A stretch of DNA of 64,000 bases from Paenimyroides baculatum (GTDB lineage Bacteria > Bacteroidota > Bacteroidia > Flavobacteriales > Flavobacteriaceae): assembly GCF_008629655.1 (NCBI RefSeq), contig NZ_VWSG01000011.1:1-64000 (forward strand), in the 5' to 3' direction. Of the stretch, positions 1 to 64,000 are shown one piece after another. Positions within the stretch are counted from its first letter, which is position 1; each line of letters begins with the position of its first letter. The translations under genes were made by a program, and so were the position numbers. The notes beneath the pieces are model-generated. The model was given only the letters and a program-made list of their open reading frames with translations, ran no database searches and was not told the DNA's origin.

Positions 1-45
1 GTCCTTTACAAAATTCTCTGCTGATTTCTTTTTTGGTGTTGCCAT
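1..45 (-). CDS. Start of a gene cut by the left edge, possibly an IS3-type transposase OrfA
   Basis: The minus strand opens with ATG at position 45 and stays open to the window edge, giving only 15 residues (MATPKKKSAENFVKD). A short lysine-rich start of this kind is common in OrfA proteins of IS3-family elements, which continue into a basic helix-turn-helix. A second IS3 remnant lies at 2.35-3.09 kb. With 15 residues the assignment is a guess. The adjacent 115 bp up to the next gene holds the divergent promoters. Confidence 0.35.
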   Translation of the reverse strand, partial: MATPKKKSAENFVKD

Positions 46-159
46 AATTAAAGTTACATTTTTTTATGAAAACACTCCTTTAGTTTCTTTTATAAAATGT
101 CTACTTTTTGCTGACGATTTACATATTTATGAGTTATACATAATTATTTAAAATACACT

Positions 160-1734
160 ATGGCAGAAAATTTATCGATTAGAAAAATTATAGATAGAGT
201 ATTAAGTGGTGAAATTAGAATTCCTGCTTTTCAAAGGGATTTTGTTTGGACTCCAGATCAAATTAGTTTTTTATTAGATAGTATTTATAAAAATTTCCCA
301 ATTGGAACAGTCTTTCTTTGGAAAACTAGTTCAAGATTAGAATCAGAAAAAGATTTAGGTAATTTTACTATACCTGACCCTCGTAAAGAGCATCCTGTTT
401 ATTATGTTTTGGACGGACAACAACGAATAACTTCACTATTTAGTGTTTTTCAGACAGAATTAAGCCCAAATAATAATTATGAATGGTTAGATGTGTTTTA
501 CGATTTTGAAGCAAGTGATGACATTCAAGAAAGTAAATTTTTAGCATTACAAAATAGTGAAATAATTGAAGGAAGACATTTTCCAATGTCAGTGATATTT
601 GATGCAAGCAAATTTTTTGCTGAGGCTTCTAAACTTGATGATACTAAAAGAGATGAAATTTTAAGAGTTCAACAAATGTTTCAAGAATATTCATTACCTA
701 CTCAAGAATTTGAAACAGATAGTAAAGAGAGTATTGCAATAGTATTTGAAAGAATAAACAGGGCTGGAACTCCACTAAATACATATCAACTATTGACAGC
801 TTGGAGTTGGAGCGCTGATTTTGACTTACAAGAGGAGTTTAATGAGTTATCAGATGAATTAAAACCGTTCGGTTTTGGAAATATATCTCAGGATAAAGAC
901 TTACTTCTAAAATGTTGTAGTGGAATAATAAAAGGTGATACTTCACCAAAGACAATTATATCATTGACAGGAGAAGAAGTTCGGCAAAACTTTTCAAAAA
1001 TTAAAAGTGGCATAATTGGAGCAATTGAATTTCTTAAGGATCAACTTAAGGTACACTCTTTAGATTGGATGCCTTACCCATCGATGATAGTTTCACTTTC
1101 GGCATTTTTTGCTACAGATAGAGTTAGTGGTCAGACATATTCTGATAAGCAAAGAAAACAAATTATCAAATGGTTTTGGAAGTCAAATTTTTCAAGAAGA
1201 TACAATTCTGGGATTCAAGATAAACACAAAACGGATATTCGAAATCTAAAAGATTTATCAGTAGATGAAAATAAAGAGATTGCAATTTTCGATTGTAATA
1301 TTGATCCAAAATTTTTCTTGGAAAGCAATTTTACAATGGGTACTGTTAATACAAAAACGTTCGTATTAATGTTAGCAAATTCTTCTCCTAAGTCTTTTAT
1401 ATCAGGAGCGAATGTTCGTTTAGGAGAGGTTTTAAAAACAGTTAATAGAAACGAATTTCATCATATATTTCCTAAAAAATTCTTGGAAAGACAAGGAGTA
1501 GATAAAAAAACAATCAATTGCTTAGCGAATTTTTGCTTTTTGAATAATGCTGATAATCAAAAAATTAAAGATAAAGATCCAAAAGTTTACAAATCTTTAT
1601 TACCAACATCCGATATCAATTTAATAATGAATTCTTCACTTTGTCACGAAAATAGTTTAGATTTAGAATATCAGCCATTTCTTGAAAAAAGAGTAGAAAT
1701 TTTAGTTTCAAAAGCAGAAGATTTAGTGAAATAA
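160..1734 (+). CDS. DUF262 / HNH endonuclease-like protein (GmrSD-like)
   Basis: The 524-aa protein has a DUF262 domain over about residues 5-240. It carries the family's DGQQR motif at 85-89 (nucleotide-binding/hydrolysing part in GmrS-like proteins). A C-terminal DUF1524-type HNH region begins at N431-E-F-H-H-I-F and continues through a conserved NxLxNxxxLN-like stretch to about 480. Such two-domain proteins include the type IV restriction enzyme GmrSD, which cuts glucosylated phage DNA, and BrxU-like defence proteins, so a role in phage defence is likely but inferred. No partner methylase lies beside it. It stands alone between the divergent left-edge gene and the CDGSH gene, next to IS debris, as mobile defence genes often do. 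Confidence 0.8.
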   Translation: MAENLSIRKIIDRVLSGEIRIPAFQRDFVWTPDQISFLLDSIYKNFPIGTVFLWKTSSRLESEKDLGNFTIPDPRKEHPVYYVLDGQQRITSLFSVFQTELSPNNNYEWLDVFYDFEASDDIQESKFLALQNSEIIEGRHFPMSVIFDASKFFAEASKLDDTKRDEILRVQQMFQEYSLPTQEFETDSKESIAIVFERINRAGTPLNTYQLLTAWSWSADFDLQEEFNELSDELKPFGFGNISQDKDLLLKCCSGIIKGDTSPKTIISLTGEEVRQNFSKIKSGIIGAIEFLKDQLKVHSLDWMPYPSMIVSLSAFFATDRVSGQTYSDKQRKQIIKWFWKSNFSRRYNSGIQDKHKTDIRNLKDLSVDENKEIAIFDCNIDPKFFLESNFTMGTVNTKTFVLMLANSSPKSFISGANVRLGEVLKTVNRNEFHHIFPKKFLERQGVDKKTINCLANFCFLNNADNQKIKDKDPKVYKSLLPTSDINLIMNSSLCHENSLDLEYQPFLEKRVEILVSKAEDLVK

Positions 1735-1952
1735 CTAACGCCTTTGGATTGTTTAGAAATAAATTAGCACTAGTATAAATCTTGCAAAAAAAAGTTGACA
1801 ACCTTACTTTAAAATGATCTATATTTTGTAAAAGGCTCAAAAATCGGTTACAAATATTTCTCTATAATATTTAAATCCTCATGAATAGAGGAACTCGGGA
1901 CTTGAGTGAGTGTCTAGTGCCTGTTCCGATCGTTATCGGGAAAGAGGGTCAC

Positions 1953-1985
1953 AATAAAAAAAGCCTTACATTTCTGTAAGGCTTT
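1953..1985 (-). terminator. Intrinsic terminator of the CDGSH gene
   Basis: A perfect 11-bp stem (AAAGCCTTACA with its complement, 1960-1970 and 1975-1985) with a 4-nt loop is followed on the minus strand by a run of T. It lies 8 bp beyond the stop codon of the minus-strand CDGSH gene. Confidence 0.85.
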
Positions 1986-1993
1986 GTGTTTAG

Positions 1994-2218
1994 TTACACT
2001 TTTTTAGGCGGAAGGTCAAAAGCAACGGCATTGTGCTCAAAATGTCCTTTATGTGCACCGTCGCAAAAAGGCTTGTTTTTAGACAAACCGCATCTACAGA
2101 TTGATAGTACTGTTCTGCCTTGCAATCCGTAAGCGTTTCCGTTTTTATCTACAATTTCGAAATCTCCTTCAATTTTTACCGACCCGTTGTCGTTAATGGT
2201 AAGTTTTGTTGTTGACAT
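1994..2218 (-). CDS. CDGSH iron-sulfur domain protein
   Basis: This 74-aa protein contains the CDGSH signature. CxC (in ICRCGLSK) is followed by PFCDGAHKGHF, supplying the three Cys and one His that bind a redox-active [2Fe-2S] cluster in this family. The N-terminal part forms a short strand-rich segment. There is no signal peptide, so it is cytoplasmic. Bacterial single-domain CDGSH proteins are small electron or cluster carriers of mostly unknown partner. It is monocistronic, with its own terminator. The family call is secure; the precise role is unknown. Confidence 0.9.
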   Translation of the reverse strand: MSTTKLTINDNGSVKIEGDFEIVDKNGNAYGLQGRTVLSICRCGLSKNKPFCDGAHKGHFEHNAVAFDLPPKKV

Positions 2219-2313
2219 AGTTGTATAGGTTATTAGTTTACCACAAAACTAGGAATAATGTTGGTGATTTTTACTAGCTCCATTCTATTTAGAAACGTTC
2301 CTTTTAAGACATA

Positions 2314-2353
2314 ATTTAATTAAAAAAAGGTGTAGTTATTTTAGGACGGGTCA
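2314..2353 (+). repeat. Copy 1 of a 40-bp IS right-end sequence
   Basis: Positions 2314-2353 match 3047-3086 at 37 of 40 bases in the same orientation; both end in TTTTAGGACGGGTCA. The second copy lies where the right inverted repeat of the IS3-family element should be. This copy therefore looks like a second right end, directly abutting the truncated transposase frame. Confidence 0.8.
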
Positions 2354-2356
2354 TCG

Positions 2357-3004
2357 GAACATAAATTACTAATTAGGCAAAGAAGAAGAAATGTTGTAAC
2401 AACAGACTCCAGACATTGGATGAGGAAATATAGTAATTTAGTAAAGAACTTAGTCGTAACAAGGCCTGAGCAGGTTTGGGTAAGTGATATAACATATATA
2501 CGACTAGGCAATCAATGGGGTTATCTTAGTTTAATAACAGATGCTTATTCAAGAAAAATAATGGGATATTGCTTCCGTGAGGATTTATCAGCCGATGGTT
2601 GTATTGAAGCACTTACTATGGCAGTAAATAACAGGCTTTATCATGAATCCATAATTCATCATTCTGATAGAGGATCGCAATATTGCTCACATAAATATGT
2701 AGATTTATTGCTCTCTAATAACATAGCTATAAGTATGACAGAAAAAGGTGATCCCTATGAAAATGCAATGGCAGAAAGGGTTAATGGAATAATAAAAATG
2801 GAATTTAACCTGTATGAAAGCACATTAGGTTTTGATCAGACAAAGATTAAAATTAGTAATAGTATTAAATCTTATAATGAATTGAGACCACATGCAAGCT
2901 GTGATTATTTAACTCCAAATGCTGCGCATTTACAGTCAGAAAAATTAAAGAAAAGATGGAAAAACTATAATAGAAGTTTTAATTATCAAAACTCCCTTGT
3001 ATAG
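2357..3004 (+). pseudogene. IS3-family transposase OrfB, 5'-truncated (DDE domain)
   Basis: The frame opens after a stop at 2342 and reads SEHKLLIRQRRRNVVTT into the conserved core. The first ATG is at 2420 and gives 194 aa. From that ATG the catalytic triad is complete: D23 (VWVSDITY), D83 (HHSDRGSQY) and E119 (ENAMAERVNG), with the 35-residue D-E spacing of IS3/retroviral-type integrases. The N-terminal helix-turn-helix portion and OrfA are absent, so an active transposase is not expected. A truncated DDE protein could still be made from 2420. Confidence 0.85.
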
Positions 3005-3046
3005 TAAGTTTAGGATTAAGATCAATTGGTGTATAGCTATAACAGG

Positions 3047-3086
3047 ATTTAATTAAAAATATGTATAGTTATTTTAGGACGGGTCA
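3047..3086 (+). repeat. Copy 2 of the IS right-end sequence
   Basis: This is the right terminal sequence of the IS3-family remnant, ending in GGACGGGTCA, 43 bp after the transposase stop codon. It pairs with copy 1 at 2314-2353. Confidence 0.8.
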
Positions 3087-3120
3087 CCGAAAATTTTTCG
3101 GTTTACCAACAGTGGGGATA

Positions 3121-3166
3121 CTAAGTAGATACTGTATGGATAAAGCATGGATAGTGCATGAAATAC
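3121..3166. repeat. Short phased repeats around GCATGGATAGTGCATG
   Basis: Four imperfect units follow one another at about one helical turn: AGTAGATAC, TGTATGGATA, AGCATGGATA and TGCATGAAATA. The spacing suggests a protein-binding array. It lies between the IS end and the terminator of the XRE gene. Function unknown. Confidence 0.35.
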
Positions 3167-3190
3167 ATTTTCGGTAAAAATGTGTATAAA

Positions 3191-3233
3191 TAGAAAATTC
3201 GGCTATCTTTCTTCAAAATAGCCGAATTTTCTA
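3191..3233. terminator. Strong hairpin terminator 3' of the XRE gene
   Basis: A perfect 16-bp inverted repeat (3191-3206 with 3218-3233, 11-nt loop) has A- and T-rich arms, so it can act in both directions. It lies 35 bp downstream of the minus-strand regulator. Confidence 0.85.
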
Positions 3234-3267
3234 CATTCTGTATAATAGTATATTTTATGCTTGAAAT

Positions 3268-3681
3268 CTACTTTTTCAAAAGTTGCTCCAAATAGGTGGT
3301 TTTCTCTTTTTCCGCCTGTAAAAGACGTTCATATAATTTCTTGTTTTCATCGTACGCTTCTACCAGTTTGTCTAAAGGATTGAAGGTCGGCATCACATTT
3401 ATTGCATTCAATGTTGATGAATCATTACTGTTAAAAGTATTGTTAGTGATAACGTTTAACATCTTTTCATCCGAATATTCTTTAATGGCGTTTGCAGGTA
3501 CTTCTAATGCGTTGGCAATTTCGTTTAGCTTGGCATCGTCTAATTCTTCTGTATTCTCTATTACCGACATCTTCTGCTGGCTGATGCCTAGCAGTTCGGC
3601 AAGCGTTTCCTGTTTCATTCCCTTCATTTCGCGTATGCGGCAAATGTTGCGTCCTAAATGCTTTTTTTGAGTCGTTTCCAT
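3268..3681 (-). CDS. XRE-family transcriptional regulator with C-terminal coiled coil
   Basis: The start is placed at 3681 (137 aa) because GGAGG lies just 5' of this ATG; an upstream in-frame start would add 17 poorly conserved residues. Residues about 10-60 form an HTH_3/XRE domain (ICRIREMKGMKQETLAELLGISQQKMSVIE). A serine/asparagine-rich linker and a C-terminal coiled coil (KLYERLLQAEKEKTTYLEQL) follow, the latter probably for dimerisation. It is transcribed away from the four-gene unknown operon, with about 650 bp between them, and might regulate it; that is inference only. Confidence 0.8.
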   Translation of the reverse strand: METTQKKHLGRNICRIREMKGMKQETLAELLGISQQKMSVIENTEELDDAKLNEIANALEVPANAIKEYSDEKMLNVITNNTFNSNDSSTLNAINVMPTFNPLDKLVEAYDENKKLYERLLQAEKEKTTYLEQLLKK

Positions 3682-4332
3682 AAGGCCTCCGTTTTTTGAT
3701 AAATTCAAATATACTGATTTTTTTGATAACAAAAAAACTATGCTGCAGTTAACATGGCTATATAATGCGCTCAGATTCTGTGGTAACTAATTACAGAGTC
3801 ATTAGGATTTTCAAAAAAAAACTGAGCTGACTAGTTAGGAGAATAAAAGCGCCATTATCCGTAAAACGAGTGTCAACATTTTGAATAAAAGGAAAGAATC
3901 AAATACGACCAGCGGGAGCGAAATCGCAGATTCATGAATACCATATCATTAAATAAGCGATAATGAATAATATTTGATTTCCTTTTAGAAAAATAAAGTT
4001 GACCGTTTTAAGGATAGGCAAGACCAAAAATAGATTTTTGTTTCTTTTGATCTTTCAAAAGAAGAAAACAAACTTCCCGATGTGCTATGTTAGTCAAAAT
4101 GACGCTTCTCAATTGAATAAGCTATTTATGAGAATATAAGAGTAGTGGAGCCTATACGTTTTGTTTTTTTGTGCGGCAAAAGAAAGAGATTTAGTTTAAG
4201 GGGTAGGTTAAAAACGAAGAAAACCGCCTGTCGGTATTTTACTACATCGTCGTGGTAAGATACATAACTTTATGGTGCGCTACATACAAACGGTTGCGCA
4301 ACTTTGACTTATTCAACTTTAAAAATCTTAAT
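3682..4332. other. 650-bp intergenic region without a recognisable gene
   Basis: No convincing frame on either strand. It holds an imperfect inverted repeat near 4030-4070 (TTTTGTTTCTTTTG facing CAAAAGAAGAAAAC). The composition looks like decayed repeat or IS debris. The 5' part contains the promoter of the minus-strand regulator and the 3' end that of the following operon; I could not place either precisely. Confidence 0.5.
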
Positions 4333-4896
4333 ATGAAAAGTCAAGACCAATATACAATCCCCGCAGAAATTCCCGATTCTTTAAACATCTTCATCAGCGA
4401 ATGCAAACGGCTTTCACAGGTACAGCTCATTTTTTATACTCTTGTTACAAACAGCAAACTGAAAATGTTGACATTGGTAGTTGCTAAAGATACTAACGGC
4501 GATACCCTTGCAGTTTTGCACAGCCACATTAGTATGTTGGATGCCTTAGCACAGCATGATACTTTGATAAGCGTAAACTACCATACCGTGGCACCGTATT
4601 TTTCGCACTTTCATTTTAGTTTTCTGCAATTGTACCTGCAACCGTGCTTTGTAGTATTTGCCGATAATCCCAAACGTTGGAATGGTGTGTTTCAAAATTT
4701 TTATGGTACAGATAAAAACAAGTCAAAACAGTTTTTTGTGAACCATTCAGCTACAGTAAGCCAAAAAGCAGACGATGCCGTAAACAGTTTTGTAAAACCT
4801 TTGATGAACCGCAAAATGTATCAGGCAGCAAATGTAGCGCTAAACGAAGTTTTTGCTTATTATTTGGAAACTGCTAATGAACGTTTTACTTCCTAA
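4333..4896 (+). CDS. Unknown protein, degenerate nucleotidyltransferase/HEPN-like
   Basis: The ATG at 4333 (187 aa) is preferred over a start 81 nt upstream. Residues about 1-110 have the alternating strand/helix pattern of a minimal nucleotidyltransferase fold (LTLVVAKDTNGDTLAVL) but lack its GS and DxD catalytic motifs. Residues about 140-185 resemble a HEPN helix pair (KADDAVNSFVKPLMNRKMYQAANVALNEVFAYYLE) without the usual Rx4-6H motif. It is the first of four packed genes and its end overlaps the next gene by 20 nt. Function unknown. Confidence 0.6.
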   Translation: MKSQDQYTIPAEIPDSLNIFISECKRLSQVQLIFYTLVTNSKLKMLTLVVAKDTNGDTLAVLHSHISMLDALAQHDTLISVNYHTVAPYFSHFHFSFLQLYLQPCFVVFADNPKRWNGVFQNFYGTDKNKSKQFFVNHSATVSQKADDAVNSFVKPLMNRKMYQAANVALNEVFAYYLETANERFTS

Positions 4897-5923
4897 ATCG
4901 GTACATCAAAATTTTACTGCCTCACAATTCCAACTGTTTATAGAAAAATACTACCCGCATTTCGCTAAAACCCTGAATAGCATTTTAAAAATAAAGGCAA
5001 TGCCTTTTCAAGATCCTGCCGAATATGTAATTGGCGAATCGCAGCAGCATGGTTTTCAAAAAAAGATAAATAAAGTACTGCGCTGTTTGAACAACGGTGT
5101 GGCAGAATTAAATGCTTTTCACCATAATTATCTCGATCAGGTTATTTCAGAACCACAAGAAGATAAATTGATTACGCAGCAGCTGGTTTCGTTCTTAACC
5201 ACCCATTACAAGCTGGATGCGGTGTATGTATTGGGAAAAACTAAAAACAACAATAATAATCGCTACAGTTTCAATCTGCTGTTGCTGAGTGATAAGTTGA
5301 ACATTCAACAGCACGATGCCGTTGTTCGGAATGTTTCAAGCCATTTTAAAGGCAGGGTTCAGCTGTGCTGTTTGATACATTCAACCCATTGGCTGCAAAA
5401 ACATCAGAAACAGTTACAAGGGTTTATCGTTAAATATATGGTGCCCGAAAGCAGGGTGTATCTTAAAAACAGCCTTGTGTGCAATGATACCTTACAACTG
5501 TTTGAAAATACAACGCAACTCCAGACCTATTGGCAGCAGCGCTTAAATTATATTGAACCGCTGTTTGTAGCGTTTCAGCAGCGGGATCTGGTGTACAGGC
5601 ACGGACACATATTGCTTCTTAAGAACATTTTTCAGCATTTGGTGCTTGCGCTCTTATACCAGCACATGCACTACGTACCTTCCATGTACAGCTGCAGGTA
5701 TCTTATGCACTTGTTTCAGTCGTTTGTACCCGATGTCTGCCAAAAATGTATTGCCGGTGAAGATATAACCGAAGTATTGAACCTGGTGAACACACCGGTA
5801 GAATTTTTCCCGCAACCCGAAACAGCACCACTGCCTTGTACGCAACAGGTCTTTGCAAAGGCATTGTGCCTTTGTGAAAAGCTGTACAGCGAAATACAGA
5901 ATAATCAACTTTTAAATAAATAA
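4877..5923 (+). CDS. Unknown protein with nucleotidyltransferase-like and HEPN-like regions
   Basis: This 348-aa protein begins at an ATG inside the 3' end of the preceding gene, in another frame. Residues about 100-195 resemble a degenerate nucleotidyltransferase domain (AVYVLGKT, then a NLLLL strand where DLLV would be expected). Residues about 230-290 look like a HEPN bundle (LLLKNIFQHLVLALLYQHMHYVPSMYSCRYLMHLF). No catalytic DxD is visible. It repeats the domain plan of the gene before it, so the two may form a hetero-complex, or they may be a split larger gene. Function unknown. Confidence 0.6.
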   Translation: MNVLLPKSVHQNFTASQFQLFIEKYYPHFAKTLNSILKIKAMPFQDPAEYVIGESQQHGFQKKINKVLRCLNNGVAELNAFHHNYLDQVISEPQEDKLITQQLVSFLTTHYKLDAVYVLGKTKNNNNNRYSFNLLLLSDKLNIQQHDAVVRNVSSHFKGRVQLCCLIHSTHWLQKHQKQLQGFIVKYMVPESRVYLKNSLVCNDTLQLFENTTQLQTYWQQRLNYIEPLFVAFQQRDLVYRHGHILLLKNIFQHLVLALLYQHMHYVPSMYSCRYLMHLFQSFVPDVCQKCIAGEDITEVLNLVNTPVEFFPQPETAPLPCTQQVFAKALCLCEKLYSEIQNNQLLNK

Positions 5924-5927
5924 AATT

Positions 5928-6473
5928 ATGAAAAAGGTAAAAATTTCCTTCGATGCCCATATCTGGAACATACAGGTAATCAAAAAACCGTCCGAATTGT
6001 TAAAAGCTGTTTTTCGGTACATTCATCCCGCGGAATTGAAAACAGAGTTAAACGAGATGATGAAGTATTCCTTTAATGGAAAAATACGAAAGAATGAAAG
6101 TTCCTCTACTTCTTTACTCACATTTAATATCCTGCGGTCAATTATTCGGGTGAGTTATAGTTTATACGCTAACCCTAAGAAAAAACTGCGTAAGAAAACG
6201 ACATGTGCATCTGACTCCAATGAATATAATTTGTTTATAGGCAATCTCACATCCGAAGAGTATGCAGATCCTCTCGTAACATTCAAGAATGTTTTTAAGA
6301 AGCAGTCTTTTGAACAAATAGAATTTGATTTGTTTGATATCGTAGAACATGCATTATCAAAATCTGTAGACAACCCGTCAGACGATATAAGTATTTCTTT
6401 TATTAATATCCATCGGTTGTTGGATGCTTGCTGGCTAATCTATAAAAGGGAAAACGATTATGAAGACGCATAA
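5928..6473 (+). CDS. Unknown protein, paralogue of the next gene
   Basis: The 181-aa product is predicted cytoplasmic and shows no known domain. It aligns with the next protein over its whole length: an N-terminal MKxxKxSxDxHxW motif, a central EEYADPLVTFKNVF block matching EEFKNPYLVFETVF, and a C-terminal SISFINIHRLLDA block matching SISMVNFFKMLEA. It begins 4 nt after the preceding stop and overlaps the next gene by 14 nt, so translation is probably coupled. Confidence 0.65.
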   Translation: MKKVKISFDAHIWNIQVIKKPSELLKAVFRYIHPAELKTELNEMMKYSFNGKIRKNESSSTSLLTFNILRSIIRVSYSLYANPKKKLRKKTTCASDSNEYNLFIGNLTSEEYADPLVTFKNVFKKQSFEQIEFDLFDIVEHALSKSVDNPSDDISISFINIHRLLDACWLIYKRENDYEDA

Positions 6474-7002
6474 ATTTTCTTTAGACTCACATTATTGGAC
6501 ACAAGATGATGTCGAATGTCCTTATCAGTTAATCCGGCTGCTTAAGCATCTTGCCAGTGTTTCGTATTACCGGAAACAGTTGCGTTATTACTGCTGCTAT
6601 ACTTTAAGTCATACAATGTACGGTAGAGAAAGTGTTTCCGATGTACTGTATGATACGGTTGTGCTGCAGTCTTTGTTCAAAGCGGCTTACAAAATCTATC
6701 TGAATCCATCAGAATTTAAAAAAATGAATCTCATGGTAAGCGACGTTACACGTCAGGAACTGATGGAACTGGAATATTTAAATGAAGAAGAATTTAAGAA
6801 TCCCTATTTGGTTTTCGAAACCGTTTTTTATTCCTTTAGTCTCGATCGCGTATGTAAATCAATTTTTGATTTGGTCATGTCTGCTATGAGCGAAACAGAT
6901 TTTGGTAAAGACTACAGTTGCAGTATATCAATGGTTAATTTCTTTAAAATGTTAGAAGCTATTGAAATTATCCAGAAAAGGGATGCAAATAGTTATTCGT
7001 AA
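6460..7002 (+). CDS. Unknown protein, paralogue of the preceding gene
   Basis: This 180-aa, mostly helical protein closes the four-gene operon. It shares the MKxxKxSxDxHxW start, the EEF-x-P-x-x-x-FE-x-VF centre and the SIS-x-x-N-x-x-x-x-L-E-A tail with the gene before it, at clearly diverged sequence level. This is an old tandem duplication. No catalytic motif, signal peptide or membrane segment is seen. The role is unknown. Confidence 0.65.
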   Translation: MKTHKFSLDSHYWTQDDVECPYQLIRLLKHLASVSYYRKQLRYYCCYTLSHTMYGRESVSDVLYDTVVLQSLFKAAYKIYLNPSEFKKMNLMVSDVTRQELMELEYLNEEEFKNPYLVFETVFYSFSLDRVCKSIFDLVMSAMSETDFGKDYSCSISMVNFFKMLEAIEIIQKRDANSYS

Positions 7003-7201
7003 AATAGGAATCTAATAGGCTAAAAAAAAGATAGGTTAAATCTGCTCAAACCGAGAATAGTAAGTGATAATTCGGAATATAATTCCATGATACCTTAACG
7101 CCAATCTTCGCTAGGTAGTTTTAAAATAAATGCTAGAAATGCGGAGCTTAATAAAAATTTGCCTTTTTAGGATATACTTTTCAAAATAGAATTAGATAAA
7201 G

Positions 7202-7657
7202 TTACCTCCGTTTTTTAATATCTCTCACCAAAGCATCTACAACTCCTAAAATAACTACTTCGTCATTTTCATTGATTTGTACAGAATTGGCATATTCCGG
7301 GTTTAGTGCTACCAGTTTAGAATTTATTTTATCGTATCGTTTTAAAGTATATTCAGATGAATTGATTGATACCACTACATCATCGCCGTGTTGAGGTTCG
7401 TAATCTGATCGTAAAATCAAAATATCGTTTTCCAGATAATCCGGATACATCGACAAGCCTTTTACTCGGTTTATAAAAGTAGATTCTATTTTAGAAAGAT
7501 ACAGCTCGTCTAGACTTATGCGGTCGTTCAAAAAATCTTCTGCAGGCGAAGGGAATCCCGCATTCACACCTTCATGTAATTGAACGTAATGCTTTTTGCC
7601 ATTGGTATTAATGGGTAAATATTCTAATTCGCTGTCAAATTTTATAAACTGTATCAT
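7202..7657 (-). CDS. umuD: UmuD-like S24 peptidase, translesion polymerase subunit
   Basis: This 151-aa protein processes itself and, in its cleaved form, joins UmuC in error-prone polymerase V. The cleavage site is A33-G34 in NAGFPSPAEDF. The Ser/Lys dyad is S69 (VKGLSMYP) and K106 (SEYTLKRY). The start ATG at 7657 overlaps the umuC stop as ATGA, so the genes are translationally coupled. A start farther upstream in this frame would lie inside umuC. A close relative occurs in the prophage at 54968. Confidence 0.92.
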   Translation of the reverse strand: MIQFIKFDSELEYLPINTNGKKHYVQLHEGVNAGFPSPAEDFLNDRISLDELYLSKIESTFINRVKGLSMYPDYLENDILILRSDYEPQHGDDVVVSINSSEYTLKRYDKINSKLVALNPEYANSVQINENDEVVILGVVDALVRDIKKRR

Positions 7658-8907
7658 TGTACTTCTAAAATATCGTTCCATTTTGTGGTGTAGTTCGCAC
7701 TTAAATGATCCTGACGCATTTTCCAAGTTTTATCTAATGCCTGCGAACCCAGTTTTAATTTCTGTGTTCCGTATTTAGAGTTCAGTTTATCTATCGTCTG
7801 CATTATTTCACGATGTTTAAAGGGTTCTTCTTCGAACAAATTAAACTGTTTTTCATTTTCCGGAGCAATTCCTCCTACAATAACACCGGCTTTTTTGTAA
7901 TGGAAACCGGCTTTAAAAATAATGTCCAAACCTTTTTTGGCGTATTTGGCGATTTCAATATCAGAATTCGTCGGGTAGGGAATACTCACATTGACCGATC
8001 TTGAATACTGTTCCTGTTGCTCGTTAAACCGGTTGGTGTAAACAAAAACGGTTACCAGCTGGCATGTTGACTTCTGCTTGCGAAGTTTGGCAGCACAAGT
8101 TACGGCAAAAGTGGTAATGCGTTCAGCAAGATATTCCTTATCGGTGTAAGTAGTGTCAAAAGATCGGGTGGTGGCAATATGTTTTTTCGATTGTAATTCT
8201 TCCAGCTCTAAAACCGAAATCCCTTCTAATTCTTTCTTTAATCGAAGTCCTACTACCGAAAACTGCCTTCTTACATATTCATCGGGAAGTTCCGTGAACT
8301 GTATGGCTTTGTGAACACCTTTGTTTTTTAGTTTTTTAGACATGCGTCTGCCAATTCCCCAAACATCTTCAATGTTTAACCATTGCAGTGCTTTTAAGCG
8401 TTTCTCGTCAGTATCGATCAAATAAACGCCTTCTAACTGGGGAAATTTCTTTGCGATATGATTTGCCGCTTTTGCTAATGCCTTGGTTGGAGCGATGCCT
8501 ATACAGGTTGGAAGAAGTGTTTTTTGTAGAATCTCCCGACGTATTTGTTTGCCGCATTCATCAAGTGGCTGTGTAGAAAAATTATTGAAATGCAGAAAAC
8601 ACTCGTCGATAGAATATACTTCAACTTCGGGCGTGTAATTTTTAAGGATACGATACACCCGGCTACTCATATCGCCATACAAAGCGTAATTCGATGAAAA
8701 TACGTGAATGCCTAATTCTTTAAACTTGATTTTGTATTCAAACGCAGCCGCAGCCATAGGAATGCCCAGTTTTTTTGCTTCGTTAGATCGCGAAATAACA
8801 CACCCGTCGTTATTACTTAAAACAACAATTGGTTGGTGGCGTAAGGTTGGGTTGAAAATTCGTTCGCAACTTACATAAAAATTATTACTATCTACTAAAG
8901 CATACAT
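7654..8907 (-). CDS. umuC: UmuC, Y-family translesion DNA polymerase
   Basis: This 417-aa protein has the usual UmuC length. The Y-family palm residues are D6 (ALVDSNNF) and D101-E102 (YSIDECF). The fingers region carries the FSSNYALYGDM motif and the HhH region reads IEDVWGIGRRMSKKL. The C-terminal DUF4113-type tail ends KLGSQALDKTWKMRQ. It is the promoter-proximal gene of umuC-umuD, an order opposite to E. coli but usual in flavobacteria. It copies past damaged template bases during stress. The prophage carries a second copy at 53710. Confidence 0.95.
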   Translation of the reverse strand: MYALVDSNNFYVSCERIFNPTLRHQPIVVLSNNDGCVISRSNEAKKLGIPMAAAAFEYKIKFKELGIHVFSSNYALYGDMSSRVYRILKNYTPEVEVYSIDECFLHFNNFSTQPLDECGKQIRREILQKTLLPTCIGIAPTKALAKAANHIAKKFPQLEGVYLIDTDEKRLKALQWLNIEDVWGIGRRMSKKLKNKGVHKAIQFTELPDEYVRRQFSVVGLRLKKELEGISVLELEELQSKKHIATTRSFDTTYTDKEYLAERITTFAVTCAAKLRKQKSTCQLVTVFVYTNRFNEQQEQYSRSVNVSIPYPTNSDIEIAKYAKKGLDIIFKAGFHYKKAGVIVGGIAPENEKQFNLFEEEPFKHREIMQTIDKLNSKYGTQKLKLGSQALDKTWKMRQDHLSANYTTKWNDILEVQ

Positions 8908-8911
8908 TTTA

Positions 8912-8919
8912 CAAAATTA
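8912..8919 (-). promoter_or_regulatory. -7 box of the chromosomal umuC promoter
   Basis: On the minus strand TAATTTTG matches the Bacteroidota -7 consensus TAnnTTTG, with only 4 nt before the umuC ATG, so the transcript should have almost no leader. The 44 bp ending at the ATG (8905-8948) align without gaps to the region before the prophage umuC, about 34 identities, including the identical upstream block TTTTAACTTTA. Confidence 0.65.
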
Positions 8920-8984
8920 TCAATTTATAAAACGCAATAAAGTTAAAAATGTGTCGTTTTAGTTTAGCAAGTTTTTTAAAAGAA

Positions 8985-9024
8985 AAAAGAGGTTGCAGCA
9001 AGCGCTAGCAACCTCTTTTATTAA
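8985..9024 (-). terminator. Hairpin terminator or attenuator upstream of umuC
   Basis: A perfect 12-bp stem (8985-8996 with 9008-9019) is followed on the minus strand by a T-rich stretch. Further upstream on the same strand TACATTTG (about 9047-9054) looks like a -7 box. This suggests a short terminated transcript of about 60 nt ahead of umuC. Whether it regulates umuC or is an independent small RNA is unknown. Confidence 0.5.
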
Positions 9025-9186
9025 CCAAAAAAAACACTTATGAAGTTACAAATGTAGAACATATTGTTTTTAAAAACCTTAATGTAGATTAATAAATTAC
9101 GTTCAATTGCTTTCTTGTAAAATATTTATTCAAAAAATAATAATGAATTAAAAAGTATAGATTTTTAACAATAAAAACATATTCCA

Positions 9187-9215
9187 TTGGCATAAAATTT
9201 GCTTGTATATACTTG
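9187..9215 (+). promoter_or_regulatory. Promoter of the putative small RNA
   Basis: TTG at 9187-9189 and TATACTTG at 9208-9215 match the -33/-7 pattern (TTG, TAnnTTTG with one mismatch) with an 18-nt spacer. Transcription should begin near 9220. Confidence 0.5.
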
Positions 9216-9219
9216 AGAA

Positions 9220-9335
9220 TAAACCGCAGCCTTTACAATGTAGCAGGTATTCTTATTAATACAAATTAGGTTTTAACTTAAAGAAAATAAGTGCGGTTAT
9301 CCAAAATTAAGCGGGTGTAAAAGCCCGCTTTTTAT
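9220..9335 (+). ncRNA. Putative small RNA, rod-like, possibly 6S-Flavo type
   Basis: A transcript from about 9220 would end at a GC-rich hairpin with a T tail (9309-9335). The body folds as one long rod. The outer stem is AACCGCA/TGCGGTT (9222-9228 with 9292-9298), a middle stem is CTTTA/TAAAG (9231-9235 with 9279-9283), and the apical stem is GTATT/AATAC (9247-9251 with 9258-9262) across large internal loops. Length, rod shape and unpaired centre fit 6S-like RNAs that imitate an open promoter, such as the flavobacterial 6S type; another small-RNA family is possible. No protein frame fits here. Confidence 0.45.
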
Positions 9336-9389
9336 ATTTTACTTCGGGTTTTGCGTAGAAATGTTGTACCTTCACAAAAATTACATACC

Positions 9390-9695
9390 ATGAAGTTAGA
9401 TTATATGTTGCAGGTTACAAAGGTAGATAGTTGCAGTGATGCCATTTTACATTTGAAAGAGATAGGTATTAATTGCGAAGCTTTTTTTAATAAGTTACAA
9501 TTAGTGAAATTTAGTTTAGATACTAATATTTTTATAGAATTTATCAACAAAGCGGGGAAAAACAGTTTTTTTGATTCCAACGGAATTTTAATTAACAACA
9601 AAGCGCAGTCTGCTTTTGGCTATAAAGTAAAGGTAGATTATCATTATCAAGGATATTTAGCAACGCAAAAAAGTTGTGGAAGCATCCTTATTTAA
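9390..9695 (+). CDS. Small unknown protein
   Basis: The ATG at 9390 gives 101 aa; the frame is open slightly further upstream but only from TTG. A TACCTTCA box just 5' could be a degenerate -7 element. The product is soluble and without a recognised domain. Its sequence (YMLQVTKVDSCSDAILHLKEIGINCEAFFNKL) suggests a mixed helix/strand fold. It stands alone downstream of the putative small RNA. Confidence 0.45.
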   Translation: MKLDYMLQVTKVDSCSDAILHLKEIGINCEAFFNKLQLVKFSLDTNIFIEFINKAGKNSFFDSNGILINNKAQSAFGYKVKVDYHYQGYLATQKSCGSILI

Positions 9696-10179
9696 AGCGT
9701 AATTGCTATATTTTAAGAAGAATACCCATTTATTGGAATTTTTTATATATCTTTGTAAAGAATTTATTGACAGGCTTTTGTATTTGCCTCTTCTGAAACA
9801 GTCTAAAACATCCATTTTTTCTCTCTCAGTTTTGCTTTTTTCAGTTGCCACATTTTAATTTTATGAACATTTAGTTGGCACATCTGATCATTTTCAGATT
9901 AATGAAAAAGCAATTATAGCATCATCTTTTTACTTATCGGTAAATAACAGCAATTAACACGCTGAGATCTATTTTGTTTTCGTTTGAATAAAATCAACCA
10001 AAATACTAAACGTTAAATCGTTTTAATGCGTTGTAAATAAAGCAGAACAACAAAGAGTAATAATTTAAAAAGAAATTTGACAATAACACGTCCAAGCTTT
10101 TTAAAAAGTATCCCGCCAATTGTATCTTTTGTATATAATTGTTGAGATATGAAAAATGCCGGTATTCCGGTGAGAAACT
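9696..10179. other. Intergenic region before the RNA helicase
   Basis: No supported gene in 484 bp. The 3' end should contain the helicase promoter and a leader with a small CCGG-tatt-CCGG hairpin (10158-10170) just ahead of the ATG, possibly relevant to cold-dependent translation. Short open frames on the minus strand here look accidental. Confidence 0.5.
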
Positions 10180-11310
10180 ATGAATTTTACAGATTTAAAT
10201 ATTATACCGCCTATCATGAAGGCTGTAACCCAAGCGGGATACACCAAGGCAACCGAAATACAGTACCAAACCATACCACATATACTTAACGGAAACGATG
10301 TAATTGGCTGTGCCCAAACAGGAACAGGAAAAACGGCATCGTTTGCTATACCGGTATTACAATTGTTAGATAAAAATCCGGCAGAAAAAAAAGGTATTCG
10401 TACATTGATATTAACGCCTACAAGAGAGTTGGCTATACAGATCAGCGAAAACTTTAAAACCTACGGAACGTTTTTAAATTTAAAGCATCTGGCAATTTTT
10501 GGTGGCGTACCGCAAGGAAAACAAATTGCTGCTTTAGACAGAGGTGTAGATATATTAATTGCAACTCCGGGAAGACTTTTAGATCTTATCGGTCAAGGTT
10601 GTATTAAACTATCGCAGATTGAAATATTGGTGCTTGATGAAGCCGACCGTATGTTGGATATGGGTTTTGTGAACGATGTAAAAAAGATTCTTACAAAAGT
10701 TCCTGCAAAAAGACAAACCCTGTTTTTTTCGGCTACCATGCCGCAGGAAATCCGCAAGTTTGCTCAATCAATCCTTAATAATCCTAAAGAAATAAACGTT
10801 ACACCGGTATCTTCAACAGCAGAAACCGTAAAGCAATCGGTTTATTATGTTGAAAAAGCAGAGAAGTTAGATTTGCTGATTCACATTTTAGAAGATCAAA
10901 CAATACACCGTTCACTGGTTTTTGCACGAACAAAACACGGAGCAGACAAATTGGCTAAAAAGCTGATAAAATCTGGTATTCACGCAGCTGCAATACACGG
11001 AAACAAATCGCAAAACGCCAGACAAAAAGCGTTGGAAGATTTTAAGAATTCAAAAATCCGCGTTTTAATTGCTACCGATATTGCTGCAAGAGGTATCGAT
11101 ATTGACGAACTGCCGCATGTGGTTAATTACGAATTGCCAAACGTACCCGAAACGTACGTTCACAGAATTGGTAGAACCGGACGCGCAGGTTATGAAGGGG
11201 TTGCGATTTCTTTTTGTGATACCGAAGAGAAAAAAGACCTTAAAAACATTCAAAAACTAATAGGCTTTAATATGCCTGTGGTTAAGCAAAATATAAAAAT
11301 CAACAATTAA
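10180..11310 (+). CDS. DEAD-box ATP-dependent RNA helicase, RhlE-like
   Basis: The 376-aa protein carries all core motifs in order: Q motif (GYTKATEIQYQTIP), motif I AQTGTGKT, Ia PTRELA, Ib TPGRL, II DEAD, III SAT, IV around LVFARTKHGADKL, V ATDIAARGIDI and VI HRIGRTGR. It unwinds short RNA duplexes using ATP. The C-terminal extension is almost absent, as in short RhlE proteins. It is followed 10 and 28 bp later by two cold-shock-domain genes, so the three probably form a cold-adaptation operon with a shared terminator at 11995. Confidence 0.93.
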   Translation: MNFTDLNIIPPIMKAVTQAGYTKATEIQYQTIPHILNGNDVIGCAQTGTGKTASFAIPVLQLLDKNPAEKKGIRTLILTPTRELAIQISENFKTYGTFLNLKHLAIFGGVPQGKQIAALDRGVDILIATPGRLLDLIGQGCIKLSQIEILVLDEADRMLDMGFVNDVKKILTKVPAKRQTLFFSATMPQEIRKFAQSILNNPKEINVTPVSSTAETVKQSVYYVEKAEKLDLLIHILEDQTIHRSLVFARTKHGADKLAKKLIKSGIHAAAIHGNKSQNARQKALEDFKNSKIRVLIATDIAARGIDIDELPHVVNYELPNVPETYVHRIGRTGRAGYEGVAISFCDTEEKKDLKNIQKLIGFNMPVVKQNIKINN

Positions 11311-11320
11311 AAGATAAACT

Positions 11321-11746
11321 ATGGCAGATTCTTTTTCTAAAAAAGAAAATAATAAGAAAAAAACTAAAAAATTACAAGATAAACAATTACGCAGAGAAGA
11401 CCGTAAGGACAATAATAACAAAGGCAAAACTCTGGACGACATGATTGTTTATGTTGATGTAAACGGTCATTTTACAGAAGTTCCGCCGCATCTTCAAAAC
11501 AGAGATGCAGATTTGGCAAAAGCAAAAAGAGCTCAAGAATCGGCAGTAGATCCTAATGCAGATTTTACAGGGATTGTTACCTATTTAAGCGAAAAAGGAT
11601 ACGGATTTATTACCGAAGACAAAACGGGTGAAAATGTATTTTTCCATGTTGGGCAAACAACTCAAACGGTTGAAAAGCATAACAAAGTGAGCTATAAAAA
11701 AGAAATGACTCCGAAAGGATACAGAGCAATAGATATTAAAAAGTAA
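11321..11746 (+). CDS. Cold-shock-domain protein with basic N-terminal extension
   Basis: In this 141-aa protein a lysine/arginine-rich, probably disordered segment (about 1-40) and a linker precede a C-terminal cold-shock domain (about 80-141). The domain carries an RNP1-like KGYGFIT and an RNP2-like VFFHV. The domain binds single-stranded RNA or DNA and melts secondary structure; the basic tail should add general RNA affinity. It lies between the helicase and a single-domain Csp in one operon. Confidence 0.88.
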   Translation: MADSFSKKENNKKKTKKLQDKQLRREDRKDNNNKGKTLDDMIVYVDVNGHFTEVPPHLQNRDADLAKAKRAQESAVDPNADFTGIVTYLSEKGYGFITEDKTGENVFFHVGQTTQTVEKHNKVSYKKEMTPKGYRAIDIKK

Positions 11747-11774
11747 CAGAATAATTAATTTAAATAAAAAAGAG

Positions 11775-11966
11775 ATGCAAGAAGGCACAGTAAAATTTTT
11801 CAATGAAACTAAAGGTTTTGGTTTTATTTCACAAGCAAACGGTAACGAAGACGTTTTTGTACACAATTCAGGTTTACTAGAAAATGTACGTGAGAACGAC
11901 GAAGTAGTATTCGATATCGAACGCGGACAAAAAGGTTTAATGGCAGTAAACGTTAAAAGAAAATAA
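11775..11966 (+). CDS. CspA-family cold-shock protein
   Basis: A 63-aa single cold-shock domain: VKFFNETKGFGFIS (RNP1 KGFGFI) and DVFVHNSGL (RNP2). This is the standard length and layout of the CspA family, RNA chaperones that keep mRNA unfolded. It is the last gene of the helicase operon and ends 28 bp before a strong terminator. Confidence 0.95.
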   Translation: MQEGTVKFFNETKGFGFISQANGNEDVFVHNSGLLENVRENDEVVFDIERGQKGLMAVNVKRK

Positions 11967-11994
11967 TAACAAACTGTTTTGTTAAAATTTAAAC

Positions 11995-12027
11995 GGGGTA
12001 TATAAGCAATTATATACCCCATTTTTT
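11995..12027. terminator. Terminator between convergent csp and KASIII genes
   Basis: An 11-bp perfect stem (11995-12005 with 12010-12020) with loop GCAA is followed by ATTTTTT on the plus strand. It serves the cold-shock operon and probably also the facing minus-strand gene. Confidence 0.85.
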
Positions 12028-12051
12028 ATGGTTTTATTTTACAATTTAGGT

Positions 12052-13110
12052 TTAGAACTTATACACAAACGCATTAATATTCATACCGGCACCTACCGAT
12101 GCAAATAAAACAACATCGCCCTTATTAATTTGGTGGTCGGGTAATTCGTTATTTAAAATCATGGTAAGCAAAGACGGAATGGTAGCCACGCTGCTGTTGC
12201 CAAGTTTGTGAATTACCATTGGCATTATATTTTCAGGTACAGAAGTACTGTAAAGCTGATAAAAACGGTTCACGATAGCCTCGTCCATTTTTTCGTTTGC
12301 CTGGTGAATAATGATCTTTTTTAATTGATCTATGGTATATCCGCTGTCGTCAAAACACTTTTTCATGGCATTTGGAACATTCAACAGGGCAAATTCATAG
12401 ATTTTTCTGCCGTTCATTTTAATAAACTTTGTATCAGGGCAGCTTTGATTGTTGTACGATTTTCCAAAATTCAGATAATCTTTCTCTTTCATGGTAAACG
12501 AAGCAGAAAGGTGCGATTTTAAACCGGAATCGTCGGTACTGATCTCTACAATCGCAGCGCCGGCACCATCGGCATAAATCATACTGTCTCTGTCGTGAAT
12601 ATCAGAAACCCGCGAAAGCGTTTCGGCACCTATCACCAAACAGCGTTTTGCTATACCGGCTTTAAGAAAAGCATTTGCTTGTATCATTGCTTCAATCCAA
12701 CCGGGGCAACCAAAAAGTACATCGTAGCCCACGCAGAAATTGTTCTTTATTTTTAAAAGATGCTTTACACGCGACGCTAAACTCGGCACCATATCAGATT
12801 GGATCGTTCCAAAACGAACATCGCCAAAATTATGTGCAAATATGATATAGTCTAAAGTTTCTGGATCAATTCCCGAATTTTCAATTGCACGCTGTGCAGC
12901 AATAAATCCAAGATCCGAAGTAACCTGATCGTTTTGCGCATAACGTCTTTCTTCAATACCCGTAATCTCTTTTAGTTTATCGGCTATTGTAGCATTATCT
13001 TGTTGTAGTATATGCCCACTTTCATCTAAAAAATGATGTTTATCAAAAAATAAATTAGTAATGGTTTGCGAAGGGATGTAATTTCCCACCCCAATTATTT
13101 TACTTGTCAT
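12052..13110 (-). CDS. 3-oxoacyl-ACP synthase III (KASIII/FabH-like)
   Basis: This 352-aa thiolase-fold enzyme has the KASIII catalytic triad C135 (VLFGCPGWIEA), H269 (IIIHQANEKM) and N305 (KLGNSSVATIP). It joins an acyl-CoA or acyl-ACP to malonyl-ACP. The YADGAGAAIVE motif is typical of FabH relatives. Flavobacteria often have several such enzymes, so this may be an accessory enzyme rather than the housekeeping FabH; no fatty-acid genes flank it. Monocistronic. Confidence 0.88.
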   Translation of the reverse strand: MTSKIIGVGNYIPSQTITNLFFDKHHFLDESGHILQQDNATIADKLKEITGIEERRYAQNDQVTSDLGFIAAQRAIENSGIDPETLDYIIFAHNFGDVRFGTIQSDMVPSLASRVKHLLKIKNNFCVGYDVLFGCPGWIEAMIQANAFLKAGIAKRCLVIGAETLSRVSDIHDRDSMIYADGAGAAIVEISTDDSGLKSHLSASFTMKEKDYLNFGKSYNNQSCPDTKFIKMNGRKIYEFALLNVPNAMKKCFDDSGYTIDQLKKIIIHQANEKMDEAIVNRFYQLYSTSVPENIMPMVIHKLGNSSVATIPSLLTMILNNELPDHQINKGDVVLFASVGAGMNINAFVYKF

Positions 13111-13307
13111 TTAAAATACCACTTTCTGCAATAAACTTTTATAAGTAAAGGATAAGTAAAGTGATGGCGTAAAGATAACGATTTAAATACATTTTTTAGT
13201 ATGTTGGCGTTATATTTAACGGTAACAACACGTTAAGTGGATCCCGTTATTTGCAAAAACAAAAATTATAATTGTACCTTTAAATAACGCAAGTGTAAAT
13301 TTAAATC

Positions 13308-13505
13308 ATGTATCCGTATCACAATAAAATAAAGCAACGAATAAAAAATGGCGAATTAACAAATTTTGAATTTGTTGAGAAATATAATAACATAAGCCCG
13401 TGCTTGGTGCTTTATTTTAGTACCGAACCTTTTATAAAACCGATTAGGGAACATCGTTTTGAAGAATATCGATTGCTTTTAAATATTGAAGAAAGTCAGA
13501 AATAA
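13308..13505 (+). CDS. Small unknown protein
   Basis: A 65-aa product starting at ATG 13308, just after a TACCTTTA box that resembles a -7 element (TAnnTTTG) and a leader of about 30 nt. It is a basic, soluble protein with an aromatic-rich centre (SPCLVLYFSTEPF). No family recognised. The codon use and promoter make it likely real. Confidence 0.5.
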   Translation: MYPYHNKIKQRIKNGELTNFEFVEKYNNISPCLVLYFSTEPFIKPIREHRFEEYRLLLNIEESQK

Positions 13506-13669
13506 TGCGGTGTATCATATTAAAGCAACGTTGCTTTTTACACATTCCTTAACAATTCATTCATATGATTATAGTTTTACTTAACGGTTCAATAATCTAC
13601 AGCTAACGTTCTAATTTTGTTTGATAGGTAGTTTTGTGCAAATAATTTTTTGAAGCCAAAACTATAAAA

Positions 13670-16468
13670 ATGAAAAATTTTTACATTTTAGCCGCATCTT
13701 TAGTAAGTGCATTGACATTTGCTCAAAATGGGGTAATTGCCGGAAAAATTACCGATGGAGACAACCAGTTTTCTTTACCCGGAGCAACAATTAAAATCGA
13801 AAACTCTAACCGCTACACCGTATCAGATCAAAACGGAGGTTACGAATTTTTAAGCCTTCCAGAAGGTACTTACACCGTATATGTAGAATATATTGGTTAC
13901 GTAACTGCAGCACAAGAAGTAGTAGTTACAACAAATGTAACAACAACCGCAAACTTTCAACTTTTTACAGGATCCGAAGAATTAGAGGAGCTTGTAATTA
14001 TGGGTGATTTTCTTCGTGGACAGGCAAAAGCGTTAAATCAGCAACGTAACAATGCCAATATTACCAACATTATTTCGTCTGATCAGGTTGGGCGTTTCCC
14101 AGATGCCAACGTAGGTGATGCGTTAAAACGTGTGCCGGGAATCACCATGCAGAATGATCAGGGTGAAGCACGTAACATTATCGTTCGTGGATTATCGCCA
14201 GAATTAAACTCGGTAACGTTGAATGGCGACCGTATTCCGTCTGCCGAAGGAGATAATCGAAATGTTCAGATGGATTTAATTCCGTCGGATATGATTTCAT
14301 CTATCGAAGTAAATAAAACCTTAACTCCGGATATGGATGCCGATGCAATTGGTGGATCTGTAAATCTTGTAACCCGTGCCGTGCCAAACCGCGAGCGTAT
14401 TTCTGCAACATTATCGGGTGGTTATGCGCCAATTCGCGATAAAGGTTTGTACAACGGAGCTTTTGTTTATGGAAATCGTTTTGCCGACAATAAATTAGGA
14501 ATTATTGCTTCGGGAACGTGGCAGTCACAAAACTTCGGATCTGATAACGTTGAAGCTGTTTGGGATAAAGACGATAACGGCAATGCGTATTTAACTGAAA
14601 TGGATATTCGTAAGTACGATGTTCAGCGTGTTCGTAGAAGTGCATCGTTAAGTGCAGATTATGTTTTTAACGAAAACAATAGAATCGATTTCACTGCAAT
14701 GTACAACTGGCGTGATGACCGCGAAAACCGTTACAGAACGCGTTACAGAGATTTGGAATTACAAGAAGACGGAACCTATATCGGTGAAATCCGCAGAGAA
14801 ACAAAAGGTGGAATTGATAACAACAGAAACAAAAATACGCGTTTAGAAGATCAACGTGTAATGAATGTCTCGTTACGTGGAGAACATTTATTATCGCCAA
14901 AATTAGATATGGATTGGGCGGTTTCTTACTCTAAAGCAAGTGAGGATCGACCAAATGAAAGATACATCGATTTCCGTCAGCAAGATGTGGTAATGGGACA
15001 AAATATCGGCGATGGAAACAACCCGTTGGTATATGCTGTTGGTGGCGAAGATCCTAATAATTTCGAATTAAGATCCATCACCGAAAATCATGATTACACG
15101 CAGGAAGAAGAAATCGGCGCGAAATTAAACTTCCGTGTACCAATGTCAATTATTCAAGATCAAAAAGGACGTTTGCGTTTTGGTGCGCGTTTACGTTTGA
15201 AAGATAAAAAACGTGACAATATTTTCTACGAATACGAACCTTTGACGCCATGGGGAAGCTTGGCTGAAACGCCAAATGTAAACTGGAGTGGCGATGGATT
15301 TAATCCGGGATCGCAGTATGCACCAGGATTTTTCCCTGACCGTGCTTTGTTGGGATCGTTAGATTTAGGAAATCCTAACCTGTTCGAATCATCTTTACAG
15401 CCTTCGGAATTCCTTTCATCAAACTACAAGGCAAAAGAGCGTATCACCGCAGGATATTTACGTTGGGATCAAGATTTTAACGAGAAAACATCGTTAATTG
15501 CAGGTATTCGTTTAGAACATACCGCTATTGAATATACCGGAAACTATGTTATGGACGAGGAAGATTTGGTAGGCGAGATCAAAAACGAAAACGATTACTT
15601 AAACGTACTTCCAAGCGTTACGTTAAAACATAAGGTTACCGATAATTTCATATTACGTGCGGCAGTAACAACAAGTATTGCACGTCCTAATTACTATAAT
15701 TTGGCACCTTACGTAAACGTAATTCCTGCCGATACAGAAATTGCTGCTGGTAACCCGAATTTAAAGGCAACGTATGCGACCAATTTCGACGTAATGGCAG
15801 AAAATTACTTTGAAAATATTGGTATCGTGTCTGCCGGTGCGTTCTACAAAAATTTAGATAACTTCATCTATACTTATAACAATACTATTTTTACACAAAG
15901 CGATTTTGCTGCACAGTTCCCTAATGTATCAAACCCTATTCCTGCAGGCGAAAACTGGGATTTTACACAAGCAAGAAACGGCGATAAAGTAAGTGTTTAC
16001 GGTTTCGAAGTTGCTTTTCAACGTCAGTTAGATTTCTTACCAGGGAAATTCTTTAAAAACTTTGGTTTGTATGCCAACTATACCTTCACAAAATCTGAAG
16101 CGAAAGGAATTACAAACGAAGACGGAACTGCACGTACAGGTTTAGGTTTACCGCGTACCGCACCACACATGCTTAACGGATCATTGGCTTGGGAAAACAA
16201 CAAATTCTCTGCACGTTTATCGGCTAACTTCACATCGGCTTATTTAGATGAAATCGGTGGAAACGAGTTTGAAGACAGCTATTACGACAAGCAATTCTTT
16301 TTAGATTTCAATGCTTCTTACAAATTTACTCCAAACTGGCGCGTGTTCCTTGAAGCAAACAACTTAACCAACCAACCGTTGCGTTATTATCAAGGTCAAA
16401 GCAACCGCATGAAACAAATGGAATATTATCAATCTCGATTTACATTGGGAGTTAAATATGATTTTTAA
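13670..16468 (+). CDS. TonB-dependent receptor, probably for phosphate esters
   Basis: This 932-aa outer-membrane receptor has a signal peptide (MKNFYILAASLVSALTFAQ). It is followed by a carboxypeptidase-regulatory-like/CNA-type domain (about 22-105: GKITDGDNQFSLPGATI to VYVEYIGY), a plug (about 125-240, RFPDANVGDALKRVPGI) and a beta barrel ending in ...GVKYDF with a terminal aromatic residue. Import is driven by TonB. It overlaps the phosphoesterase gene by 1 nt. The co-transcribed phosphatase and phytase suggest that it takes up phytate or partly hydrolysed phosphate esters; the substrate is inferred from context. Confidence 0.93.
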   Translation: MKNFYILAASLVSALTFAQNGVIAGKITDGDNQFSLPGATIKIENSNRYTVSDQNGGYEFLSLPEGTYTVYVEYIGYVTAAQEVVVTTNVTTTANFQLFTGSEELEELVIMGDFLRGQAKALNQQRNNANITNIISSDQVGRFPDANVGDALKRVPGITMQNDQGEARNIIVRGLSPELNSVTLNGDRIPSAEGDNRNVQMDLIPSDMISSIEVNKTLTPDMDADAIGGSVNLVTRAVPNRERISATLSGGYAPIRDKGLYNGAFVYGNRFADNKLGIIASGTWQSQNFGSDNVEAVWDKDDNGNAYLTEMDIRKYDVQRVRRSASLSADYVFNENNRIDFTAMYNWRDDRENRYRTRYRDLELQEDGTYIGEIRRETKGGIDNNRNKNTRLEDQRVMNVSLRGEHLLSPKLDMDWAVSYSKASEDRPNERYIDFRQQDVVMGQNIGDGNNPLVYAVGGEDPNNFELRSITENHDYTQEEEIGAKLNFRVPMSIIQDQKGRLRFGARLRLKDKKRDNIFYEYEPLTPWGSLAETPNVNWSGDGFNPGSQYAPGFFPDRALLGSLDLGNPNLFESSLQPSEFLSSNYKAKERITAGYLRWDQDFNEKTSLIAGIRLEHTAIEYTGNYVMDEEDLVGEIKNENDYLNVLPSVTLKHKVTDNFILRAAVTTSIARPNYYNLAPYVNVIPADTEIAAGNPNLKATYATNFDVMAENYFENIGIVSAGAFYKNLDNFIYTYNNTIFTQSDFAAQFPNVSNPIPAGENWDFTQARNGDKVSVYGFEVAFQRQLDFLPGKFFKNFGLYANYTFTKSEAKGITNEDGTARTGLGLPRTAPHMLNGSLAWENNKFSARLSANFTSAYLDEIGGNEFEDSYYDKQFFLDFNASYKFTPNWRVFLEANNLTNQPLRYYQGQSNRMKQMEYYQSRFTLGVKYDF

Positions 16469-17463
16469 TGAAGAATAGACATCCATTCTACATATTATTT
16501 TTATTAGTCATTAGTTTTTATTCGTATGGTCAGGAGCGTCCTGATCATACGCTTAATAAAACGGTTCATCAACATTCTGAAATTCAGGCACCGAAAGGCG
16601 GAATTTCGTTTTTGGCTATCGGCGATTTTGGTCGTCACGGCGCTTTCACACAAAAAGAAGTTGCCCGAGATATGGGAACAATTGCCGAAATTTTAGATAT
16701 GAATTTTACCATTTCTGTTGGCGATAATTTTTACCCTACGGGAGTTCAAAGTACACAGGATTATCAGTGGTTTTCATCGTTCGAAAACATCTATACACAC
16801 CATTTATTGCACGAACCTTGGTTTGTAGCTTTGGGAAATCATGATTACGAAGGAAGTGTTCAGGCACAGATTGATTACAGTAAGATTTCGAGAAGATGGG
16901 AAATGCCTGATCGTTATTTTGAACGATTAATAGAAATTGATAAAGGCAAATACCTGCAACTTTTGGTTATTGATACCAATCCGTTTGTTACAAAATATAA
17001 AGCAAATCCCGAGAAATATTTAGGAATAAACGATCAGGATACGAATGAACAATTAAAGTGGATTGAAACCAAACTGGCGAATAACGATCCTAAAATTGTA
17101 TGGAAAATCGTTGTGGGGCATCATCCGCTTTACACAGGTGGAAAACGCAAAAACGATCAGGAAACCAAAGATACACAATTGATTTTTGAACCAATTTTAG
17201 AGAAGTATAAGGTTGACGCTTACATTTGCGGACACGAGCACGATTTGCAGATCATTAAAAAAAGCAACAAAAAAGTAATGCAGTTTTTATCTGGTGCAGG
17301 CAGTGAATTGCGCGAAAGTGGAAAAATCGAAGGTTCCCTTTTTGCAGAAGCTGTTCCGGGTTTCATGGCATTCACCCTAACCAACAACATTTTGAAAGCT
17401 TACGTAATTCAATCAAACGAAAAAGATTTCAAAGTAATTTATCAAACCGAAATTAAAAAATGA
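16468..17463 (+). CDS. Secreted metallophosphoesterase (acid-phosphatase type)
   Basis: The 331-aa protein has an N-terminal signal peptide and a calcineurin-like/purple acid phosphatase fold. Metal-binding motifs in order are AIGDFGRHG, VGDNFYPTG, LGNHDYEG, VGHHPLYTGG and CGHEHDLQ. It hydrolyses phosphate monoesters in the periplasm or at the surface. Its ATG shares one base with the receptor stop and its stop overlaps the phytase start by 4 nt, so the three genes are translationally coupled. Confidence 0.9.
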   Translation: MKNRHPFYILFLLVISFYSYGQERPDHTLNKTVHQHSEIQAPKGGISFLAIGDFGRHGAFTQKEVARDMGTIAEILDMNFTISVGDNFYPTGVQSTQDYQWFSSFENIYTHHLLHEPWFVALGNHDYEGSVQAQIDYSKISRRWEMPDRYFERLIEIDKGKYLQLLVIDTNPFVTKYKANPEKYLGINDQDTNEQLKWIETKLANNDPKIVWKIVVGHHPLYTGGKRKNDQETKDTQLIFEPILEKYKVDAYICGHEHDLQIIKKSNKKVMQFLSGAGSELRESGKIEGSLFAEAVPGFMAFTLTNNILKAYVIQSNEKDFKVIYQTEIKK

Positions 17464-18512
17464 AAAAAGTACTATATCTTTTAGCGGTAACCGCTTTAGT
17501 AACATCTTGTAATTCTTCAAAACTGGCTCCGGTAGCAAAAAATGCACTGAAACCAACGGTTGTTACACAGGCAACTCCGCATGATACCGACGATCCTGCT
17601 ATCTGGATCAATAAAGCCAATCCAACACAGTCATTAATTATCGGAACCGATAAAGAAGCAGCGACTGGCGGTTTGTATGCATACGATTTACAAGGAAAAA
17701 TTGTAAATAAAGTGTATCCTATGGATCGCCCGAATAACGTGGACATCGCATACGGATTACCATCAAACGGAAAAAAGGTTGATATCGCAGTAGTTACCGA
17801 ACGTAAAAAAGATCAGATTCGCATATTTTCGTTGCCCGATTTAAAACCTATTGATAATGGTGGAATTGCTGTTTTTGCAGATTCTGAACAAAAAGATCCA
17901 ATGGGAATTGCATTGTACACCAATCCTTCAAATGGAAAAATTTATGCAATTGTCGGTAGAAAGGAAGGAGTTTCAGGCGAGTATTTGTATCAGTACGAAT
18001 TAACTGATAGCAAAGGAACTGTTACTGCAAATTTGGTGCGTAAATTCGGAAACTATTCTGGAAAAAAGGAGATTGAAGCCATTATGGTTGATAATGAGTT
18101 GGGATATATTTATTATGCCGATGAAACCCAAGGAATAAGAAAGTATTATGCAGATCCTGCAAAAGGAAATGAAGAATTGGCATTCTTTGGACAGAAAGAT
18201 TTTAAGCGCGATCACGAAGGTATCGCTCTTTATAAAACCAATGATAAACAAGGTTACATCTTGATTTCAGACCAGCAGGCAAACAACTTTGTTGTTTACA
18301 AACGCGAAGGAGAAAATGACAATGCAAACGATCATAAAATGATTGCTAAAATTCCGTTTTCAACAATAGAATGTGATGGGGCAGATGTTGTTAATTTTAA
18401 TTTCGGCGGATCGTTCACCAACGGAATGTTAGTAGCAATGAGCAACGGCATGGTTTTTCATTATTACGATTGGAACATCATTCAACAAGAAATAGACAAA
18501 CAAGCTAAATAG
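17460..18512 (+). CDS. Beta-propeller 3-phytase, lipoprotein
   Basis: This 350-aa protein starts with a lipoprotein signal (MKKVLYLLAVTALVTSC, lipobox Cys17). The rest matches the beta-propeller phytases: TPHDTDDPAIWINK near the start, then TGGLYAYDLQGK and NNVDIAYG. These are calcium-dependent enzymes that remove phosphate from phytate (inositol hexakisphosphate). It is anchored to a membrane, probably the outer one. As the last gene of the operon it would supply inositol phosphates or free phosphate to the receptor and phosphatase encoded upstream. Confidence 0.92.
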   Translation: MKKVLYLLAVTALVTSCNSSKLAPVAKNALKPTVVTQATPHDTDDPAIWINKANPTQSLIIGTDKEAATGGLYAYDLQGKIVNKVYPMDRPNNVDIAYGLPSNGKKVDIAVVTERKKDQIRIFSLPDLKPIDNGGIAVFADSEQKDPMGIALYTNPSNGKIYAIVGRKEGVSGEYLYQYELTDSKGTVTANLVRKFGNYSGKKEIEAIMVDNELGYIYYADETQGIRKYYADPAKGNEELAFFGQKDFKRDHEGIALYKTNDKQGYILISDQQANNFVVYKREGENDNANDHKMIAKIPFSTIECDGADVVNFNFGGSFTNGMLVAMSNGMVFHYYDWNIIQQEIDKQAK

Positions 18513-18534
18513 TTTTGGTTGTGTTTTAAATTAG

Positions 18535-18575
18535 AAATCCTCGTAAATTCTTTTACGGGGATTTTGTGTTTTTTT
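18535..18575 (+). terminator. Terminator of the phytase operon
   Basis: A 13-bp stem with one G-T pair (18535-18547 with 18552-18564, loop 4 nt) is followed by TTGTGTTTTTTT. It lies 22 bp after the phytase stop. Confidence 0.8.
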
Positions 18576-18599
18576 AAGTGGTATTAATTATATTTGAAT

Positions 18600-20450
18600 A
18601 TGTTGAAAAAAATCATATTATTCATAACGCTGTTTATTTTTATGAGTGGTAATTGCCAATTATACCAGCAAGTATGGGGCAGTATGTTACCTATATATAC
18701 AAAACAAGAAAGACCTTTTTCGCCAATAAAAAAGATTTTAAGTACACCTTATATAACCGAAGTAAATCCTAATACCGGTAATCTTTATGTAGTGGCTGTT
18801 GATGGAAGAAAGGTTGTAGAATATCAACAATTAAACGCTATTTCTAAATCAATTTATAAAAATGAAGAGTCGGATCCTTTTTCAATTGAAAGTTTAAAAT
18901 TTGATTACAATAATGATCTTATTATTTCAGGTAAAACATTAAACCCAAACTTATCTACTTCAGGTGCTTATATCCAAAAAATACTTCAAACAAATTATTC
19001 TATTAGTAGTTTTGTGGCTAAAATTACTTTGGATGGCACTATAAAATGGTTTACTTATTTTTATGATATTCCGCAGAACACAATTAGTACAGCTGTTGAT
19101 AAAGATAACAATATTTATGTTCTAAATAGAAGAAGTAAGACAGATGTGGTTTCGCCATCTTATTTTCAAGAAACAGGAGATCCAAATACTATTATAAGCC
19201 ATCAGGATGTGATAACTAAATTAGATCAATCCGGTAAACACGTATGGAGTACTTTTTATGCAAAAGATCAATCTAAAATAAATGCAATAATTGCAGGCGA
19301 TAAAGGATTATACGTTTACGGTATGCATTTGGCAAATAACAATGCGAGTAGTTATTTTGGAACATCAGGAAGTTTTTTAGAAAAAACTTCAGCTACTATA
19401 AATAATACTTCTAGTGTTTTTCTCTCGAAGTTTGGTTTTGATGGAGTAAGATTATGGAGTACCTATTTTGGTAATGAGAAGTCACATATACCATTTTCTG
19501 TAAGCAGTACTGTGAAGAATCATAGTAACATGACGGTTATAAATGATGATGTTTATTTTATAACAGGATATAATAGTTTCTTTTTAAATAATCACGCTAC
19601 AAATAATGTGTTTTTGGATAAGCCCTATGCTTCATCGGAAAATCAAACACTCTCAAAGTTTTCTGGCGAAGGTAGCAGACTTTGGACCACTTATTTACCA
19701 ATGGGTGGTTATTTGCAGAAATCTTTAAGCGGCGATAAATTGTTTATTAGTACAACTGTAGATCAAAAAAGAGTAAATAATATTTTATTAGCCACCCAAA
19801 ACGCATATCAGTTTAAAAGCAATGGAGCTCAAGATATCTATACGTATTCTTTATCGGTTGATGGTAAAACTTTAGAATATGGTTCTTTTTACGGATTCGA
19901 AGGAAATGATGCGGGTTATTCAATTCCTACATTTAATGGGTATTATACTATAGGGCATGCTAAAGATTACTCTGATAAAAAATCCTTTTTTGCTACTGAA
20001 GCAGCTCCTTTAAAAGAATTTACTTTTATTGATGAAGGAGTTTATATAGGAAATTTTTTAAGTTACTTTAGTGAAAAAGAAAAGTCTGTAGAAAAAAGTA
20101 TCTGGACATTTATTGATGGTAAAAAGTGGAAACTTATAAAATTAAATGATTGGGTAGATGATTTTCCAGATGCTTATATTCAATTTGATCTTGCTGAAAA
20201 GAAGGCGAGTGGAAACAATGGTTGTAATGATTTTACCGGCATATTTAAACCGGAAAATGAGCGTGCTTTAATTTCCAATTTGCATACTAAGAGAAAAAAA
20301 TGTAAAAATGATGCTTCTTCAGAAATTCAAACAAGCATGATGAAATATCTGAATGATGAAGAGTTGAGGTTTGATGTGGCTGATCAGACACTAAACTTTT
20401 ATAAAGACAACCAATTAGTAATGATTTTTGGTTTGATTACTGAACAATAA
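18600..20450 (+). CDS. Secreted repeat protein with C-terminal META domain
   Basis: From the ATG at 18600 the protein has 616 aa, with a signal peptide (MLKKIILFITLFIFMSGNC). About residues 60-490 contain repeated strand-rich units of the type FVAKITLDGTIKWFTYF ... DKDNNIYV, as in SBBP/beta-propeller surface proteins. Residues about 505-612 form a META (DUF306, HslJ-like) domain (WKLIKLND ... GNNGCNDFTGIF). Expected to be periplasmic or surface-exposed; the substrate is unknown. The fusion of these two parts is uncommon. It is flanked by terminators on both sides. Confidence 0.75.
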   Translation: MLKKIILFITLFIFMSGNCQLYQQVWGSMLPIYTKQERPFSPIKKILSTPYITEVNPNTGNLYVVAVDGRKVVEYQQLNAISKSIYKNEESDPFSIESLKFDYNNDLIISGKTLNPNLSTSGAYIQKILQTNYSISSFVAKITLDGTIKWFTYFYDIPQNTISTAVDKDNNIYVLNRRSKTDVVSPSYFQETGDPNTIISHQDVITKLDQSGKHVWSTFYAKDQSKINAIIAGDKGLYVYGMHLANNNASSYFGTSGSFLEKTSATINNTSSVFLSKFGFDGVRLWSTYFGNEKSHIPFSVSSTVKNHSNMTVINDDVYFITGYNSFFLNNHATNNVFLDKPYASSENQTLSKFSGEGSRLWTTYLPMGGYLQKSLSGDKLFISTTVDQKRVNNILLATQNAYQFKSNGAQDIYTYSLSVDGKTLEYGSFYGFEGNDAGYSIPTFNGYYTIGHAKDYSDKKSFFATEAAPLKEFTFIDEGVYIGNFLSYFSEKEKSVEKSIWTFIDGKKWKLIKLNDWVDDFPDAYIQFDLAEKKASGNNGCNDFTGIFKPENERALISNLHTKRKKCKNDASSEIQTSMMKYLNDEELRFDVADQTLNFYKDNQLVMIFGLITEQ

Positions 20451-20457
20451 TTAAAAA

Positions 20458-20492
20458 GAAAAGGCTGTCTTAAATTAGACAGCCTTTTCTTC
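20458..20492. terminator. Bidirectional terminator between two secreted-protein genes
   Basis: A perfect 13-bp stem (20458-20470 with 20477-20489, loop 6 nt) with A-rich and T-rich flanks lies between convergent genes. Confidence 0.85.
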
Positions 20493-20511
20493 ATTATGTG
20501 TTGTATTAAGA

Positions 20512-23292
20512 TTACTTTTTGATAATCTTGTAAGATGCATGCGTACCATCGGTCGCATAAACGTTTACAATGTATAAACCGTTTGAAGCATTTTCAAGAT
20601 TAATATTCTTTTGATTGGTCTTTAAAATTCTTTGACCAGATGTGTTGTAAATCTCAATTGATTTTACATCGATATCCGTATCAATAAAGAACATACCTGT
20701 CGTTGGGTTTGGATAGATTCTCACTTTATCAGCATCAAATTTATCATTACTTGCAGTTATTTGTTTCCATTCCACATTATCAACTACTAAAACTTTTCCA
20801 TGACCACCACCGTGAATAAATCTAATAGCAACATATTTATGTCCTGCATTTGCTGGAATAGCCTGCGTTGAATGAGATCCTATTGAAGGTGAAAATGGCG
20901 GTCCAACAGCAGCAAAAGTTGAAAAATCGGTATTATCTGTCATTGTTCCAATTTGAACGGTAGTACCAGCTCCATTTGTAGAAACAATATCGAAAACTAA
21001 TTGATGTTGACCATCGATTGTAGAAACTTCTGGTGAAACCAAAATAACATCGTTTGGCTGATTACCACTATAAAGTTGTATTGCTTTATTTGTAGTTCCA
21101 TTTAAATCAACAGTTGGATAGTTAGGATAGTTTGCTGTCCAACAATTTTCTGGGAATGCTGTAAACGTATCAAAAGTTTCTAAAAAGGTCTGTACTGCTG
21201 TACATGGATTTGCTGTAGGAATATTTACAGTAACCGTTAATTCTCCAAATTTGGTTGTATCTGCTACTGAAGTTGCACGAATAATAGCCGTTCCGTTGGT
21301 TAATCCGGTAACAAGGCCTGTGTTGTCAACACTTGCAGAAGTACTTCCTGATTGTACTGACCATGTTACCGCTTGGTTTGCTGTGGTAGGTGTTATGGCA
21401 GCCTGAAGTTGTAAAGTACCATTTGCTGCCGTAATTGTAGCGGCAACATTGTTTTGAGTAGTTACCGCAACTGTATTAACACTCACCGCTGTTTTATAGA
21501 TGCAACGAACTGCATGACCTTGACCGCGCATTGCACCTGCTGAAGGATTTGCAATTGTAGATCCTACATAAAAATATTTACCACCTAAAGTAGAGGTTGT
21601 TGAACTCCAATAATAACCTCTTTGATCAACAAAAGTATAATTTCCTGTTGATGAACTTCTGTAACCCGATGCAGGTAATTTTAAATTACTAGCAAATGCC
21701 GTTGCTGGGTTGCTGATGCTTTCAGCCGTTTTAATTCCTGTCCAATCAGTTTCGGTAGGCATAACCCAACCAGCTCCTATTGCCTTACATGGATCACACC
21801 CTTCAGTTGCTGAAGTATTTGAAGACGAAACTGCAGACCAAGTATCTGTTATACTTCCGCCATCCCACCAATCTGTTGATGATCCGATAATGAAAGAGTT
21901 ACTTGTAGTTGTTAAGCCTGAAGGATTGTTTGTAGTTGGAACTGTTGTAGTTGTAGATGTTCTTTTTTCATGACCGTCATTCCAACGTCCCCATTGATAA
22001 ACATCACCGTAACTGTTAGCGTCTGTCATGGTAGTAGCAACTTGTGTGCTTCCCAAGTTTTGTTGCAACCAAATGTTTTCATCTGCTCCACGAACAGTTT
22101 TATGCGTTTTAGAAACACCATCATACGTAAAAGTAACACAGCCTGTATCTCCTACATTTGGTCCCGGATCAGCACAAACAGTTTGTGGTATCGGCTCCCA
22201 ATTTGCATCATCCCAATAAAAACCTGCAAATGACGTTCCTGGGTTGCGAATTGCAAGTCGTGCGGTAGATGGAACTGTTGTAGGTACGGTAAGGGTTCTT
22301 TCGGCAATTGGGTCGTTATAAGAACTATTGGTTACGTTAATAGTTTGTATAATCACGAATGTAGAAGCATTGGTAATATCGGTAATATAACCGAAATCTA
22401 AATTTCCTGATCCGGAATTTGCACGTAGTTTAAATCTGAATTGATGAGTTCCGGCATTGATATTATTCACTTCGGGCATCACAACGATAGACTGTAAGTT
22501 GGTACCATAACCAAATTGATAGATGTTGTTTGTGCCTGATGCAGGAGTTGTGTTAGAAATGATCTGATTTGCACCCGTTGCTGTACTAATGCTGTGCCAA
22601 CATTGTGGTACCACGCCCATATTACAACAAGTTAGTGTAGATGCATCAAAGTTTTCTGAAAAACTGCTTACCGCAGGACATGATCCATTGGTAATATTAA
22701 GCGTATAATCTTCTACTTGTCCAAAAATAAAAGGATTTGCACATGGAGTTGGAGAAGGGGCATTGTAGTTTTTCACAACACGCATTCTAATTGATCCAAG
22801 AACTGCATCGGTAGGAATAGTAACCGAATGAACCATTTCTATATTATCTGTACCAGTACTGTTAATAATTGCCGTTGTATGTTGATGTTTCTCTGGTTGG
22901 TTTATTAACACTTGTTGTGCAGCAGCATTTGCTGGAGTAGCATTAGAAAAGACACCATCGCCGTTCCAGTCAAAGTAAATTGTAATGTAATTTGTATTAT
23001 TACCGTCGGTATTTCCCTTAACTTTTAAATCATAGGTTTGTCCGCGTTGAACGTTCATTGAAGTTGTAGAAAAATCTTCATAACGTGGAGTACTCGCAGA
23101 AACAGTCGCACTAGTAGTATTATTGATAGATCCCGTTCCTGTACCAAATTGTACTGATGTAATTGGTTCTGTAGGTTCGTTTACTGCCCATCCAGACCAT
23201 GTTGGGGCGCAATAATTTGTTGTTTGAGCGTTTATTGTTGATGTGGAGAGAAGAAGGAATCCCATCATCAATTTAGAATAAAAATTCTTCAT
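20512..23292 (-). CDS. Large secreted multidomain protein with T9SS sorting domain
   Basis: This 926-aa protein has a signal peptide (MKNFYSKLMMGFLLLSTSTINAQ) followed by a GEVED-like domain (about 80-200). A choice-of-anchor/cleaved-adhesin-type domain (about 205-365) comes next, then a Fibrobacter major paralogous (FISUMP) domain (about 380-605; CKAIGAGWVMPTETDW, GYRSSSTGNYTF). An Ig-like Big_2 domain (about 615-695, VTWSVQSGSTSASVDNTGLV) and a second anchor domain (about 700-845) follow. A type A C-terminal sorting domain (RIYPNPTTGMFFI ... SYKIIKK) ends the protein. It should be exported by the type IX system and held at the surface, probably as an adhesin. Confidence 0.88.
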   Translation of the reverse strand: MKNFYSKLMMGFLLLSTSTINAQTTNYCAPTWSGWAVNEPTEPITSVQFGTGTGSINNTTSATVSASTPRYEDFSTTSMNVQRGQTYDLKVKGNTDGNNTNYITIYFDWNGDGVFSNATPANAAAQQVLINQPEKHQHTTAIINSTGTDNIEMVHSVTIPTDAVLGSIRMRVVKNYNAPSPTPCANPFIFGQVEDYTLNITNGSCPAVSSFSENFDASTLTCCNMGVVPQCWHSISTATGANQIISNTTPASGTNNIYQFGYGTNLQSIVVMPEVNNINAGTHQFRFKLRANSGSGNLDFGYITDITNASTFVIIQTINVTNSSYNDPIAERTLTVPTTVPSTARLAIRNPGTSFAGFYWDDANWEPIPQTVCADPGPNVGDTGCVTFTYDGVSKTHKTVRGADENIWLQQNLGSTQVATTMTDANSYGDVYQWGRWNDGHEKRTSTTTTVPTTNNPSGLTTTSNSFIIGSSTDWWDGGSITDTWSAVSSSNTSATEGCDPCKAIGAGWVMPTETDWTGIKTAESISNPATAFASNLKLPASGYRSSSTGNYTFVDQRGYYWSSTTSTLGGKYFYVGSTIANPSAGAMRGQGHAVRCIYKTAVSVNTVAVTTQNNVAATITAANGTLQLQAAITPTTANQAVTWSVQSGSTSASVDNTGLVTGLTNGTAIIRATSVADTTKFGELTVTVNIPTANPCTAVQTFLETFDTFTAFPENCWTANYPNYPTVDLNGTTNKAIQLYSGNQPNDVILVSPEVSTIDGQHQLVFDIVSTNGAGTTVQIGTMTDNTDFSTFAAVGPPFSPSIGSHSTQAIPANAGHKYVAIRFIHGGGHGKVLVVDNVEWKQITASNDKFDADKVRIYPNPTTGMFFIDTDIDVKSIEIYNTSGQRILKTNQKNINLENASNGLYIVNVYATDGTHASYKIIKK

Positions 23293-23650
23293 TTTTAGAT
23301 AGATTAAAATGTTGGGAACAAATTTATTTGTAATAAATCTAAATAAAAATAGTAAAATAATTATTGTGAATATTTCATTTTTTAGGTAATGAATAATCGA
23401 TTAACATAAATATGTTAAGTTAAAATTATTTATAATGATTTTAAATAGTTAATATTTTTAGTGATTGATATTTGATAACTTCAGTAAACACAGGCTTTTT
23501 TTAAAATGTAAAACGATCATCCTACAAAAATAGGCCTACTTTGCAATTAATTACAAATAAAAAAAGCAACCTAAAAAGATTGCTTTTGTATCAATATGTA
23601 TCCTCGACAGGATTCACTAAACGTTTGTTAGGGTTTGGTTTTGTTGATAT
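23293..23650. other. AT-rich junction between host genes and prophage
   Basis: No supported gene in this stretch. It contains the promoter of the T9SS protein (right to left) and a hairpin with AAAGCAA/TTGCTTT arms (about 23563-23587) that can terminate the minus-strand repressor transcript. The prophage left attachment site should lie in or near here, but with the other end outside the window it cannot be identified. Confidence 0.45.
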
Positions 23651-23755
23651 TTATTTTTTATTGGGTAGTGATTGGGAAGTTTTCAGCACTTCAATCAATT
23701 TCTTAATCATTTCGCTGTCTTCTTCGGCTATACTCAATACTACCCTACTTATCAT
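23651..23755 (-). CDS. Possible 34-aa peptide overlapping the repressor gene
   Basis: An ATG at 23755 overlaps the end of the repressor frame by 11 nt, in the typical manner of coupled genes. It runs 34 codons (MISRVVLSIAEEDSEMIKKL...), ending in KK-stop before the hairpin near 23575. It is largely helical with alternating charges. Too short for a family call. The position suggests co-translation with the repressor. Confidence 0.35.
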   Translation of the reverse strand: MISRVVLSIAEEDSEMIKKLIEVLKTSQSLPNKK

Positions 23756-24110
23756 ATCTTTTCAGTATTTCAATGAAGGCATCCAACACAACTTCATTGT
23801 TTAAAATGGTGCGGACTTTCGTTTTTAAATCTGCATCATTTTTGGTTAAATACGATTCCGCGTCTTCATTAAATCCGTTATTTGTACTTACTTCATTTTT
23901 ATAAGTTCCGTTTCCGGTTATAAGCCATGTAATATTTAACATTGGATAATGTTCAATAATGCGTGCAATATTAGTGCTGTTTATTCCCGATTCTTCATTC
24001 AACAATCTATATATAGTAGTCTTTGAAATGCCCGTTTTCATTAGGAAATCAGGTGTTTTTATTTTTTGTGCGTCTAAAAAGAATTGTAATCTTTTTCCTA
24101 TTGTATCCAT
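23745..24110 (-). CDS. Prophage CI-like repressor (HTH)
   Basis: The 121-aa protein has a helix-turn-helix at residues about 15-40 (FLMKTGISKTTIYRLLNE). The NITWLITGNGTYKN segment is typical of Bacteroidota phage repressors of the CI type. The C-terminal part is a short helical oligomerisation region, without an S24 peptidase domain, so SOS-type self-cleavage is not expected. It is divergent from the early genes across a 163-bp region with repeated operator-like sites, which fits a lysogeny switch. Confidence 0.82.
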   Translation of the reverse strand: MDTIGKRLQFFLDAQKIKTPDFLMKTGISKTTIYRLLNEESGINSTNIARIIEHYPMLNITWLITGNGTYKNEVSTNNGFNEDAESYLTKNDADLKTKVRTILNNEVVLDAFIEILKRYDK

Positions 24111-24125
24111 AAATCAAATTGTTAA

Positions 24126-24253
24126 ATTCCCGAAAAAAGGAATATATTTTCCCGTTTTGTTTGTTTATTCCCTTTTTTGTACTAATATTGCATACGTGTT
24201 AATACTTATTAATACGTGTATAATACAATATAAAGATACAAAAACGGGAATAA
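24126..24253. promoter_or_regulatory. Prophage switch region with operator-like repeats
   Basis: Between the divergent repressor and early genes are ATTCCCGAAAAAAGGAAT (24126-24143, inverted repeat), TTTTCCCGTTTT (24147-24158), TTATTCCCTTTTTTGT (24165-24180) and its near-exact inverse ACAAAAACGGGAATAA (24238-24253, 15 of 16). Between the last two lie two direct copies of ATACGTGT exactly 20 bp apart (24192 and 24212), each followed by an AATAC. This arrangement fits repressor/Cro binding over both promoters, with a second regulator possibly using the ATACGTGT pair. Confidence 0.7.
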
Positions 24254-24273
24254 TAACTAAATAGTAGTTTTCT

Positions 24274-24528
24274 ATGATAAATCAAAATAAGCTGAATGAG
24301 ATGAAAGTACTGCTAGGTCGCGGATACTGTACTTCTTTAGCAAATCGGCTAAAAGAAAAAGGTGTGCTGAATTCTAAAGGAACACCTATCTCGCCCGACT
24401 ATATCAGTCAAATATTTATGGGAAGAATAACCAATATCGAAATTTTAAGTACCATTATTGATGACTACAATTCCCGAAAACGGAATATTTCAAAGGTGAA
24501 TAGAAAAATAAAGAATCTCAATAAATAA
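24274..24528 (+). CDS. Small Cro-like / HTH phage protein
   Basis: This 84-aa basic protein is the first rightward gene of the prophage. The stretch RLKEKGVLNSKGTPISPDYI followed by SQIFMGRITNIEI resembles the short winged/HTH proteins that recur in Bacteroidota phages at the switch. It probably opposes the divergent repressor. The sequence ATTCCCGAAAACGGAAT (24470-24486), like the operator at 24126, lies inside its own 3' coding part. Confidence 0.65.
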   Translation: MINQNKLNEMKVLLGRGYCTSLANRLKEKGVLNSKGTPISPDYISQIFMGRITNIEILSTIIDDYNSRKRNISKVNRKIKNLNK

Positions 24529-24531
24529 AAA

Positions 24532-24555
24532 AAGCCAAGGGTGCAACCTTGGCTT
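24532..24555. terminator. Hairpin after the first early gene
   Basis: A 9-bp perfect stem (AAGCCAAGG with CCTTGGCTT, loop 6 nt). The T run lies on the minus-strand side, so it would stop leftward transcription better than rightward. It may limit read-through toward the switch or only weakly attenuate the early operon. Confidence 0.55.
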
Positions 24556-24592
24556 AATAGAAATAAAGTTTAAAACTCTAAATCATAAAATC

Positions 24593-25162
24593 ATGAACGA
24601 AGTTACGCAAAATTTAATTGCCGGAATAATTCCCACTGATAAAAACATTGAATTATTCGCTGAAAGAAAACACCGAAAAGTTTTTTTTATTCAAAACGGA
24701 CAAACAAAACCTTTTAGTCAGCTAAATGATATCGCCAAAGACAATTTATTGGAAATGTTTTTAAATGATGATATCGCAATGCGCGATCTTGGTAAATTAC
24801 CTTTAAGTGCCGCGTTAGAAGAATTTGTAATGCACTGCTTCGGTGCAGCAGATAATCAAACCGATATATATGCAGACGGCACCATTGGTAATGTAGAAGC
24901 CGTTGCTTGTTCACCGTGCTGTATGTGTGCAAAATGGAAAAGTAAAAAAGTAAACGTTAATGGTAGTTATCTTACCGCCCGCGAATTGCAAGTTGTACAA
25001 TTTCTGGCAACCGATTATCCAGATAAGCAAATTGCAATTTTCATGAAAATAAGCCAAAGCACTTTAGATACTCATAAAACCAACCTTATGCGAAAAATGA
25101 ATGTGCAAAGCAAAGCCGGTGTAATAACACAAGCCATTAAACTTAACATCGTAACTATATAA
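24593..25162 (+). CDS. LuxR-type HTH protein of the prophage
   Basis: The last 65 residues of this 189-aa protein form a LuxR/GerE helix-turn-helix (LTARELQVVQFLATDYPDKQ, then STLDTHKTNLMRKMNVQSKAGVI). The first 110 residues are unlike receiver or autoinducer domains, and a CxxCCMC cluster (about residues 106-111) separates the two parts and may bind metal. It is the second gene of the early region, a candidate activator of phage transcription. Confidence 0.75.
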   Translation: MNEVTQNLIAGIIPTDKNIELFAERKHRKVFFIQNGQTKPFSQLNDIAKDNLLEMFLNDDIAMRDLGKLPLSAALEEFVMHCFGAADNQTDIYADGTIGNVEAVACSPCCMCAKWKSKKVNVNGSYLTARELQVVQFLATDYPDKQIAIFMKISQSTLDTHKTNLMRKMNVQSKAGVITQAIKLNIVTI

Positions 25163-25165
25163 CTT

Positions 25166-25627
25166 ATGAAAACTTTTTTAAAAGACACATCGCCTGCAGA
25201 AGCTTACAAAATGTTTACCGATACTTTTTCGGAAGAAATTCTGCCAATTATGTTAGACGAAGCTTTTGTTCACTTTACCAATTACAGCAGTTCATTAGGA
25301 TCTAAAATTATCGAAGAAATTTCGGTTTACGCCAACCAAAAGCAAACACCAGAATTTTTAGATGCATTGGCAATTTGCCATTTGTTCAACTCACCAAAGA
25401 TTTTAACCGATTTGCTGGCAACCACAAAACTAAGGTTGGCGTATCACGAATATAAAATAAAACATACATGTCATTTACGTAACAACAAAATAATTACAGA
25501 TAATAAGCACATGTATTTCGGTTATACAAAAACCATATTAAAACACCAACAGCTTGCTAAAAAAGCAAAGCAGGACATACATATTATAGAATCTATGATT
25601 TTACTAATCACCGAATTAAAAAACTAA
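25166..25627 (+). CDS. Unknown early phage protein
   Basis: 153 aa, largely helical, soluble, no recognised domain; a basic C-terminal half (KHTCHLRNNKIITDNKHMYFGYTKTILKHQ is split here by several K/H clusters). It starts 3 nt after the LuxR-type gene and ends 3 nt before the next, so it belongs to the early operon. Confidence 0.55.
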   Translation: MKTFLKDTSPAEAYKMFTDTFSEEILPIMLDEAFVHFTNYSSSLGSKIIEEISVYANQKQTPEFLDALAICHLFNSPKILTDLLATTKLRLAYHEYKIKHTCHLRNNKIITDNKHMYFGYTKTILKHQQLAKKAKQDIHIIESMILLITELKN

Positions 25628-25630
25628 ACT

Positions 25631-25960
25631 ATGGCTATTAAAAAATATACAATTGAATACGACAACTGGGAATGTGTTATTCAATTCAATACCGAAAAAT
25701 TTACCGAAGCTTTATTAAATGAGTGCCTAAACTTCTTTGTTTGGCAATACGATAAAAAAGGTGATCTGTATGCCGAATACGCTAAAAAACTGGCAAAGCA
25801 GGTATTACACCTTTCAATGGATTACAACAAACAGGGTATCATAAACAATTTTGATGAAGAAGGTTATCCATCGCTAAAAGGTAAAGACGGTGTAAAGTTG
25901 GTTTCGTGCGATACTTGGACTTTTGAAGATGATTTTTTTACAATAATTAATGCTGAATAG
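25631..25960 (+). CDS. Unknown early phage protein, DUF2528-like
   Basis: 109 aa, acidic, starting with a strand-rich segment (KKYTIEYDNWECVIQFN) and followed by helices. It resembles small phage proteins of the DUF2528 type by pattern, but this is uncertain. Tightly packed between neighbours (3- and 2-nt gaps). Confidence 0.5.
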   Translation: MAIKKYTIEYDNWECVIQFNTEKFTEALLNECLNFFVWQYDKKGDLYAEYAKKLAKQVLHLSMDYNKQGIINNFDEEGYPSLKGKDGVKLVSCDTWTFEDDFFTIINAE

Positions 25961-25962
25961 TT

Positions 25963-26388
25963 ATGACAAAGCAAGATAAAATTAAGGAAGCATACGGTGA
26001 ATACTACGACAAAGTAAAGAATAATATAGATGATTCGGGATGGTGTACAATGATTAATAAAGATAATGTTTTTGTATCTCCTACATGTCTAGATTTAGGA
26101 ATGACACGAGAATATTATGACAATAATATTGAAGGTGGGTACTTTTCTGATAGTAATACTCATAAATGGAGACCAAAATCACTGATTGGTATTGAAAACA
26201 ACAACGGTTGGGTAAAAATTGAAAGTGAAGATGATAATCCTAAATACGATGGTAATTATTTTGTTATTGATAATGATTCATATAAATCTATTTCTATCCA
26301 ATGCTATTATGGGAATGGTTCGTGGGATTGTCATTTAAATATTACTCACTATCATCCAATAGCACTACCAAAACCGCCAATCTACTAA
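25963..26388 (+). CDS. Unknown early phage protein
   Basis: 141 aa, soluble and rich in Asn, Asp, Tyr and Trp (HKWRPKSLIGIENNNGWVKI), with a predicted beta-rich C-terminal half. No family recognised. Located directly before the primase gene (3-nt gap) in the early operon. Confidence 0.55.
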   Translation: MTKQDKIKEAYGEYYDKVKNNIDDSGWCTMINKDNVFVSPTCLDLGMTREYYDNNIEGGYFSDSNTHKWRPKSLIGIENNNGWVKIESEDDNPKYDGNYFVIDNDSYKSISIQCYYGNGSWDCHLNITHYHPIALPKPPIY

Positions 26389-26391
26389 CCC

Positions 26392-29300
26392 ATGATCAAA
26401 GAAACCACAATAGACCACGTTCGTGAAGCCGATATAGTTAAAGTTATCGGTTCATACTGCGATCTTAAAAAGGCGGGTAGTAACTACAATTGCCGATCGC
26501 CTTTTACCGAAGATAAAACTGCATCATTTATGGTTAATCCTGTAAAAAACACATGGTTTTGTTACAGCAGTAATCAAGGTGGCGATGCTATTGAATTCGT
26601 TAAAATACGTGAAAACTGCACATTTATAGAAGCTGTTGAAAAAGTTGCCGGCATCTGCGGTATTCTTGTAGAACACGAAGCCCTTACAGAACAACAGCAG
26701 CTAAAGCATAATGCACGCGAAAAGCAATTAGGTGTAATGCGTGCCACTGCGAAAGAATATAAAGAACAACTGCAAAAGCTACCTGCAACCCATTGGGCAA
26801 AGGTTATGATTGGTGTACGAAATATTAACCAAGAAAGTATTTTAAGCTTCGGTATTGGATACACTCCGGGTGAAAGGCTTGTTACAAAATCACTTACCGA
26901 AAAAGCTTTGTACGATGTAGGTGTACAAGCAGGTTTAATTTCGGCAAAAGACGGTAGAAACTTCGATTTTTTTAATGATCGATTAATGTTTCCTATACAA
27001 AACGTAAAAGGCGAAGTAATTGGTTTTGGCGGTCGGCAGTCGGGTAACGTAGATAATTCGCCAAAGTACCTGAATAGTAAAGAAAGTGATATCTATTCAA
27101 AAACGGCTACGCTTTACGGTTTATACCAAGCCAAAAACGTAATACACAAAACCAAGCAGGCGGTTTTAATGGAAGGTTATACCGATGTTATAGCAGCACA
27201 CCAAAACGGTGTTGATACAGCTATTGCAACATGTGGTACTGCCTTAACCGATAAACAGGCCGAACTTATAGCGCGCTACGCACGTACTGTTATAATTTGC
27301 CGTGATAACGATGTACCTGGTACTTATAAAGATTTCATTACTGAAGGTAAAAACGTTATAAAAAAGTATAATTTAAAGTTTGATCTGCAATCAAAAAACG
27401 TTACCGAATTTTTTAATGATATAAAGGAGAAGTACAACGAAGTAATTGATACCGCTGATTTTGAAGTTTTAGAAAAAGCCTATAAAAATATCAATCATAC
27501 CGAATTAGGTGCAGGTACCAGAGCCGCTGTTAAAGATATCAATATTTTGTTGGGTGCCGGGTTACGTGTATTGATATGCCATTTACCAGAGGGCGAAGAT
27601 CCCGACAGTTTTTCGCAAAAAAACAACCTTAAAAAATACATAGAAGATAAAAGTACCGATGCCGTTACTTGGAAAACTACCCTTTTAAAAAACCGTGCTG
27701 CAGATGATGCTTACAAAATGCCCGAAGTTTTTAAGGAAGTTGCCGATATGCTTTTTGCCATTAAGGATGATTACATACGTAAAGATTTTGCCAAAAATTT
27801 ATCGAAAGTTTTAAAAATTTCCGAAAAAGAACTTCGTGGTTATGTGGATGATATCCAACAGCGTGTTGAAGACGAAGCAAAATCAAAGCTGAAAGTTGAA
27901 GATGCAGAACTTAAAAAATTAAACCTGCCTAAAGGTGCAGATTATCAAGAGTTTTTACAGCACCGTTACTGTACGGTTGGTAATTCGTACTGGTTTCGTG
28001 GTAAAGAAGGCTTTTTTAAAGGAACAAATTTCCGTGTTACACCTATTTTCCATATTGGCGGTAAAAAGAACAATCAACGTATCTGCGAAATAGTAAACGA
28101 AGACGGAATTAAACGCATTTTAGCCATTAACAGTGATGATTTTGTTGCTAAAACAACCTTTGAAAAAATAATTTTTCGTGATGATAATTATGTTTTCGAA
28201 GAAAATACCACAGCAAGCCACTATTATTTGTTTAGAAACCGCATGTCTAAAGAATTTGTAAAAGCTAATGAAGTTTTTACGCTTGGTACAAACGACCGCC
28301 ACAACTTTTTTGCATTTGCCGACAGTATTTTTTATAAAGGCATTGTAAAAAAAATCAATCCGTACGGTGTAATAGAATTGGATATTCCGGTTGAAACCGA
28401 AAACAGTTCAGAATTTCACACGCAAAGCAACCATTACTATTTGCCGGCATTTTCGGAAATAAACAAATACAACGATGATGATGATGATGATTACGAAAAC
28501 GACCGCTGTTTGGTTTACAATCAAAGTCCGGTAACATTTTACCAATGGGCAGATCAAATGGTAAAGGTTTACGGATTTGAAAAAGCTTCAACCGGTATCT
28601 GCTTTAATCTTGCATCGCTTTACCGTAATGTGTTTTCAAAGAGATACGAAGCTTTCCCTTTTGTTTTTATGACAGGCGAAAAAGGATCGGGTAAAACAAA
28701 ATACGGCATGAGCCTTACCAATATGTTTACACACAAACAGGTTCCGTTTGATTTGAATACGGCAACCATTTCGGCATTTAACCGCCGTTTGGCACGCTTC
28801 AACAACATTCCAAACTTTTTAGAAGAATTCAACGACAACATTGACGACAAAATTTTTCAAGGTATAAAAGGTGCATACGATGGTCGTGGTCGTGAATTAA
28901 GTAAATACAACGATGATAAACGTACGGCAACGGTTAAGGTAAAAACACCGCTTGTTATTGCATCGCAATATTTAAGCAGCCGCGATGATAATTCAATCAC
29001 ATCGCGATCAATCTTAATGCATTTTATAAAACCGCAGGAAGCATTTACCAACGAACAAATGAAAGATTTTAACCTGTTAAAGTCTTGGGAAGAAAAAGGT
29101 TTAAGCAGTTTAATTACCGATCTGTTGGTGCATCAGGAATTTGTATTGAAAAATATTCACGACACCTACAGCGAACTGATCAAGATGATTAAAACCGATT
29201 TAAAAGGTCGCGAATACCAGGAACGTATGATGCAAAGCTACATGATACTGCTTACACCTTTTAAAATTTACGAAGAAGTAATGAACATGCCCTTTAAATG

Positions 29301-29901
29301 GGAAGATGTTTACACCCATTTTAAAAATATGATTTTAGAAAGCAGTGATTTAATTGTAGAAAGCGAAGGTTTGGCGGAATTCTGGCGCGTTATGGAATAC
29401 TTATTAGATAGATATTTTATTAAAGAAGGTGAGCATTTTAAAATAGATGCTAAACTATCTGTTCGATTTCAAACACGTAAAGGCGAACCGGATATGATTT
29501 GGACAAATAAAGACAATAAGCGTTTGCTTTTTTTACGATTGAATGCCGTGCATCAGCTGTATCATAAAGAAATTTCTATGCGTGAAGGTGCCGAAGTTAT
29601 TACCGAAGGTACCATACGCAATTATTTTAAAAGCAAAAAATATTTTTTGGGTGTTGTGGGTAGTGAACGTTTCGGTAAAATTTCTACAAGTGCTGTTGTG
29701 TTTGATTACGATGCCATGATGCAGGGTAATATTTTGAATCTCGACAGAAACGAAGTAGTTGATACACCTGATACTAATTTTGATGCTAACGGTGAACCAA
29801 TCTATTCCGTAAAAAATGGTCCGGTTATACCGCAAGAAATGAAACCTATTCAACGGCAAATGGAATTAAACGGTGAACCGAGTGATGATACACCTTTTTA
29901 A
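26392..29901 (+). CDS. Phage primase with C-terminal ATPase (primase-helicase-like)
   Basis: This 1169-aa protein makes primers and probably unwinds DNA for prophage replication. Residues about 5-80 form a CHC2-like domain (NCRSPFTEDKTASF, then WFCYSSNQGGDAIEF) with only two of four zinc ligands, a variant known in this phylum. A DnaG-type catalytic part follows, with a TOPRIM domain at about 255-315 (LMEGYTDVIAAH, ICRDNDVPG). The middle section is unassigned, and the C-terminal part has a Walker A motif GEKGSGKT at about 762-769 inside an ATPase region. It is the only clear replication enzyme of the prophage in this window. Confidence 0.85.
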   Translation: MIKETTIDHVREADIVKVIGSYCDLKKAGSNYNCRSPFTEDKTASFMVNPVKNTWFCYSSNQGGDAIEFVKIRENCTFIEAVEKVAGICGILVEHEALTEQQQLKHNAREKQLGVMRATAKEYKEQLQKLPATHWAKVMIGVRNINQESILSFGIGYTPGERLVTKSLTEKALYDVGVQAGLISAKDGRNFDFFNDRLMFPIQNVKGEVIGFGGRQSGNVDNSPKYLNSKESDIYSKTATLYGLYQAKNVIHKTKQAVLMEGYTDVIAAHQNGVDTAIATCGTALTDKQAELIARYARTVIICRDNDVPGTYKDFITEGKNVIKKYNLKFDLQSKNVTEFFNDIKEKYNEVIDTADFEVLEKAYKNINHTELGAGTRAAVKDINILLGAGLRVLICHLPEGEDPDSFSQKNNLKKYIEDKSTDAVTWKTTLLKNRAADDAYKMPEVFKEVADMLFAIKDDYIRKDFAKNLSKVLKISEKELRGYVDDIQQRVEDEAKSKLKVEDAELKKLNLPKGADYQEFLQHRYCTVGNSYWFRGKEGFFKGTNFRVTPIFHIGGKKNNQRICEIVNEDGIKRILAINSDDFVAKTTFEKIIFRDDNYVFEENTTASHYYLFRNRMSKEFVKANEVFTLGTNDRHNFFAFADSIFYKGIVKKINPYGVIELDIPVETENSSEFHTQSNHYYLPAFSEINKYNDDDDDDYENDRCLVYNQSPVTFYQWADQMVKVYGFEKASTGICFNLASLYRNVFSKRYEAFPFVFMTGEKGSGKTKYGMSLTNMFTHKQVPFDLNTATISAFNRRLARFNNIPNFLEEFNDNIDDKIFQGIKGAYDGRGRELSKYNDDKRTATVKVKTPLVIASQYLSSRDDNSITSRSILMHFIKPQEAFTNEQMKDFNLLKSWEEKGLSSLITDLLVHQEFVLKNIHDTYSELIKMIKTDLKGREYQERMMQSYMILLTPFKIYEEVMNMPFKWEDVYTHFKNMILESSDLIVESEGLAEFWRVMEYLLDRYFIKEGEHFKIDAKLSVRFQTRKGEPDMIWTNKDNKRLLFLRLNAVHQLYHKEISMREGAEVITEGTIRNYFKSKKYFLGVVGSERFGKISTSAVVFDYDAMMQGNILNLDRNEVVDTPDTNFDANGEPIYSVKNGPVIPQEMKPIQRQMELNGEPSDDTPF

Positions 29902-29911
29902 ATATTGAATT

Positions 29912-30130
29912 ATGAAAGTAGCATTTACATTAAAACAGGCATCAGAAGAAGATTTTAATGCCTTACGCACCGAAGGGTGTTTGTACTTTTTAAAAAGTGT
30001 GTTGACTGGAAAGTTTGATCCGTACCCGCGATACGTTCACGACAATATGGATAAAGTTGAATTTAGACAGCTTTACCGCCAAGGCAGTGTTTATGTAACT
30101 ACAAATTTTGAACAAATAGATAACAATTAA
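29912..30130 (+). CDS. Small unknown phage protein
   Basis: 72 aa, 10 bp after the primase gene; soluble, mixed charge (LKQASEEDFNALRTEGCLYF). No family recognised. Confidence 0.5.
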   Translation: MKVAFTLKQASEEDFNALRTEGCLYFLKSVLTGKFDPYPRYVHDNMDKVEFRQLYRQGSVYVTTNFEQIDNN

Positions 30131-30141
30131 ACCTTTAAAGT

Positions 30142-30297
30142 ATGTATGATAATTTTTTTGACTGGTGGGAAGCATTCACCGAATTAGCTTACTCTAAAAA
30201 ATTAGAGATTTCAGAGAGTAAAGAAAAAATAAGAGATAAATGGTATGATAATGAAGATTACCATATTGAAGATGCAATTATAAAATATACACGTTAA
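30142..30297 (+). CDS. Small acidic phage protein (51 aa)
   Basis: ATG at 30142, stop at 30295-30297. The product is Trp- and Tyr-rich and acidic (MYDNFFDWWEAFTELAYSKK...). It sits in line with the neighbours (11- and 12-bp gaps) and shares their codon use, so it is probably translated. Function unknown. Confidence 0.45.
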   Translation: MYDNFFDWWEAFTELAYSKKLEISESKEKIRDKWYDNEDYHIEDAIIKYTR

Positions 30298-30309
30298 AAA
30301 CCAACCATT

Positions 30310-30405
30310 ATGATTTTAGACATTTTAATAACAGTATTTGTGTTTGGTGTATTCTTCACCGTACGCAGCTTAATTATAAAGAATAAACAAACCCGAAAAT
30401 TTTAA
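30310..30405 (+). CDS. Small predicted membrane peptide (31 aa)
   Basis: ATG at 30310. A single hydrophobic segment (LDILITVFVFGVFFTV) is followed by a basic tail (KNKQTRKF), giving the N-out/C-in pattern of a one-pass inner-membrane peptide. Spaced evenly between its neighbours. Confidence 0.45.
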   Translation: MILDILITVFVFGVFFTVRSLIIKNKQTRKF

Positions 30406-30415
30406 AACTCGTACT

Positions 30416-30601
30416 ATGCTACAAAACATTAAAGCTAGGCTTTTTGCAAAACCTTTTTGCGTATGGAAAGAAAAGGTAGTAAAAAAAGGGAACGATAAAT
30501 ACTACCTATACAACGGAACCATTTACTACGGTAACAGGTTATTTGTGTTCTTTAAATCTTCAGCTAATTATTCCTACAACAATCAAACTTCCCACTTGTA
30601 G
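30416..30601 (+). CDS. Small basic unknown phage protein
   Basis: 61 aa, basic and aromatic-rich (KVVKKGNDKYYLYNGTIYYG), predicted beta-rich. It begins 10 bp after the membrane peptide. No family recognised. Confidence 0.4.
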   Translation: MLQNIKARLFAKPFCVWKEKVVKKGNDKYYLYNGTIYYGNRLFVFFKSSANYSYNNQTSHL

Positions 30602-30617
30602 TAAGTGGTGAATTAAA

Positions 30618-30965
30618 ATGTCAAAAAAAGATGAATATTCGATAGAAAACGACTTTAATAATTTTTCGGAATTATTTGATAAATGTTTGCATAAGCAAGT
30701 AGTTTATAGAGACGGTAGAGTTTTTCAAAGGCTAATTTTTGAATGGAAAAATTATAGACTTCCTGATTCAAGAGAATTTATAAAAATAGTTCAGAAAGAT
30801 AAAGGAATTATGGATATGCTATCCAAAGTTCAACCTTTCTCATCTTATGGTTTAGTAAGCAACAAGTTAGCTATAACATTTAAAAAAGATCTGATACTGT
30901 CTAAAAAAAGGTCTTTAGCCATTATTAAATATATCACAAAAATTACCTTAAAACTTCCCTATTGA
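30618..30965 (+). CDS. Unknown phage protein
   Basis: 115 aa, basic C-terminal half (LILSKKRSLAIIKYITKI), no recognised domain. Lower G+C than its neighbours, which may indicate separate acquisition. Confidence 0.45.
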   Translation: MSKKDEYSIENDFNNFSELFDKCLHKQVVYRDGRVFQRLIFEWKNYRLPDSREFIKIVQKDKGIMDMLSKVQPFSSYGLVSNKLAITFKKDLILSKKRSLAIIKYITKITLKLPY

Positions 30966-30983
30966 TCGTAATAGGCTAATAAG

Positions 30984-31229
30984 ATGTCATATATATATGA
31001 AAACGATTATCAAGTAATATTTACTTCAGAAGATGATCAAGGTAGATTTGAATTTAGAATTCAAAAAGATGCTACACAAATACAAATTGAGAATAGTATG
31101 GATGATTTTCCTGATGATATTTACATTGATGTATGCGTAAGCGAATTGGAAAAAATTAAAGAAGCTATTGAAATAGTATTAACAAATAAAAAAAAGCAGA
31201 ATGACAGCAAAAAAACAACCACAGCCTAA
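30984..31229 (+). CDS. Small acidic unknown phage protein
   Basis: 81 aa, strand-rich N-terminus (YQVIFTSEDDQGRFEFRI) and a helical acidic centre, ending in a Lys/Thr tail. Overlaps the next gene by 29 nt in another frame. Confidence 0.45.
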   Translation: MSYIYENDYQVIFTSEDDQGRFEFRIQKDATQIQIENSMDDFPDDIYIDVCVSELEKIKEAIEIVLTNKKKQNDSKKTTTA

Positions 31230-31491
31230 ATTCTTTGTTAACGAAAAAGATTTTACCAAAGAAGCCGAAGCATTAAACGAATTGGCAAACCAAAAAACAG
31301 CGAAAGCTAAAATTATTAATTACATCGATGTCAAAGCCAAGCAAAAGAAGATCTACACGCTCAAACACCACAATTACCACGTTGCCATTGGAGTGTACAC
31401 ACCAACAGCAAGTACTACGAGTGTTACAGACAATAGTAACGATCGAGATAACACAGATAGTTTGCCAGAACTGCAACCAACCGTTGAGTAA
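31201..31491 (+). CDS. Small unknown phage protein
   Basis: 96 aa; a basic helical N-terminal two thirds and a low-complexity Thr/Ser/Asn-rich tail (STTSVTDNSNDRDNTDSL). The start inside the preceding gene suggests coupling; a later start is possible. No family recognised. Confidence 0.45.
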   Translation: MTAKKQPQPKFFVNEKDFTKEAEALNELANQKTAKAKIINYIDVKAKQKKIYTLKHHNYHVAIGVYTPTASTTSVTDNSNDRDNTDSLPELQPTVE

Positions 31492-31512
31492 ACCCCAAAT
31501 TGAAGTTTAACA

Positions 31513-31536
31513 GTTCCCGACATACGTGTCGGGAAC
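31513..31536. promoter_or_regulatory. 24-bp near-perfect palindrome
   Basis: GTTCCCGACA and TGTCGGGAAC face each other across TACG. The 10-bp arms have no T run after them, so this is more likely an operator or an mRNA processing hairpin than a terminator. It lies in the leader before the ASCH-like gene. Confidence 0.55.
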
Positions 31537-31556
31537 ATCTAAATCTTAAAATCAAA

Positions 31557-32231
31557 ATGAAAATGAAAAATATTTATAAACCGATTTTGTTTGGTACCGA
31601 TATGGTACAGGCAAATTTATCCGGAAGAAAAACACAGACACGCAGAATTATAAAAAGCAAATTCGGACAATGTATGTTTTGCGGTTGTGTAGATACCGAT
31701 TGCACACAATGCATAGAAAAAACAGGTACAGCGTGTTACTGGGTTGATGATACCTATACAGTATGTTCTGCTTGCAGCGATTTAAAAAACACATCGAAAG
31801 CAAAATACCAGATTGGTGATATCCTTTGGGTTCGTGAAAGCTTTTGCTTTCAAGGAAGTGATGACAATGTTTTGTATAAAGTAAATCATCCAGAGAAAGA
31901 TTATAGCCATAGACCAATTGGCGGTTGGAAACCATCGATACACATGCCTAAAGGAGCTGCACGTATATTTATATATGTAACCAATGTTCGTGCGGAACGT
32001 TTGCAGGATATAAGCGAAGCTGATGCAATTGCTGAAGGAATTGAAAGGCAAAAAACCAATTATGGTGATTATTTATTTAAACATTATTTAAAAGATAAGT
32101 TTGGACCATCTGCAAAACATTCCTTTCAAACCCTATGGCAAAAAATCAATGGTATAGAAAGTTGGGATAAAAACCCTTATGTGTGGGTGTACGAATATGA
32201 ACGTATTGAAAAACCTAAAGATTTTATCTAA
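31557..32231 (+). CDS. Phage ASCH-like domain protein with cysteine-rich insert
   Basis: The 224-aa protein starts MKMKNIYKPILFGTDM. It has the layout of phage ASCH-type (PUA-fold, RNA-binding) proteins: TRRIIK near the N-terminus, GDILWVRESF, GWKPSIHMPKGAARIFIYVT, AERLQDISEADAIAEGI, and the end SWDKNPYVWVYEYER. A cluster of nine Cys (CMFCGCVDTDCTQCIEK, then CSAC) is inserted after TRRIIK and may bind zinc. The molecular role in phages is unknown; the family match is by motif order. Confidence 0.7.
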   Translation: MKMKNIYKPILFGTDMVQANLSGRKTQTRRIIKSKFGQCMFCGCVDTDCTQCIEKTGTACYWVDDTYTVCSACSDLKNTSKAKYQIGDILWVRESFCFQGSDDNVLYKVNHPEKDYSHRPIGGWKPSIHMPKGAARIFIYVTNVRAERLQDISEADAIAEGIERQKTNYGDYLFKHYLKDKFGPSAKHSFQTLWQKINGIESWDKNPYVWVYEYERIEKPKDFI

Positions 32232-32422
32232 TGAACAACCAAAATAAAGCCGAACAGATAGAAGCTGTTTGTTCGGCAGTTTTAGACCAGGAAAAAGCAA
32301 ACCCGAAACACGCTGAAATTGTTATAAACCGTAAAGAAGTTCTGGTAAAGATAAAGAAGAAGGTTCTGGGGCGTGTGGTTGAAACAAACGGCACGTTTAA
32401 TTTTCAATATTTAATTAGTTAG
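32231..32422 (+). CDS. Small basic unknown phage protein
   Basis: 63 aa, start overlapping the previous stop by one base. N-terminal helix (AEQIEAVCSAVLDQEKA), then basic strands (EVLVKIKKKVLGRVV). No family recognised. Confidence 0.5.
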   Translation: MNNQNKAEQIEAVCSAVLDQEKANPKHAEIVINRKEVLVKIKKKVLGRVVETNGTFNFQYLIS

Positions 32423-32424
32423 TT

Positions 32425-32694
32425 ATGAACGTAACATTCACATTTAAAAACGAAACGGTACGCAAAGCTTACTGCATGTTAACCGGTGAAGTGATAACCG
32501 ATGAACAGATAGTCGAACAATTCGGAAATCTTGATCCTATTGATGTTGGTGACGGTATGGCTGAACTCGAACAAATTGCTTTCTTATCGGCAATTATTTC
32601 ATTAGTTGTAGAAACAAAGAAGCGCGACCGTGCAAAATCAAAGTTTGAGCAAAAGCTTGAAGAAATCAAAGAAAACTATAAAAAGAAAATATAA
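32425..32694 (+). CDS. Small unknown phage protein with coiled-coil tail
   Basis: 89 aa; a compact N-terminal part and a strongly charged helical tail (KKRDRAKSKFEQKLEEIKEN). Packed 2 nt after the preceding gene. Confidence 0.5.
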   Translation: MNVTFTFKNETVRKAYCMLTGEVITDEQIVEQFGNLDPIDVGDGMAELEQIAFLSAIISLVVETKKRDRAKSKFEQKLEEIKENYKKKI

Positions 32695-32724
32695 TTGTTA
32701 ACTATATTTACAAAAAACATTATC

Positions 32725-33219
32725 ATGAAAAAATACCAATATCACGTAAAAGTTTGGGGCGGTTTTTTTAACTCCGATTTAAAAAAAGAACATAATTACG
32801 AATCTGGTGATTATATATTTGATACAAAAGAAGAAAGACATGCTTTTTTAAATAATTTAATAGAAATAGAGAAGCAATTGAAAGTTATACCTTTCTTTTC
32901 TTCTGAAGGTGCAGAAGATCTTTTAAATAAAGTCAAACGAACGGGAACAAATACCACCTTTATGTATAATTTAACCGAAGGTTTTAATTGCGACGTTGCA
33001 ACGGTTTTACATAGAATAACAGAATTTAATGGTGAACAGGTTTACACTACTTTAGACATGGGAATAAATTACCCTTATAAAGCAGCTAAAAAACATTTGC
33101 AAAAACAATGGTATCCGGGTTTCAATGATTATCCTTTTGGAGACAATTTTGATTACGGGTTTAATGATGTAAAAACCGTAAGCGAATGGATAACCGGTGC
33201 TTTTACTCCTAAATATTAA
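32725..33219 (+). CDS. Unknown phage protein
   Basis: The ATG at 32725 (164 aa, MKKYQYHVKVWGGF) is preferred over an upstream TTG. Gly/Phe/Tyr-rich C-terminal segment (YPGFNDYPFGDNFDYGFN). No family recognised. Confidence 0.5.
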   Translation: MKKYQYHVKVWGGFFNSDLKKEHNYESGDYIFDTKEERHAFLNNLIEIEKQLKVIPFFSSEGAEDLLNKVKRTGTNTTFMYNLTEGFNCDVATVLHRITEFNGEQVYTTLDMGINYPYKAAKKHLQKQWYPGFNDYPFGDNFDYGFNDVKTVSEWITGAFTPKY

Positions 33220-33236
33220 CCTTTAAAACGTACAGT

Positions 33237-33590
33237 ATGGATAGAAATAATTTTGAGTTTCCTTATTCTAAAGCAGATCATTTCACTGATGAAATATCAT
33301 CAAAATTTGTTGCTTTTCTAGAGGATTATTTAACAAAAAACTTAAACACGATTGGATTTAATTTCAACAGTAGACCGGAATTTTTAAACTTCATAGAAGA
33401 AAGAACCTACAACATTGCGCGTATAAATGATCCAGAAGAAATTATATTTTACCTGCGGTCGTATAATGATGATAAGGATATCTATATTGGAGGATATAAA
33501 AGAGGTTATCTTAAACAAATAAAAGAAATCCCCTACACTACAGAACTAACTTACACTTTAAAACCATTCCCCCTTGAAACCGATCAGTAA
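33237..33590 (+). CDS. Unknown phage protein, last gene of the early block
   Basis: 117 aa, acidic and soluble, no recognised domain. Its stop codon lies in the loop of the following terminator hairpin, so this is the end of the early transcription unit. Confidence 0.5.
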   Translation: MDRNNFEFPYSKADHFTDEISSKFVAFLEDYLTKNLNTIGFNFNSRPEFLNFIEERTYNIARINDPEEIIFYLRSYNDDKDIYIGGYKRGYLKQIKEIPYTTELTYTLKPFPLETDQ

Positions 33591-33607
33591 CACGATCGGT
33601 TTTTCCT
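33577..33607 (+). terminator. Terminator of the early block, overlapping a stop codon
   Basis: Perfect 9-bp stem AAACCGATC/GATCGGTTT (33577-33585 with 33594-33602), 8-nt loop containing the TAA of the preceding gene, followed by TT. Unusually compact. Confidence 0.7.
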
Positions 33608-33733
33608 TTATATACACTTATTGTAAAAACATACAGTATCGCTCCGTTTCGATATTCCGCACCCCCACACCCCCAAAATATAAAATTTCAGAGAAATTTT
33701 TTTGCATGAAGAAGAAGGATTTTTGGTTCAACA

Positions 33734-33962
33734 GTTCCACAGTTCCAACATTTTATATTTATATATATAGTAATTTATTGATATATAGTTATTTATATTA
33801 AGTATTATTACAAATTATTATTATTAAAAGTGTTGGAACTTTTGTCCGAACTTGTGGAACTAAAAAAATCCTTTCCAACAAATCATCACCAGTTCCAACA
33901 ATGTGGAACTACCTTCCACAATGCAACTGCTTAAAAATCAACAATGTGGGATTGTGGAACTT
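33734..33962. other. Candidate phage replication origin: iteron-like repeats around an AT-rich block
   Basis: At least nine copies of a GTTCCAACA / GTTCCACA type sequence occur in both orientations: 33734, 33742, 33831, 33852, 33872, 33891, 33902, 33913 and 33953. They flank an 80-bp stretch at 33751-33830 that is almost pure A+T, with ATATATATAG runs. Repeats beside an easily melted block are the usual plan of iteron-type origins. No gene is encoded here. The region separates the early and late blocks, a frequent origin position. Binding by a dedicated initiator is inferred. Confidence 0.55.
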
Positions 33963-33981
33963 TTTTTTCAAAAAAACAGCA

Positions 33982-34050
33982 CCGAAAACGGTAGTTTTTT
34001 GTTTCGTTTTTGGTTTTTATTCCCGAAAACGGTAGTTTTGTTCCGAAAAA
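33982..34050. promoter_or_regulatory. Operator-like direct repeats before the late-proximal gene
   Basis: CCGAAAACGGTAGTTTT occurs at 33982-33998 and 34023-34039, 41 bp apart (four helical turns), and the second copy is preceded by ATTC to give ATTCCCGAAAACGG. That string also occurs at 24470, and ATTCCCGAAAA at 24126 in the switch. The CI-like repressor may therefore also control this promoter region. Confidence 0.5.
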
Positions 34051-34086
34051 GGGTGTATTTTTATAACATAAAACACTCAACTTTAT

Positions 34087-34548
34087 ATGATTAACTTAAA
34101 AATCCCTTGCAAAACCTACGTAAAAAAATATCTGATCGCCAGATATGGCTTACAGCACACCATTACCCGGCAAAGTCTGTTGGGTGTAATGGTCCACGAA
34201 AAACTTACTAAAAATTATAATCCAAACGAACGCATCCGCTACACCGATGATGTTTACGAAGTGGTTTTAACCGAATGGTGTTTTAAAAATGTGGGCCATT
34301 CTATCGATATCCCAACATTAAATGCACTGGGTGGTGCGCTTTATTATTTATTTCGTGAAGATATGCACCTTTTCATCCGTTCAAAAATTGTAAAAGGCGA
34401 AAAAGCTACTGCAGCCATCAAAGAATTTTTAAATAATTACGGCATAACCGAAGATGATTTGAAGTTTGAAACCGTTTATCGTGACTATAAGCGAAAACAC
34501 GACAATATAAAATCTGACAAGGATAAAAAAACGCTTGTAAACCATTGA
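34087..34548 (+). CDS. Unknown phage protein
   Basis: 153 aa, basic N-terminus (MINLKIPCKTYVKKYLIARYG) followed by a helical body. The N-terminal pattern recurs in proteins of Bacteroidota prophages, but no function is known. It is the first gene after the candidate origin, under operator-like repeats. Confidence 0.55.
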   Translation: MINLKIPCKTYVKKYLIARYGLQHTITRQSLLGVMVHEKLTKNYNPNERIRYTDDVYEVVLTEWCFKNVGHSIDIPTLNALGGALYYLFREDMHLFIRSKIVKGEKATAAIKEFLNNYGITEDDLKFETVYRDYKRKHDNIKSDKDKKTLVNH

Positions 34549-34597
34549 ATTACAAGGAATAAAAAAGGGACAAATTACGGAAAAAAGTATATAAAAA

Positions 34598-35065
34598 ATG
34601 GAAGAAATATATAAAGAAGAACAATTAGCCGGTATTGCCAAAATTGAATTTTATCTGCTTACCGAAGTTAGCAACTGGCCTATACAGCTAACCGATAAAA
34701 ATTCTGGTCAATTGGTTTTTGCTGCCAATACCAAAAGTATAATCGCAACAGTAGATGAAGAAAGCTTTGGCGATGACAGTAAAATTAAAGAAAGTAACAG
34801 CGGTGAATTGTACGAAAATGCCTTAAAATATAACATTTTAACCCGTGCCGAAGAACTGGAAACGCTGTTGGATATGTACAAAAACAAACCGGGTATTGCC
34901 ATAGTAAGTTACTACAGCGGTTTTAAAAAACTGTTTGGCACAAACGAAGAACCTTTGTTTATGAAGTTCACACCAAAAAACGGTAGCGTTATTACAGATA
35001 AAGCTTTTGTTACTGTTGAAATACAGGGTACCACTCGTAAACGCCCGGTTTACTACTCTCTATAA
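34598..35065 (+). CDS. Unknown phage protein, possibly structural
   Basis: 155 aa, strand-rich, acidic (EFYLLTEVSNWPIQL, KPGIAIVSYYSGFKKLF, ending KRPVYYSL). Located just before the capsid genes; its place and beta-rich pattern fit a head or tail accessory protein, without further support. Confidence 0.5.
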   Translation: MEEIYKEEQLAGIAKIEFYLLTEVSNWPIQLTDKNSGQLVFAANTKSIIATVDEESFGDDSKIKESNSGELYENALKYNILTRAEELETLLDMYKNKPGIAIVSYYSGFKKLFGTNEEPLFMKFTPKNGSVITDKAFVTVEIQGTTRKRPVYYSL

Positions 35066-35071
35066 AATCAA

Positions 35072-35107
35072 TGTCCTTTTTTTTGGTATTGCACTAAACC
35101 AAATTTG
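35072..35107 (+). promoter_or_regulatory. Phage late promoter P1 (TGTCC class)
   Basis: TGTCCTTTTTTTT at 35072 and a TTTG box whose G is the 36th base from the first T (35107), preceded by A at base 30. This is one of five copies in the window with identical geometry. It drives the capsid block beginning at 35133 (25-nt gap). Confidence 0.7.
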
Positions 35108-35132
35108 TATCGTACAAATAGTGTAACATCAA

Positions 35133-36449
35133 ATGATCGACAATCTACATTCTTTATTAAGCGGTAAATGGTATATGGAACCTTCTGTAATTAACGGAAT
35201 GCTTCCATTACTGCAATCGGTATTAGCCGGTACCGATTTTAAAGTTTCAGAAAAATATAAACCTGCCATTGTTTTAAAAAATGGTACGGTTGTACTTGCT
35301 ACTTATGATAAATGGGGCGATTTGGTGTTACCTAAAGCAAACGAACCGTTTGTAATGGTAAACCCTATAAAATCTACCATATTTAAATACAATCAGGCAT
35401 GCGGACCTACTGGCACTAAAGATCATCAAAAAGTACTTCAGGAATATTTGAACGATCCAATGTGTGTAGGTATCGTGCTTGATATAGATTCGGGTGGTGG
35501 TCAGGTTTCGGGTACCGCAGAATTCTACGATTTTTTAAAGGCTGCACAAAAACCGATTCACACTTATACCGACGGTTATTTGTGTTCAGCAGCATACTAC
35601 ATAGCATCGGCAACCACTAGCATTACCGCAAATCCGCGTGCCGATATGATTGGAAGCATCGGTACAATGATTTCGTTTGTTGACTTAACCGGATACTACG
35701 AAAAACAAGGCGCAAAGGTTATTACCGAATATGCTACCAAATCAACAGCTAAAAACAAATCGTACCGCGATTTATTGGCAGGAAATCCGGAAAGCTACAT
35801 TCTAAACGAATTAGATCCTATTACCGATACATTCATTAACAACGTGAAAGATGCACGCCCAAATGTAAACGAATCTGTTTTTGATGGATCAACATATGAT
35901 GCCGAAAAATCTTTAGAATTAGGATTAATCGATACCATCGGGCAAATGGATACGCTTATTCAATCAATCTTCAATACCAAAGAAACCCAAAATAGTAATA
36001 ATTCAAATCTTAATATGAAAATGTCAAATCACCTACGAGTGATGGCGGTAATAGGTGTAGCAACTGCCCTAGCCATCGATGAAGAAAAAGGCACATACTT
36101 CAACGAACAACAACTGCAAAGCATGGAAGATGCTTTGGGTTCTGTTTTTACTGTAGCCGAAAAACAAACTTTAGAAACTTCTTTGCAAACAGCAAACGAA
36201 GCTAAAACAACAGCAGAAACGGCATTGCAAACTGCTACTATCGAACACGCAAACAATGTACAGGAAATTGCTACGGCGTTAGGTTTAAAAGCCGATGCAA
36301 CGCAGGCAGATATTACCGCACGTATTGCAGGTTTATCTGCGGGGCACACAAACCCTACCGGAACTGAAAAACCGAAGGAAGATGAGAAGGGCTCGTTTGA
36401 TGAAAAAGCAAGCCATAATCAATTTGCAAATCAATATTTAAATAAATAA
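35133..36449 (+). CDS. S49/SppA-like capsid maturation protease with C-terminal scaffold region
   Basis: Residues about 60-290 of this 438-aa protein match the S49 protease fold: GIVLDIDSGGGQVSG, then the nucleophile region DGYLCSAAYYIAS (Ser followed by AAYY), and IGSIGTMISFVDLTGYYEKQG. Residues about 295-438 are helical and Ala/Thr/Glu-rich, typical of the scaffold that such proteins carry. An internal ATG at 36015 (MKMSNHLRVMAV) could start a separate scaffold protein, as in other phages. It cleaves scaffold and capsid during head maturation. The major capsid gene follows at once. Confidence 0.85.
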   Translation: MIDNLHSLLSGKWYMEPSVINGMLPLLQSVLAGTDFKVSEKYKPAIVLKNGTVVLATYDKWGDLVLPKANEPFVMVNPIKSTIFKYNQACGPTGTKDHQKVLQEYLNDPMCVGIVLDIDSGGGQVSGTAEFYDFLKAAQKPIHTYTDGYLCSAAYYIASATTSITANPRADMIGSIGTMISFVDLTGYYEKQGAKVITEYATKSTAKNKSYRDLLAGNPESYILNELDPITDTFINNVKDARPNVNESVFDGSTYDAEKSLELGLIDTIGQMDTLIQSIFNTKETQNSNNSNLNMKMSNHLRVMAVIGVATALAIDEEKGTYFNEQQLQSMEDALGSVFTVAEKQTLETSLQTANEAKTTAETALQTATIEHANNVQEIATALGLKADATQADITARIAGLSAGHTNPTGTEKPKEDEKGSFDEKASHNQFANQYLNK

Positions 36450-36452
36450 AAT

Positions 36453-37457
36453 ATGTCGATAAAATTAGATCAAGTTCAAGAAGAATTAGGGACCTACATT
36501 CAAGAAAACCCTAACTTATTGTCGTCAATGGTTTATGAAGCCGAAATAACGGTGAACAAATACGCCCAAACACTGACAAAAATAAACGGTGAGTATCCTA
36601 TGGTTCACTCTTTAATGAGCCATGTAGTACAAGGATTTAAGAGTGAATGGCAGGAATTGGGAGAAGCTAATTTCCGTGCAAAACTTTTAAAATCTTTTAA
36701 ACAAAAAGTAAACTTTTCTTTTAAGCCAAGTGATATGTTAGGTACATGGTTGGCTAAATTATATACGGAAGGTAAAGACGCAAAAGATCACCAAATATCT
36801 GAACACATAACTGATGACTTGAAAAAACAAGTTATTATTGATTTGGAAATTTTATCTATGGAAGGCGAACGTGATGATGCTAATGCCGATGGAGAATTTG
36901 GAAAATCTTTAAACGGTTTATTAACCCTGCTTAAAAAAGGTTTGCTGTCTGCAACCGATCCTATGTTTTCAATTCCATTAGAGGTAGCTGTTTTAGCTAA
37001 CATTCTTGATGTTGTTGAAGAATTCGAAACGGGTATTCCATTGCGTTACGCTAAAGGTCCTGTTTTTATGAGCCGCCCAATGGCTTTATTGTACAAAAAA
37101 GCTTGGAGAGATACGTATGGAGATAATACTGATTTTTCTGCTAACAGTGCCGGTAGAACACCATTATTAGATTTAGAAATTATTGTATTGCCTATTCCTG
37201 GTAATGTAATTTTCACTACAGTTGATGGTAACTTAAAACGTTTAATCGACATTATCGATAAGCCAGAAATTACGGATATCCAAAAACAAGATTATGTTCT
37301 AAAATTGTTTATGGAATTTACTTTAAACTACGATTTTGCAATTAACCAGTTGGTATTTGTTGGAAATTTTGACGGTGATGCTGTTCGCGGTTTAGGAAAC
37401 AATGAATTAAATAAAATTTATTTTCCACAAGAAGTATTTGAACCTGTAACACCATAA
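36453..37457 (+). CDS. Major capsid protein (probable)
   Basis: 334 aa, directly downstream of the protease/scaffold gene (3-nt gap), the usual place of the major head protein. The sequence has a helical N-terminus and a long central region with VFMSRPMALLYKKAWRDTYG, as in HK97-like head proteins of Bacteroidota phages. No signal or membrane segment. The identification rests mainly on position, length and overall pattern. Confidence 0.7.
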   Translation: MSIKLDQVQEELGTYIQENPNLLSSMVYEAEITVNKYAQTLTKINGEYPMVHSLMSHVVQGFKSEWQELGEANFRAKLLKSFKQKVNFSFKPSDMLGTWLAKLYTEGKDAKDHQISEHITDDLKKQVIIDLEILSMEGERDDANADGEFGKSLNGLLTLLKKGLLSATDPMFSIPLEVAVLANILDVVEEFETGIPLRYAKGPVFMSRPMALLYKKAWRDTYGDNTDFSANSAGRTPLLDLEIIVLPIPGNVIFTTVDGNLKRLIDIIDKPEITDIQKQDYVLKLFMEFTLNYDFAINQLVFVGNFDGDAVRGLGNNELNKIYFPQEVFEPVTP

Positions 37458-37460
37458 CAA

Positions 37461-37976
37461 ATGGCAAAGTCAGTAAGAAAAACAGAAGAAGTTGCTGCAT
37501 CAAAGGATGCAGCAGCTACACCTGTAGAAAATGTACAGGAAACAAAGGCTGTAGATGCAAAAGCACAGCAAGAAGCTGATGCGAAAGCACAGCAAGAAGC
37601 CGATGCAAAAGCACAACAAGAAGACGATGCGAAGGCTCAGCAGGAAGCTGATGCGAAAGCACAGAAGGAAGCCGATGCGAAAGCACAGCAAGAAGCTGAT
37701 GCGAAAGCACAGCAAGAAGCCGATGCAAAAGCACAACAAGAAGACGATGCGAAGGCGCAGCAGGAAGCTGATGCGAAAGCACAGAAGGAAGCCGATGCGA
37801 AAGCACAGCATGAAGCCGAAGAACAAAAACCTGAAAAAGGTTATGGTTTTACTGCCGATGCACCTAAACGCATTCGCTACAATGGCGAAGTTTATTCGCA
37901 AGAAGAAGTATTAAATAACCCTGAATTATTGCATGAACTTGTTATGGGTAAATGCATATTCATTAAAAGAGCGTAA
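37461..37976 (+). CDS. Phage protein with 8-residue AKAQQEAD repeats
   Basis: 171 aa: a short N-terminal part, about eleven copies of an 8-residue unit (consensus AKAQQEAD), and a conserved-looking C-terminal domain (RIRYNGEVYSQEEVLNNPEL). The repeat should form a long highly charged helix. At DNA level a 120-bp block (37560-37679) is repeated as 37680-37799 with a single difference. It follows the capsid gene, so a head or head-tail protein with an extended stalk is likely. The repeat number probably varies between strains. Confidence 0.65.
   Translation: MAKSVRKTEEVAASKDAAATPVENVQETKAVDAKAQQEADAKAQQEADAKAQQEDDAKAQQEADAKAQKEADAKAQQEADAKAQQEADAKAQQEDDAKAQQEADAKAQKEADAKAQHEAEEQKPEKGYGFTADAPKRIRYNGEVYSQEEVLNNPELLHELVMGKCIFIKRA
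37560..37799 (+). repeat. 120-bp tandem duplication (24-bp coding repeat)
   Basis: 37560-37679 and 37680-37799 are identical except at one base (GGCTCAG against GGCGCAG). Each 120-bp copy is five 24-bp units, so there are two levels of repetition. In frame. Confidence 0.95.
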
Positions 37977-37978
37977 CC

Positions 37979-38551
37979 ATGCCAGATATTCCATTAGATG
38001 ACATTAACGGCGAAAGCTGTGAACCAAGTGCAGGTCTATCGACCGATTTGTATTTCATTGAGCGAAAAAATTTAGCTACAATGACCGATCCTAAAGATTT
38101 GTGCGGTGATAGTCCAAATGCAGCTGCAACTTTAGAAGAATTGATTGAGATTTCAGGAACACCCGGACACACTTTAAAACCCGATAAAAAGTGGGAAAAA
38201 TTAGAGTTTATCCAAGAAACTCCAAACATTAAATCAACGCAGATTGGTGAAAAAGAACGCCGTTTGTTTCAAAACGAACTTGCAGGGCAAATTGTTGGCA
38301 GTAAAGCCCGCTTACTTGGATTCATGCGTTGGGTAAAAAATAAAAAATTAATTTGCCTTATCCGCGAAATTGGTACAAAAAACTTACGCCAAATGGGAAG
38401 TGATGAATTTGCTGCTTGGATTGAAACCCAGGAACATATCATTGAAGGTCCGCGTGAAGGTGTTAATGGCTTAAACATTACAATTGCCGATAAACAGCAA
38501 TGGCCTGCACCAATTTACAAAGGCGATGTTGTTACCACGGTAACACCGTAA
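37979..38551 (+). CDS. Probable tail tube / major tail protein
   Basis: 190 aa, beta-rich, soluble. The position after the head genes and before a small helical gene that could be a tail-assembly chaperone, as well as the length, fit a tail tube subunit of Bacteroidota siphophages. A direct family match was not made. The stop is followed by a terminator at 38574. Confidence 0.5.
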   Translation: MPDIPLDDINGESCEPSAGLSTDLYFIERKNLATMTDPKDLCGDSPNAAATLEELIEISGTPGHTLKPDKKWEKLEFIQETPNIKSTQIGEKERRLFQNELAGQIVGSKARLLGFMRWVKNKKLICLIREIGTKNLRQMGSDEFAAWIETQEHIIEGPREGVNGLNITIADKQQWPAPIYKGDVVTTVTP

Positions 38552-38573
38552 TTAAATGTTTATAATTTGTTTT

Positions 38574-38606
38574 AAAACGCTTGCTTTTTAGTGAGCGTTT
38601 TTTCCT
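38574..38606 (+). terminator. Terminator after the capsid block
   Basis: 8-bp stem AAAACGCT/AGCGTTTT (38574-38581 with 38594-38601) followed by TTTCC; it ends just before the ATG of the next gene. Confidence 0.65.
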
Positions 38607-38619
38607 TAAAATTTTTGCT

Positions 38620-38958
38620 ATGTACGGTTACGAAATAAAAATTAAAGAATTTATAAAAAATAACTTTGAACCCAGTACGCCCGAAAATGCCAACATGAAG
38701 ATGAAAACTTCGCAGTTGCTTTTTTTCTTGTGGAATACTTTTCCTGTTGATTGCATTAGTGATTATGAATTGGTTTTAATTCTGGAAGAATTGGGCTACA
38801 AAGAAACAATGTATGTTGTAGAAAACAGTACCAAAAGGAAAGCTGAAAACAGAAAGTATATTGAAATTCAAAAAGGTTTAGAATTAGGTTGGTGCCTTAA
38901 AAGCCCATTTGATTTACGAACAGAAACAATTGAAGATCTTTCGGAAGAGGAGGAATAA
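38620..38958 (+). CDS. Small phage protein, possibly tail-assembly chaperone
   Basis: The ATG at 38620 (112 aa, MYGYEIKIKEFIKNNFE) is used because the upstream extension lies in the terminator. Helical, acidic C-terminus (TIEDLSEEEE). Placed after the probable tail tube gene. Function by position only. Confidence 0.45.
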   Translation: MYGYEIKIKEFIKNNFEPSTPENANMKMKTSQLLFFLWNTFPVDCISDYELVLILEELGYKETMYVVENSTKRKAENRKYIEIQKGLELGWCLKSPFDLRTETIEDLSEEEE

Positions 38959-38960
38959 AA

Positions 38961-39074
38961 GTCCTCCAACATTTAAAAGTAAACTCTCACATTCATTTTA
39001 AATTTAGCACCAAAGCCACCGTTGGAGGACATAAGTCTTCTTAATGGTGGCTTTGCTATTATATGAATGTGAGA
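38961..39074. ncRNA. Pseudoknot-like structured element with three interleaved perfect stems
   Basis: Three perfect inverted repeats lie in the order A-B-C-A'-C'-B'. A is GTCCTCCAAC (38961-38970) with 39021-39030; B is TCTCACATTCAT (38985-38996) with 39063-39074; C is CAAAGCCACC (39011-39020) with 39046-39055. A crosses both B and C, and C abuts A'. The arm A can also pair with GGAGGA at 38949-38954. The element occupies the whole gap before the methylase gene. It could be a pseudoknotted RNA, an RNA switch or a DNA structure used in recombination; no known family is recognised. Confidence 0.6.
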
Positions 39075-39106
39075 TTACAAATATATAAAAAATCAATGGT
39101 TTGAAT

Positions 39107-39925
39107 ATGAAAACACCAATTAGTTACTATGGCGGCAAACAAAACCTGGTATCTACTATTTTGCCTTTAATACCAAAACATAAAACATACACTGAATCTT
39201 TTGTTGGAGGCGGTGCTATATTCTGGGCAAAACAACCCAGTGAAGCCGAAATAATAAACGATTACAACCGTGAGCTAATAAATTTCTATGAAGTATGTAA
39301 AAATGAATTTATCGAATTAGAAAAAATGGTTCGAATAAGTTTACACAGTCGATCATTGCATACTGATGCTACAGTAATGTATGAAAACCCACATTTATTT
39401 ACACGCATTCAACGTGCATGGGCGGTTTGGGTTTTATCAACACAATCATTTAGTGCTATGTTAGATGGTTCCTGGGGTTATGATGTTAAAGGTAGTACGA
39501 TGCCTAAAAAACTGAATGGTAAGAAAAATAGTTTTACTGAAAATTTGGCTATACGTTTACAAAACGTACAAATAGAAAATACAGATGCGTTGAGGATTAT
39601 AAGAAGTCGTGATCATAAAGATGCATTTCACTATTGTGACCCTCCTTATTTCAACTCCGATTGCGGACATTATGACGGTTACAGTAAAGATGATTTTGAA
39701 AACCTTTTAATAACCCTGCAGCAATGCGACGGAAAATTTTTAATGTCATCATACCCTAGTGATATTTTAACCGATTACAGCAAAAAAAACAATTGGTTTA
39801 CTCGTAATATTGAGCAAACTGTTAGTGTAGCAAATGGTACTGGCGGACCCGGTAAAAAGAAAATTGAAGTACTAACTGCTAATTATGATTTAAGTAACCC
39901 TACTGATAATTTAGTATTGTTTTAA
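39107..39925 (+). CDS. dam: DNA adenine methylase (Dam/D12 class)
   Basis: The ATG at 39107 gives 272 aa. D12-class N6-adenine methyltransferase motifs are ISYYGGKQ (early), SFVGGGAIFW (AdoMet site), and DPPYFNSD (catalytic DPPY, about 190). It transfers a methyl group from AdoMet to adenine in a short recognition sequence that cannot be read from the sequence. No restriction enzyme lies beside it, so it is an orphan phage methylase, probably for protection from host restriction or for timing. It follows the interleaved-stem element. Confidence 0.9.
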   Translation: MKTPISYYGGKQNLVSTILPLIPKHKTYTESFVGGGAIFWAKQPSEAEIINDYNRELINFYEVCKNEFIELEKMVRISLHSRSLHTDATVMYENPHLFTRIQRAWAVWVLSTQSFSAMLDGSWGYDVKGSTMPKKLNGKKNSFTENLAIRLQNVQIENTDALRIIRSRDHKDAFHYCDPPYFNSDCGHYDGYSKDDFENLLITLQQCDGKFLMSSYPSDILTDYSKKNNWFTRNIEQTVSVANGTGGPGKKKIEVLTANYDLSNPTDNLVLF

Positions 39926-39966
39926 AAATTTTAGTTAAGTTTGTTCAACACTTAATTAATTTTATC

Positions 39967-40335
39967 ATGAAAAAACTACTTACATTATTAGTTCTTTTAG
40001 GAACAACATCGGCGGTATCTGCGCAAATTATGGTTAACAAAGAAGATTTAAACCAGGTAGCAGATTCGTTTGAACTTTATGCAGCAATTAAACCGTTCAC
40101 TACCGAAGAATGTGTTTTTATTGATTACGGACAGGATAAATTCCGCCCTAATAATTACGATTTAAAGGATGCACAGGCTATTTACGATAAAGATGGCAAC
40201 AAGTTTAACAAAGGCGATTACCGTAAAGCAATTAAATACATTGAAGCACAAGGTTGGAAAGCTACCGATAAACGAGTTAAAAAAATCGGTGACATTGATG
40301 TTAATGTTACTATATATGAAAAAATAAAAGAATAA
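39967..40335 (+). CDS. Small exported protein of the prophage
   Basis: 122 aa with a clear signal peptide (MKKLLTLLVLLGTTSAVSAQ), then a soluble domain of about 100 residues. Nothing recognised. A signal peptide is unusual in a phage structural region; it may act on the host surface during lysogeny (a moron gene). Confidence 0.55.
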   Translation: MKKLLTLLVLLGTTSAVSAQIMVNKEDLNQVADSFELYAAIKPFTTEECVFIDYGQDKFRPNNYDLKDAQAIYDKDGNKFNKGDYRKAIKYIEAQGWKATDKRVKKIGDIDVNVTIYEKIKE

Positions 40336-40351
40336 ACCTAAATAAACAATT

Positions 40352-40549
40352 ATGACAAACGAACAATTTGAACAATTAATACAAGTTCTTAATGAAATTA
40401 AAGATGAAATAAATTCTTTAAATGACAATGTAAATATTACTAATTCAGCACTTTCTAGAATTGAGAATAATACATCACCTGTTTACGATGCGCAAGATAT
40501 TTGTAACAAACTTGATGAAGTTATAACAGCTATTGAAATTAACAGTTAA
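40352..40549 (+). CDS. Small coiled-coil phage protein
   Basis: 65 aa, a long helix (EQFEQLIQVLNEIKDEINSL) with heptad pattern. No family recognised. Terminator 7 bp downstream. Confidence 0.5.
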   Translation: MTNEQFEQLIQVLNEIKDEINSLNDNVNITNSALSRIENNTSPVYDAQDICNKLDEVITAIEINS

Positions 40550-40555
40550 AAAACT

Positions 40556-40580
40556 AACCACCCGAAAAGGGTGGTTTTTT
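40556..40580 (+). terminator. Terminator upstream of late promoter P2
   Basis: Perfect 8-bp stem AACCACCC/GGGTGGTT with loop GAAAA, then TTTT. It ends 2 bp before the TGTCC element, a compact stop/restart arrangement. Confidence 0.85.
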
Positions 40581-40582
40581 AA

Positions 40583-40618
40583 TGTCCTTTTTTAAAGGTT
40601 TTACAACTTCCATTTTTG
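40583..40618 (+). promoter_or_regulatory. Phage late promoter P2 (TGTCC class)
   Basis: TGTCCTTTTTT at 40583; A at base 30 and TTTG at bases 33-36 (G at 40618). The ATG of the next gene begins only 4 nt later (40623), so the mRNA should be nearly leaderless. Confidence 0.7.
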
Positions 40619-40622
40619 TACT

Positions 40623-41390
40623 ATGGAAGTTATACAACATTGGTTAGATAATGGCGCAGATTATAATAAAGGCGTCAAAATTTATAAAAACACTAAAGGG
40701 TGCAGTAAAATGTTACTACGCCAATTTGCTTTGCGCGAAACTACACAGCGCAAAGAAAAGCTTATCTACGAACTTAAAAAGCTTATCCCTAAACAGGTAA
40801 GTACACTACCTACCAAGCTTACTGCACTACCTACAAATGTTACTGCACCAGGTATAAAGCCAAAAGAAAATGTTGTTTTACAAACTGCCGAAAAAGAAAG
40901 CAAACGTATTGCGCCATTATTCCATGAACTGCCACCGGAACTGCGCCCAATATTGTTAGAAGCAAATAATCTGTTTAAAGAAAACTGTCTGTTAAAAGTA
41001 CAGCTTAACGAAGTTGCTATTGAAGATGAAGCTACTGCATTGGAAATACAAACACGTATATCACGCAATTTTAAAGCAAATGCTGTTTGTTGGGATAAAA
41101 TAGAATACTGGCAAAAACACAAGCAACTGCCAAAAGAAACATCGGTAGAAAATATATCTGCCTATTCTATGGGAAAATTGCTACGTGAACAGGCAAACAT
41201 AAATTCATCGGTTAGCCGAATGGAAAAACGATTGAAAATAAATCAGGCGAATTTATCAGCCGAAGAAAACCCTGCAGAACGTAATAAACTACTGCGAAAA
41301 ATAGCAAAGCAGGAAAAAGATATCCTGCAAAAACGTGAACAACAATTAATCATAAAAAATACAATCGATGTCAAATCTACTAGCGTTTAA
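40623..41390 (+). CDS. Unknown phage protein before the terminase
   Basis: 255 aa, helical and charged, with a KxKLIPKQ linker and a C-terminal coiled coil (SSVSRMEKRLKINQANLSAE). Basic overall. Upstream of the terminase genes and overlapping the next by 23 nt; it could be a small terminase-type DNA-binding protein or an adaptor. Unrecognised. Confidence 0.5.
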   Translation: MEVIQHWLDNGADYNKGVKIYKNTKGCSKMLLRQFALRETTQRKEKLIYELKKLIPKQVSTLPTKLTALPTNVTAPGIKPKENVVLQTAEKESKRIAPLFHELPPELRPILLEANNLFKENCLLKVQLNEVAIEDEATALEIQTRISRNFKANAVCWDKIEYWQKHKQLPKETSVENISAYSMGKLLREQANINSSVSRMEKRLKINQANLSAEENPAERNKLLRKIAKQEKDILQKREQQLIIKNTIDVKSTSV

Positions 41391-41958
41391 ACGTGGCGAC
41401 ACATCGCTTGATAAACTCCGTGCATATTATGCAGATCCGGAAAAGTATCCTCTTTCGCCAACTTTGGAAGCTGTTCGTGAACGTCTGCAGTACGTAATGC
41501 AGCTGCGATTAAATTATTGGAACAAACAAAAGATTGTTACATTTTTAAAAGAAAAGTTTGACATTGAGCAGGCACAGGCTTATTCGGATATTCGCAATAG
41601 CGAACTGTTGTACGGTGAAATAAACGAAACAAGCCGCAAAGCCAAACAGGCACTTCTGTACGAATATTCTTTTCAATTACTGCAGCGTGCACGTGAACGT
41701 GGCGATACTAAAGTTGAAGCTAAAGCAATTGAGTTGATGAGTAAATTTGGTGGTTTGGATCAAGAAGAAAACTTGGAATTCAATCCAGAGAAATTCGAAG
41801 CAGTTACCCCTAAACTTTCGGTTAACAATAAAGCAATGGCGAAATTTATGGAAATGATTGTGAAAGGTGTAGTAGATCTTAATGATTTTAATGCTACCGA
41901 TGTAGACTTTGAAGAAGTAAACAACGAAGAAACCGAAGAAGAAGATGGTAGCAGGTAG
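41368..41958 (+). CDS. Probable terminase small subunit
   Basis: 196 aa with an N-terminal helix-turn-helix-like region (NKQKIVTFLKEKFDIEQAQA) and an acidic C-terminal tail (DFEEVNNEETEEEDGSR). It overlaps the large-subunit gene by 14 nt, the usual arrangement. It should bind the packaging site and recruit the large subunit. Confidence 0.65.
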   Translation: MSNLLAFKRGDTSLDKLRAYYADPEKYPLSPTLEAVRERLQYVMQLRLNYWNKQKIVTFLKEKFDIEQAQAYSDIRNSELLYGEINETSRKAKQALLYEYSFQLLQRARERGDTKVEAKAIELMSKFGGLDQEENLEFNPEKFEAVTPKLSVNNKAMAKFMEMIVKGVVDLNDFNATDVDFEEVNNEETEEEDGSR

Positions 41959-43459
41959 GCGTAAATATTTAAATATTGAATTAACTATTCCGCAGTTTTT
42001 TATCAGCATCGCACCACAAAAACGAAAGTTTGCAATTATGGGGCGTGGTGCCGGTAAAACTACCATTATGGGTAAACATATGCGTGATTTGGTTTTAGCA
42101 ATGCCACGTGCTTCTTTTGCGTTGGTTGGTGCTACTTACACACAATTGCTTTCGCGTACGTTACCCAGTGCTATTGAAGGTTTGGAAATGTTCGGTTTTT
42201 ACCAAGATGTTGATTATGTAATTGGTAGGTGTGGTAAACGGCATGGTTTTGCAATGCCTTTTCAACCGCCACAGCAATGGAACAATGTGATGCACTTTGC
42301 AAATGGTTCGATATTTCAATTGGTTTCATTAGATAATCCAAACAGTGGTCGTGGTTTGAACTCTTATGCCGAAGTTGGTGATGAAGGTTTAACGTTAGAT
42401 CCTGATAAACTTTACAATAACGTTAAGACAACCAACCGTGCCCAGAAAAAAGAGTTTGCAAATTGTCCGTTGTTAGGATCTGAATTCTATGTATCATCTA
42501 TGCCGATATCTCGAAAAGGTATGTGGATATTAGAAATGGAAGCGAAAGCTAAAAAGTATCCTGATGAATATTTATTTATCATGGCTTCTGCATTATCTAA
42601 CCCTTATCTGCAAAAAGACTGGTTTAAAAGAATGAAGGAGCAGGCACCAAGCCAATTGATGTATGATACTGAAATATTAAACATACGCCCAAATGGTGTT
42701 AAGGATGGATTTTACGCTAACCTAAACCCTAAAGTACATTACTATGAAGCATACAATACCAGTGCGCAGGAAGGGTTTGATATTAGAACTTTATATAAAC
42801 ATTCTAGTATTTACGATACTGATGTTGATGAGAATGCACCTTTAGATTTTTCTTTTGATTTTGGAGTTTTCAATAGTGTTACTGTTGGTCAAGAAAACAA
42901 CACCGGTAAAGTTTTAGAATACCGAAAGTTAAAAAGTATGTTTGTTAAGAATCCTAAGTTGTTGGATGATTTACTTATTGAACAACTAATACCTTACTAC
43001 AGATTCCATAAACATAAAGTATGTTATATTTATGGTGGTCACGATGGACATAACAAGCTGCCAAACAGTAGTAGAACTTTGTTTCAACAAATAAAAGACA
43101 TTCTAACGGCACACGATTGGACTGTTATTGTTATGGCTAAAACCTCTGCACCTACTCACGCAGAAAAGTATTTACTTATCAATACTTGTTTAAAAGAATC
43201 AGATCCTAATCTTCCAATCATACGTATTAACGAGCATAACAATCCGGATCTTATTATTGCATTGGAACGTGCAGAAGCTAAAGAAGGTACTAATGGTATT
43301 GAGAAAAACAAGAGTAGTGAACGTAATCAAAGTTTACCGCAAGAACATGCAACCCATTTAACCGATGCATTCGATATGCCTATCTTCCACAGGTATAACG
43401 ACAGGTTTACACGAAAATCTTCATCATTTCACCAGTTAGGTGGTATCCAACTTGGATAA
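41945..43459 (+). CDS. terL: Terminase large subunit
   Basis: This 504-aa packaging ATPase/nuclease pulls phage DNA into the head and cuts it. The Walker A motif is GRGAGKTT near residue 35; a Walker B-like VGDEG occurs around residue 142. The C-terminal nuclease-like region has DFSFDFG (about 300) and THLTDAFDMP (about 478), consistent with metal-binding acidic residues of the RNase H-like fold. Confidence 0.85.
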   Translation: MVAGRRKYLNIELTIPQFFISIAPQKRKFAIMGRGAGKTTIMGKHMRDLVLAMPRASFALVGATYTQLLSRTLPSAIEGLEMFGFYQDVDYVIGRCGKRHGFAMPFQPPQQWNNVMHFANGSIFQLVSLDNPNSGRGLNSYAEVGDEGLTLDPDKLYNNVKTTNRAQKKEFANCPLLGSEFYVSSMPISRKGMWILEMEAKAKKYPDEYLFIMASALSNPYLQKDWFKRMKEQAPSQLMYDTEILNIRPNGVKDGFYANLNPKVHYYEAYNTSAQEGFDIRTLYKHSSIYDTDVDENAPLDFSFDFGVFNSVTVGQENNTGKVLEYRKLKSMFVKNPKLLDDLLIEQLIPYYRFHKHKVCYIYGGHDGHNKLPNSSRTLFQQIKDILTAHDWTVIVMAKTSAPTHAEKYLLINTCLKESDPNLPIIRINEHNNPDLIIALERAEAKEGTNGIEKNKSSERNQSLPQEHATHLTDAFDMPIFHRYNDRFTRKSSSFHQLGGIQLG

Positions 43460-43482
43460 TCACACGTAAAACCTTGAAAATC

Positions 43483-43518
43483 AACGCTAAAAGTTAAAAT
43501 TTTAACATTTAGCGTTTT
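43483..43518 (+). terminator. Terminator after the terminase genes
   Basis: AACGCTAAA and TTTAGCGTT flank the perfect palindrome GTTAAAATTTTAAC, together a long hairpin ending in TTTTC. 24 bp after terL. Confidence 0.65.
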
Positions 43519-43689
43519 CATATATCCTTTTTTTGAAAAATGGCATTTGTAAAAATTTTAAGGCGACCGTCGGGCACGTTCGTGTTAAAATTAGAATATT
43601 AAATAAAAAAAATGCTTTTAATCTTTGATTATCAGATAGATAATTAAAAATATAGTGTAAAAAAGGTATCAAAACGTGCTTAAAAATGA

Positions 43690-43725
43690 TGTCCTTTTTT
43701 TTGGTAGGCTGTAAATCGACCTTTG
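43690..43725 (+). promoter_or_regulatory. Phage late promoter P3 (TGTCC class)
   Basis: TGTCCTTTTTTTT at 43690, A at base 30, CCTTTG with G at base 36 (43725). ATG of the next gene 4 nt later (43730): apparently leaderless, as P2. Confidence 0.7.
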
Positions 43726-43729
43726 AACT

Positions 43730-44077
43730 ATGGAAAACAGAACATCTATCTTTTTAAAGCAGGCTTTGGAAATTATGAACACTCGAAAACCCGATGGTTC
43801 GTTTGCTCCTTTTGACATTGCTTTAAGAACGTTCAATGATCAAACAGGTAAAGGCGGTAAATATGTTTTTCACGAAAACGTTCGCTTACTGCCAGAAGCT
43901 AACCACGACAAAAAGAAAACCGAAACTGTTGCTACCGTGCTAAATGAAGTAAAGCAAAACAAACGCCCGAACCATTATAAAAACCGCACGCGAAACATTG
44001 AGTTTCCAGATGGTTCTGTAAAAACCATAAGAATAGATTTTTTAATAACAATTAACTCACACCCTATTATATACTAA
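43730..44077 (+). CDS. Small basic phage protein before the portal
   Basis: 115 aa, basic, soluble (KPDGSFAPFDIALRTFNDQ). It resembles small proteins beside the portal gene in Bacteroidota phages by position only. Stop overlaps the portal start by one base. Confidence 0.55.
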   Translation: MENRTSIFLKQALEIMNTRKPDGSFAPFDIALRTFNDQTGKGGKYVFHENVRLLPEANHDKKKTETVATVLNEVKQNKRPNHYKNRTRNIEFPDGSVKTIRIDFLITINSHPIIY

Positions 44078-45432
44078 TGCAACGATTTGGAGATATAACA
44101 TTTGTAGAGGTACAAGGAAAAACCAACGGAAAACAAAATGTTGCCATGGTTAAAAGTGTGAATGGTTCAGAAACTTCGCATACAACTTCAAAACCTAACA
44201 GTAAAGCAGGTAAAAAATATATTGAGTGGGGCGATTCAGACAAATTCCCTACTACGTTAGCTAAAGCGGTCCGTAAAAATGGTTCGGCTTCATCGGCAAT
44301 GCGTGTTAAAGAACGCACCCATTACGGTAACGGTTTAACACTGTACAAAAACAGTAAATCAGAAACCGGTAAAAAGGTTGTAGAATTTGTTCCGATTGAT
44401 GAAGAACCGGTAATTGAAGCATTCCTTAAAAAAATCAGATACAAACTTTTCTTACAGGAAACAATAAAAGATCTGGAATGGTTCAATGTGGCTTTTCCCG
44501 AATTTGTTTTATCTGTTGATCGCAAATCTATTGCATCTGTTCGCCGACAAAAAACGGCATGGTGCCGTTATGCAGCACCAAATAATAAAGGTTTTGTAGA
44601 TAAAATTTATGTTTCTTCAAAGTTTGGGAATGTAAGTAACATCGATATAGAAGATACAGAATACGTTTCCGAAATTCCTTTAATAAATCCGTACTTAACC
44701 AAAGAAGAAATAATTGAATACTGCATCGAAAAAAATATCGATCGTTTCACTATTCCTTTCGGGTATCCCGTATCAGATGAAAGTTTTTACCCGGAAGCCG
44801 ATTGGCATTCAATTCTTAACAGCGGTTGGTTAGAAGTTGCCAACAGCGTACCCGAATACAAGCTTAATATATTTAAAAACCAGGTTTCTATTAAGTACAT
44901 CATCGAAATCGATGAAAGATATTTTGAAAAGCTTTATTACCAAGAATGGGAAAAATACGATTTAGAAAAAAAACTGTCAATACGTAAAAAACTAATAGAA
45001 GCAATTACCGACGAATTGTCCGGAAATACAAATTCGGGCAAATCTATTTCATCGATCATGTTTGCAGATGCCAAAGATCAGCAGATATCAGCAGTAAAGA
45101 TCACTCCTATTGACGATAAATTTAAAGATGGTAGTTACTTGCCTGAAGCCGAAGCTGCAAACAGTGAAGTGTTGTTTGCGATGGGTGTAGATCCTTCGGT
45201 AATTGGTGCAGGTATTCCGGGCGGTAAACTGGGTGCAGGTTCAGGATCAGATAAACGTGTTGCATTTAATATTATGCAGGCACTTAAAACACCCGACCGT
45301 GATGTTTCGCTATCGGTTTTAGAATTTATTCAGGACTTCAACAATTGGAACCCGAAAATAAAATTCGCTTACGAAAACACCGAAATAACAACTTTAGACA
45401 AAAATCCAACATCAACACAAAACGGCATTTAG
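44077..45432 (+). CDS. Portal protein
   Basis: 451 aa. The C-terminal region AEAANSEVLFAMGVDPSVIG with PGGKLGAGSGSDKR is characteristic of portal proteins of Bacteroidota phages. The portal forms the dodecameric channel at one head vertex through which the terminase pumps DNA. It lies downstream of terL in its own P3 unit. Confidence 0.8.
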   Translation: MQRFGDITFVEVQGKTNGKQNVAMVKSVNGSETSHTTSKPNSKAGKKYIEWGDSDKFPTTLAKAVRKNGSASSAMRVKERTHYGNGLTLYKNSKSETGKKVVEFVPIDEEPVIEAFLKKIRYKLFLQETIKDLEWFNVAFPEFVLSVDRKSIASVRRQKTAWCRYAAPNNKGFVDKIYVSSKFGNVSNIDIEDTEYVSEIPLINPYLTKEEIIEYCIEKNIDRFTIPFGYPVSDESFYPEADWHSILNSGWLEVANSVPEYKLNIFKNQVSIKYIIEIDERYFEKLYYQEWEKYDLEKKLSIRKKLIEAITDELSGNTNSGKSISSIMFADAKDQQISAVKITPIDDKFKDGSYLPEAEAANSEVLFAMGVDPSVIGAGIPGGKLGAGSGSDKRVAFNIMQALKTPDRDVSLSVLEFIQDFNNWNPKIKFAYENTEITTLDKNPTSTQNGI

Positions 45433-45433
45433 C

Positions 45434-46375
45434 ATGATTAATACAGTAGAAATATTAAAGCAGTACATATCAGTTTCACCCAATTTTGAGATTGATGAAT
45501 TCACACCGTATTTAAAAAAAGCCGATCGGGAATTTTTAAAAAAGTATGTAGGTAATCTTTATAGCAAAATCAGTGGTTTATCTATTGATACCGATTTAAA
45601 AGAGCAGGTAACGGATTTGGTATATACAGCAGCTGCAAACTTTGCGTATTTCCTTTTTACGCCATTTAATTCAATTACGATGGATGCTTCGGGTATGGCA
45701 AATGTAACAAGCGATAACCGAAGCAACATTACCATGTTTCAAATGAACGATATCCGTCGGGAGTTGCTTCGTTCTGCACACAGCGCAATGGATGAATTGT
45801 TAGAAGTTCTCGAAGCTAATCCAGAATCTTTTCCAGATTGGCACGAAAACTATTCTACAATCTACAATCAATACATCGTAAACAGTACATCGGCATTTCA
45901 ATCGGGTTATAATATTCACAACAGCCGCCAAACCTATCTGGCATTACAACCAAGCATTCAATTAATTGAAGATAAATTGTTAGGTGTTACATTTTGTAAT
46001 GAATTTTTAAAGCATTTAAAAACGGGTGATTTATCTACTCACGATAAAATTGTAAAAGACTATTTGGCAAAAGCTGTTGTAAACGCAACCGTTGCCAAAG
46101 TTTGTGCCGAAGGTGTTTTTGAAATTACAAGCACCGGAATTAAAATGAAATTTGATGCACTACCGTACGAACAGAATATTGCCGTGCAGATGAACGAACA
46201 GTTAAAAAACAAGATTGATAATTTAAACGCCAATGCCGATCAGTATTCAAAAATGGCAGTTGAATACATAAAAGAAAATCCCGCAGCTTTTACCCAATGT
46301 AATGGTAAACCGATCATTGAAAAAACAACTGCAGGTTACAAACCAATAATAACAAAATCAATAGTAGGTATTTAA
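45434..46375 (+). CDS. Phage structural protein of unknown role (DUF6712-like)
   Basis: 313 aa, mostly helical, soluble, next to the portal (1-nt gap). The opening (ILKQYISVSPNFEIDEFTPY) and size resemble the DUF6712 group of phage proteins from this phylum. A neck or head-completion role is plausible but not shown. Confidence 0.55.
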   Translation: MINTVEILKQYISVSPNFEIDEFTPYLKKADREFLKKYVGNLYSKISGLSIDTDLKEQVTDLVYTAAANFAYFLFTPFNSITMDASGMANVTSDNRSNITMFQMNDIRRELLRSAHSAMDELLEVLEANPESFPDWHENYSTIYNQYIVNSTSAFQSGYNIHNSRQTYLALQPSIQLIEDKLLGVTFCNEFLKHLKTGDLSTHDKIVKDYLAKAVVNATVAKVCAEGVFEITSTGIKMKFDALPYEQNIAVQMNEQLKNKIDNLNANADQYSKMAVEYIKENPAAFTQCNGKPIIEKTTAGYKPIITKSIVGI

Positions 46376-46376
46376 G

Positions 46377-47267
46377 ATGGGAGTTATAGGAACCGTACAG
46401 CCAGTAGGTTTTTCGCCAAGTTCGGAAACACCTACACCGCCAGAAGATTTTTATGCTGTTCTGTATATAGAACAAAATCTAAGTGCATCACAAAAATTAC
46501 AAGCTTTAGTTAATATTGGTGCGTTAGCAAGTGGTGCTATTGATAGTTTGGTTAGTAATATCTCATTCGATGCCGAAACAAGTACATTAACCGTTCAGCA
46601 ACATAACGGCAGTTCTGTTAATTATCAGTTGATAAATAATCAAGGAGTTTCAAATGTTGCATTAGATAATAATAATGATTTGGTTGTTGATTTCTTAAAC
46701 GGAAACAATACAATTGTACCTATTCATAATCTGTTTTCGGGCTTTATTAAAAAAATAAATGGTAAAGAAGGTACCGAAATTACTATTGGTATTGATGATG
46801 TTGCAAATTTAACCGAAGAATTAAACAGTCGTGTTCCAGTTGGTATTACTATAAATATTGATGGTATAGAGAAAAATCTTCAAGAAAATCCTGTATTTGA
46901 AACTGGTTCATTAAAATTTATCGCACAAGAATTAACAGCATCCCAACAACAAGTTGTACACAGTAATTTAGATATATATAGTAAACAGCAGGTTTTAGAC
47001 GCTATTTCTGCAGGTGCATCCCCAAAACAAAAACAGGTTTTTATATATCAGTTAACAGAACAGGATTTAGCAAACGAAAATTTTATCATGCTGAATTTAG
47101 AAAGCGTGCCTAACCAAAATGAATGGTACGACTTGCACATTAACGGTGGATTTGTGAACGATAATAGTTACCATATCGAAGAAAATAAATTGATAATCCA
47201 TCGACAGGAAATTGCTTACCCTATTACCGCCAACAAGAAAGTAACATTCAGATACAGAATTCAATGA
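46377..47267 (+). CDS. Tail fibre-associated protein
   Basis: 296 aa, beta-rich, Asn/Gly-rich repeats such as VALDNNNDLVVDFLNGNNTI, and a globular C-terminus ending in KVTFRYRIQ. It precedes and overlaps (4 nt) the large fibre gene, so it is probably the base or hinge of the fibre. Confidence 0.6.
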   Translation: MGVIGTVQPVGFSPSSETPTPPEDFYAVLYIEQNLSASQKLQALVNIGALASGAIDSLVSNISFDAETSTLTVQQHNGSSVNYQLINNQGVSNVALDNNNDLVVDFLNGNNTIVPIHNLFSGFIKKINGKEGTEITIGIDDVANLTEELNSRVPVGITINIDGIEKNLQENPVFETGSLKFIAQELTASQQQVVHSNLDIYSKQQVLDAISAGASPKQKQVFIYQLTEQDLANENFIMLNLESVPNQNEWYDLHINGGFVNDNSYHIEENKLIIHRQEIAYPITANKKVTFRYRIQ

Positions 47268-50200
47268 CAGAGAAAATAAAAAAAGATATGATCGATGGCA
47301 ACATCGTGAATTCTATTGTAAGTTCTCAGGTAGATTTATCTGATCCTGAAAATCCTATTTTACCAGATTTTGTATTAAAATCTGTTTACGATTTGGCAAT
47401 GATCAACAAAGCCGATATCAATGGAATAAATACGATTGGTGGTAGTTGGAAAATCGATACTATATCAAGTGATCTTTTTAGCGGTTCGTTTAAAAGAGTT
47501 TTGCGTGTTATTGGGGGTCAAATGACAATTGAATATGGTGATATTAATTTGGCTACACATCGTTTTTTAGCGAATGATATCAATGCATTAAAACTAAAAG
47601 TTGGCAGTGCGGAATATACTGTTTTCCATACCGGAAATTTTAACCCGGATAGCAAAGCTAATACCGATGGTTCAAACGCATCTGGAGCATTAGCGGCAAC
47701 CATTGGCAATAATCATAACCATACAAACAAATCGGTTTTAGACAGTATCACACCACAGGATCTTATTGATTGGGATACTGCAAGCGCACAATCTCACAAC
47801 GCATTAACGTTGGGTGCAAATACTGCAGGTATAGATTTAAATACTGCTACACAGAGGTTGCAATTCCAAAACGGTTATCAGTTACCTACAGCCATTAAAT
47901 TAGGCGAATACGATGAAGCTTTTTTAATGCGCCATTCGCACAGTAACAAGCTGGTTTTAGATAATCTAACGCAGACGGTAATTGACAATTCGCATACACA
48001 CGGTAACAAAGCATTGTTGGATTCTTACAACCAAATAAATGCTGATATAGCTGCTGCTGTAAGTTTGCGACACAGCCACATTAATAAAGCAATTTTAGAT
48101 GCAATCACAGCAGCTTACACAACTGCCGATAAAAATACATTAGATGCTTTAGCCGGTATTCAGTTAGAAGCTGATCAGGCAAACGCTTTAATTCGAATAA
48201 AAGATGGTAATGGTGTGGTTTTATCTACACTAAATGTTGCTTTTTTAAATAATGAGGGTACGCAGTTTGTATACAATCCAAGCAACAATACGTTAGATTT
48301 AATTAACGATTACGATCAAACATTATCATCAATTCCGGTAAGCAGCTTTGTAACCAATTTAGTTTCTAATGCAAATTGGAACGGTACCACACCAAGTCGA
48401 TTAGATTTTAAAGATAATGCCGGTACCATTTTATTTTCTATCGATTACGCAATTGCTAATATTCAAGGTTTACAGTCGGCGCTTAATTTAAAAGCCAACC
48501 AAAGCGGAAATTATCCGAGCTTAAATGTTGGTCAATCAAATGATACTTTTAATTGGGGAGTTGGCTATACTAATACTTTTGGCGGTGTAAGTGGAGTTAT
48601 TGGAATAGATTATTTTTATGGTTATAATAGTTCTACAGGGAATGGTCATATTTTAACTAAAACAGATTTTCAAAATGCTTTAGGAATAAACACAGCTTTA
48701 GCGTTAAACTTACAGCAGGTTGCAACAAATGGAAATACCACAAACCAGAGTTTGACAATTGGCTCTACTTTATCCATGATAGGCGGAAACGGATCGGGTA
48801 TATACATCGCACCAAATCAAGGTGGAGGCGCATCAATAACGTATAACGCAAATGGTAATTTAGATATTACGCCCCGATCTGGTTACGATACTGATTTTAC
48901 AAGTGGAAATATAAACACTACACTTTACGGTTCTGCCAACCTATGGTATCAGGGATATTTAAACTCTCAAACAGCAATTAATTTAACTTGGGATCAAGTT
49001 CTTTCTAATAGCGCAGACGCAACTAATAAGACACCTATATTTTACGGAATAAGCCCCAATAAAGCTATTTTTAGATCAAGAGGTACTACAGGAGATAATT
49101 ATATTTCATTTCAAGATGTTAACGGTGGTGAAGCGGCTTATCAAGGCTTTGGAAGCAGTTCAAATGAAGATTATACGTTTCTATTAAGAAACAACGGTTC
49201 TAATAAGTTCCAATGGTATATAGATGATTTTATAATGTTCATGGACGCAAATAAAGTAGACATTTGGAAACCTTTGTATGTGAATGCTCAAATTGACACT
49301 TTAGCTCACGGAAATTCCGCTCAATGGTATCAAGGGTATTTGAATAGTCAAAACGCTATTATAGGAACTAACAATGTTACAGTAGCTACTAATTTTAATT
49401 TTGCCATAGGCTACGACGGAATAGAAAATTTTATACAGTCTCATGGCGGAAAAGATTTAAATATAAACCCTTTAGGTAATACTGTTAAAATACAAGGTGA
49501 AATTATTTCAGCAGGTTTAATACAACTTTGGAATAGTTACAACGCTATTTTAGCTAACAAAGCTAATACAAGTGGTTTTTATTCTTTGTTAGATACTGGC
49601 TTTTGGAACGGTCAAAAATACCTTGGAACAACTGGAGGGGATATTGAATATTTTATGACTTATGACAATATCAATAGTTTATGGCGACCAAGTACAATCG
49701 CAGAAGCTAAAAACATTTTAGGTGTTAAAAATAGTATAATTTTAAATTCACAAGCAGGTTTAAATAATGCTTCTGGAACAGGTTCTAATAATGGATTTGT
49801 TAATACGGTTTGGTTTGATTACAATTGGGCAAATCAAGGTTATGCAGGCTCGACTATATCTTTCGGAGGTTTTGGAGGTGGTTATCAAACAGAAATATTT
49901 GGTACTTATGGAAATGGCGGAAATCGTTTAGGATTTAGGACACGTAATGACGATATTAACCAATGGAACCCTGCAAGGTGGATTTGGCACGATGGAAATT
50001 TTGATCCAGATAGCAAAGCAAATGTGTTTGGTAGTAATTTACAGAATATTCCAAATTGGCAAAGTGTTTTAGGTATTACAGGTTTAGGAACGAACAAAGC
50101 TAACATAGACGGAACAAATTTAACTAATATACCTAATTGGCAAAATGTTTTAGGCGTTGGAGCTTGGAATTTATACGACGGTTCAGCACCTGCTGTAAAT

Positions 50201-51055
50201 CCTTTGTATAGTATGTTGTTTGATAACAATACAGGTAAATGGACTTATTCAACAAAAGGTCAGTTTAAAGATTGGTTAGATTTATCTGCTTATGCTTTAA
50301 CATCGCAAATACCAACAGATAACAATCAGCTTACAAACGGTGCAGGTTACATTACAGCATCTGCACTAAATGGCTATGCCACTCAAACGTGGGTACAAAG
50401 TCAAGGCTATTTATCGTCATTTACTGAAACAGATCCTACTGTTCCTACGCACGTAAAAAATATCACAACAGGTAATATTTCAACTTGGAATAGCAAACAA
50501 GATGCTTTAACTGCAGGTAGCAATATATCAATTGTAGGTAACGTGATTTCTGCAACCGGTTCTGGTAGCGGTGGAATAGTAAATATTTCTACAGATAATT
50601 CACAGCAACCTGGTCCGACATCTTCACAAGTGCCAATCTATTTTGCTTCACACGAATCTTACGGACGTCCTGAAGCTGATAATACAGATGATGAAGTTGG
50701 TAACGCAACAATGAAAGTTACATCCGGAGATTATATCAGATTTCATAGTTCTTTTGACAGCACTCATTATGATACTCCATCAGCAGGAAGTACTTATGCT
50801 TTAGATATAGATGGATTGAGAAGACATATATATAATATTATATTTCAAGGTGGTGGAGCTGGCGGAACTGTTCAATTTGGTAGAGGTATATATGAAGGAG
50901 ACCAAATCAATATTACTGTGTCAAGAGGGCAGCAAATAAATTTACAACCTCAAGGTACAAGTATAATAAGTTCATTTGGTAATGAAGTTCAAACCCATGC
51001 CAATTTAATATGGTCTACAAAGGCAGACAGTTGGTTATTGGTTGGCTATGATTAA
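47264..51055 (+). CDS. Tail fibre / receptor-binding protein
   Basis: This 1263-aa fibre protein contacts the host surface. Residues about 149-280 contain four HxH-xNK-xxLD units (HNHTNKSVLD, HSHSNKLVLD, HTHGNKALLD, HSHINKAILD); HxH motifs in phage fibres can hold metal ions along a trimeric shaft. Further repeats (NIPNWQSVLG, NIPNWQNVLG) occur near 930-960. A distal globular region with pyocin-knob-like features (VNTVWFDYNWANQGYAG) precedes a C-terminal domain. Confidence 0.75.
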   Translation: MTEKIKKDMIDGNIVNSIVSSQVDLSDPENPILPDFVLKSVYDLAMINKADINGINTIGGSWKIDTISSDLFSGSFKRVLRVIGGQMTIEYGDINLATHRFLANDINALKLKVGSAEYTVFHTGNFNPDSKANTDGSNASGALAATIGNNHNHTNKSVLDSITPQDLIDWDTASAQSHNALTLGANTAGIDLNTATQRLQFQNGYQLPTAIKLGEYDEAFLMRHSHSNKLVLDNLTQTVIDNSHTHGNKALLDSYNQINADIAAAVSLRHSHINKAILDAITAAYTTADKNTLDALAGIQLEADQANALIRIKDGNGVVLSTLNVAFLNNEGTQFVYNPSNNTLDLINDYDQTLSSIPVSSFVTNLVSNANWNGTTPSRLDFKDNAGTILFSIDYAIANIQGLQSALNLKANQSGNYPSLNVGQSNDTFNWGVGYTNTFGGVSGVIGIDYFYGYNSSTGNGHILTKTDFQNALGINTALALNLQQVATNGNTTNQSLTIGSTLSMIGGNGSGIYIAPNQGGGASITYNANGNLDITPRSGYDTDFTSGNINTTLYGSANLWYQGYLNSQTAINLTWDQVLSNSADATNKTPIFYGISPNKAIFRSRGTTGDNYISFQDVNGGEAAYQGFGSSSNEDYTFLLRNNGSNKFQWYIDDFIMFMDANKVDIWKPLYVNAQIDTLAHGNSAQWYQGYLNSQNAIIGTNNVTVATNFNFAIGYDGIENFIQSHGGKDLNINPLGNTVKIQGEIISAGLIQLWNSYNAILANKANTSGFYSLLDTGFWNGQKYLGTTGGDIEYFMTYDNINSLWRPSTIAEAKNILGVKNSIILNSQAGLNNASGTGSNNGFVNTVWFDYNWANQGYAGSTISFGGFGGGYQTEIFGTYGNGGNRLGFRTRNDDINQWNPARWIWHDGNFDPDSKANVFGSNLQNIPNWQSVLGITGLGTNKANIDGTNLTNIPNWQNVLGVGAWNLYDGSAPAVNPLYSMLFDNNTGKWTYSTKGQFKDWLDLSAYALTSQIPTDNNQLTNGAGYITASALNGYATQTWVQSQGYLSSFTETDPTVPTHVKNITTGNISTWNSKQDALTAGSNISIVGNVISATGSGSGGIVNISTDNSQQPGPTSSQVPIYFASHESYGRPEADNTDDEVGNATMKVTSGDYIRFHSSFDSTHYDTPSAGSTYALDIDGLRRHIYNIIFQGGGAGGTVQFGRGIYEGDQINITVSRGQQINLQPQGTSIISSFGNEVQTHANLIWSTKADSWLLVGYD

Positions 51056-51071
51056 TAAGTAAATTAAAAAC

Positions 51072-51524
51072 GTGGAAGATAAAATAACACTAATAGATAA
51101 AGGCATAAAGCTTTTTTTAAGCGCATATCAAGTGCTTTTTAGGGTAACCAAAACAAGGCTGGGTAGTGGGTTCGTTGGTTTTTTTCTTGCTGCAAGTTTG
51201 GCTGTTTTAATTTGGATATACTTTATAAAAGATGGTATGCAAGAATTAAAAAACGAGAATACAAGTTTAAAAGCCGAAAACAATGATTCAAAAGCATCAT
51301 TAAAACTATGTGAAACCGAAAAAGCTAATGTTAGGGAAATTGTCCGTAATGAACTGAAAGATGAAGTGAGGGCTGAAATGAAAGAACAAATGGATGTAAC
51401 ATTTCAGTACATGCAGAAAGCCCAGGAACATTTGATAAATGGAAACGTAAAAAAATCAAAAGATATTCAACAATTAGAAGAAGAAATTCAACTACTGGAA
51501 AAAAGAAAGGAGGCAATGCGATGA
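51072..51524 (+). CDS. Membrane-anchored coiled-coil protein of the lysis region
   Basis: 150 aa with one hydrophobic segment (FVGFFLAASLAVLIWIYFI, about residues 37-55) followed by a long periplasmic or cytoplasmic coiled coil. It lies before the endolysin. Holin or spanin-accessory roles are possible; a single membrane segment is few for a typical holin. Confidence 0.55.
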   Translation: MEDKITLIDKGIKLFLSAYQVLFRVTKTRLGSGFVGFFLAASLAVLIWIYFIKDGMQELKNENTSLKAENNDSKASLKLCETEKANVREIVRNELKDEVRAEMKEQMDVTFQYMQKAQEHLINGNVKKSKDIQQLEEEIQLLEKRKEAMR

Positions 51525-51856
51525 AAAAATTATTTATTCTGGTACCCATCTTATTTTTTGGGTTAAAACCATATCAGCAACCAATCAGCAATAAACAAGC
51601 TACAGACAGTTTAACACCATTTCAAAAGGACACTCTTGTATTATCGATCATAAATACAGAAACGGAAATACAGGCAAATATTTCGCAGCAATTGGATAAC
51701 AGAAAACAACAATTGCAAAATGAAAAATACCGATTACTCAATGAGATAAAAAGAATTCAACAGCGCAAAAAAGAACAAAGAAGAAAGCACCAGGAAAAAA
51801 GAGAATTAGAAGAAATGATTAAATATTTAGAGAAATACGAAAACAGAGGATTATGA
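51521..51856 (+). CDS. Small exported coiled-coil protein of the lysis region
   Basis: 111 aa. N-terminal hydrophobic segment (KKLFILVPILFFGL) followed by a highly charged coiled coil (RIQQRKKEQRRKHQEKRELEE). Overlaps both neighbours by 4 nt. Possibly a lysis factor; unrecognised. Confidence 0.5.
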   Translation: MKKLFILVPILFFGLKPYQQPISNKQATDSLTPFQKDTLVLSIINTETEIQANISQQLDNRKQQLQNEKYRLLNEIKRIQQRKKEQRRKHQEKRELEEMIKYLEKYENRGL

Positions 51857-52263
51857 GAACAATTAAATACATTGCGGTGCACTGCACCGCTACAAAGCAA
51901 AGCGCAACAATAGAAGCAATCCGAAATTATTGGAAGCGCAATTTAGGTTGGAAACAACCAGGTTATCACATTATTGTAAAACCTAACGGCGATCATGAAC
52001 GATTGGCATTGGACGAAACGGTTTGCAATGGTGTAAAAGGCTATAACACCGAATCAATACACGTTAGTTACATTGGCGGTATAGACGATAACGGAAAAGC
52101 GTTAGACAACCGGACCGATGCGCAAAAAAGAACATTGCTGCAAATTATTTGCGGATTAAAAGCAAAGTATCCGGGTGCGGTTATTCAAGGGCATAAAGAT
52201 TTTCCAAATGTTGCGAAAGATTGCCCGAGTTTTAATGCTAAAGAAGAATATAAACATTTGTAA
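51853..52263 (+). CDS. Phage endolysin: N-acetylmuramoyl-L-alanine amidase
   Basis: This 136-aa Amidase_2-type zinc enzyme resembles T7 lysozyme. Probable zinc ligands are H10 (VHCTAT), H114 (QGHKDFP) and C124 (KDCPSF). It cuts the bond between muramic acid and the stem peptide. It has no signal sequence, so release needs a holin or another pathway. It is flanked by predicted membrane-associated lysis proteins. Confidence 0.9.
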   Translation: MRTIKYIAVHCTATKQSATIEAIRNYWKRNLGWKQPGYHIIVKPNGDHERLALDETVCNGVKGYNTESIHVSYIGGIDDNGKALDNRTDAQKRTLLQIICGLKAKYPGAVIQGHKDFPNVAKDCPSFNAKEEYKHL

Positions 52264-52264
52264 A

Positions 52265-52825
52265 ATGAAAAATCTAATTTTATTATTTATGATCGTTTTC
52301 CTGACGTCGGGAATATGTTCTTGTAGATCAAAAAAAAGCACGACTGATTTTAAACATACCGAAACCGAAAATGTTTCTATTGTCGACAATTCAACTGTTG
52401 AAAAAAAAGAAACGATTATGGTAAACAACCAAGAAACAAAAACCGAAGTTGTTACCGATAAATCATTCTTTGAAGCGTGGATGAGTTTTGAAAGTGATAA
52501 AATTACTATTACAGATAATCAAGGAAACAAAACCGAAATTACCAACCCACGGATCAATAAAAAATCATCACAGACAAACGATGTTTCAAAATCCGATCAA
52601 ACGGACATCAAACAAGAAAAGTCTGCTGTATCCGAAGAAAACCAACAAAATAATGTTGCTGTATCAAATAACCGTCAAATAAAAACTGAACTGCAGAAAA
52701 AAGATGCAAGTAAAGGTAAAGAGCCGGTTTGGTTGTATGTCGTTGGGGCGGTTGTGCTTGGTGGTTTGGCTTATGGAATTTTAAAAAAGTTTAATTTAAT
52801 AAAGTTTAAAAATGAGATTAATTAG
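52265..52825 (+). CDS. Predicted single-protein spanin (u-spanin-like lipoprotein)
   Basis: From ATG 52265 this 186-aa protein has a lipoprotein signal (MKNLILLFMIVFLTSGICSC, lipobox Cys). A polar, Lys/Gln/Asn-rich middle and a C-terminal membrane segment (VWLYVVGAVVLGGLAYGI) with basic tail follow. An outer-membrane lipid at one end and an inner-membrane helix at the other is the topology of unimolecular spanins, which fuse the two membranes at the end of phage lysis. It directly follows the endolysin. Call rests on topology and position. Confidence 0.7.
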   Translation: MKNLILLFMIVFLTSGICSCRSKKSTTDFKHTETENVSIVDNSTVEKKETIMVNNQETKTEVVTDKSFFEAWMSFESDKITITDNQGNKTEITNPRINKKSSQTNDVSKSDQTDIKQEKSAVSEENQQNNVAVSNNRQIKTELQKKDASKGKEPVWLYVVGAVVLGGLAYGILKKFNLIKFKNEIN

Positions 52826-53150
52826 TGTAGAAGAATTTAAAAAAGAAAATAAAGACCTTTTAAAAAAGTGGTCTAAGATGAGCAAAGAAGAGTTGCTTGA
52901 AGAAATTGTAAAAGAAAGCACTGATGCTATGAATATGTGCGAAAGGGTACAATTATTCATGGTTGAATGTACCGACATGAGTAAGACAAATTATACTTTA
53001 GATGTTATTAAAACTCTTATTTCAGAAAAAAAAGAAAGAGAAATTGCTGACTGGTGTTCGATGACTGTCGAAGATTCTGAAGGTGACGATCAATATATAT
53101 TATCTGAAGTAAAGGAAAAAGCTAAGGAGGGGATGTGGTCAGAAAATTAA
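52812..53150 (+). CDS. Unknown phage protein
   Basis: 112 aa, helical, acidic (KWSKMSKEELLEEIVKES), overlapping the spanin gene by 14 nt. No family recognised. Terminator 26 bp downstream closes the lysis block. Confidence 0.5.
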   Translation: MRLISVEEFKKENKDLLKKWSKMSKEELLEEIVKESTDAMNMCERVQLFMVECTDMSKTNYTLDVIKTLISEKKEREIADWCSMTVEDSEGDDQYILSEVKEKAKEGMWSEN

Positions 53151-53175
53151 TTTAAAGAAAGGAGAAATATCTATT

Positions 53176-53206
53176 AAGCGATGCAGAAATGTATCGCTTT
53201 TTTTTG
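53176..53206 (+). terminator. Terminator of the fibre/lysis block
   Basis: 9-bp stem with one G-T pair (53176-53184 with 53191-53199, 6-nt loop) followed by seven T. Confidence 0.8.
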
Positions 53207-53208
53207 TT

Positions 53209-53667
53209 TTAAAACTTATATTTTAGGGAATGGTCTAAAATCATATCTGTCAATTTACTTTTAATATAAATTGCATCCGGTTTTTCTAAAAATCCTAATG
53301 GTGCATAATCGATATATCTTTTTTGGAAGTTTTCAAACATTTCTTTACTGAAAACATACTTCAATTCTTTCCTCCGGTTGTTCAAATAAAGATCCAAATC
53401 TTCGTAGGACGACATTGTCGGTGAATATGCAAAAGATAAAAGTTCGGGCACGCCTTCCAAAAACCAAATTAAAAGTTCGTTGCTTTCATCTTCCAATGGC
53501 GTAAAAAAATAATCATCAACACTGTAGTTTACAATAAAATCCGTTTTGAACCTCTCGTTGAAGTCTGTTAAATTTTTAGAAATTATATTCATGTTGGACC
53601 AGTGCTCTGGCTCAATTTCTATATCAAAATCTAATTCGATGCAAACGACATTTTTAAACGTTCTCAT
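53209..53667 (-). CDS. Unknown acidic protein on the opposite strand (moron candidate)
   Basis: 152 aa, acidic, soluble, no recognised domain. It is transcribed against the phage late genes and shares a 42-bp divergent promoter region with umuC. Opposite orientation, own promoter and isolation suggest expression during lysogeny. Function unknown. Confidence 0.5.
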   Translation of the reverse strand: MRTFKNVVCIELDFDIEIEPEHWSNMNIISKNLTDFNERFKTDFIVNYSVDDYFFTPLEDESNELLIWFLEGVPELLSFAYSPTMSSYEDLDLYLNNRRKELKYVFSKEMFENFQKRYIDYAPLGFLEKPDAIYIKSKLTDMILDHSLKYKF

Positions 53668-53697
53668 ATTTTAACTTTAACGCATTGTCCAATTTAA

Positions 53698-53705
53698 TAA
53701 TTTTG
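53698..53705 (+). promoter_or_regulatory. -7 box of the prophage umuC promoter
   Basis: TAATTTTG (TAnnTTTG consensus), 4 nt before the ATG at 53710. The 44 bp ending at the ATG (53669-53712) align without gaps to those of chromosomal umuC, including the upstream block TTTTAACTTTA. Confidence 0.65.
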
Positions 53706-53709
53706 TATC

Positions 53710-54963
53710 ATGTATGCGCTTGTAGATTGCAATAATTTTTATGCAAGTTGTGAAAGAATTTTTAAACCACAACTTCGAAATGTGCCCATCGTTGTATTAA
53801 GTAACAACGACGGTTGTGTTATAGCGCGTAGTAATGAAGCTAAAGAATTAGGTATTCCAATGGGTGCGCCTGCTTTTGAATATCGAACTATTTTCAAAGA
53901 AAAAGGTGTTCAGGTTTTTTCGTCGAACTATGCTTTGTATGGCGACATGAGCAATCGTGTAACTATTATTTTGAAACGCTACACACCGGAGATTGAAGTC
54001 TATTCAATTGATGAATCATTTTTAAAACTGAAGGGTTTTGAAAAGTACAATCTAACAGAGTATTGTTTAAAAATTAGAGAAGAAGTATTGCAAAGCACAT
54101 TGATACCAACATGCGTTGGTGTTGCGCCTACTAAAGCTTTAGCCAAAGTAGCAAATCGTATTGCTAAGAAGTTTCCACAATTCAAAGGTGTTTATGTTAT
54201 CGATACCGATGAAAAAAGAATCAAAGCTTTAAAGTGGTTGGATATTGAAGATGTTTGGGGAATTGGCCGCCAATTCGCGAAGAAACTAAAAGCAAGAGGT
54301 GTAAACAAAGCATATCAGTTTACCCAGTTGCCAAATGAATATGTAAGAAAGGAATTTTCAGTTGTAGGTTTGCGATTGAAAAAAGAACTTGAAGGATTAT
54401 CTGTTTTAGATTTGGAAGAAGTAGCAAACAAAAAGAACATTGCAACAACGCGGTCATTTGATAAAACATACGGTGAGAAATCCTATCTTGAAGAAAGGAT
54501 ATCTACGTTCGCGGCAACATGTGCTGAAAAGTTGAGAAATCAAAAAAGTACATGCAATATTGTAACAGTTTTCATTTATACAAACCCTTTCAATGAAAAC
54601 AACCAACAGTATTACAAATCGATCAATGTTACAATACCATACGGAACCAATTCAAGTATCGAATTGTCAAAGTATGCGAAAAAAGGCTTAGATTTAATAT
54701 TTAAAGATGGCTATCAGTACAAAAAAGCTGGTGTAATTGTTGGAGGTATTGCGCCCGAAAACGAAAAGCAGTTCAATATGTTCGAAGATGAACCGGTGCA
54801 ACACCGCAAAGCGATGAACGTGATTGACAAATTAAATTTTAAATACGGTACCAAAAAATTAAAGTTGGGTTCTCAGGCTTTAGATAAAACTTGGAAAATG
54901 CGCCAGGATCTATTAAGCCCGAATTATACAACAATGTGGGATGATGTTTTAGAAGTAGGATAA
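53710..54963 (+). CDS. umuC: Prophage UmuC, Y-family translesion polymerase
   Basis: Same 417-aa length as the chromosomal copy at 7654-8907 and closely similar throughout. D6 (VDCNNF) and D101-E102 (YSIDESF), the FSSNYALYGDM motif and the C-terminal LGSQALDKTWKMRQ are all kept, so it should be active. Differences are spread along the protein, so it is not a recent copy. It precedes umuD (4-nt gap) and a SRAP gene, forming a DNA-damage cassette in the late region. Confidence 0.94.
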   Translation: MYALVDCNNFYASCERIFKPQLRNVPIVVLSNNDGCVIARSNEAKELGIPMGAPAFEYRTIFKEKGVQVFSSNYALYGDMSNRVTIILKRYTPEIEVYSIDESFLKLKGFEKYNLTEYCLKIREEVLQSTLIPTCVGVAPTKALAKVANRIAKKFPQFKGVYVIDTDEKRIKALKWLDIEDVWGIGRQFAKKLKARGVNKAYQFTQLPNEYVRKEFSVVGLRLKKELEGLSVLDLEEVANKKNIATTRSFDKTYGEKSYLEERISTFAATCAEKLRNQKSTCNIVTVFIYTNPFNENNQQYYKSINVTIPYGTNSSIELSKYAKKGLDLIFKDGYQYKKAGVIVGGIAPENEKQFNMFEDEPVQHRKAMNVIDKLNFKYGTKKLKLGSQALDKTWKMRQDLLSPNYTTMWDDVLEVG

Positions 54964-54967
54964 TAAT

Positions 54968-55432
54968 ATGATAAAGTTTATTAAAGCTCCGGTATTTGGT
55001 AAAGAATTGGAGAATATTCCGGTTAATGGAGAAGGACAAAAATATTTGGTTAAATATTTAGGTGGTGTTCAGGCGGGGTTTCCATCGCCGGCAGAAGATT
55101 TTCTGGCCGATACAATGAGTTTGGATGAAAGATATCTTTCTAAAAAGGAAAGTACATTTATCAATAAAGTAAAATCGTTGTCGATGTTCCCAGAATATCA
55201 GATCGGGGATTTCATTATTCTACGCTCTGATTATGAACCACAGCATGAAGATGATGTTGTAGTTTCAATCAATAATTCAGAATATACATTGAAACGTTTC
55301 GACAAAGCTAAAAACATGTTGATTGCTTTGAATACAGAATATTCCAATAGCGTAAAAATTGATGATGGTGATGAAGTGATAATTTTGGGTGTGGTTGATG
55401 CGCTTGTGCGCGAAAAGAAAAAAAGGAGGTAG
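54968..55432 (+). CDS. umuD: Prophage UmuD-like S24 peptidase
   Basis: 154 aa, closely related to the chromosomal copy at 7202-7657. Cleavage site A-G in QAGFPSPAEDF; catalytic Ser in KSLSMFPEY and Lys in SEYTLKRF. It should cleave itself and pair with the adjacent UmuC. C-terminus KKKRR is basic, as in the chromosomal copy. Followed after 2 nt by the SRAP gene. Confidence 0.92.
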   Translation: MIKFIKAPVFGKELENIPVNGEGQKYLVKYLGGVQAGFPSPAEDFLADTMSLDERYLSKKESTFINKVKSLSMFPEYQIGDFIILRSDYEPQHEDDVVVSINNSEYTLKRFDKAKNMLIALNTEYSNSVKIDDGDEVIILGVVDALVREKKKRR

Positions 55433-55434
55433 GT

Positions 55435-56052
55435 ATGTGTTTTTTTTATGGCGTTAGCAAAAGCAATAAGCAGATTGAAAAAGCTTTTAAAGCGAAGTTC
55501 GATCAAGATGGTTTTCAGCCTGTAGTGGAAGCAAACGGTTTCGCGCATCCGTTTATGCCGATAATTGTAGATCAACGACCGGATATCATTACCGGTGCAA
55601 ATTGGGGATTGCTGCCAACCTGGGCAAAAGATACTACGTTTCAAAAAAACACGCTTAACGCACGAATCGAAACATTAGAAGAAAAACCTTCTTTTAGGAA
55701 TTCGATCAATAACCGGTGTTTGATTCCGGCATCGCATTTTTTTGAATGGCATTGGAACGATGACAAAGGAAAGGTAAAACAGAAATACCAGATAAGTGTT
55801 GCAAATGAAGAACTGTTTGCTTTTGCAGGATTGTATTCTGTTTGGAATAATCCGCAGACTGGTGTTCCTATGATTACTTACACGATACTAACAACAGAAG
55901 CCAACGAACTAATGGCAGAAATACACAACAACAAAAAAAGAATGCCCGTTGTTTTGAACAGCGAGCATCATGACCTTTGGTTAAAAGGTGAGAATATTAA
56001 AACTTTTGCTTTTCCTTACGAAGTTAATCTAATGGCCAATCCAGTTCTTTAA
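55435..56052 (+). CDS. SRAP (HMCES/YedK) family protein
   Basis: This 205-aa protein has the catalytic Cys2 exposed after Met removal (MCFFYG), TLNARIETLEEKPSFR, CLIPASHFFEW and NNKKRMPVVL: the SRAP active-site set (Cys2, Asn, Glu, His). Members form a covalent bond with abasic sites in single-stranded DNA and so protect them from strand breakage. It lies directly behind umuC-umuD, completing a prophage cassette for tolerating DNA damage. It overlaps the convergent gene at 56024 by 29 bp. Confidence 0.92.
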   Translation: MCFFYGVSKSNKQIEKAFKAKFDQDGFQPVVEANGFAHPFMPIIVDQRPDIITGANWGLLPTWAKDTTFQKNTLNARIETLEEKPSFRNSINNRCLIPASHFFEWHWNDDKGKVKQKYQISVANEELFAFAGLYSVWNNPQTGVPMITYTILTTEANELMAEIHNNKKRMPVVLNSEHHDLWLKGENIKTFAFPYEVNLMANPVL

Positions 56053-56416
56053 CTTTTTCCACTAGATCCTGATAACTTAAATTTTCTTTGTAGTGAACAT
56101 CGATGCGCTTTTCGCCATCAATAATTATTGCAAAGCTTTCCGGATTAACGGTGTTGTCAATCTCATATACGAATTCTGTTGATAGTTCATCATCCAAAAC
56201 ATTGAAAGGTTCATATTCAAAAACATAATCAAATTCACCTTCTGTGTGAATGTTTATTATCAGTTCTGCAAATCTGCAACATTCATCTAGTGCAATGTTG
56301 TGGTAAAAGAATTGAGTTGCGGTAATTTCAACCATGTATTCAAACTCCAAAGGAATATCGATCCATGTACTAAAAACAAATTCCAATACGTTGCTAATGT
56401 ATTCATGTAATTTCAT
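56024..56416 (-). CDS. Very acidic unknown protein on the opposite strand
   Basis: 130 aa with more than a quarter Asp/Glu and few basic residues, no recognised domain. The 3' end overlaps the SRAP gene on the other strand, and the start is 36 bp from late promoter P4 (divergent). Strong acidity is a feature of DNA-mimic anti-restriction or anti-repressor proteins, but that is only a suggestion. Confidence 0.5.
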   Translation of the reverse strand: MKLHEYISNVLEFVFSTWIDIPLEFEYMVEITATQFFYHNIALDECCRFAELIINIHTEGEFDYVFEYEPFNVLDDELSTEFVYEIDNTVNPESFAIIIDGEKRIDVHYKENLSYQDLVEKVKELDWPLD

Positions 56417-56451
56417 AACAGCTATTTTAATTTAAAATTACAAAAATTTAC

Positions 56452-56487
56452 TGTCCTTTTTTACAACTTCCAAAAAATGCAACTTTG
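56452..56487 (+). promoter_or_regulatory. Phage late promoter P4 (TGTCC class)
   Basis: TGTCCTTTTTT at 56452, A at base 30, TTTG with G at base 36 (56487). It drives the tail-completion genes from 56504 (16-nt gap). Confidence 0.7.
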
Positions 56488-56503
56488 AATAAATTTCAAA
56501 GCT

Positions 56504-57229
56504 ATGGATGTAACTATAGATATTAATATTCCCGATACATGGAACCTGTTAACCGATGATCAGTTAAAACGAATTGCCAAAGCCCAAAACCTTAAAGGTG
56601 ATTTATTTGATTTGGCGGTGTGGTTGATACTCAATAACGCACACAAATACAACTTCGTTAAAAAGCATAAACTAAAAGCTGTTTTACAATTGGTGCCATT
56701 AAGCGAATTAAAAACACATTATAAATTTATTTATGAAGATGTTAAGCGTGAAAAGTTTATCGATCTGGTTGGCTACAAGAAACCATTAGATAGATTGTTT
56801 GATTTCAGCATTGAACGTTTCAGTTACGCCGATGGACTTTTTAATAAATTTTTGGAAACAAACGATTACAACTACCTACAACATTTAACGGCGGTACTTT
56901 ATCTCAAGAAAAACGAGGTTTTTAATTGGGATTTACAAAACCAACGTGCCAAACGTTTTAAACGTTTGCCAAAACACATCTTAATTGCCGTGCATCTTTG
57001 TTATTCAGGATGCAAAAATCATCTGGTTAAAAAGTATCCAAAGGTTTATCCAAAGGTTATATCGCAACAAAAAAAGTCAAACGGTAACCACTCGTTTTTA
57101 GATGTTGTTTTGTCAATGTCCGGGCAAAAGTTTGGTACCTACAACGAAACCAAAGCCACACGCCTGCATACGTTTATGAGTGAATTTACCAACACTATAA
57201 TTACACAAGAAAAATGGAAAGAAAAATAG
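56504..57229 (+). CDS. Unknown phage protein of the tail block
   Basis: 241 aa, basic (KRLPKHILIAVHLCYSGCKN), helical, no recognised domain. First gene after P4; it overlaps the next by 16 nt. By position a tail-assembly or completion factor upstream of the tape measure. Confidence 0.5.
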   Translation: MDVTIDINIPDTWNLLTDDQLKRIAKAQNLKGDLFDLAVWLILNNAHKYNFVKKHKLKAVLQLVPLSELKTHYKFIYEDVKREKFIDLVGYKKPLDRLFDFSIERFSYADGLFNKFLETNDYNYLQHLTAVLYLKKNEVFNWDLQNQRAKRFKRLPKHILIAVHLCYSGCKNHLVKKYPKVYPKVISQQKKSNGNHSFLDVVLSMSGQKFGTYNETKATRLHTFMSEFTNTIITQEKWKEK

Positions 57230-57705
57230 ATCCTGATAAAATATTACAGCTTCACGAAACAATTGCCAATAGACATAAAGGCATCAACGGTTTTTACCGA
57301 TTTAACCTAAAAGAAATTGAGGGGCAGTTTAGAAAAGGAGTTAAAACCCCTGCATTACTCTTGCTTTCACATAGCAGTGCATTAAATACAAATGCAAATA
57401 AAACAGCTAATTTTAATACGCACTTTGTAAGCCTGCTTATTATTGATTTTGCGGGTAAACCCAACGATTTTACAAAAGAAAACATCGTACTCAATGAAAC
57501 ATACTATCTGGCATTAGATGTTGTTAGTTATTTAAAAAAAGAACATGCAGATGAAACCAGTTTTTTATATTCTTTGTTTGAAATAAGCAGTGTAAGCATT
57601 GAAAAAGTAGGTCCAATCTTCGATAATATGTTTGGTTGGAATTTAATTTTCTCTTTAAAAAACCAAGAACCTTTCTGCTTTGAACCCGACAAATGGGAAG
57701 ATTAA
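57214..57705 (+). CDS. Unknown phage protein of the tail block
   Basis: 163 aa, mixed alpha/beta with hydrophobic strands (FVSLLIIDFAG), coupled to the gene before. Position suggests tail completion. It ends just before a terminator. Confidence 0.5.
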   Translation: MERKIDPDKILQLHETIANRHKGINGFYRFNLKEIEGQFRKGVKTPALLLLSHSSALNTNANKTANFNTHFVSLLIIDFAGKPNDFTKENIVLNETYYLALDVVSYLKKEHADETSFLYSLFEISSVSIEKVGPIFDNMFGWNLIFSLKNQEPFCFEPDKWED

Positions 57706-57708
57706 TAT

Positions 57709-57734
57709 AAACCGCCAAATATGGCGGTTTTTTC
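57709..57734 (+). terminator. Terminator upstream of late promoter P5
   Basis: Perfect 9-bp stem AAACCGCCA/TGGCGGTTT with loop AATA followed by TTT; 2 bp before the TGTCC element, as at P2. Confidence 0.85.
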
Positions 57735-57735
57735 A

Positions 57736-57771
57736 TGTCCTTTTTTACGCTTTTTTCCAAACCTAACTTCG
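57736..57771 (+). promoter_or_regulatory. Phage late promoter P5 (TGTCC class)
   Basis: TGTCCTTTTTT at 57736; TA at bases 29-30 and TTCG at bases 33-36 (one mismatch to TTTG). It precedes the gene at 57789 and the tape measure. Confidence 0.65.
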
Positions 57772-57788
57772 TTTAAAATATCATTGAT

Positions 57789-58142
57789 ATGAGCGAACGC
57801 GAAATAGCACAGCAGGCAGTTAACAAACTTCAAAACGCCGTAAACCACAATATTACCCGAATGTTTGATCCTAGCGGTAAAGCAGGCGGTATGCGGTTGA
57901 ATACAACAGTAAAACCACGATTCAATAAAGGGCAAATGGTACGCTTAAGCGTTGTTGGTCCTAAACATTTATACGTTCAAAATTACGGCTTCGAAGGTGT
58001 TAAGAAAAACGGCATTAATATGCGTTTGGAACAAACAGATGTTGTAAACAACGCTATTGAAAGCAGCAATGTTGTTGAGTTTTTGGCACAGGCAATTGGC
58101 GAAGCACGTGCTGATGAAGTGATCATACAATTTAAAGGTTAG
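57789..58142 (+). CDS. Small phage tail-block protein
   Basis: 117 aa, opening with a helix (REIAQQAVNKLQNAVN) and then beta-rich. In tailed phages a protein of this size often lies directly before the tape measure. No family recognised; structural role by position. Confidence 0.5.
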   Translation: MSEREIAQQAVNKLQNAVNHNITRMFDPSGKAGGMRLNTTVKPRFNKGQMVRLSVVGPKHLYVQNYGFEGVKKNGINMRLEQTDVVNNAIESSNVVEFLAQAIGEARADEVIIQFKG

Positions 58143-58145
58143 ACA

Positions 58146-61091
58146 ATGTCAAAAGCAGTAGTACGGAATATAAACATTAACATTAACGGCAAAGAAGTCG
58201 TTAACAGTTTAAACGGTATCACCAAAGGTTTACGGGAAACGAATCGTGATTTACGCAACCTTAATAAATCTGATGCTGATTATACCGAACAATTAAAAAA
58301 ACATCAAGATCGAATAGTCGAACTTAAAGCGAAGCAAAAAGAATTTACAGCGGAAATATACAGTACAAGTAAAGCTTTAAAAGACAGTAAAAAAGATTTA
58401 GATGCAGGTGCTTTTTCTTACCAAAATTTTGTTAATGCTTTAACAAGTGGTGATATACAAGGCGTAAAAGAAGAATATGAATTATTAAGAAACGGTATAT
58501 CAAATGTTACAAAGCAATTACTTGCTTTTATTGCCACACCAATAGGTGCGGCTTTAACATTGCTTACAGGTATAGTTGTAGTTACAAAGTACTGGTACGA
58601 TTACAATGTTGAAATGGAAAAGGCTACTAGGTTAATGCAGCAATTTACCAGTTTAACAGGTGAAGCTTTAGAAATGGCAACGGTTCGCACCAAGGCTTTT
58701 GCAGAAGTAGCTAACGAGGATTTGAAAAAGGTTGCAAATACTGTTAATGCTGTAGCAAAAGCTTACAAAATTGATTATTTATCGGCTTTAGAGTTAGTAG
58801 AAAATGGATACGTTCGTGGTGGTAAAGCTGCAGATGATTTTTTTGATAACGCTAGTGAATATGTTGTACATTTTAAAAACGCTGGTTATACTGCAAAAGA
58901 ATTCTTTTCCATTTTAGAAGAAGGTGCTAAATCGGGTACCTATAAAGATAAGTTGGTAGATACCATTAAGGAAATGGATATTCGTTTAAAGGAAATGACT
59001 AAATCCGCTTCCGATGCATTAACTGCTGCTTTTGGTTCGGGTTTTACAACAAAATTGGCAAACGGTGTAAAAACTGGTACAATATCTACAAAAGAAGCTT
59101 TAATTCTGATAAATAAGGAAGCCGATAAGGTTGGATTGAATTTTCAGCAGAAACAGCAATTGGTTGCGGATGTTTTTGGATCAATGGGTGAAGATGCGGG
59201 TGGTTTTGAAGCTGTAATAAAAGCTATAAACGATGGTTTGGAAAAAACCGATCGAAAGTTAACGGATGTAGAAGCCGCACAACTACGTGTAATTAAAGCT
59301 ACCGAAGAATTAGATATCCAAATATCAAAGCTTTTTAATACTACTGGCGGCGGATTTGAAACTTTAATTGCCGATACAAAAGTTTGGGTTTTAAACTGGC
59401 TAGCAAAAATGGTTCGTGGTTTCCATAACCTAACAATTTTAGCAGGTGCTTTCAATGGCACCGTAGCAACTATTATTATTACCATTCAAGAAGCTAGTAA
59501 AGCATTTTTGGGGTTTAGTGAAGTTGGTAAAAAAGCATGGGATTTAGATTTCGGCGGTGCGGCTGATGCTTTTAAAAAACATTTTAACAATGTAAGTAAT
59601 ATTATTAAAGCCGGTAAGGAAACAGTAAAACAAGTATTAAGTGAAGCTGGTAAAGAAATTCAATCAAACTATTATACTGGTACAATCAACGGTTGGGGAA
59701 GTGATGACTTTGGAAATGAAGACGGTAAAGGTAATGGCGGTAAAGGAGGTAACAAAGTAGATAAAAAAGCAGAAGAAAAAGCCAAGCGTGAGCGTGAGAA
59801 AGCAATTGAAGCCGAAAAGAAAAAGCACGAAGCATTAAAAGCACTATTCGATAAAGCTGAAGAAGAAATCGATGAGATTTTAAGACAAAGTTTAGAACAA
59901 CGAGAACTTTTAAGATTAAAAGGTTTAGAACGTGAAGAAGCAGCTATTACAAATAAGTATGCCAATGAAATAAAAAAACAGCAGGAAAACATTGCAGCAA
60001 TGAAGGCTGTTGATGTCAAGAAAACTGCCGAAGAAATTGCAAAAATTCAGGCGCATACTGATCGATTAAAAGAATTAGAAGCCACCCGCGATGCTGAATT
60101 AGAAGCTGCCCGTGCTCAGCGTTCGGAAGAATATCGTTTACAGGCCGAAGAATTGGCTGAAGAAAATCGAATTTCAAAAGAAGAACAGGAATACGAGCGT
60201 AGAGCCGAAGCAGCGACAACCGAAGAAGAACGTCAATTTATCTTATTAGAAAAAGCGCGTGAAATATCATTGCTAGAAATTGATATTGAGCGTGAAAAGG
60301 AACTGGCAAAAGTAGAAGCGGTTGAAGGTGCAGAAGAATTAAAAAATCAGATCCGCCAAAAATATGCATACCAGGAACAAAAAGTTCGTGCCGATTTTGA
60401 CAAAGCCGAAAGAACTTTACGTTCTAACCAGGTTGATTGGACGCGCTTAACGGAAGAACAAAAACTAAATTCCGTAAAAGGAGCATTAAACAGTGCGGCC
60501 GAAGCTTTTAATGAAGGTTCGGGTGCGTGGAAAGCTACCAAGATTGCAGAAACCGTAATTACAACCTATCAATCTGCTACCAATGCTTTTAACTCACTTT
60601 CGGGAATTCCAATTGTTGGTCCTGCGTTGGGTGCAGCTGCTGCTGCTTTAGCTGTTGTTTCTGGTATTAAAAATGTTCAGAAAATCAGTAGTACGCCATT
60701 ACAGAAAATGCCAACACATTATCATGGTGGACCTACTGGAAACAAGGGCATAGGTATGAGTGATGAATATGGCCAGTTAACAGGTATGGTACACGCAAAT
60801 GAGTGGGTTGCGCCTGCATTTATGGCTCAAAGCCCCCGTTATGCGCCAATAATTGACTGGTTAGACAATGAACGCCAAATGCAGTTAAACGGTGTTTCGG
60901 GTTCAGTCGCCAATCCGTTTTTTGATAATCCTGTTTTTTCAATGTTGACAGGGACTTTAATGCAGCTAAACGGAAATTTAGAAAACGGTATTGTTGCTAA
61001 AAGCTTCTTTGGTTATGAAGAATTGGAAAAAATGGACAAACTTCTAAAGGAACTACAACAAACAAAAAATAACGCAATAATTTCAGAATAA
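58146..61091 (+). CDS. Tail tape-measure protein
   Basis: The 981-aa length sets tail length in siphophages. A long coiled coil lies at about 20-80 and 545-790 (KKAEEKAKREREKAIEAEKK). Hydrophobic segments occur at about 130-155 (FIATPIGAALTLLTGIVVV) and 830-850 (GPALGAAAAALAVVSGI), and a charged region lies between them. All are typical of tape measures. The C-terminus carries a GMVHANEWVAPAFM motif frequent in these proteins. Confidence 0.85.
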   Translation: MSKAVVRNINININGKEVVNSLNGITKGLRETNRDLRNLNKSDADYTEQLKKHQDRIVELKAKQKEFTAEIYSTSKALKDSKKDLDAGAFSYQNFVNALTSGDIQGVKEEYELLRNGISNVTKQLLAFIATPIGAALTLLTGIVVVTKYWYDYNVEMEKATRLMQQFTSLTGEALEMATVRTKAFAEVANEDLKKVANTVNAVAKAYKIDYLSALELVENGYVRGGKAADDFFDNASEYVVHFKNAGYTAKEFFSILEEGAKSGTYKDKLVDTIKEMDIRLKEMTKSASDALTAAFGSGFTTKLANGVKTGTISTKEALILINKEADKVGLNFQQKQQLVADVFGSMGEDAGGFEAVIKAINDGLEKTDRKLTDVEAAQLRVIKATEELDIQISKLFNTTGGGFETLIADTKVWVLNWLAKMVRGFHNLTILAGAFNGTVATIIITIQEASKAFLGFSEVGKKAWDLDFGGAADAFKKHFNNVSNIIKAGKETVKQVLSEAGKEIQSNYYTGTINGWGSDDFGNEDGKGNGGKGGNKVDKKAEEKAKREREKAIEAEKKKHEALKALFDKAEEEIDEILRQSLEQRELLRLKGLEREEAAITNKYANEIKKQQENIAAMKAVDVKKTAEEIAKIQAHTDRLKELEATRDAELEAARAQRSEEYRLQAEELAEENRISKEEQEYERRAEAATTEEERQFILLEKAREISLLEIDIEREKELAKVEAVEGAEELKNQIRQKYAYQEQKVRADFDKAERTLRSNQVDWTRLTEEQKLNSVKGALNSAAEAFNEGSGAWKATKIAETVITTYQSATNAFNSLSGIPIVGPALGAAAAALAVVSGIKNVQKISSTPLQKMPTHYHGGPTGNKGIGMSDEYGQLTGMVHANEWVAPAFMAQSPRYAPIIDWLDNERQMQLNGVSGSVANPFFDNPVFSMLTGTLMQLNGNLENGIVAKSFFGYEELEKMDKLLKELQQTKNNAIISE

Positions 61092-61092
61092 T

Positions 61093-62124
61093 ATGCCTAC
61101 GATAACAGCCCCAACACAAAACCGTGTTTTAAACGATGCCAACATCACCGAAATTATAGTTGAAGATACAACCGTTTACAGCCATTATCAGGCAAATATC
61201 TTTATAGATAATGAATTATTTGATAGCGTTGTAATGCCCAAAATAAGCAATCAACAAATGGTACTTACTTTTGAAAATTTACTGTTAAAATATATTTCAT
61301 TGTCAGAAGTTCAAAATGTATTTATTCAAAGATTTGCATTAATAAGAGATTTAAAAATTACAATTGCACGTTATGCTGTTGGTAGTTCTATAGGGTTCAT
61401 TCAGTATACGTTGAACTACAAATTAAAATACAGTGTTTTGCCAACGGTAGAAAAATACGAAGACAAACAATTGGCGTGGATTGCGGTTGATGCCGATGTT
61501 TTATTAGTACAGCCTAATACCACTATACAACTACCTTTTTTTATTAACGATCCAGATTTAATAATAACCGCCGAAGCTGTAAAGGAAAATGGTACGGTTA
61601 TAACATCACAAGCAACAACAGGATCTATTTCTGCAACAAAAACATTGCTGCTTACTTTACCTGTTAATGTTCCCGATGATGTTGATGCTTATTTTTTTAG
61701 AATTAAAGCATACAACTTTGTAATTGAGAAAAAAATACGTGTGGTTAGAAATGGTTTTTACAAGCCAAAAAGAATCCGTTTTTACAACCGTTTCGGGATG
61801 CCTGTTCTGGTAGAACTGTTTGGTAAATTGTCTACGAAAGATGAGCAAACATATTTTAAGTACCAAAACGAAATGGGTTATTACAACACCGCCGAAATTC
61901 AAACAGATACGCAGGTATCAATCGATACCGGACATCTGTTAGATAGCGAAAATGCAATTGTAAACCAGATTGCATCATCTTTAAAAGTGGAAATCGAAAT
62001 TAATGGTGTTTTTATTCCGTGCGTTGCTACGTTGAAAACAATACCTGTTATTAATGAAAACGAATTTATAAACAGTGCCGTGCTGACTTTTGAATTTAAT
62101 AAATCACCAAAAATTAAAAACTAA
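61093..62124 (+). CDS. Probable distal tail / baseplate protein
   Basis: 343 aa, beta-rich (FIDNELFDSVVMPKISNQQM), downstream of the tape measure (1-nt gap), the place of the distal tail protein in siphophages. No catalytic motif. Call by position and composition. Confidence 0.55.
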   Translation: MPTITAPTQNRVLNDANITEIIVEDTTVYSHYQANIFIDNELFDSVVMPKISNQQMVLTFENLLLKYISLSEVQNVFIQRFALIRDLKITIARYAVGSSIGFIQYTLNYKLKYSVLPTVEKYEDKQLAWIAVDADVLLVQPNTTIQLPFFINDPDLIITAEAVKENGTVITSQATTGSISATKTLLLTLPVNVPDDVDAYFFRIKAYNFVIEKKIRVVRNGFYKPKRIRFYNRFGMPVLVELFGKLSTKDEQTYFKYQNEMGYYNTAEIQTDTQVSIDTGHLLDSENAIVNQIASSLKVEIEINGVFIPCVATLKTIPVINENEFINSAVLTFEFNKSPKIKN

Positions 62125-64000
62125 TGATCAAGATTTTTAAAGCAGGTGTTGAAATCGAAGTGTATAAAGAAACGCTTACAATCAACCGTGATAATAAGTT
62201 TTTAGATAACGATTTTAAAATTCAGGCAAACAGCTACCCTTTTATGATCGTTGAAAATGAAAGTGCACGAAAAGCGTTAGGTTCTCGTTTACCAACATCT
62301 ACATTTCGGGACACTTTTCACAAAGTACAGGTTTTAACACCAGAAGGAACCTTTGAGGGTGAATTGCAAATTTTGGGTTACTTAAAAAATGCTCGTAAAT
62401 GCAATCTACGATTTTATTCGCCTATCTATAATTTAAGAGATAAGAAGATATCTGAATTTTTACCTGAAAGGGTTAATACCGTTCTAGGAACGTCAAATCC
62501 ACCGACCTACAATTACGAAGAAAAACGTACAACCTTAATACCTTTGATGCACATTGACAAATGGAAAACGTATGCTGCAAATCAATTAAAAAAAGGGTTT
62601 CCGGAAGTGTTGTTTAATTTTCCTGATTATTCTTTTCCCAATAAATTTGGAGAAGATTTAAAAGAAGATGACGATTGGTTTAAATTTCGCGGTGGTATAA
62701 ACCGTGTTTACTATGATGGCGGTGTTCGATACATGACGGTAAACAGCTATTACACTTTTGGCGGTGAACTGCATTACGATAACCACACAGTAAACAGCCC
62801 GCAGGTATACTTACTTGCACCATTAAAACGAGCTGTTGAAAGTTTAGGGTATAAGGTAAAAGGCAATTTTTACGAAAACGATTTTATAAAACGTTTACTT
62901 TTTTACAGTGAAAACAATAATTTGTGCGAAATTGAACTGAATTCACTGAAAATGAACATTCCTTACATTGCAGGTGGTTGGCAAATGCTTGGTATAGGTA
63001 TGAGTTTAAAGCAGATCCTTTTTCAATTGCCAGTTGGTAGGCGTTATAAAGTAGAAATAGAGTTAAAAAACCTTTCAACAATTCCTGTAAAAGCACAGGT
63101 TAATGTTGCTGGTGTTGGCGGTAATGTTGAAGTGCAGATATTTGAAAACCCGCCGTTAAACGAAATTGAAACATACAGTGCAGAATTTGTACCGCCTTAT
63201 ACGGGTACAACTGACGCCAATGTTGCCATTACATTTATAAAACAAAGTTGGATTAATTCCGAAACAATACAGTTTAATTCAATTAAAATTTCAGAAATAG
63301 CCGAAGAAAAAGGCTATTTAACGCACCCGATTATAAATCTACAGCGTTACGTACCTGAATGGTCTTTTATCGATTACATAAATGAGTTAAAGAAATTGTT
63401 TAATCTTCAGATCACACCGAACGATCACGATAAAACTATTTCGTTTGATTTTTTCAATGATAAATTTGTTCAGAAAACAGGGGTTAAAATTGATTCTGTT
63501 TACATTGATGAATTTGAAACACACGAATTCGATTCTTTAATGTTGAAATATGATAATGAAGAAGATGATAATGTTTTTGTTACAAAAAGCAATATCACAG
63601 TAGCCAAAAACAAACTGCAAGAACATACCAAAGAAGTTACGAGTAAATTTAAATTTATGCCGGTAACATCTAACGGTTTGATTTTGACCGAAGCAATTGA
63701 AGATAAAGGTGGTGTAGGTTTGGTTATTTACAATCATTCAAATGCAACAACATCGGCACCTGCGCAAAATTACCAAGGTTATGATTTGACTTTGAAAAAC
63801 ATATACGAAAGAAACTATCAGCTGTCCTTTAGAAATTATCTTTCAAGCGGTGTTTTTCCTGCGGATGCTTTTTTATCAAACAAACAAATCAAGGATATCA
63901 CGACAGAAGATTTTGTTTTTATAGACAACAAACGTTATTATGTAAATACCATGAGTTATAAAGAAACGCCTAACGGAAGCTACCAGACAAAATTCGAACT
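62124..64000 (+). CDS. Probable baseplate/tail hub protein, cut by the right edge
   Basis: ATG at 62124 shares a base with the preceding stop; the frame stays open for 625 codons to the window edge. The translation is beta-rich (MIKIFKAGVEIEVYKETLTI). Size and position after the distal tail gene suggest the hub or tail-associated protein. The 3' end is not in the window. Confidence 0.6.
   Translation, partial: MIKIFKAGVEIEVYKETLTINRDNKFLDNDFKIQANSYPFMIVENESARKALGSRLPTSTFRDTFHKVQVLTPEGTFEGELQILGYLKNARKCNLRFYSPIYNLRDKKISEFLPERVNTVLGTSNPPTYNYEEKRTTLIPLMHIDKWKTYAANQLKKGFPEVLFNFPDYSFPNKFGEDLKEDDDWFKFRGGINRVYYDGGVRYMTVNSYYTFGGELHYDNHTVNSPQVYLLAPLKRAVESLGYKVKGNFYENDFIKRLLFYSENNNLCEIELNSLKMNIPYIAGGWQMLGIGMSLKQILFQLPVGRRYKVEIELKNLSTIPVKAQVNVAGVGGNVEVQIFENPPLNEIETYSAEFVPPYTGTTDANVAITFIKQSWINSETIQFNSIKISEIAEEKGYLTHPIINLQRYVPEWSFIDYINELKKLFNLQITPNDHDKTISFDFFNDKFVQKTGVKIDSVYIDEFETHEFDSLMLKYDNEEDDNVFVTKSNITVAKNKLQEHTKEVTSKFKFMPVTSNGLILTEAIEDKGGVGLVIYNHSNATTSAPAQNYQGYDLTLKNIYERNYQLSFRNYLSSGVFPADAFLSNKQIKDITTEDFVFIDNKRYYVNTMSYKETPNGSYQTKFE

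Follow-up and report, generated by a model that had tools for sequence, protein, structure and literature searches.

Probable late promoters of a Paenimyroides baculatum prophage, with a host-type -7 box and a presumed phage-read TGTC element

Mu C, P2 Ogr and RinA/ArpU are small late activators of temperate phages. In phage T4, a MotA box replaces the -35 element of the middle promoters while the host -10 element stays, an arrangement that recurs at several promoters of the phage, as set out in passages of PMC2988021. At the T4 genes e, soc and 49, passages of PMC3014915 place the 5' arm of a start-codon hairpin upstream of the late transcription start, so that the hairpin would form in readthrough RNA only; for gene e, it silences the readthrough transcripts. 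The primary-sigma promoters of Bacteroidota carry a TAnnTTTG box at -12 to -5 (PMC9723704). The papers that we found describe neither the way in which Bacteroidota phages turn on their late genes nor a promoter class of the kind considered here.

The sequence analysed here, the window, is a stretch of 64,000 nucleotides from Paenimyroides baculatum, and its prophage carries five copies of TGTCCTTTTTT, all on the + strand, at 35072, 40583, 43690, 56452 and 57736. Counting from the first base of each site, A occupies base 30 at all five, and bases 33-36, which together with A30 make up a -7-like box, read TTTG at four and TTCG at 57736. The sequence-only reading had described five intergenic sites with a box at fixed spacing; positions, A30 and the single TTCG are borne out, and all five sites lie in gaps between + strand ORFs, some of which are overlapped by antisense ORFs of a mechanical list. 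Placing the box at -12 to -5 (PMC9723704) puts the predicted +1 at base 41. Predicted late promoter 1 (35072..35107; TGTCCTTTTTT at 35072-35082, box at 35100-35107) would start at 35112, upstream of an ATG at 35133 that opens a head maturation protease gene (35133..36449; PHROG 53, 9.1e-52). At predicted promoters 2 (40583..40618, box 40611-40618) and 3 (43690..43725, box 43718-43725), +1 coincides with the A of the ATG, at 40623 and 43730, respectively; the first genes are 40623..41390, in an operon that includes TerL (PHROG 2, 1.1e-7), and 43730..44077, in the portal operon (PHROG 11226, 3.6e-4). Predicted promoter 4 (56452..56487, box 56480-56487, +1 at 56492) precedes an ATG at 56504 and a gene for which no family was matched (56504..57229), and predicted promoter 5 (57736..57771, TTCG-bearing box 57764-57771, +1 at 57776) precedes an ATG at 57789 and the first gene (57789..58142) of the tape-measure operon (PHROG 1272, 1.3e-12). 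All these genes lie on the + strand. The block labels given earlier hold for terminase, portal and tape measure, for which there are PHROG matches, but the supposed capsid block opens with a protease, as the PHROG 53 match shows; tail completion, for the 56504 block, is a label of the sequence-only reading. The five sites are very probably the start signals of the prophage's late genes.

In the 3.34 Mb host genome, TGTCCTTTTTT occurs 21 times: five copies fall within the 22.7 kb that hold the sites described above, and 16 lie outside. In none of the 16 does A30 coincide with TTTG at 33-36; a single copy reads TTCG at these bases and lacks A30. A genome-wide search for TGTCCTTTTTT followed by TTTG at a spacing of N18-24 returned six matches, of which the four in the phage all have N21, while the two outside it have N22 and N20. 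A scoring matrix built from 17 sites of other phages only ranks the five sites 1-5 over both strands of the window, at 25.3-32.7 bits, with the next score at 15.7; in a Markov control of ten windows, one strand each, the top score was 17.5 bits.

In related phages, the element precedes the corresponding late genes and its spacing is almost unchanged, while its spelling differs by lineage: TGTCCTTTTTT, TGTCCTATTTT, TGTCCTTTTAA, TGTCACA or TGTCTTAAA. All 20 of the 20 phages that have at least two sites keep one and the same base 7 throughout, and this uniformity within phages, combined with lineage-specific spelling, implies a phage-encoded reader. In other spellings, we found the element in Leef_1 (Helgolandviridae), in Ingeline_1, laban6-1 and 6H (Duneviridae) and in the prophage G031. 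Among late-strand TGTCCT[TA]TT sites in 25 loci, 81 of 90 combine A30 with a TTTG-like box at 33-36, while nine fail; the 90 remain from 92 after a duplicate in L083 and a site at the end of L029 were dropped, and the window's own phage (L011) and a near copy of L020 (L021) were left out of the count. Both spellings are mixed in one locus, L131. Leef_1 has A30 in five of its six sites, three of these with TTGC, and the strict box in few. Among IMG/VR sites, GGTTTTTTTATGTCCTWTT is accompanied by A30 and the box in 34 of 69 cases and by A30 and TTGC in nine more, whereas CTTTTTTTATGTCACA is mostly noise (A30 and box at five of 68 sites). Genes, spacing and the uniform spelling within each phage strongly support the earlier proposal of a phage-specific late promoter class.

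The -7 part had been matched to the host box TAnnTTTG, and it fits through A30 at five of five sites and TTTG at four of five, though the first T is present at only one of the five. As at Bacteroidota primary-sigma promoters, A30 and the TTTG-like box sit at the matching place; unlike there, the first T is mostly lost and an invariant TGTC stands at about -40. The TTTG near -33 of the B. fragilis consensus is absent and a T-run occupies -35 to -30 in all five sites, but replacement of the host -33 element is a weaker notion than it sounds, because a passage of PMC7366714 states that attempts to identify a -33 motif in F. johnsoniae gave none. By sequence, the arrangement resembles the T4 middle promoters in having a phage box at the -35 place, a retained host -10 box and several promoters per phage. 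It differs in that the MotA box is centred at -30, whereas TGTCC.. lies at about -40 to -30 here, and in that the MotA class serves middle genes, in another host phylum, rather than late genes. No relatives of MotA or AsiA were found among the Pfam-scanned window proteins, which cover the small ORFs in part.

With a box that matches the host consensus and, by the same passages, no established -33 motif in Flavobacterium (PMC7366714), the sites might be taken for ordinary host promoters whose T-run is an A/T-rich upstream element and which need no phage factor. This is very unlikely, as the constant part of the element is TGTC and not the T-run (compare TGTCACA and TGTCTTAAA), the spelling is the same within a phage and different between phages, and the box is missing from the other genomic copies. 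Recognition of the whole promoter by an alternative sigma factor, be it a host ECF or SM5-type factor or a phage-encoded one, would suit the sites with A30 and TTGC (three of six in Leef_1 and the nine GGTTTTTTTATGTCCTWTT sites in IMG/VR), which fit the SM5 box TAnnTTGY, assigned to an alternative sigma factor in PMC9723704. Against it stand the primary-sigma TTTG at four of the five window sites and in most relatives, and a Pfam scan of the window's phage proteins, covering part of the small ORFs, in which no sigma-2 domain was found; we regard it as highly improbable. The element often lies directly 3' of a terminator-like hairpin and T-run, as at promoters 2 (hairpin 40556..40576, + strand) and 5 (57709..57730, + strand), and could on these grounds be an RNA-level signal, a processing site or leader element, instead of a promoter. 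No such hairpin directly precedes 35072, 43690 or 56452, however, and a constant distance to a host -7 box with an ATG four bases past it is promoter geometry, so that we attach next to no credence to this explanation. Our best inference is that the late promoters need a phage activator.

As the most likely reader of the element we infer the product of 34087..34548 (+ strand), a candidate late activator of 153 residues (AF2 model pLDDT 85) whose gene lies at the border of the early and late genes, at the entrance of the late block. It shares with Mu C, P2 Ogr and RinA/ArpU its small size, the position of its gene and the presumed service to several late promoters, but differs from them in that its family has no significant Pfam or PHROG match and matched no solved chain. 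Of the 12 further loci with the neighbouring 34598-family gene, 11 carry a homolog; in L025, the twelfth, the sequence is cut at the homolog's place. The neighbour itself (34598-35065) was considered as a regulator and put aside, since its conserved end and alignment look structural; no family was matched. Remote homologs were detected by hhalign in Ingeline_1 (E 7.8e-5), 6H (E 7.8e-4) and G031 (E 1.7e-4), a homology that is weak by HMM (E 0.044 for Ingeline_1, 0.0019 for 6H). Residues 87-142 can be aligned to MntR chains, though weakly (Z 2.3-2.5), and small viral proteins of BFVD match the model with a probability of 0.96-1.00, yet with E values of 0.2-0.7; against the PDB, the best E was 5.0, and the only viral structure match below 0.001 was the Leef_1 homolog. 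These comparisons hint faintly at a helix-turn-helix. The best VIA match of the model was DdmD (Z 4.1, rmsd 5.9, 110 aligned), which we read as a common arrangement. Column 135, in the family's last helix, was picked out on 16 proteins and tracks the spelling of the element, with K in four of four for TTTTTT, Q in eight of eight for TATTTT and Y in two of two for TGTCACA. Three of five later proteins fit, while L146 (L) and L131 (S) fail; we rejected a strict code and retain the column as a lead. The motif classes behind column 135 follow descent.

The same promoters might instead be read by the LuxR-type protein encoded at 24593..25162 (+ strand; Pfam GerE 7.8e-15), which had been named as a candidate regulator and would act at -40 to -30 in the manner of a class II activator. 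It has a GerE helix-turn-helix, and its relatives occur in 11 of 21 records (the larger ones, the rest being mostly short fragments), in Leef_1 and Ingeline_1, by annotation in laban6-1 and by alignment from 6H gp61, so that in the checkable phages it co-occurs with the motif as well as the 34087 product does. Its gene, however, opens the early region, distant from the late genes; the four columns that set TTTTTT apart from TATTTT phages by fixed differences (9, 19, 92 and 102) all lie outside the helix-turn-helix; and the recognition helices of 6H, laban6-1 and G031 are near-identical despite different spellings. The LuxR-type protein is therefore an unlikely reader, and we prefer the 34087 product, for its class-separating last-helix column and its position at the early/late border.

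The sequence-only reading missed both the start codons at the predicted +1 and base pairing across it. At 37 of the 81 boxed sites, an ATG lies at base 41, which predicts a leaderless mRNA. Pairing was assessed on the 60 sites that remained after removal of the nine box failures among 90, of seven of the 81 without a reachable ATG and of near-identical sites; L011 and L021 were left out of the 300-swap test. In sites with a leader, the leader pairs with bases upstream of +1 more strongly than in any of 300 arm swaps, a result replicated in new sites (0 of 1000). In the window, inverted repeats span the predicted +1 of promoters 1 (35091..35124, + strand; duplex -9.1, z -2.65) and 4 (56483..56501, + strand; duplex -7.7, z -2.25), while none is supported at promoter 5 (57736; z +0.42). 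Leaderless sites show no clear excess of pairing (-2.35 against -1.99, 15 of 300 swaps; 317 of 1000 in new sites). The dyad TTTCCAT...ATGGAAA at terminase promoter 2 was rejected as a protein operator of general occurrence, because the leaderless class lacks such an excess and because L016, L022, L025 and L029, in which the ATG lies further down, keep the upstream half and lose the downstream one; L011 and L021 were again left out of this comparison. The pairing with bases upstream of the leader recalls the T4 gene e type for the leader sites as a group, and in the window for 35072 and 56452, not 57736. The difference from T4 genes e, soc and 49 is that several operons per phage are concerned, that Shine-Dalgarno pairing is not involved and that the hairpins are predicted from sequence.

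We favour, with a probability of about 0.7, a reading in which a temperate phage of a Flavobacterium-like bacterium uses the five sites as its late promoters. The box A-n-n-TTTG, at about -12 to -5, would be read by the primary sigma factor of the host, and TGTC, together with the tail that varies by lineage, at about -40 to -30 by a phage DNA-binding protein, most likely the 34087 product. The contact of this protein would take the place of the -33/-35 contact and would, after the early genes, turn on the operons for structure and packaging. Leaderless mRNA with the ATG at +1 would come from about half of the late operons. In the leader operons, RNA reading through from upstream would fold a hairpin that adjoins or covers the start codon; RNA begun at the late promoter would lack the 5' arm and be free for translation. 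More tentatively, and with rather more doubt than confidence, the 34087 family might represent undescribed late-transcription activators acting on Bacteroidota RNA polymerase in at least two named phage families, with a recognition helix that co-evolves with the element and late operons that are leaderless or guarded by a readthrough hairpin.

The analysis yields promoters with predicted starts, one small candidate activator and one swappable residue, and the element is present in cultured phages, namely Leef_1, Ingeline_1 and laban6-1. If the reading is true, it would provide phage-switchable expression for a phylum that is short of tools, and a natural setting in which to test how ribosomes independent of Shine-Dalgarno pairing translate leaderless mRNA.

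The sequence-only reading had proposed five phage promoters, each joining (A/C)TGTCC plus a T run to a host-like box at a fixed distance. All five were found on the plus strand of the prophage, at 35072, 40583, 43690, 56452 and 57736, with A at base 30 of the element (A30) and a TTTG-like box at bases 33-36, and each lies, as claimed, in a gap separating plus-strand genes. Along the prophage, a C1-type repressor (23745-24110), a LuxR-type gene (24593) and a primase (26392) come first, and genes for head protease, TerL, portal, amidase and tape measure come after them. In order, the five sites stand before the protease block, the terminase and portal operons, the 56504 block and the tape-measure operon. 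At two of the five, a terminator-like hairpin (40556-40576 and 57709-57730) ends directly upstream. A genome-wide count, which the same reading had put forward as a check, bore it out: TGTCCTTTTTT occurs 21 times in the host genome, five of them inside these 22.7 kb, and none of the remaining 16 copies has A30 with TTTG at 33-36. A weight matrix trained on 17 sites from other phages (L012, L013, L014, L027 and G058) was used to scan both window strands, and its top five scores were exactly the five sites (32.7, 27.9, 26.9, 26.5 and 25.3 bits); the sixth-best was 15.7 bits, and ten Markov control windows, one strand each, had maxima of 7.4-17.5 bits. We consider the five sites to be late promoters, with a probability of about 0.93.

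A D12-class adenine methyltransferase (39101-39925; Pfam 9.5e-24) sits within the late capsid block, with same-place relatives in L015-L017. Between the lysis and tail genes (53710-56052), Pfam matches identify a polymerase of the UmuC/DinB type (IMS, 3.3e-37) and an SRAP protein (2.5e-47), which are likely to be SOS-related cargo.

TerL relatives were present in 16 viral contigs (including L011, the window's own phage), three genome records, G058 and the prophage G031; gene order is kept among them, and the same element precedes the same genes. The named genome records with relatives suggest a Flavobacterium host. Its spelling is TGTCCTTTTTT-like in L012, L013, L014, L027 and G058, and TGTCCTATTTT-like in L015-L020, L022-L026, L028 and L029. 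Across 25 loci, TGTCCT[TA]TT has 92 sites on the late strand versus six on the opposite strand, one of the latter being genuine and belonging to an inverted gene in L019. After one duplicate and one locus-end site were taken out, 81 of 90 late-strand sites had A30 and TTTG, TTAG, TTCG, ATTG or TTTA at 33-36. Base 7 was uniform across the passing sites of each of the 20 phages with at least two such sites, which none of 20000 label shuffles matched, the phages being related and hence not independent; a later contig, L131, is mixed (A in three sites, T in one). Uniformity within each phage is the pattern expected from a phage-encoded reader, and a phage activator very probably acts at TGTCC. An additional, terminase-specific element, ACACTTTCCAT, lies just 5' of the -7 box (bases about 20-31) in the terminase promoters of L015, L016, L017, L018, L022, L023, L025, L026, L028 and L029, and is absent from the other late promoters of these phages.

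The element extends to named phages. In Polaribacter phage Leef_1 (Helgolandviridae), TGTCCTTTT occurs six times, ahead of the protease, terminase, portal and tape-measure genes among others; A30 is present in five of these sites, with the boxes TTAG (one), CTTG (one) and TTGC (three), the last matching the SM5 box TAnnTTGY described for F. psychrophilum (PMC9723704). TGTCC sites with A30 and such an SM5-like TTGC in place of TTTG also occur in the IMG/VR loci L087, L095, L110, L114, L117, L139, L144, L145 and L149. In the Duneviridae, A30 and box were found in five of seven distinct sites of Cellulophaga phage Ingeline_1 (portal, tail, protease, terminase and 22952 blocks) and in all four TGTCACAA sites of Flavobacterium phage laban6-1. 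Phage 6H has four TGTCTTAAA sites, three with the box one base closer (32-35) and a fourth with the box at 33-36, this one adjoining a run of A and an undetermined base (N) of the record. Prophage G031 has TGTCACA, with A30 and box, at five of five sites.

In the F. psychrophilum 5'-end map (PMC9723704), TAnnTTTG, the box of the primary sigma factor, occupies -12 to -5, and leaderless mRNAs make up 5.5%. A box at bases 29-36 puts the predicted +1 at base 41, with the element at -40 to -30. In 37 of the 81 sites, the first ATG of a long frame has its A at base 41, and in 42 this ATG starts at bases 40-43; elsewhere it starts at 51-62 (27 sites) or 68-73 (five), with none in reach in seven. In the window, the ATG coincides with the predicted +1 at the terminase and portal operons, and judging from this arrangement both mRNAs would probably be leaderless.

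At 25 non-redundant leader sites (ATG at 51-62), we computed pairing between bases 20-40 and the stretch from 41 to just beyond the ATG, with arms swapped between sites as the null. Own pairs averaged -6.32 kcal/mol versus -4.26 (sd 0.40) for swapped ones, with 0/300 swaps as strong, and 15 further leader sites, with under 80% similarity to the first set, replicated this (-5.65 versus -4.11, sd 0.46; 0/1000). No clear excess was seen at leaderless sites (15/300 and 317/1000 swaps) or at the five sites with ATG at 68-73 (4/300). In the window, the leader sites 35072 (z -2.65) and 56452 (z -2.25) are in line with this, and 57736 is not (z +0.42). Since pairing is kept although the arms vary, RNA (or single-strand) pairing is favoured over one fixed protein site. 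PMC3014915 describes T4 genes, such as e, whose start region is hidden by helices: the long early transcripts of gene e behave in this way, but its late transcripts begin beyond the 5' arm and are translated well. The leader sites would have a like geometry, provided that +1 is near base 41, and the chances are about even that their readthrough hairpins serve as a translation switch.

Two regulator-like genes accompany the motif: the LuxR-type gene (24593), which the sequence-only reading had named as a candidate regulator, and a 153-aa gene at 34087-34548. The gene 3' of the latter (34598 family) is visible in 12 other loci, and a 34087 homolog precedes it in 11, including L021, a near copy of L020; the twelfth, L025, ends there. 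Leef_1 has a homolog too (E 2.5e-27), and remote ones directly precede a motif site in Ingeline_1, 6H and G031 (HMM E 0.044, 0.0019 and 1.8e-4; hhalign E 7.8e-5, 7.8e-4 and 1.7e-4, respectively), laban6-1 encoding a 36% relative of that in 6H. In a set of 136 loci retrieved by DNA pattern, which are partial and related, 34087 homologs occurred in 10/41 with a verified site versus 0/95 without (Fisher 2.6e-6); of these ten, L150 (Leef_1) and L152 (L019) were already in the HMM, and L124 and L140 share one identical protein. This association covers 34087 only; LuxR lies many kilobases away from the late genes.

A comparison of TTTTTT with TATTTT phages, the two main spelling classes, gives a single fixed difference among 146 columns of the 34087 protein, Lys135 versus Gln in its last predicted helix (127-151), and four in LuxR, none of them within the HTH. 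Over five classes, two of them with one member each, column 135 is the only one of 138 in 34087 that never varies inside a class and differs from class to class (K, Q, F, D, Y); 0/171 LuxR columns behave in this way. Of five later proteins, L108 (Q), L156 (Y) and L183 (Y) obey this pattern and L146 (L) and L131 (S) break it, and because the classes follow descent, column 135 is a lead and no proof. In an AF2 model (pLDDT 85, pTM 0.76) the C-terminal part is helical, with weak HTH-like matches; a search of solved structures returned no significant relatives. On balance, the 34087 protein has a slightly better than even chance of being the activator at TGTCC. The LuxR-type protein does go with the motif, but with an HTH devoid of class-specific residues it is rated below 34087, as an unlikely activator. 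The flavobacterial phage paper naming these families (PMC8776804) reports LuxR genes and ties them to host density; a word count of the paper found no 'promoter'.

A minus-strand TGTCCCTTTTT at 34562-34572, 5' of the 34598 gene, may be an additional binding site with a role in autoregulation. The observation also covers L079 (about 14040-14080), and a like element is at the same place in L027 and in Leef_1, there as a long palindrome, GGGACAAA...TTTGTCCC.

In T4 middle promoters, as PMC2988021 describes them, a phage box takes the place of -35 and the host -10 is kept. The late promoters of the window would follow the same working principle, a likeness of arrangement that need not mean membership in the T4 system.
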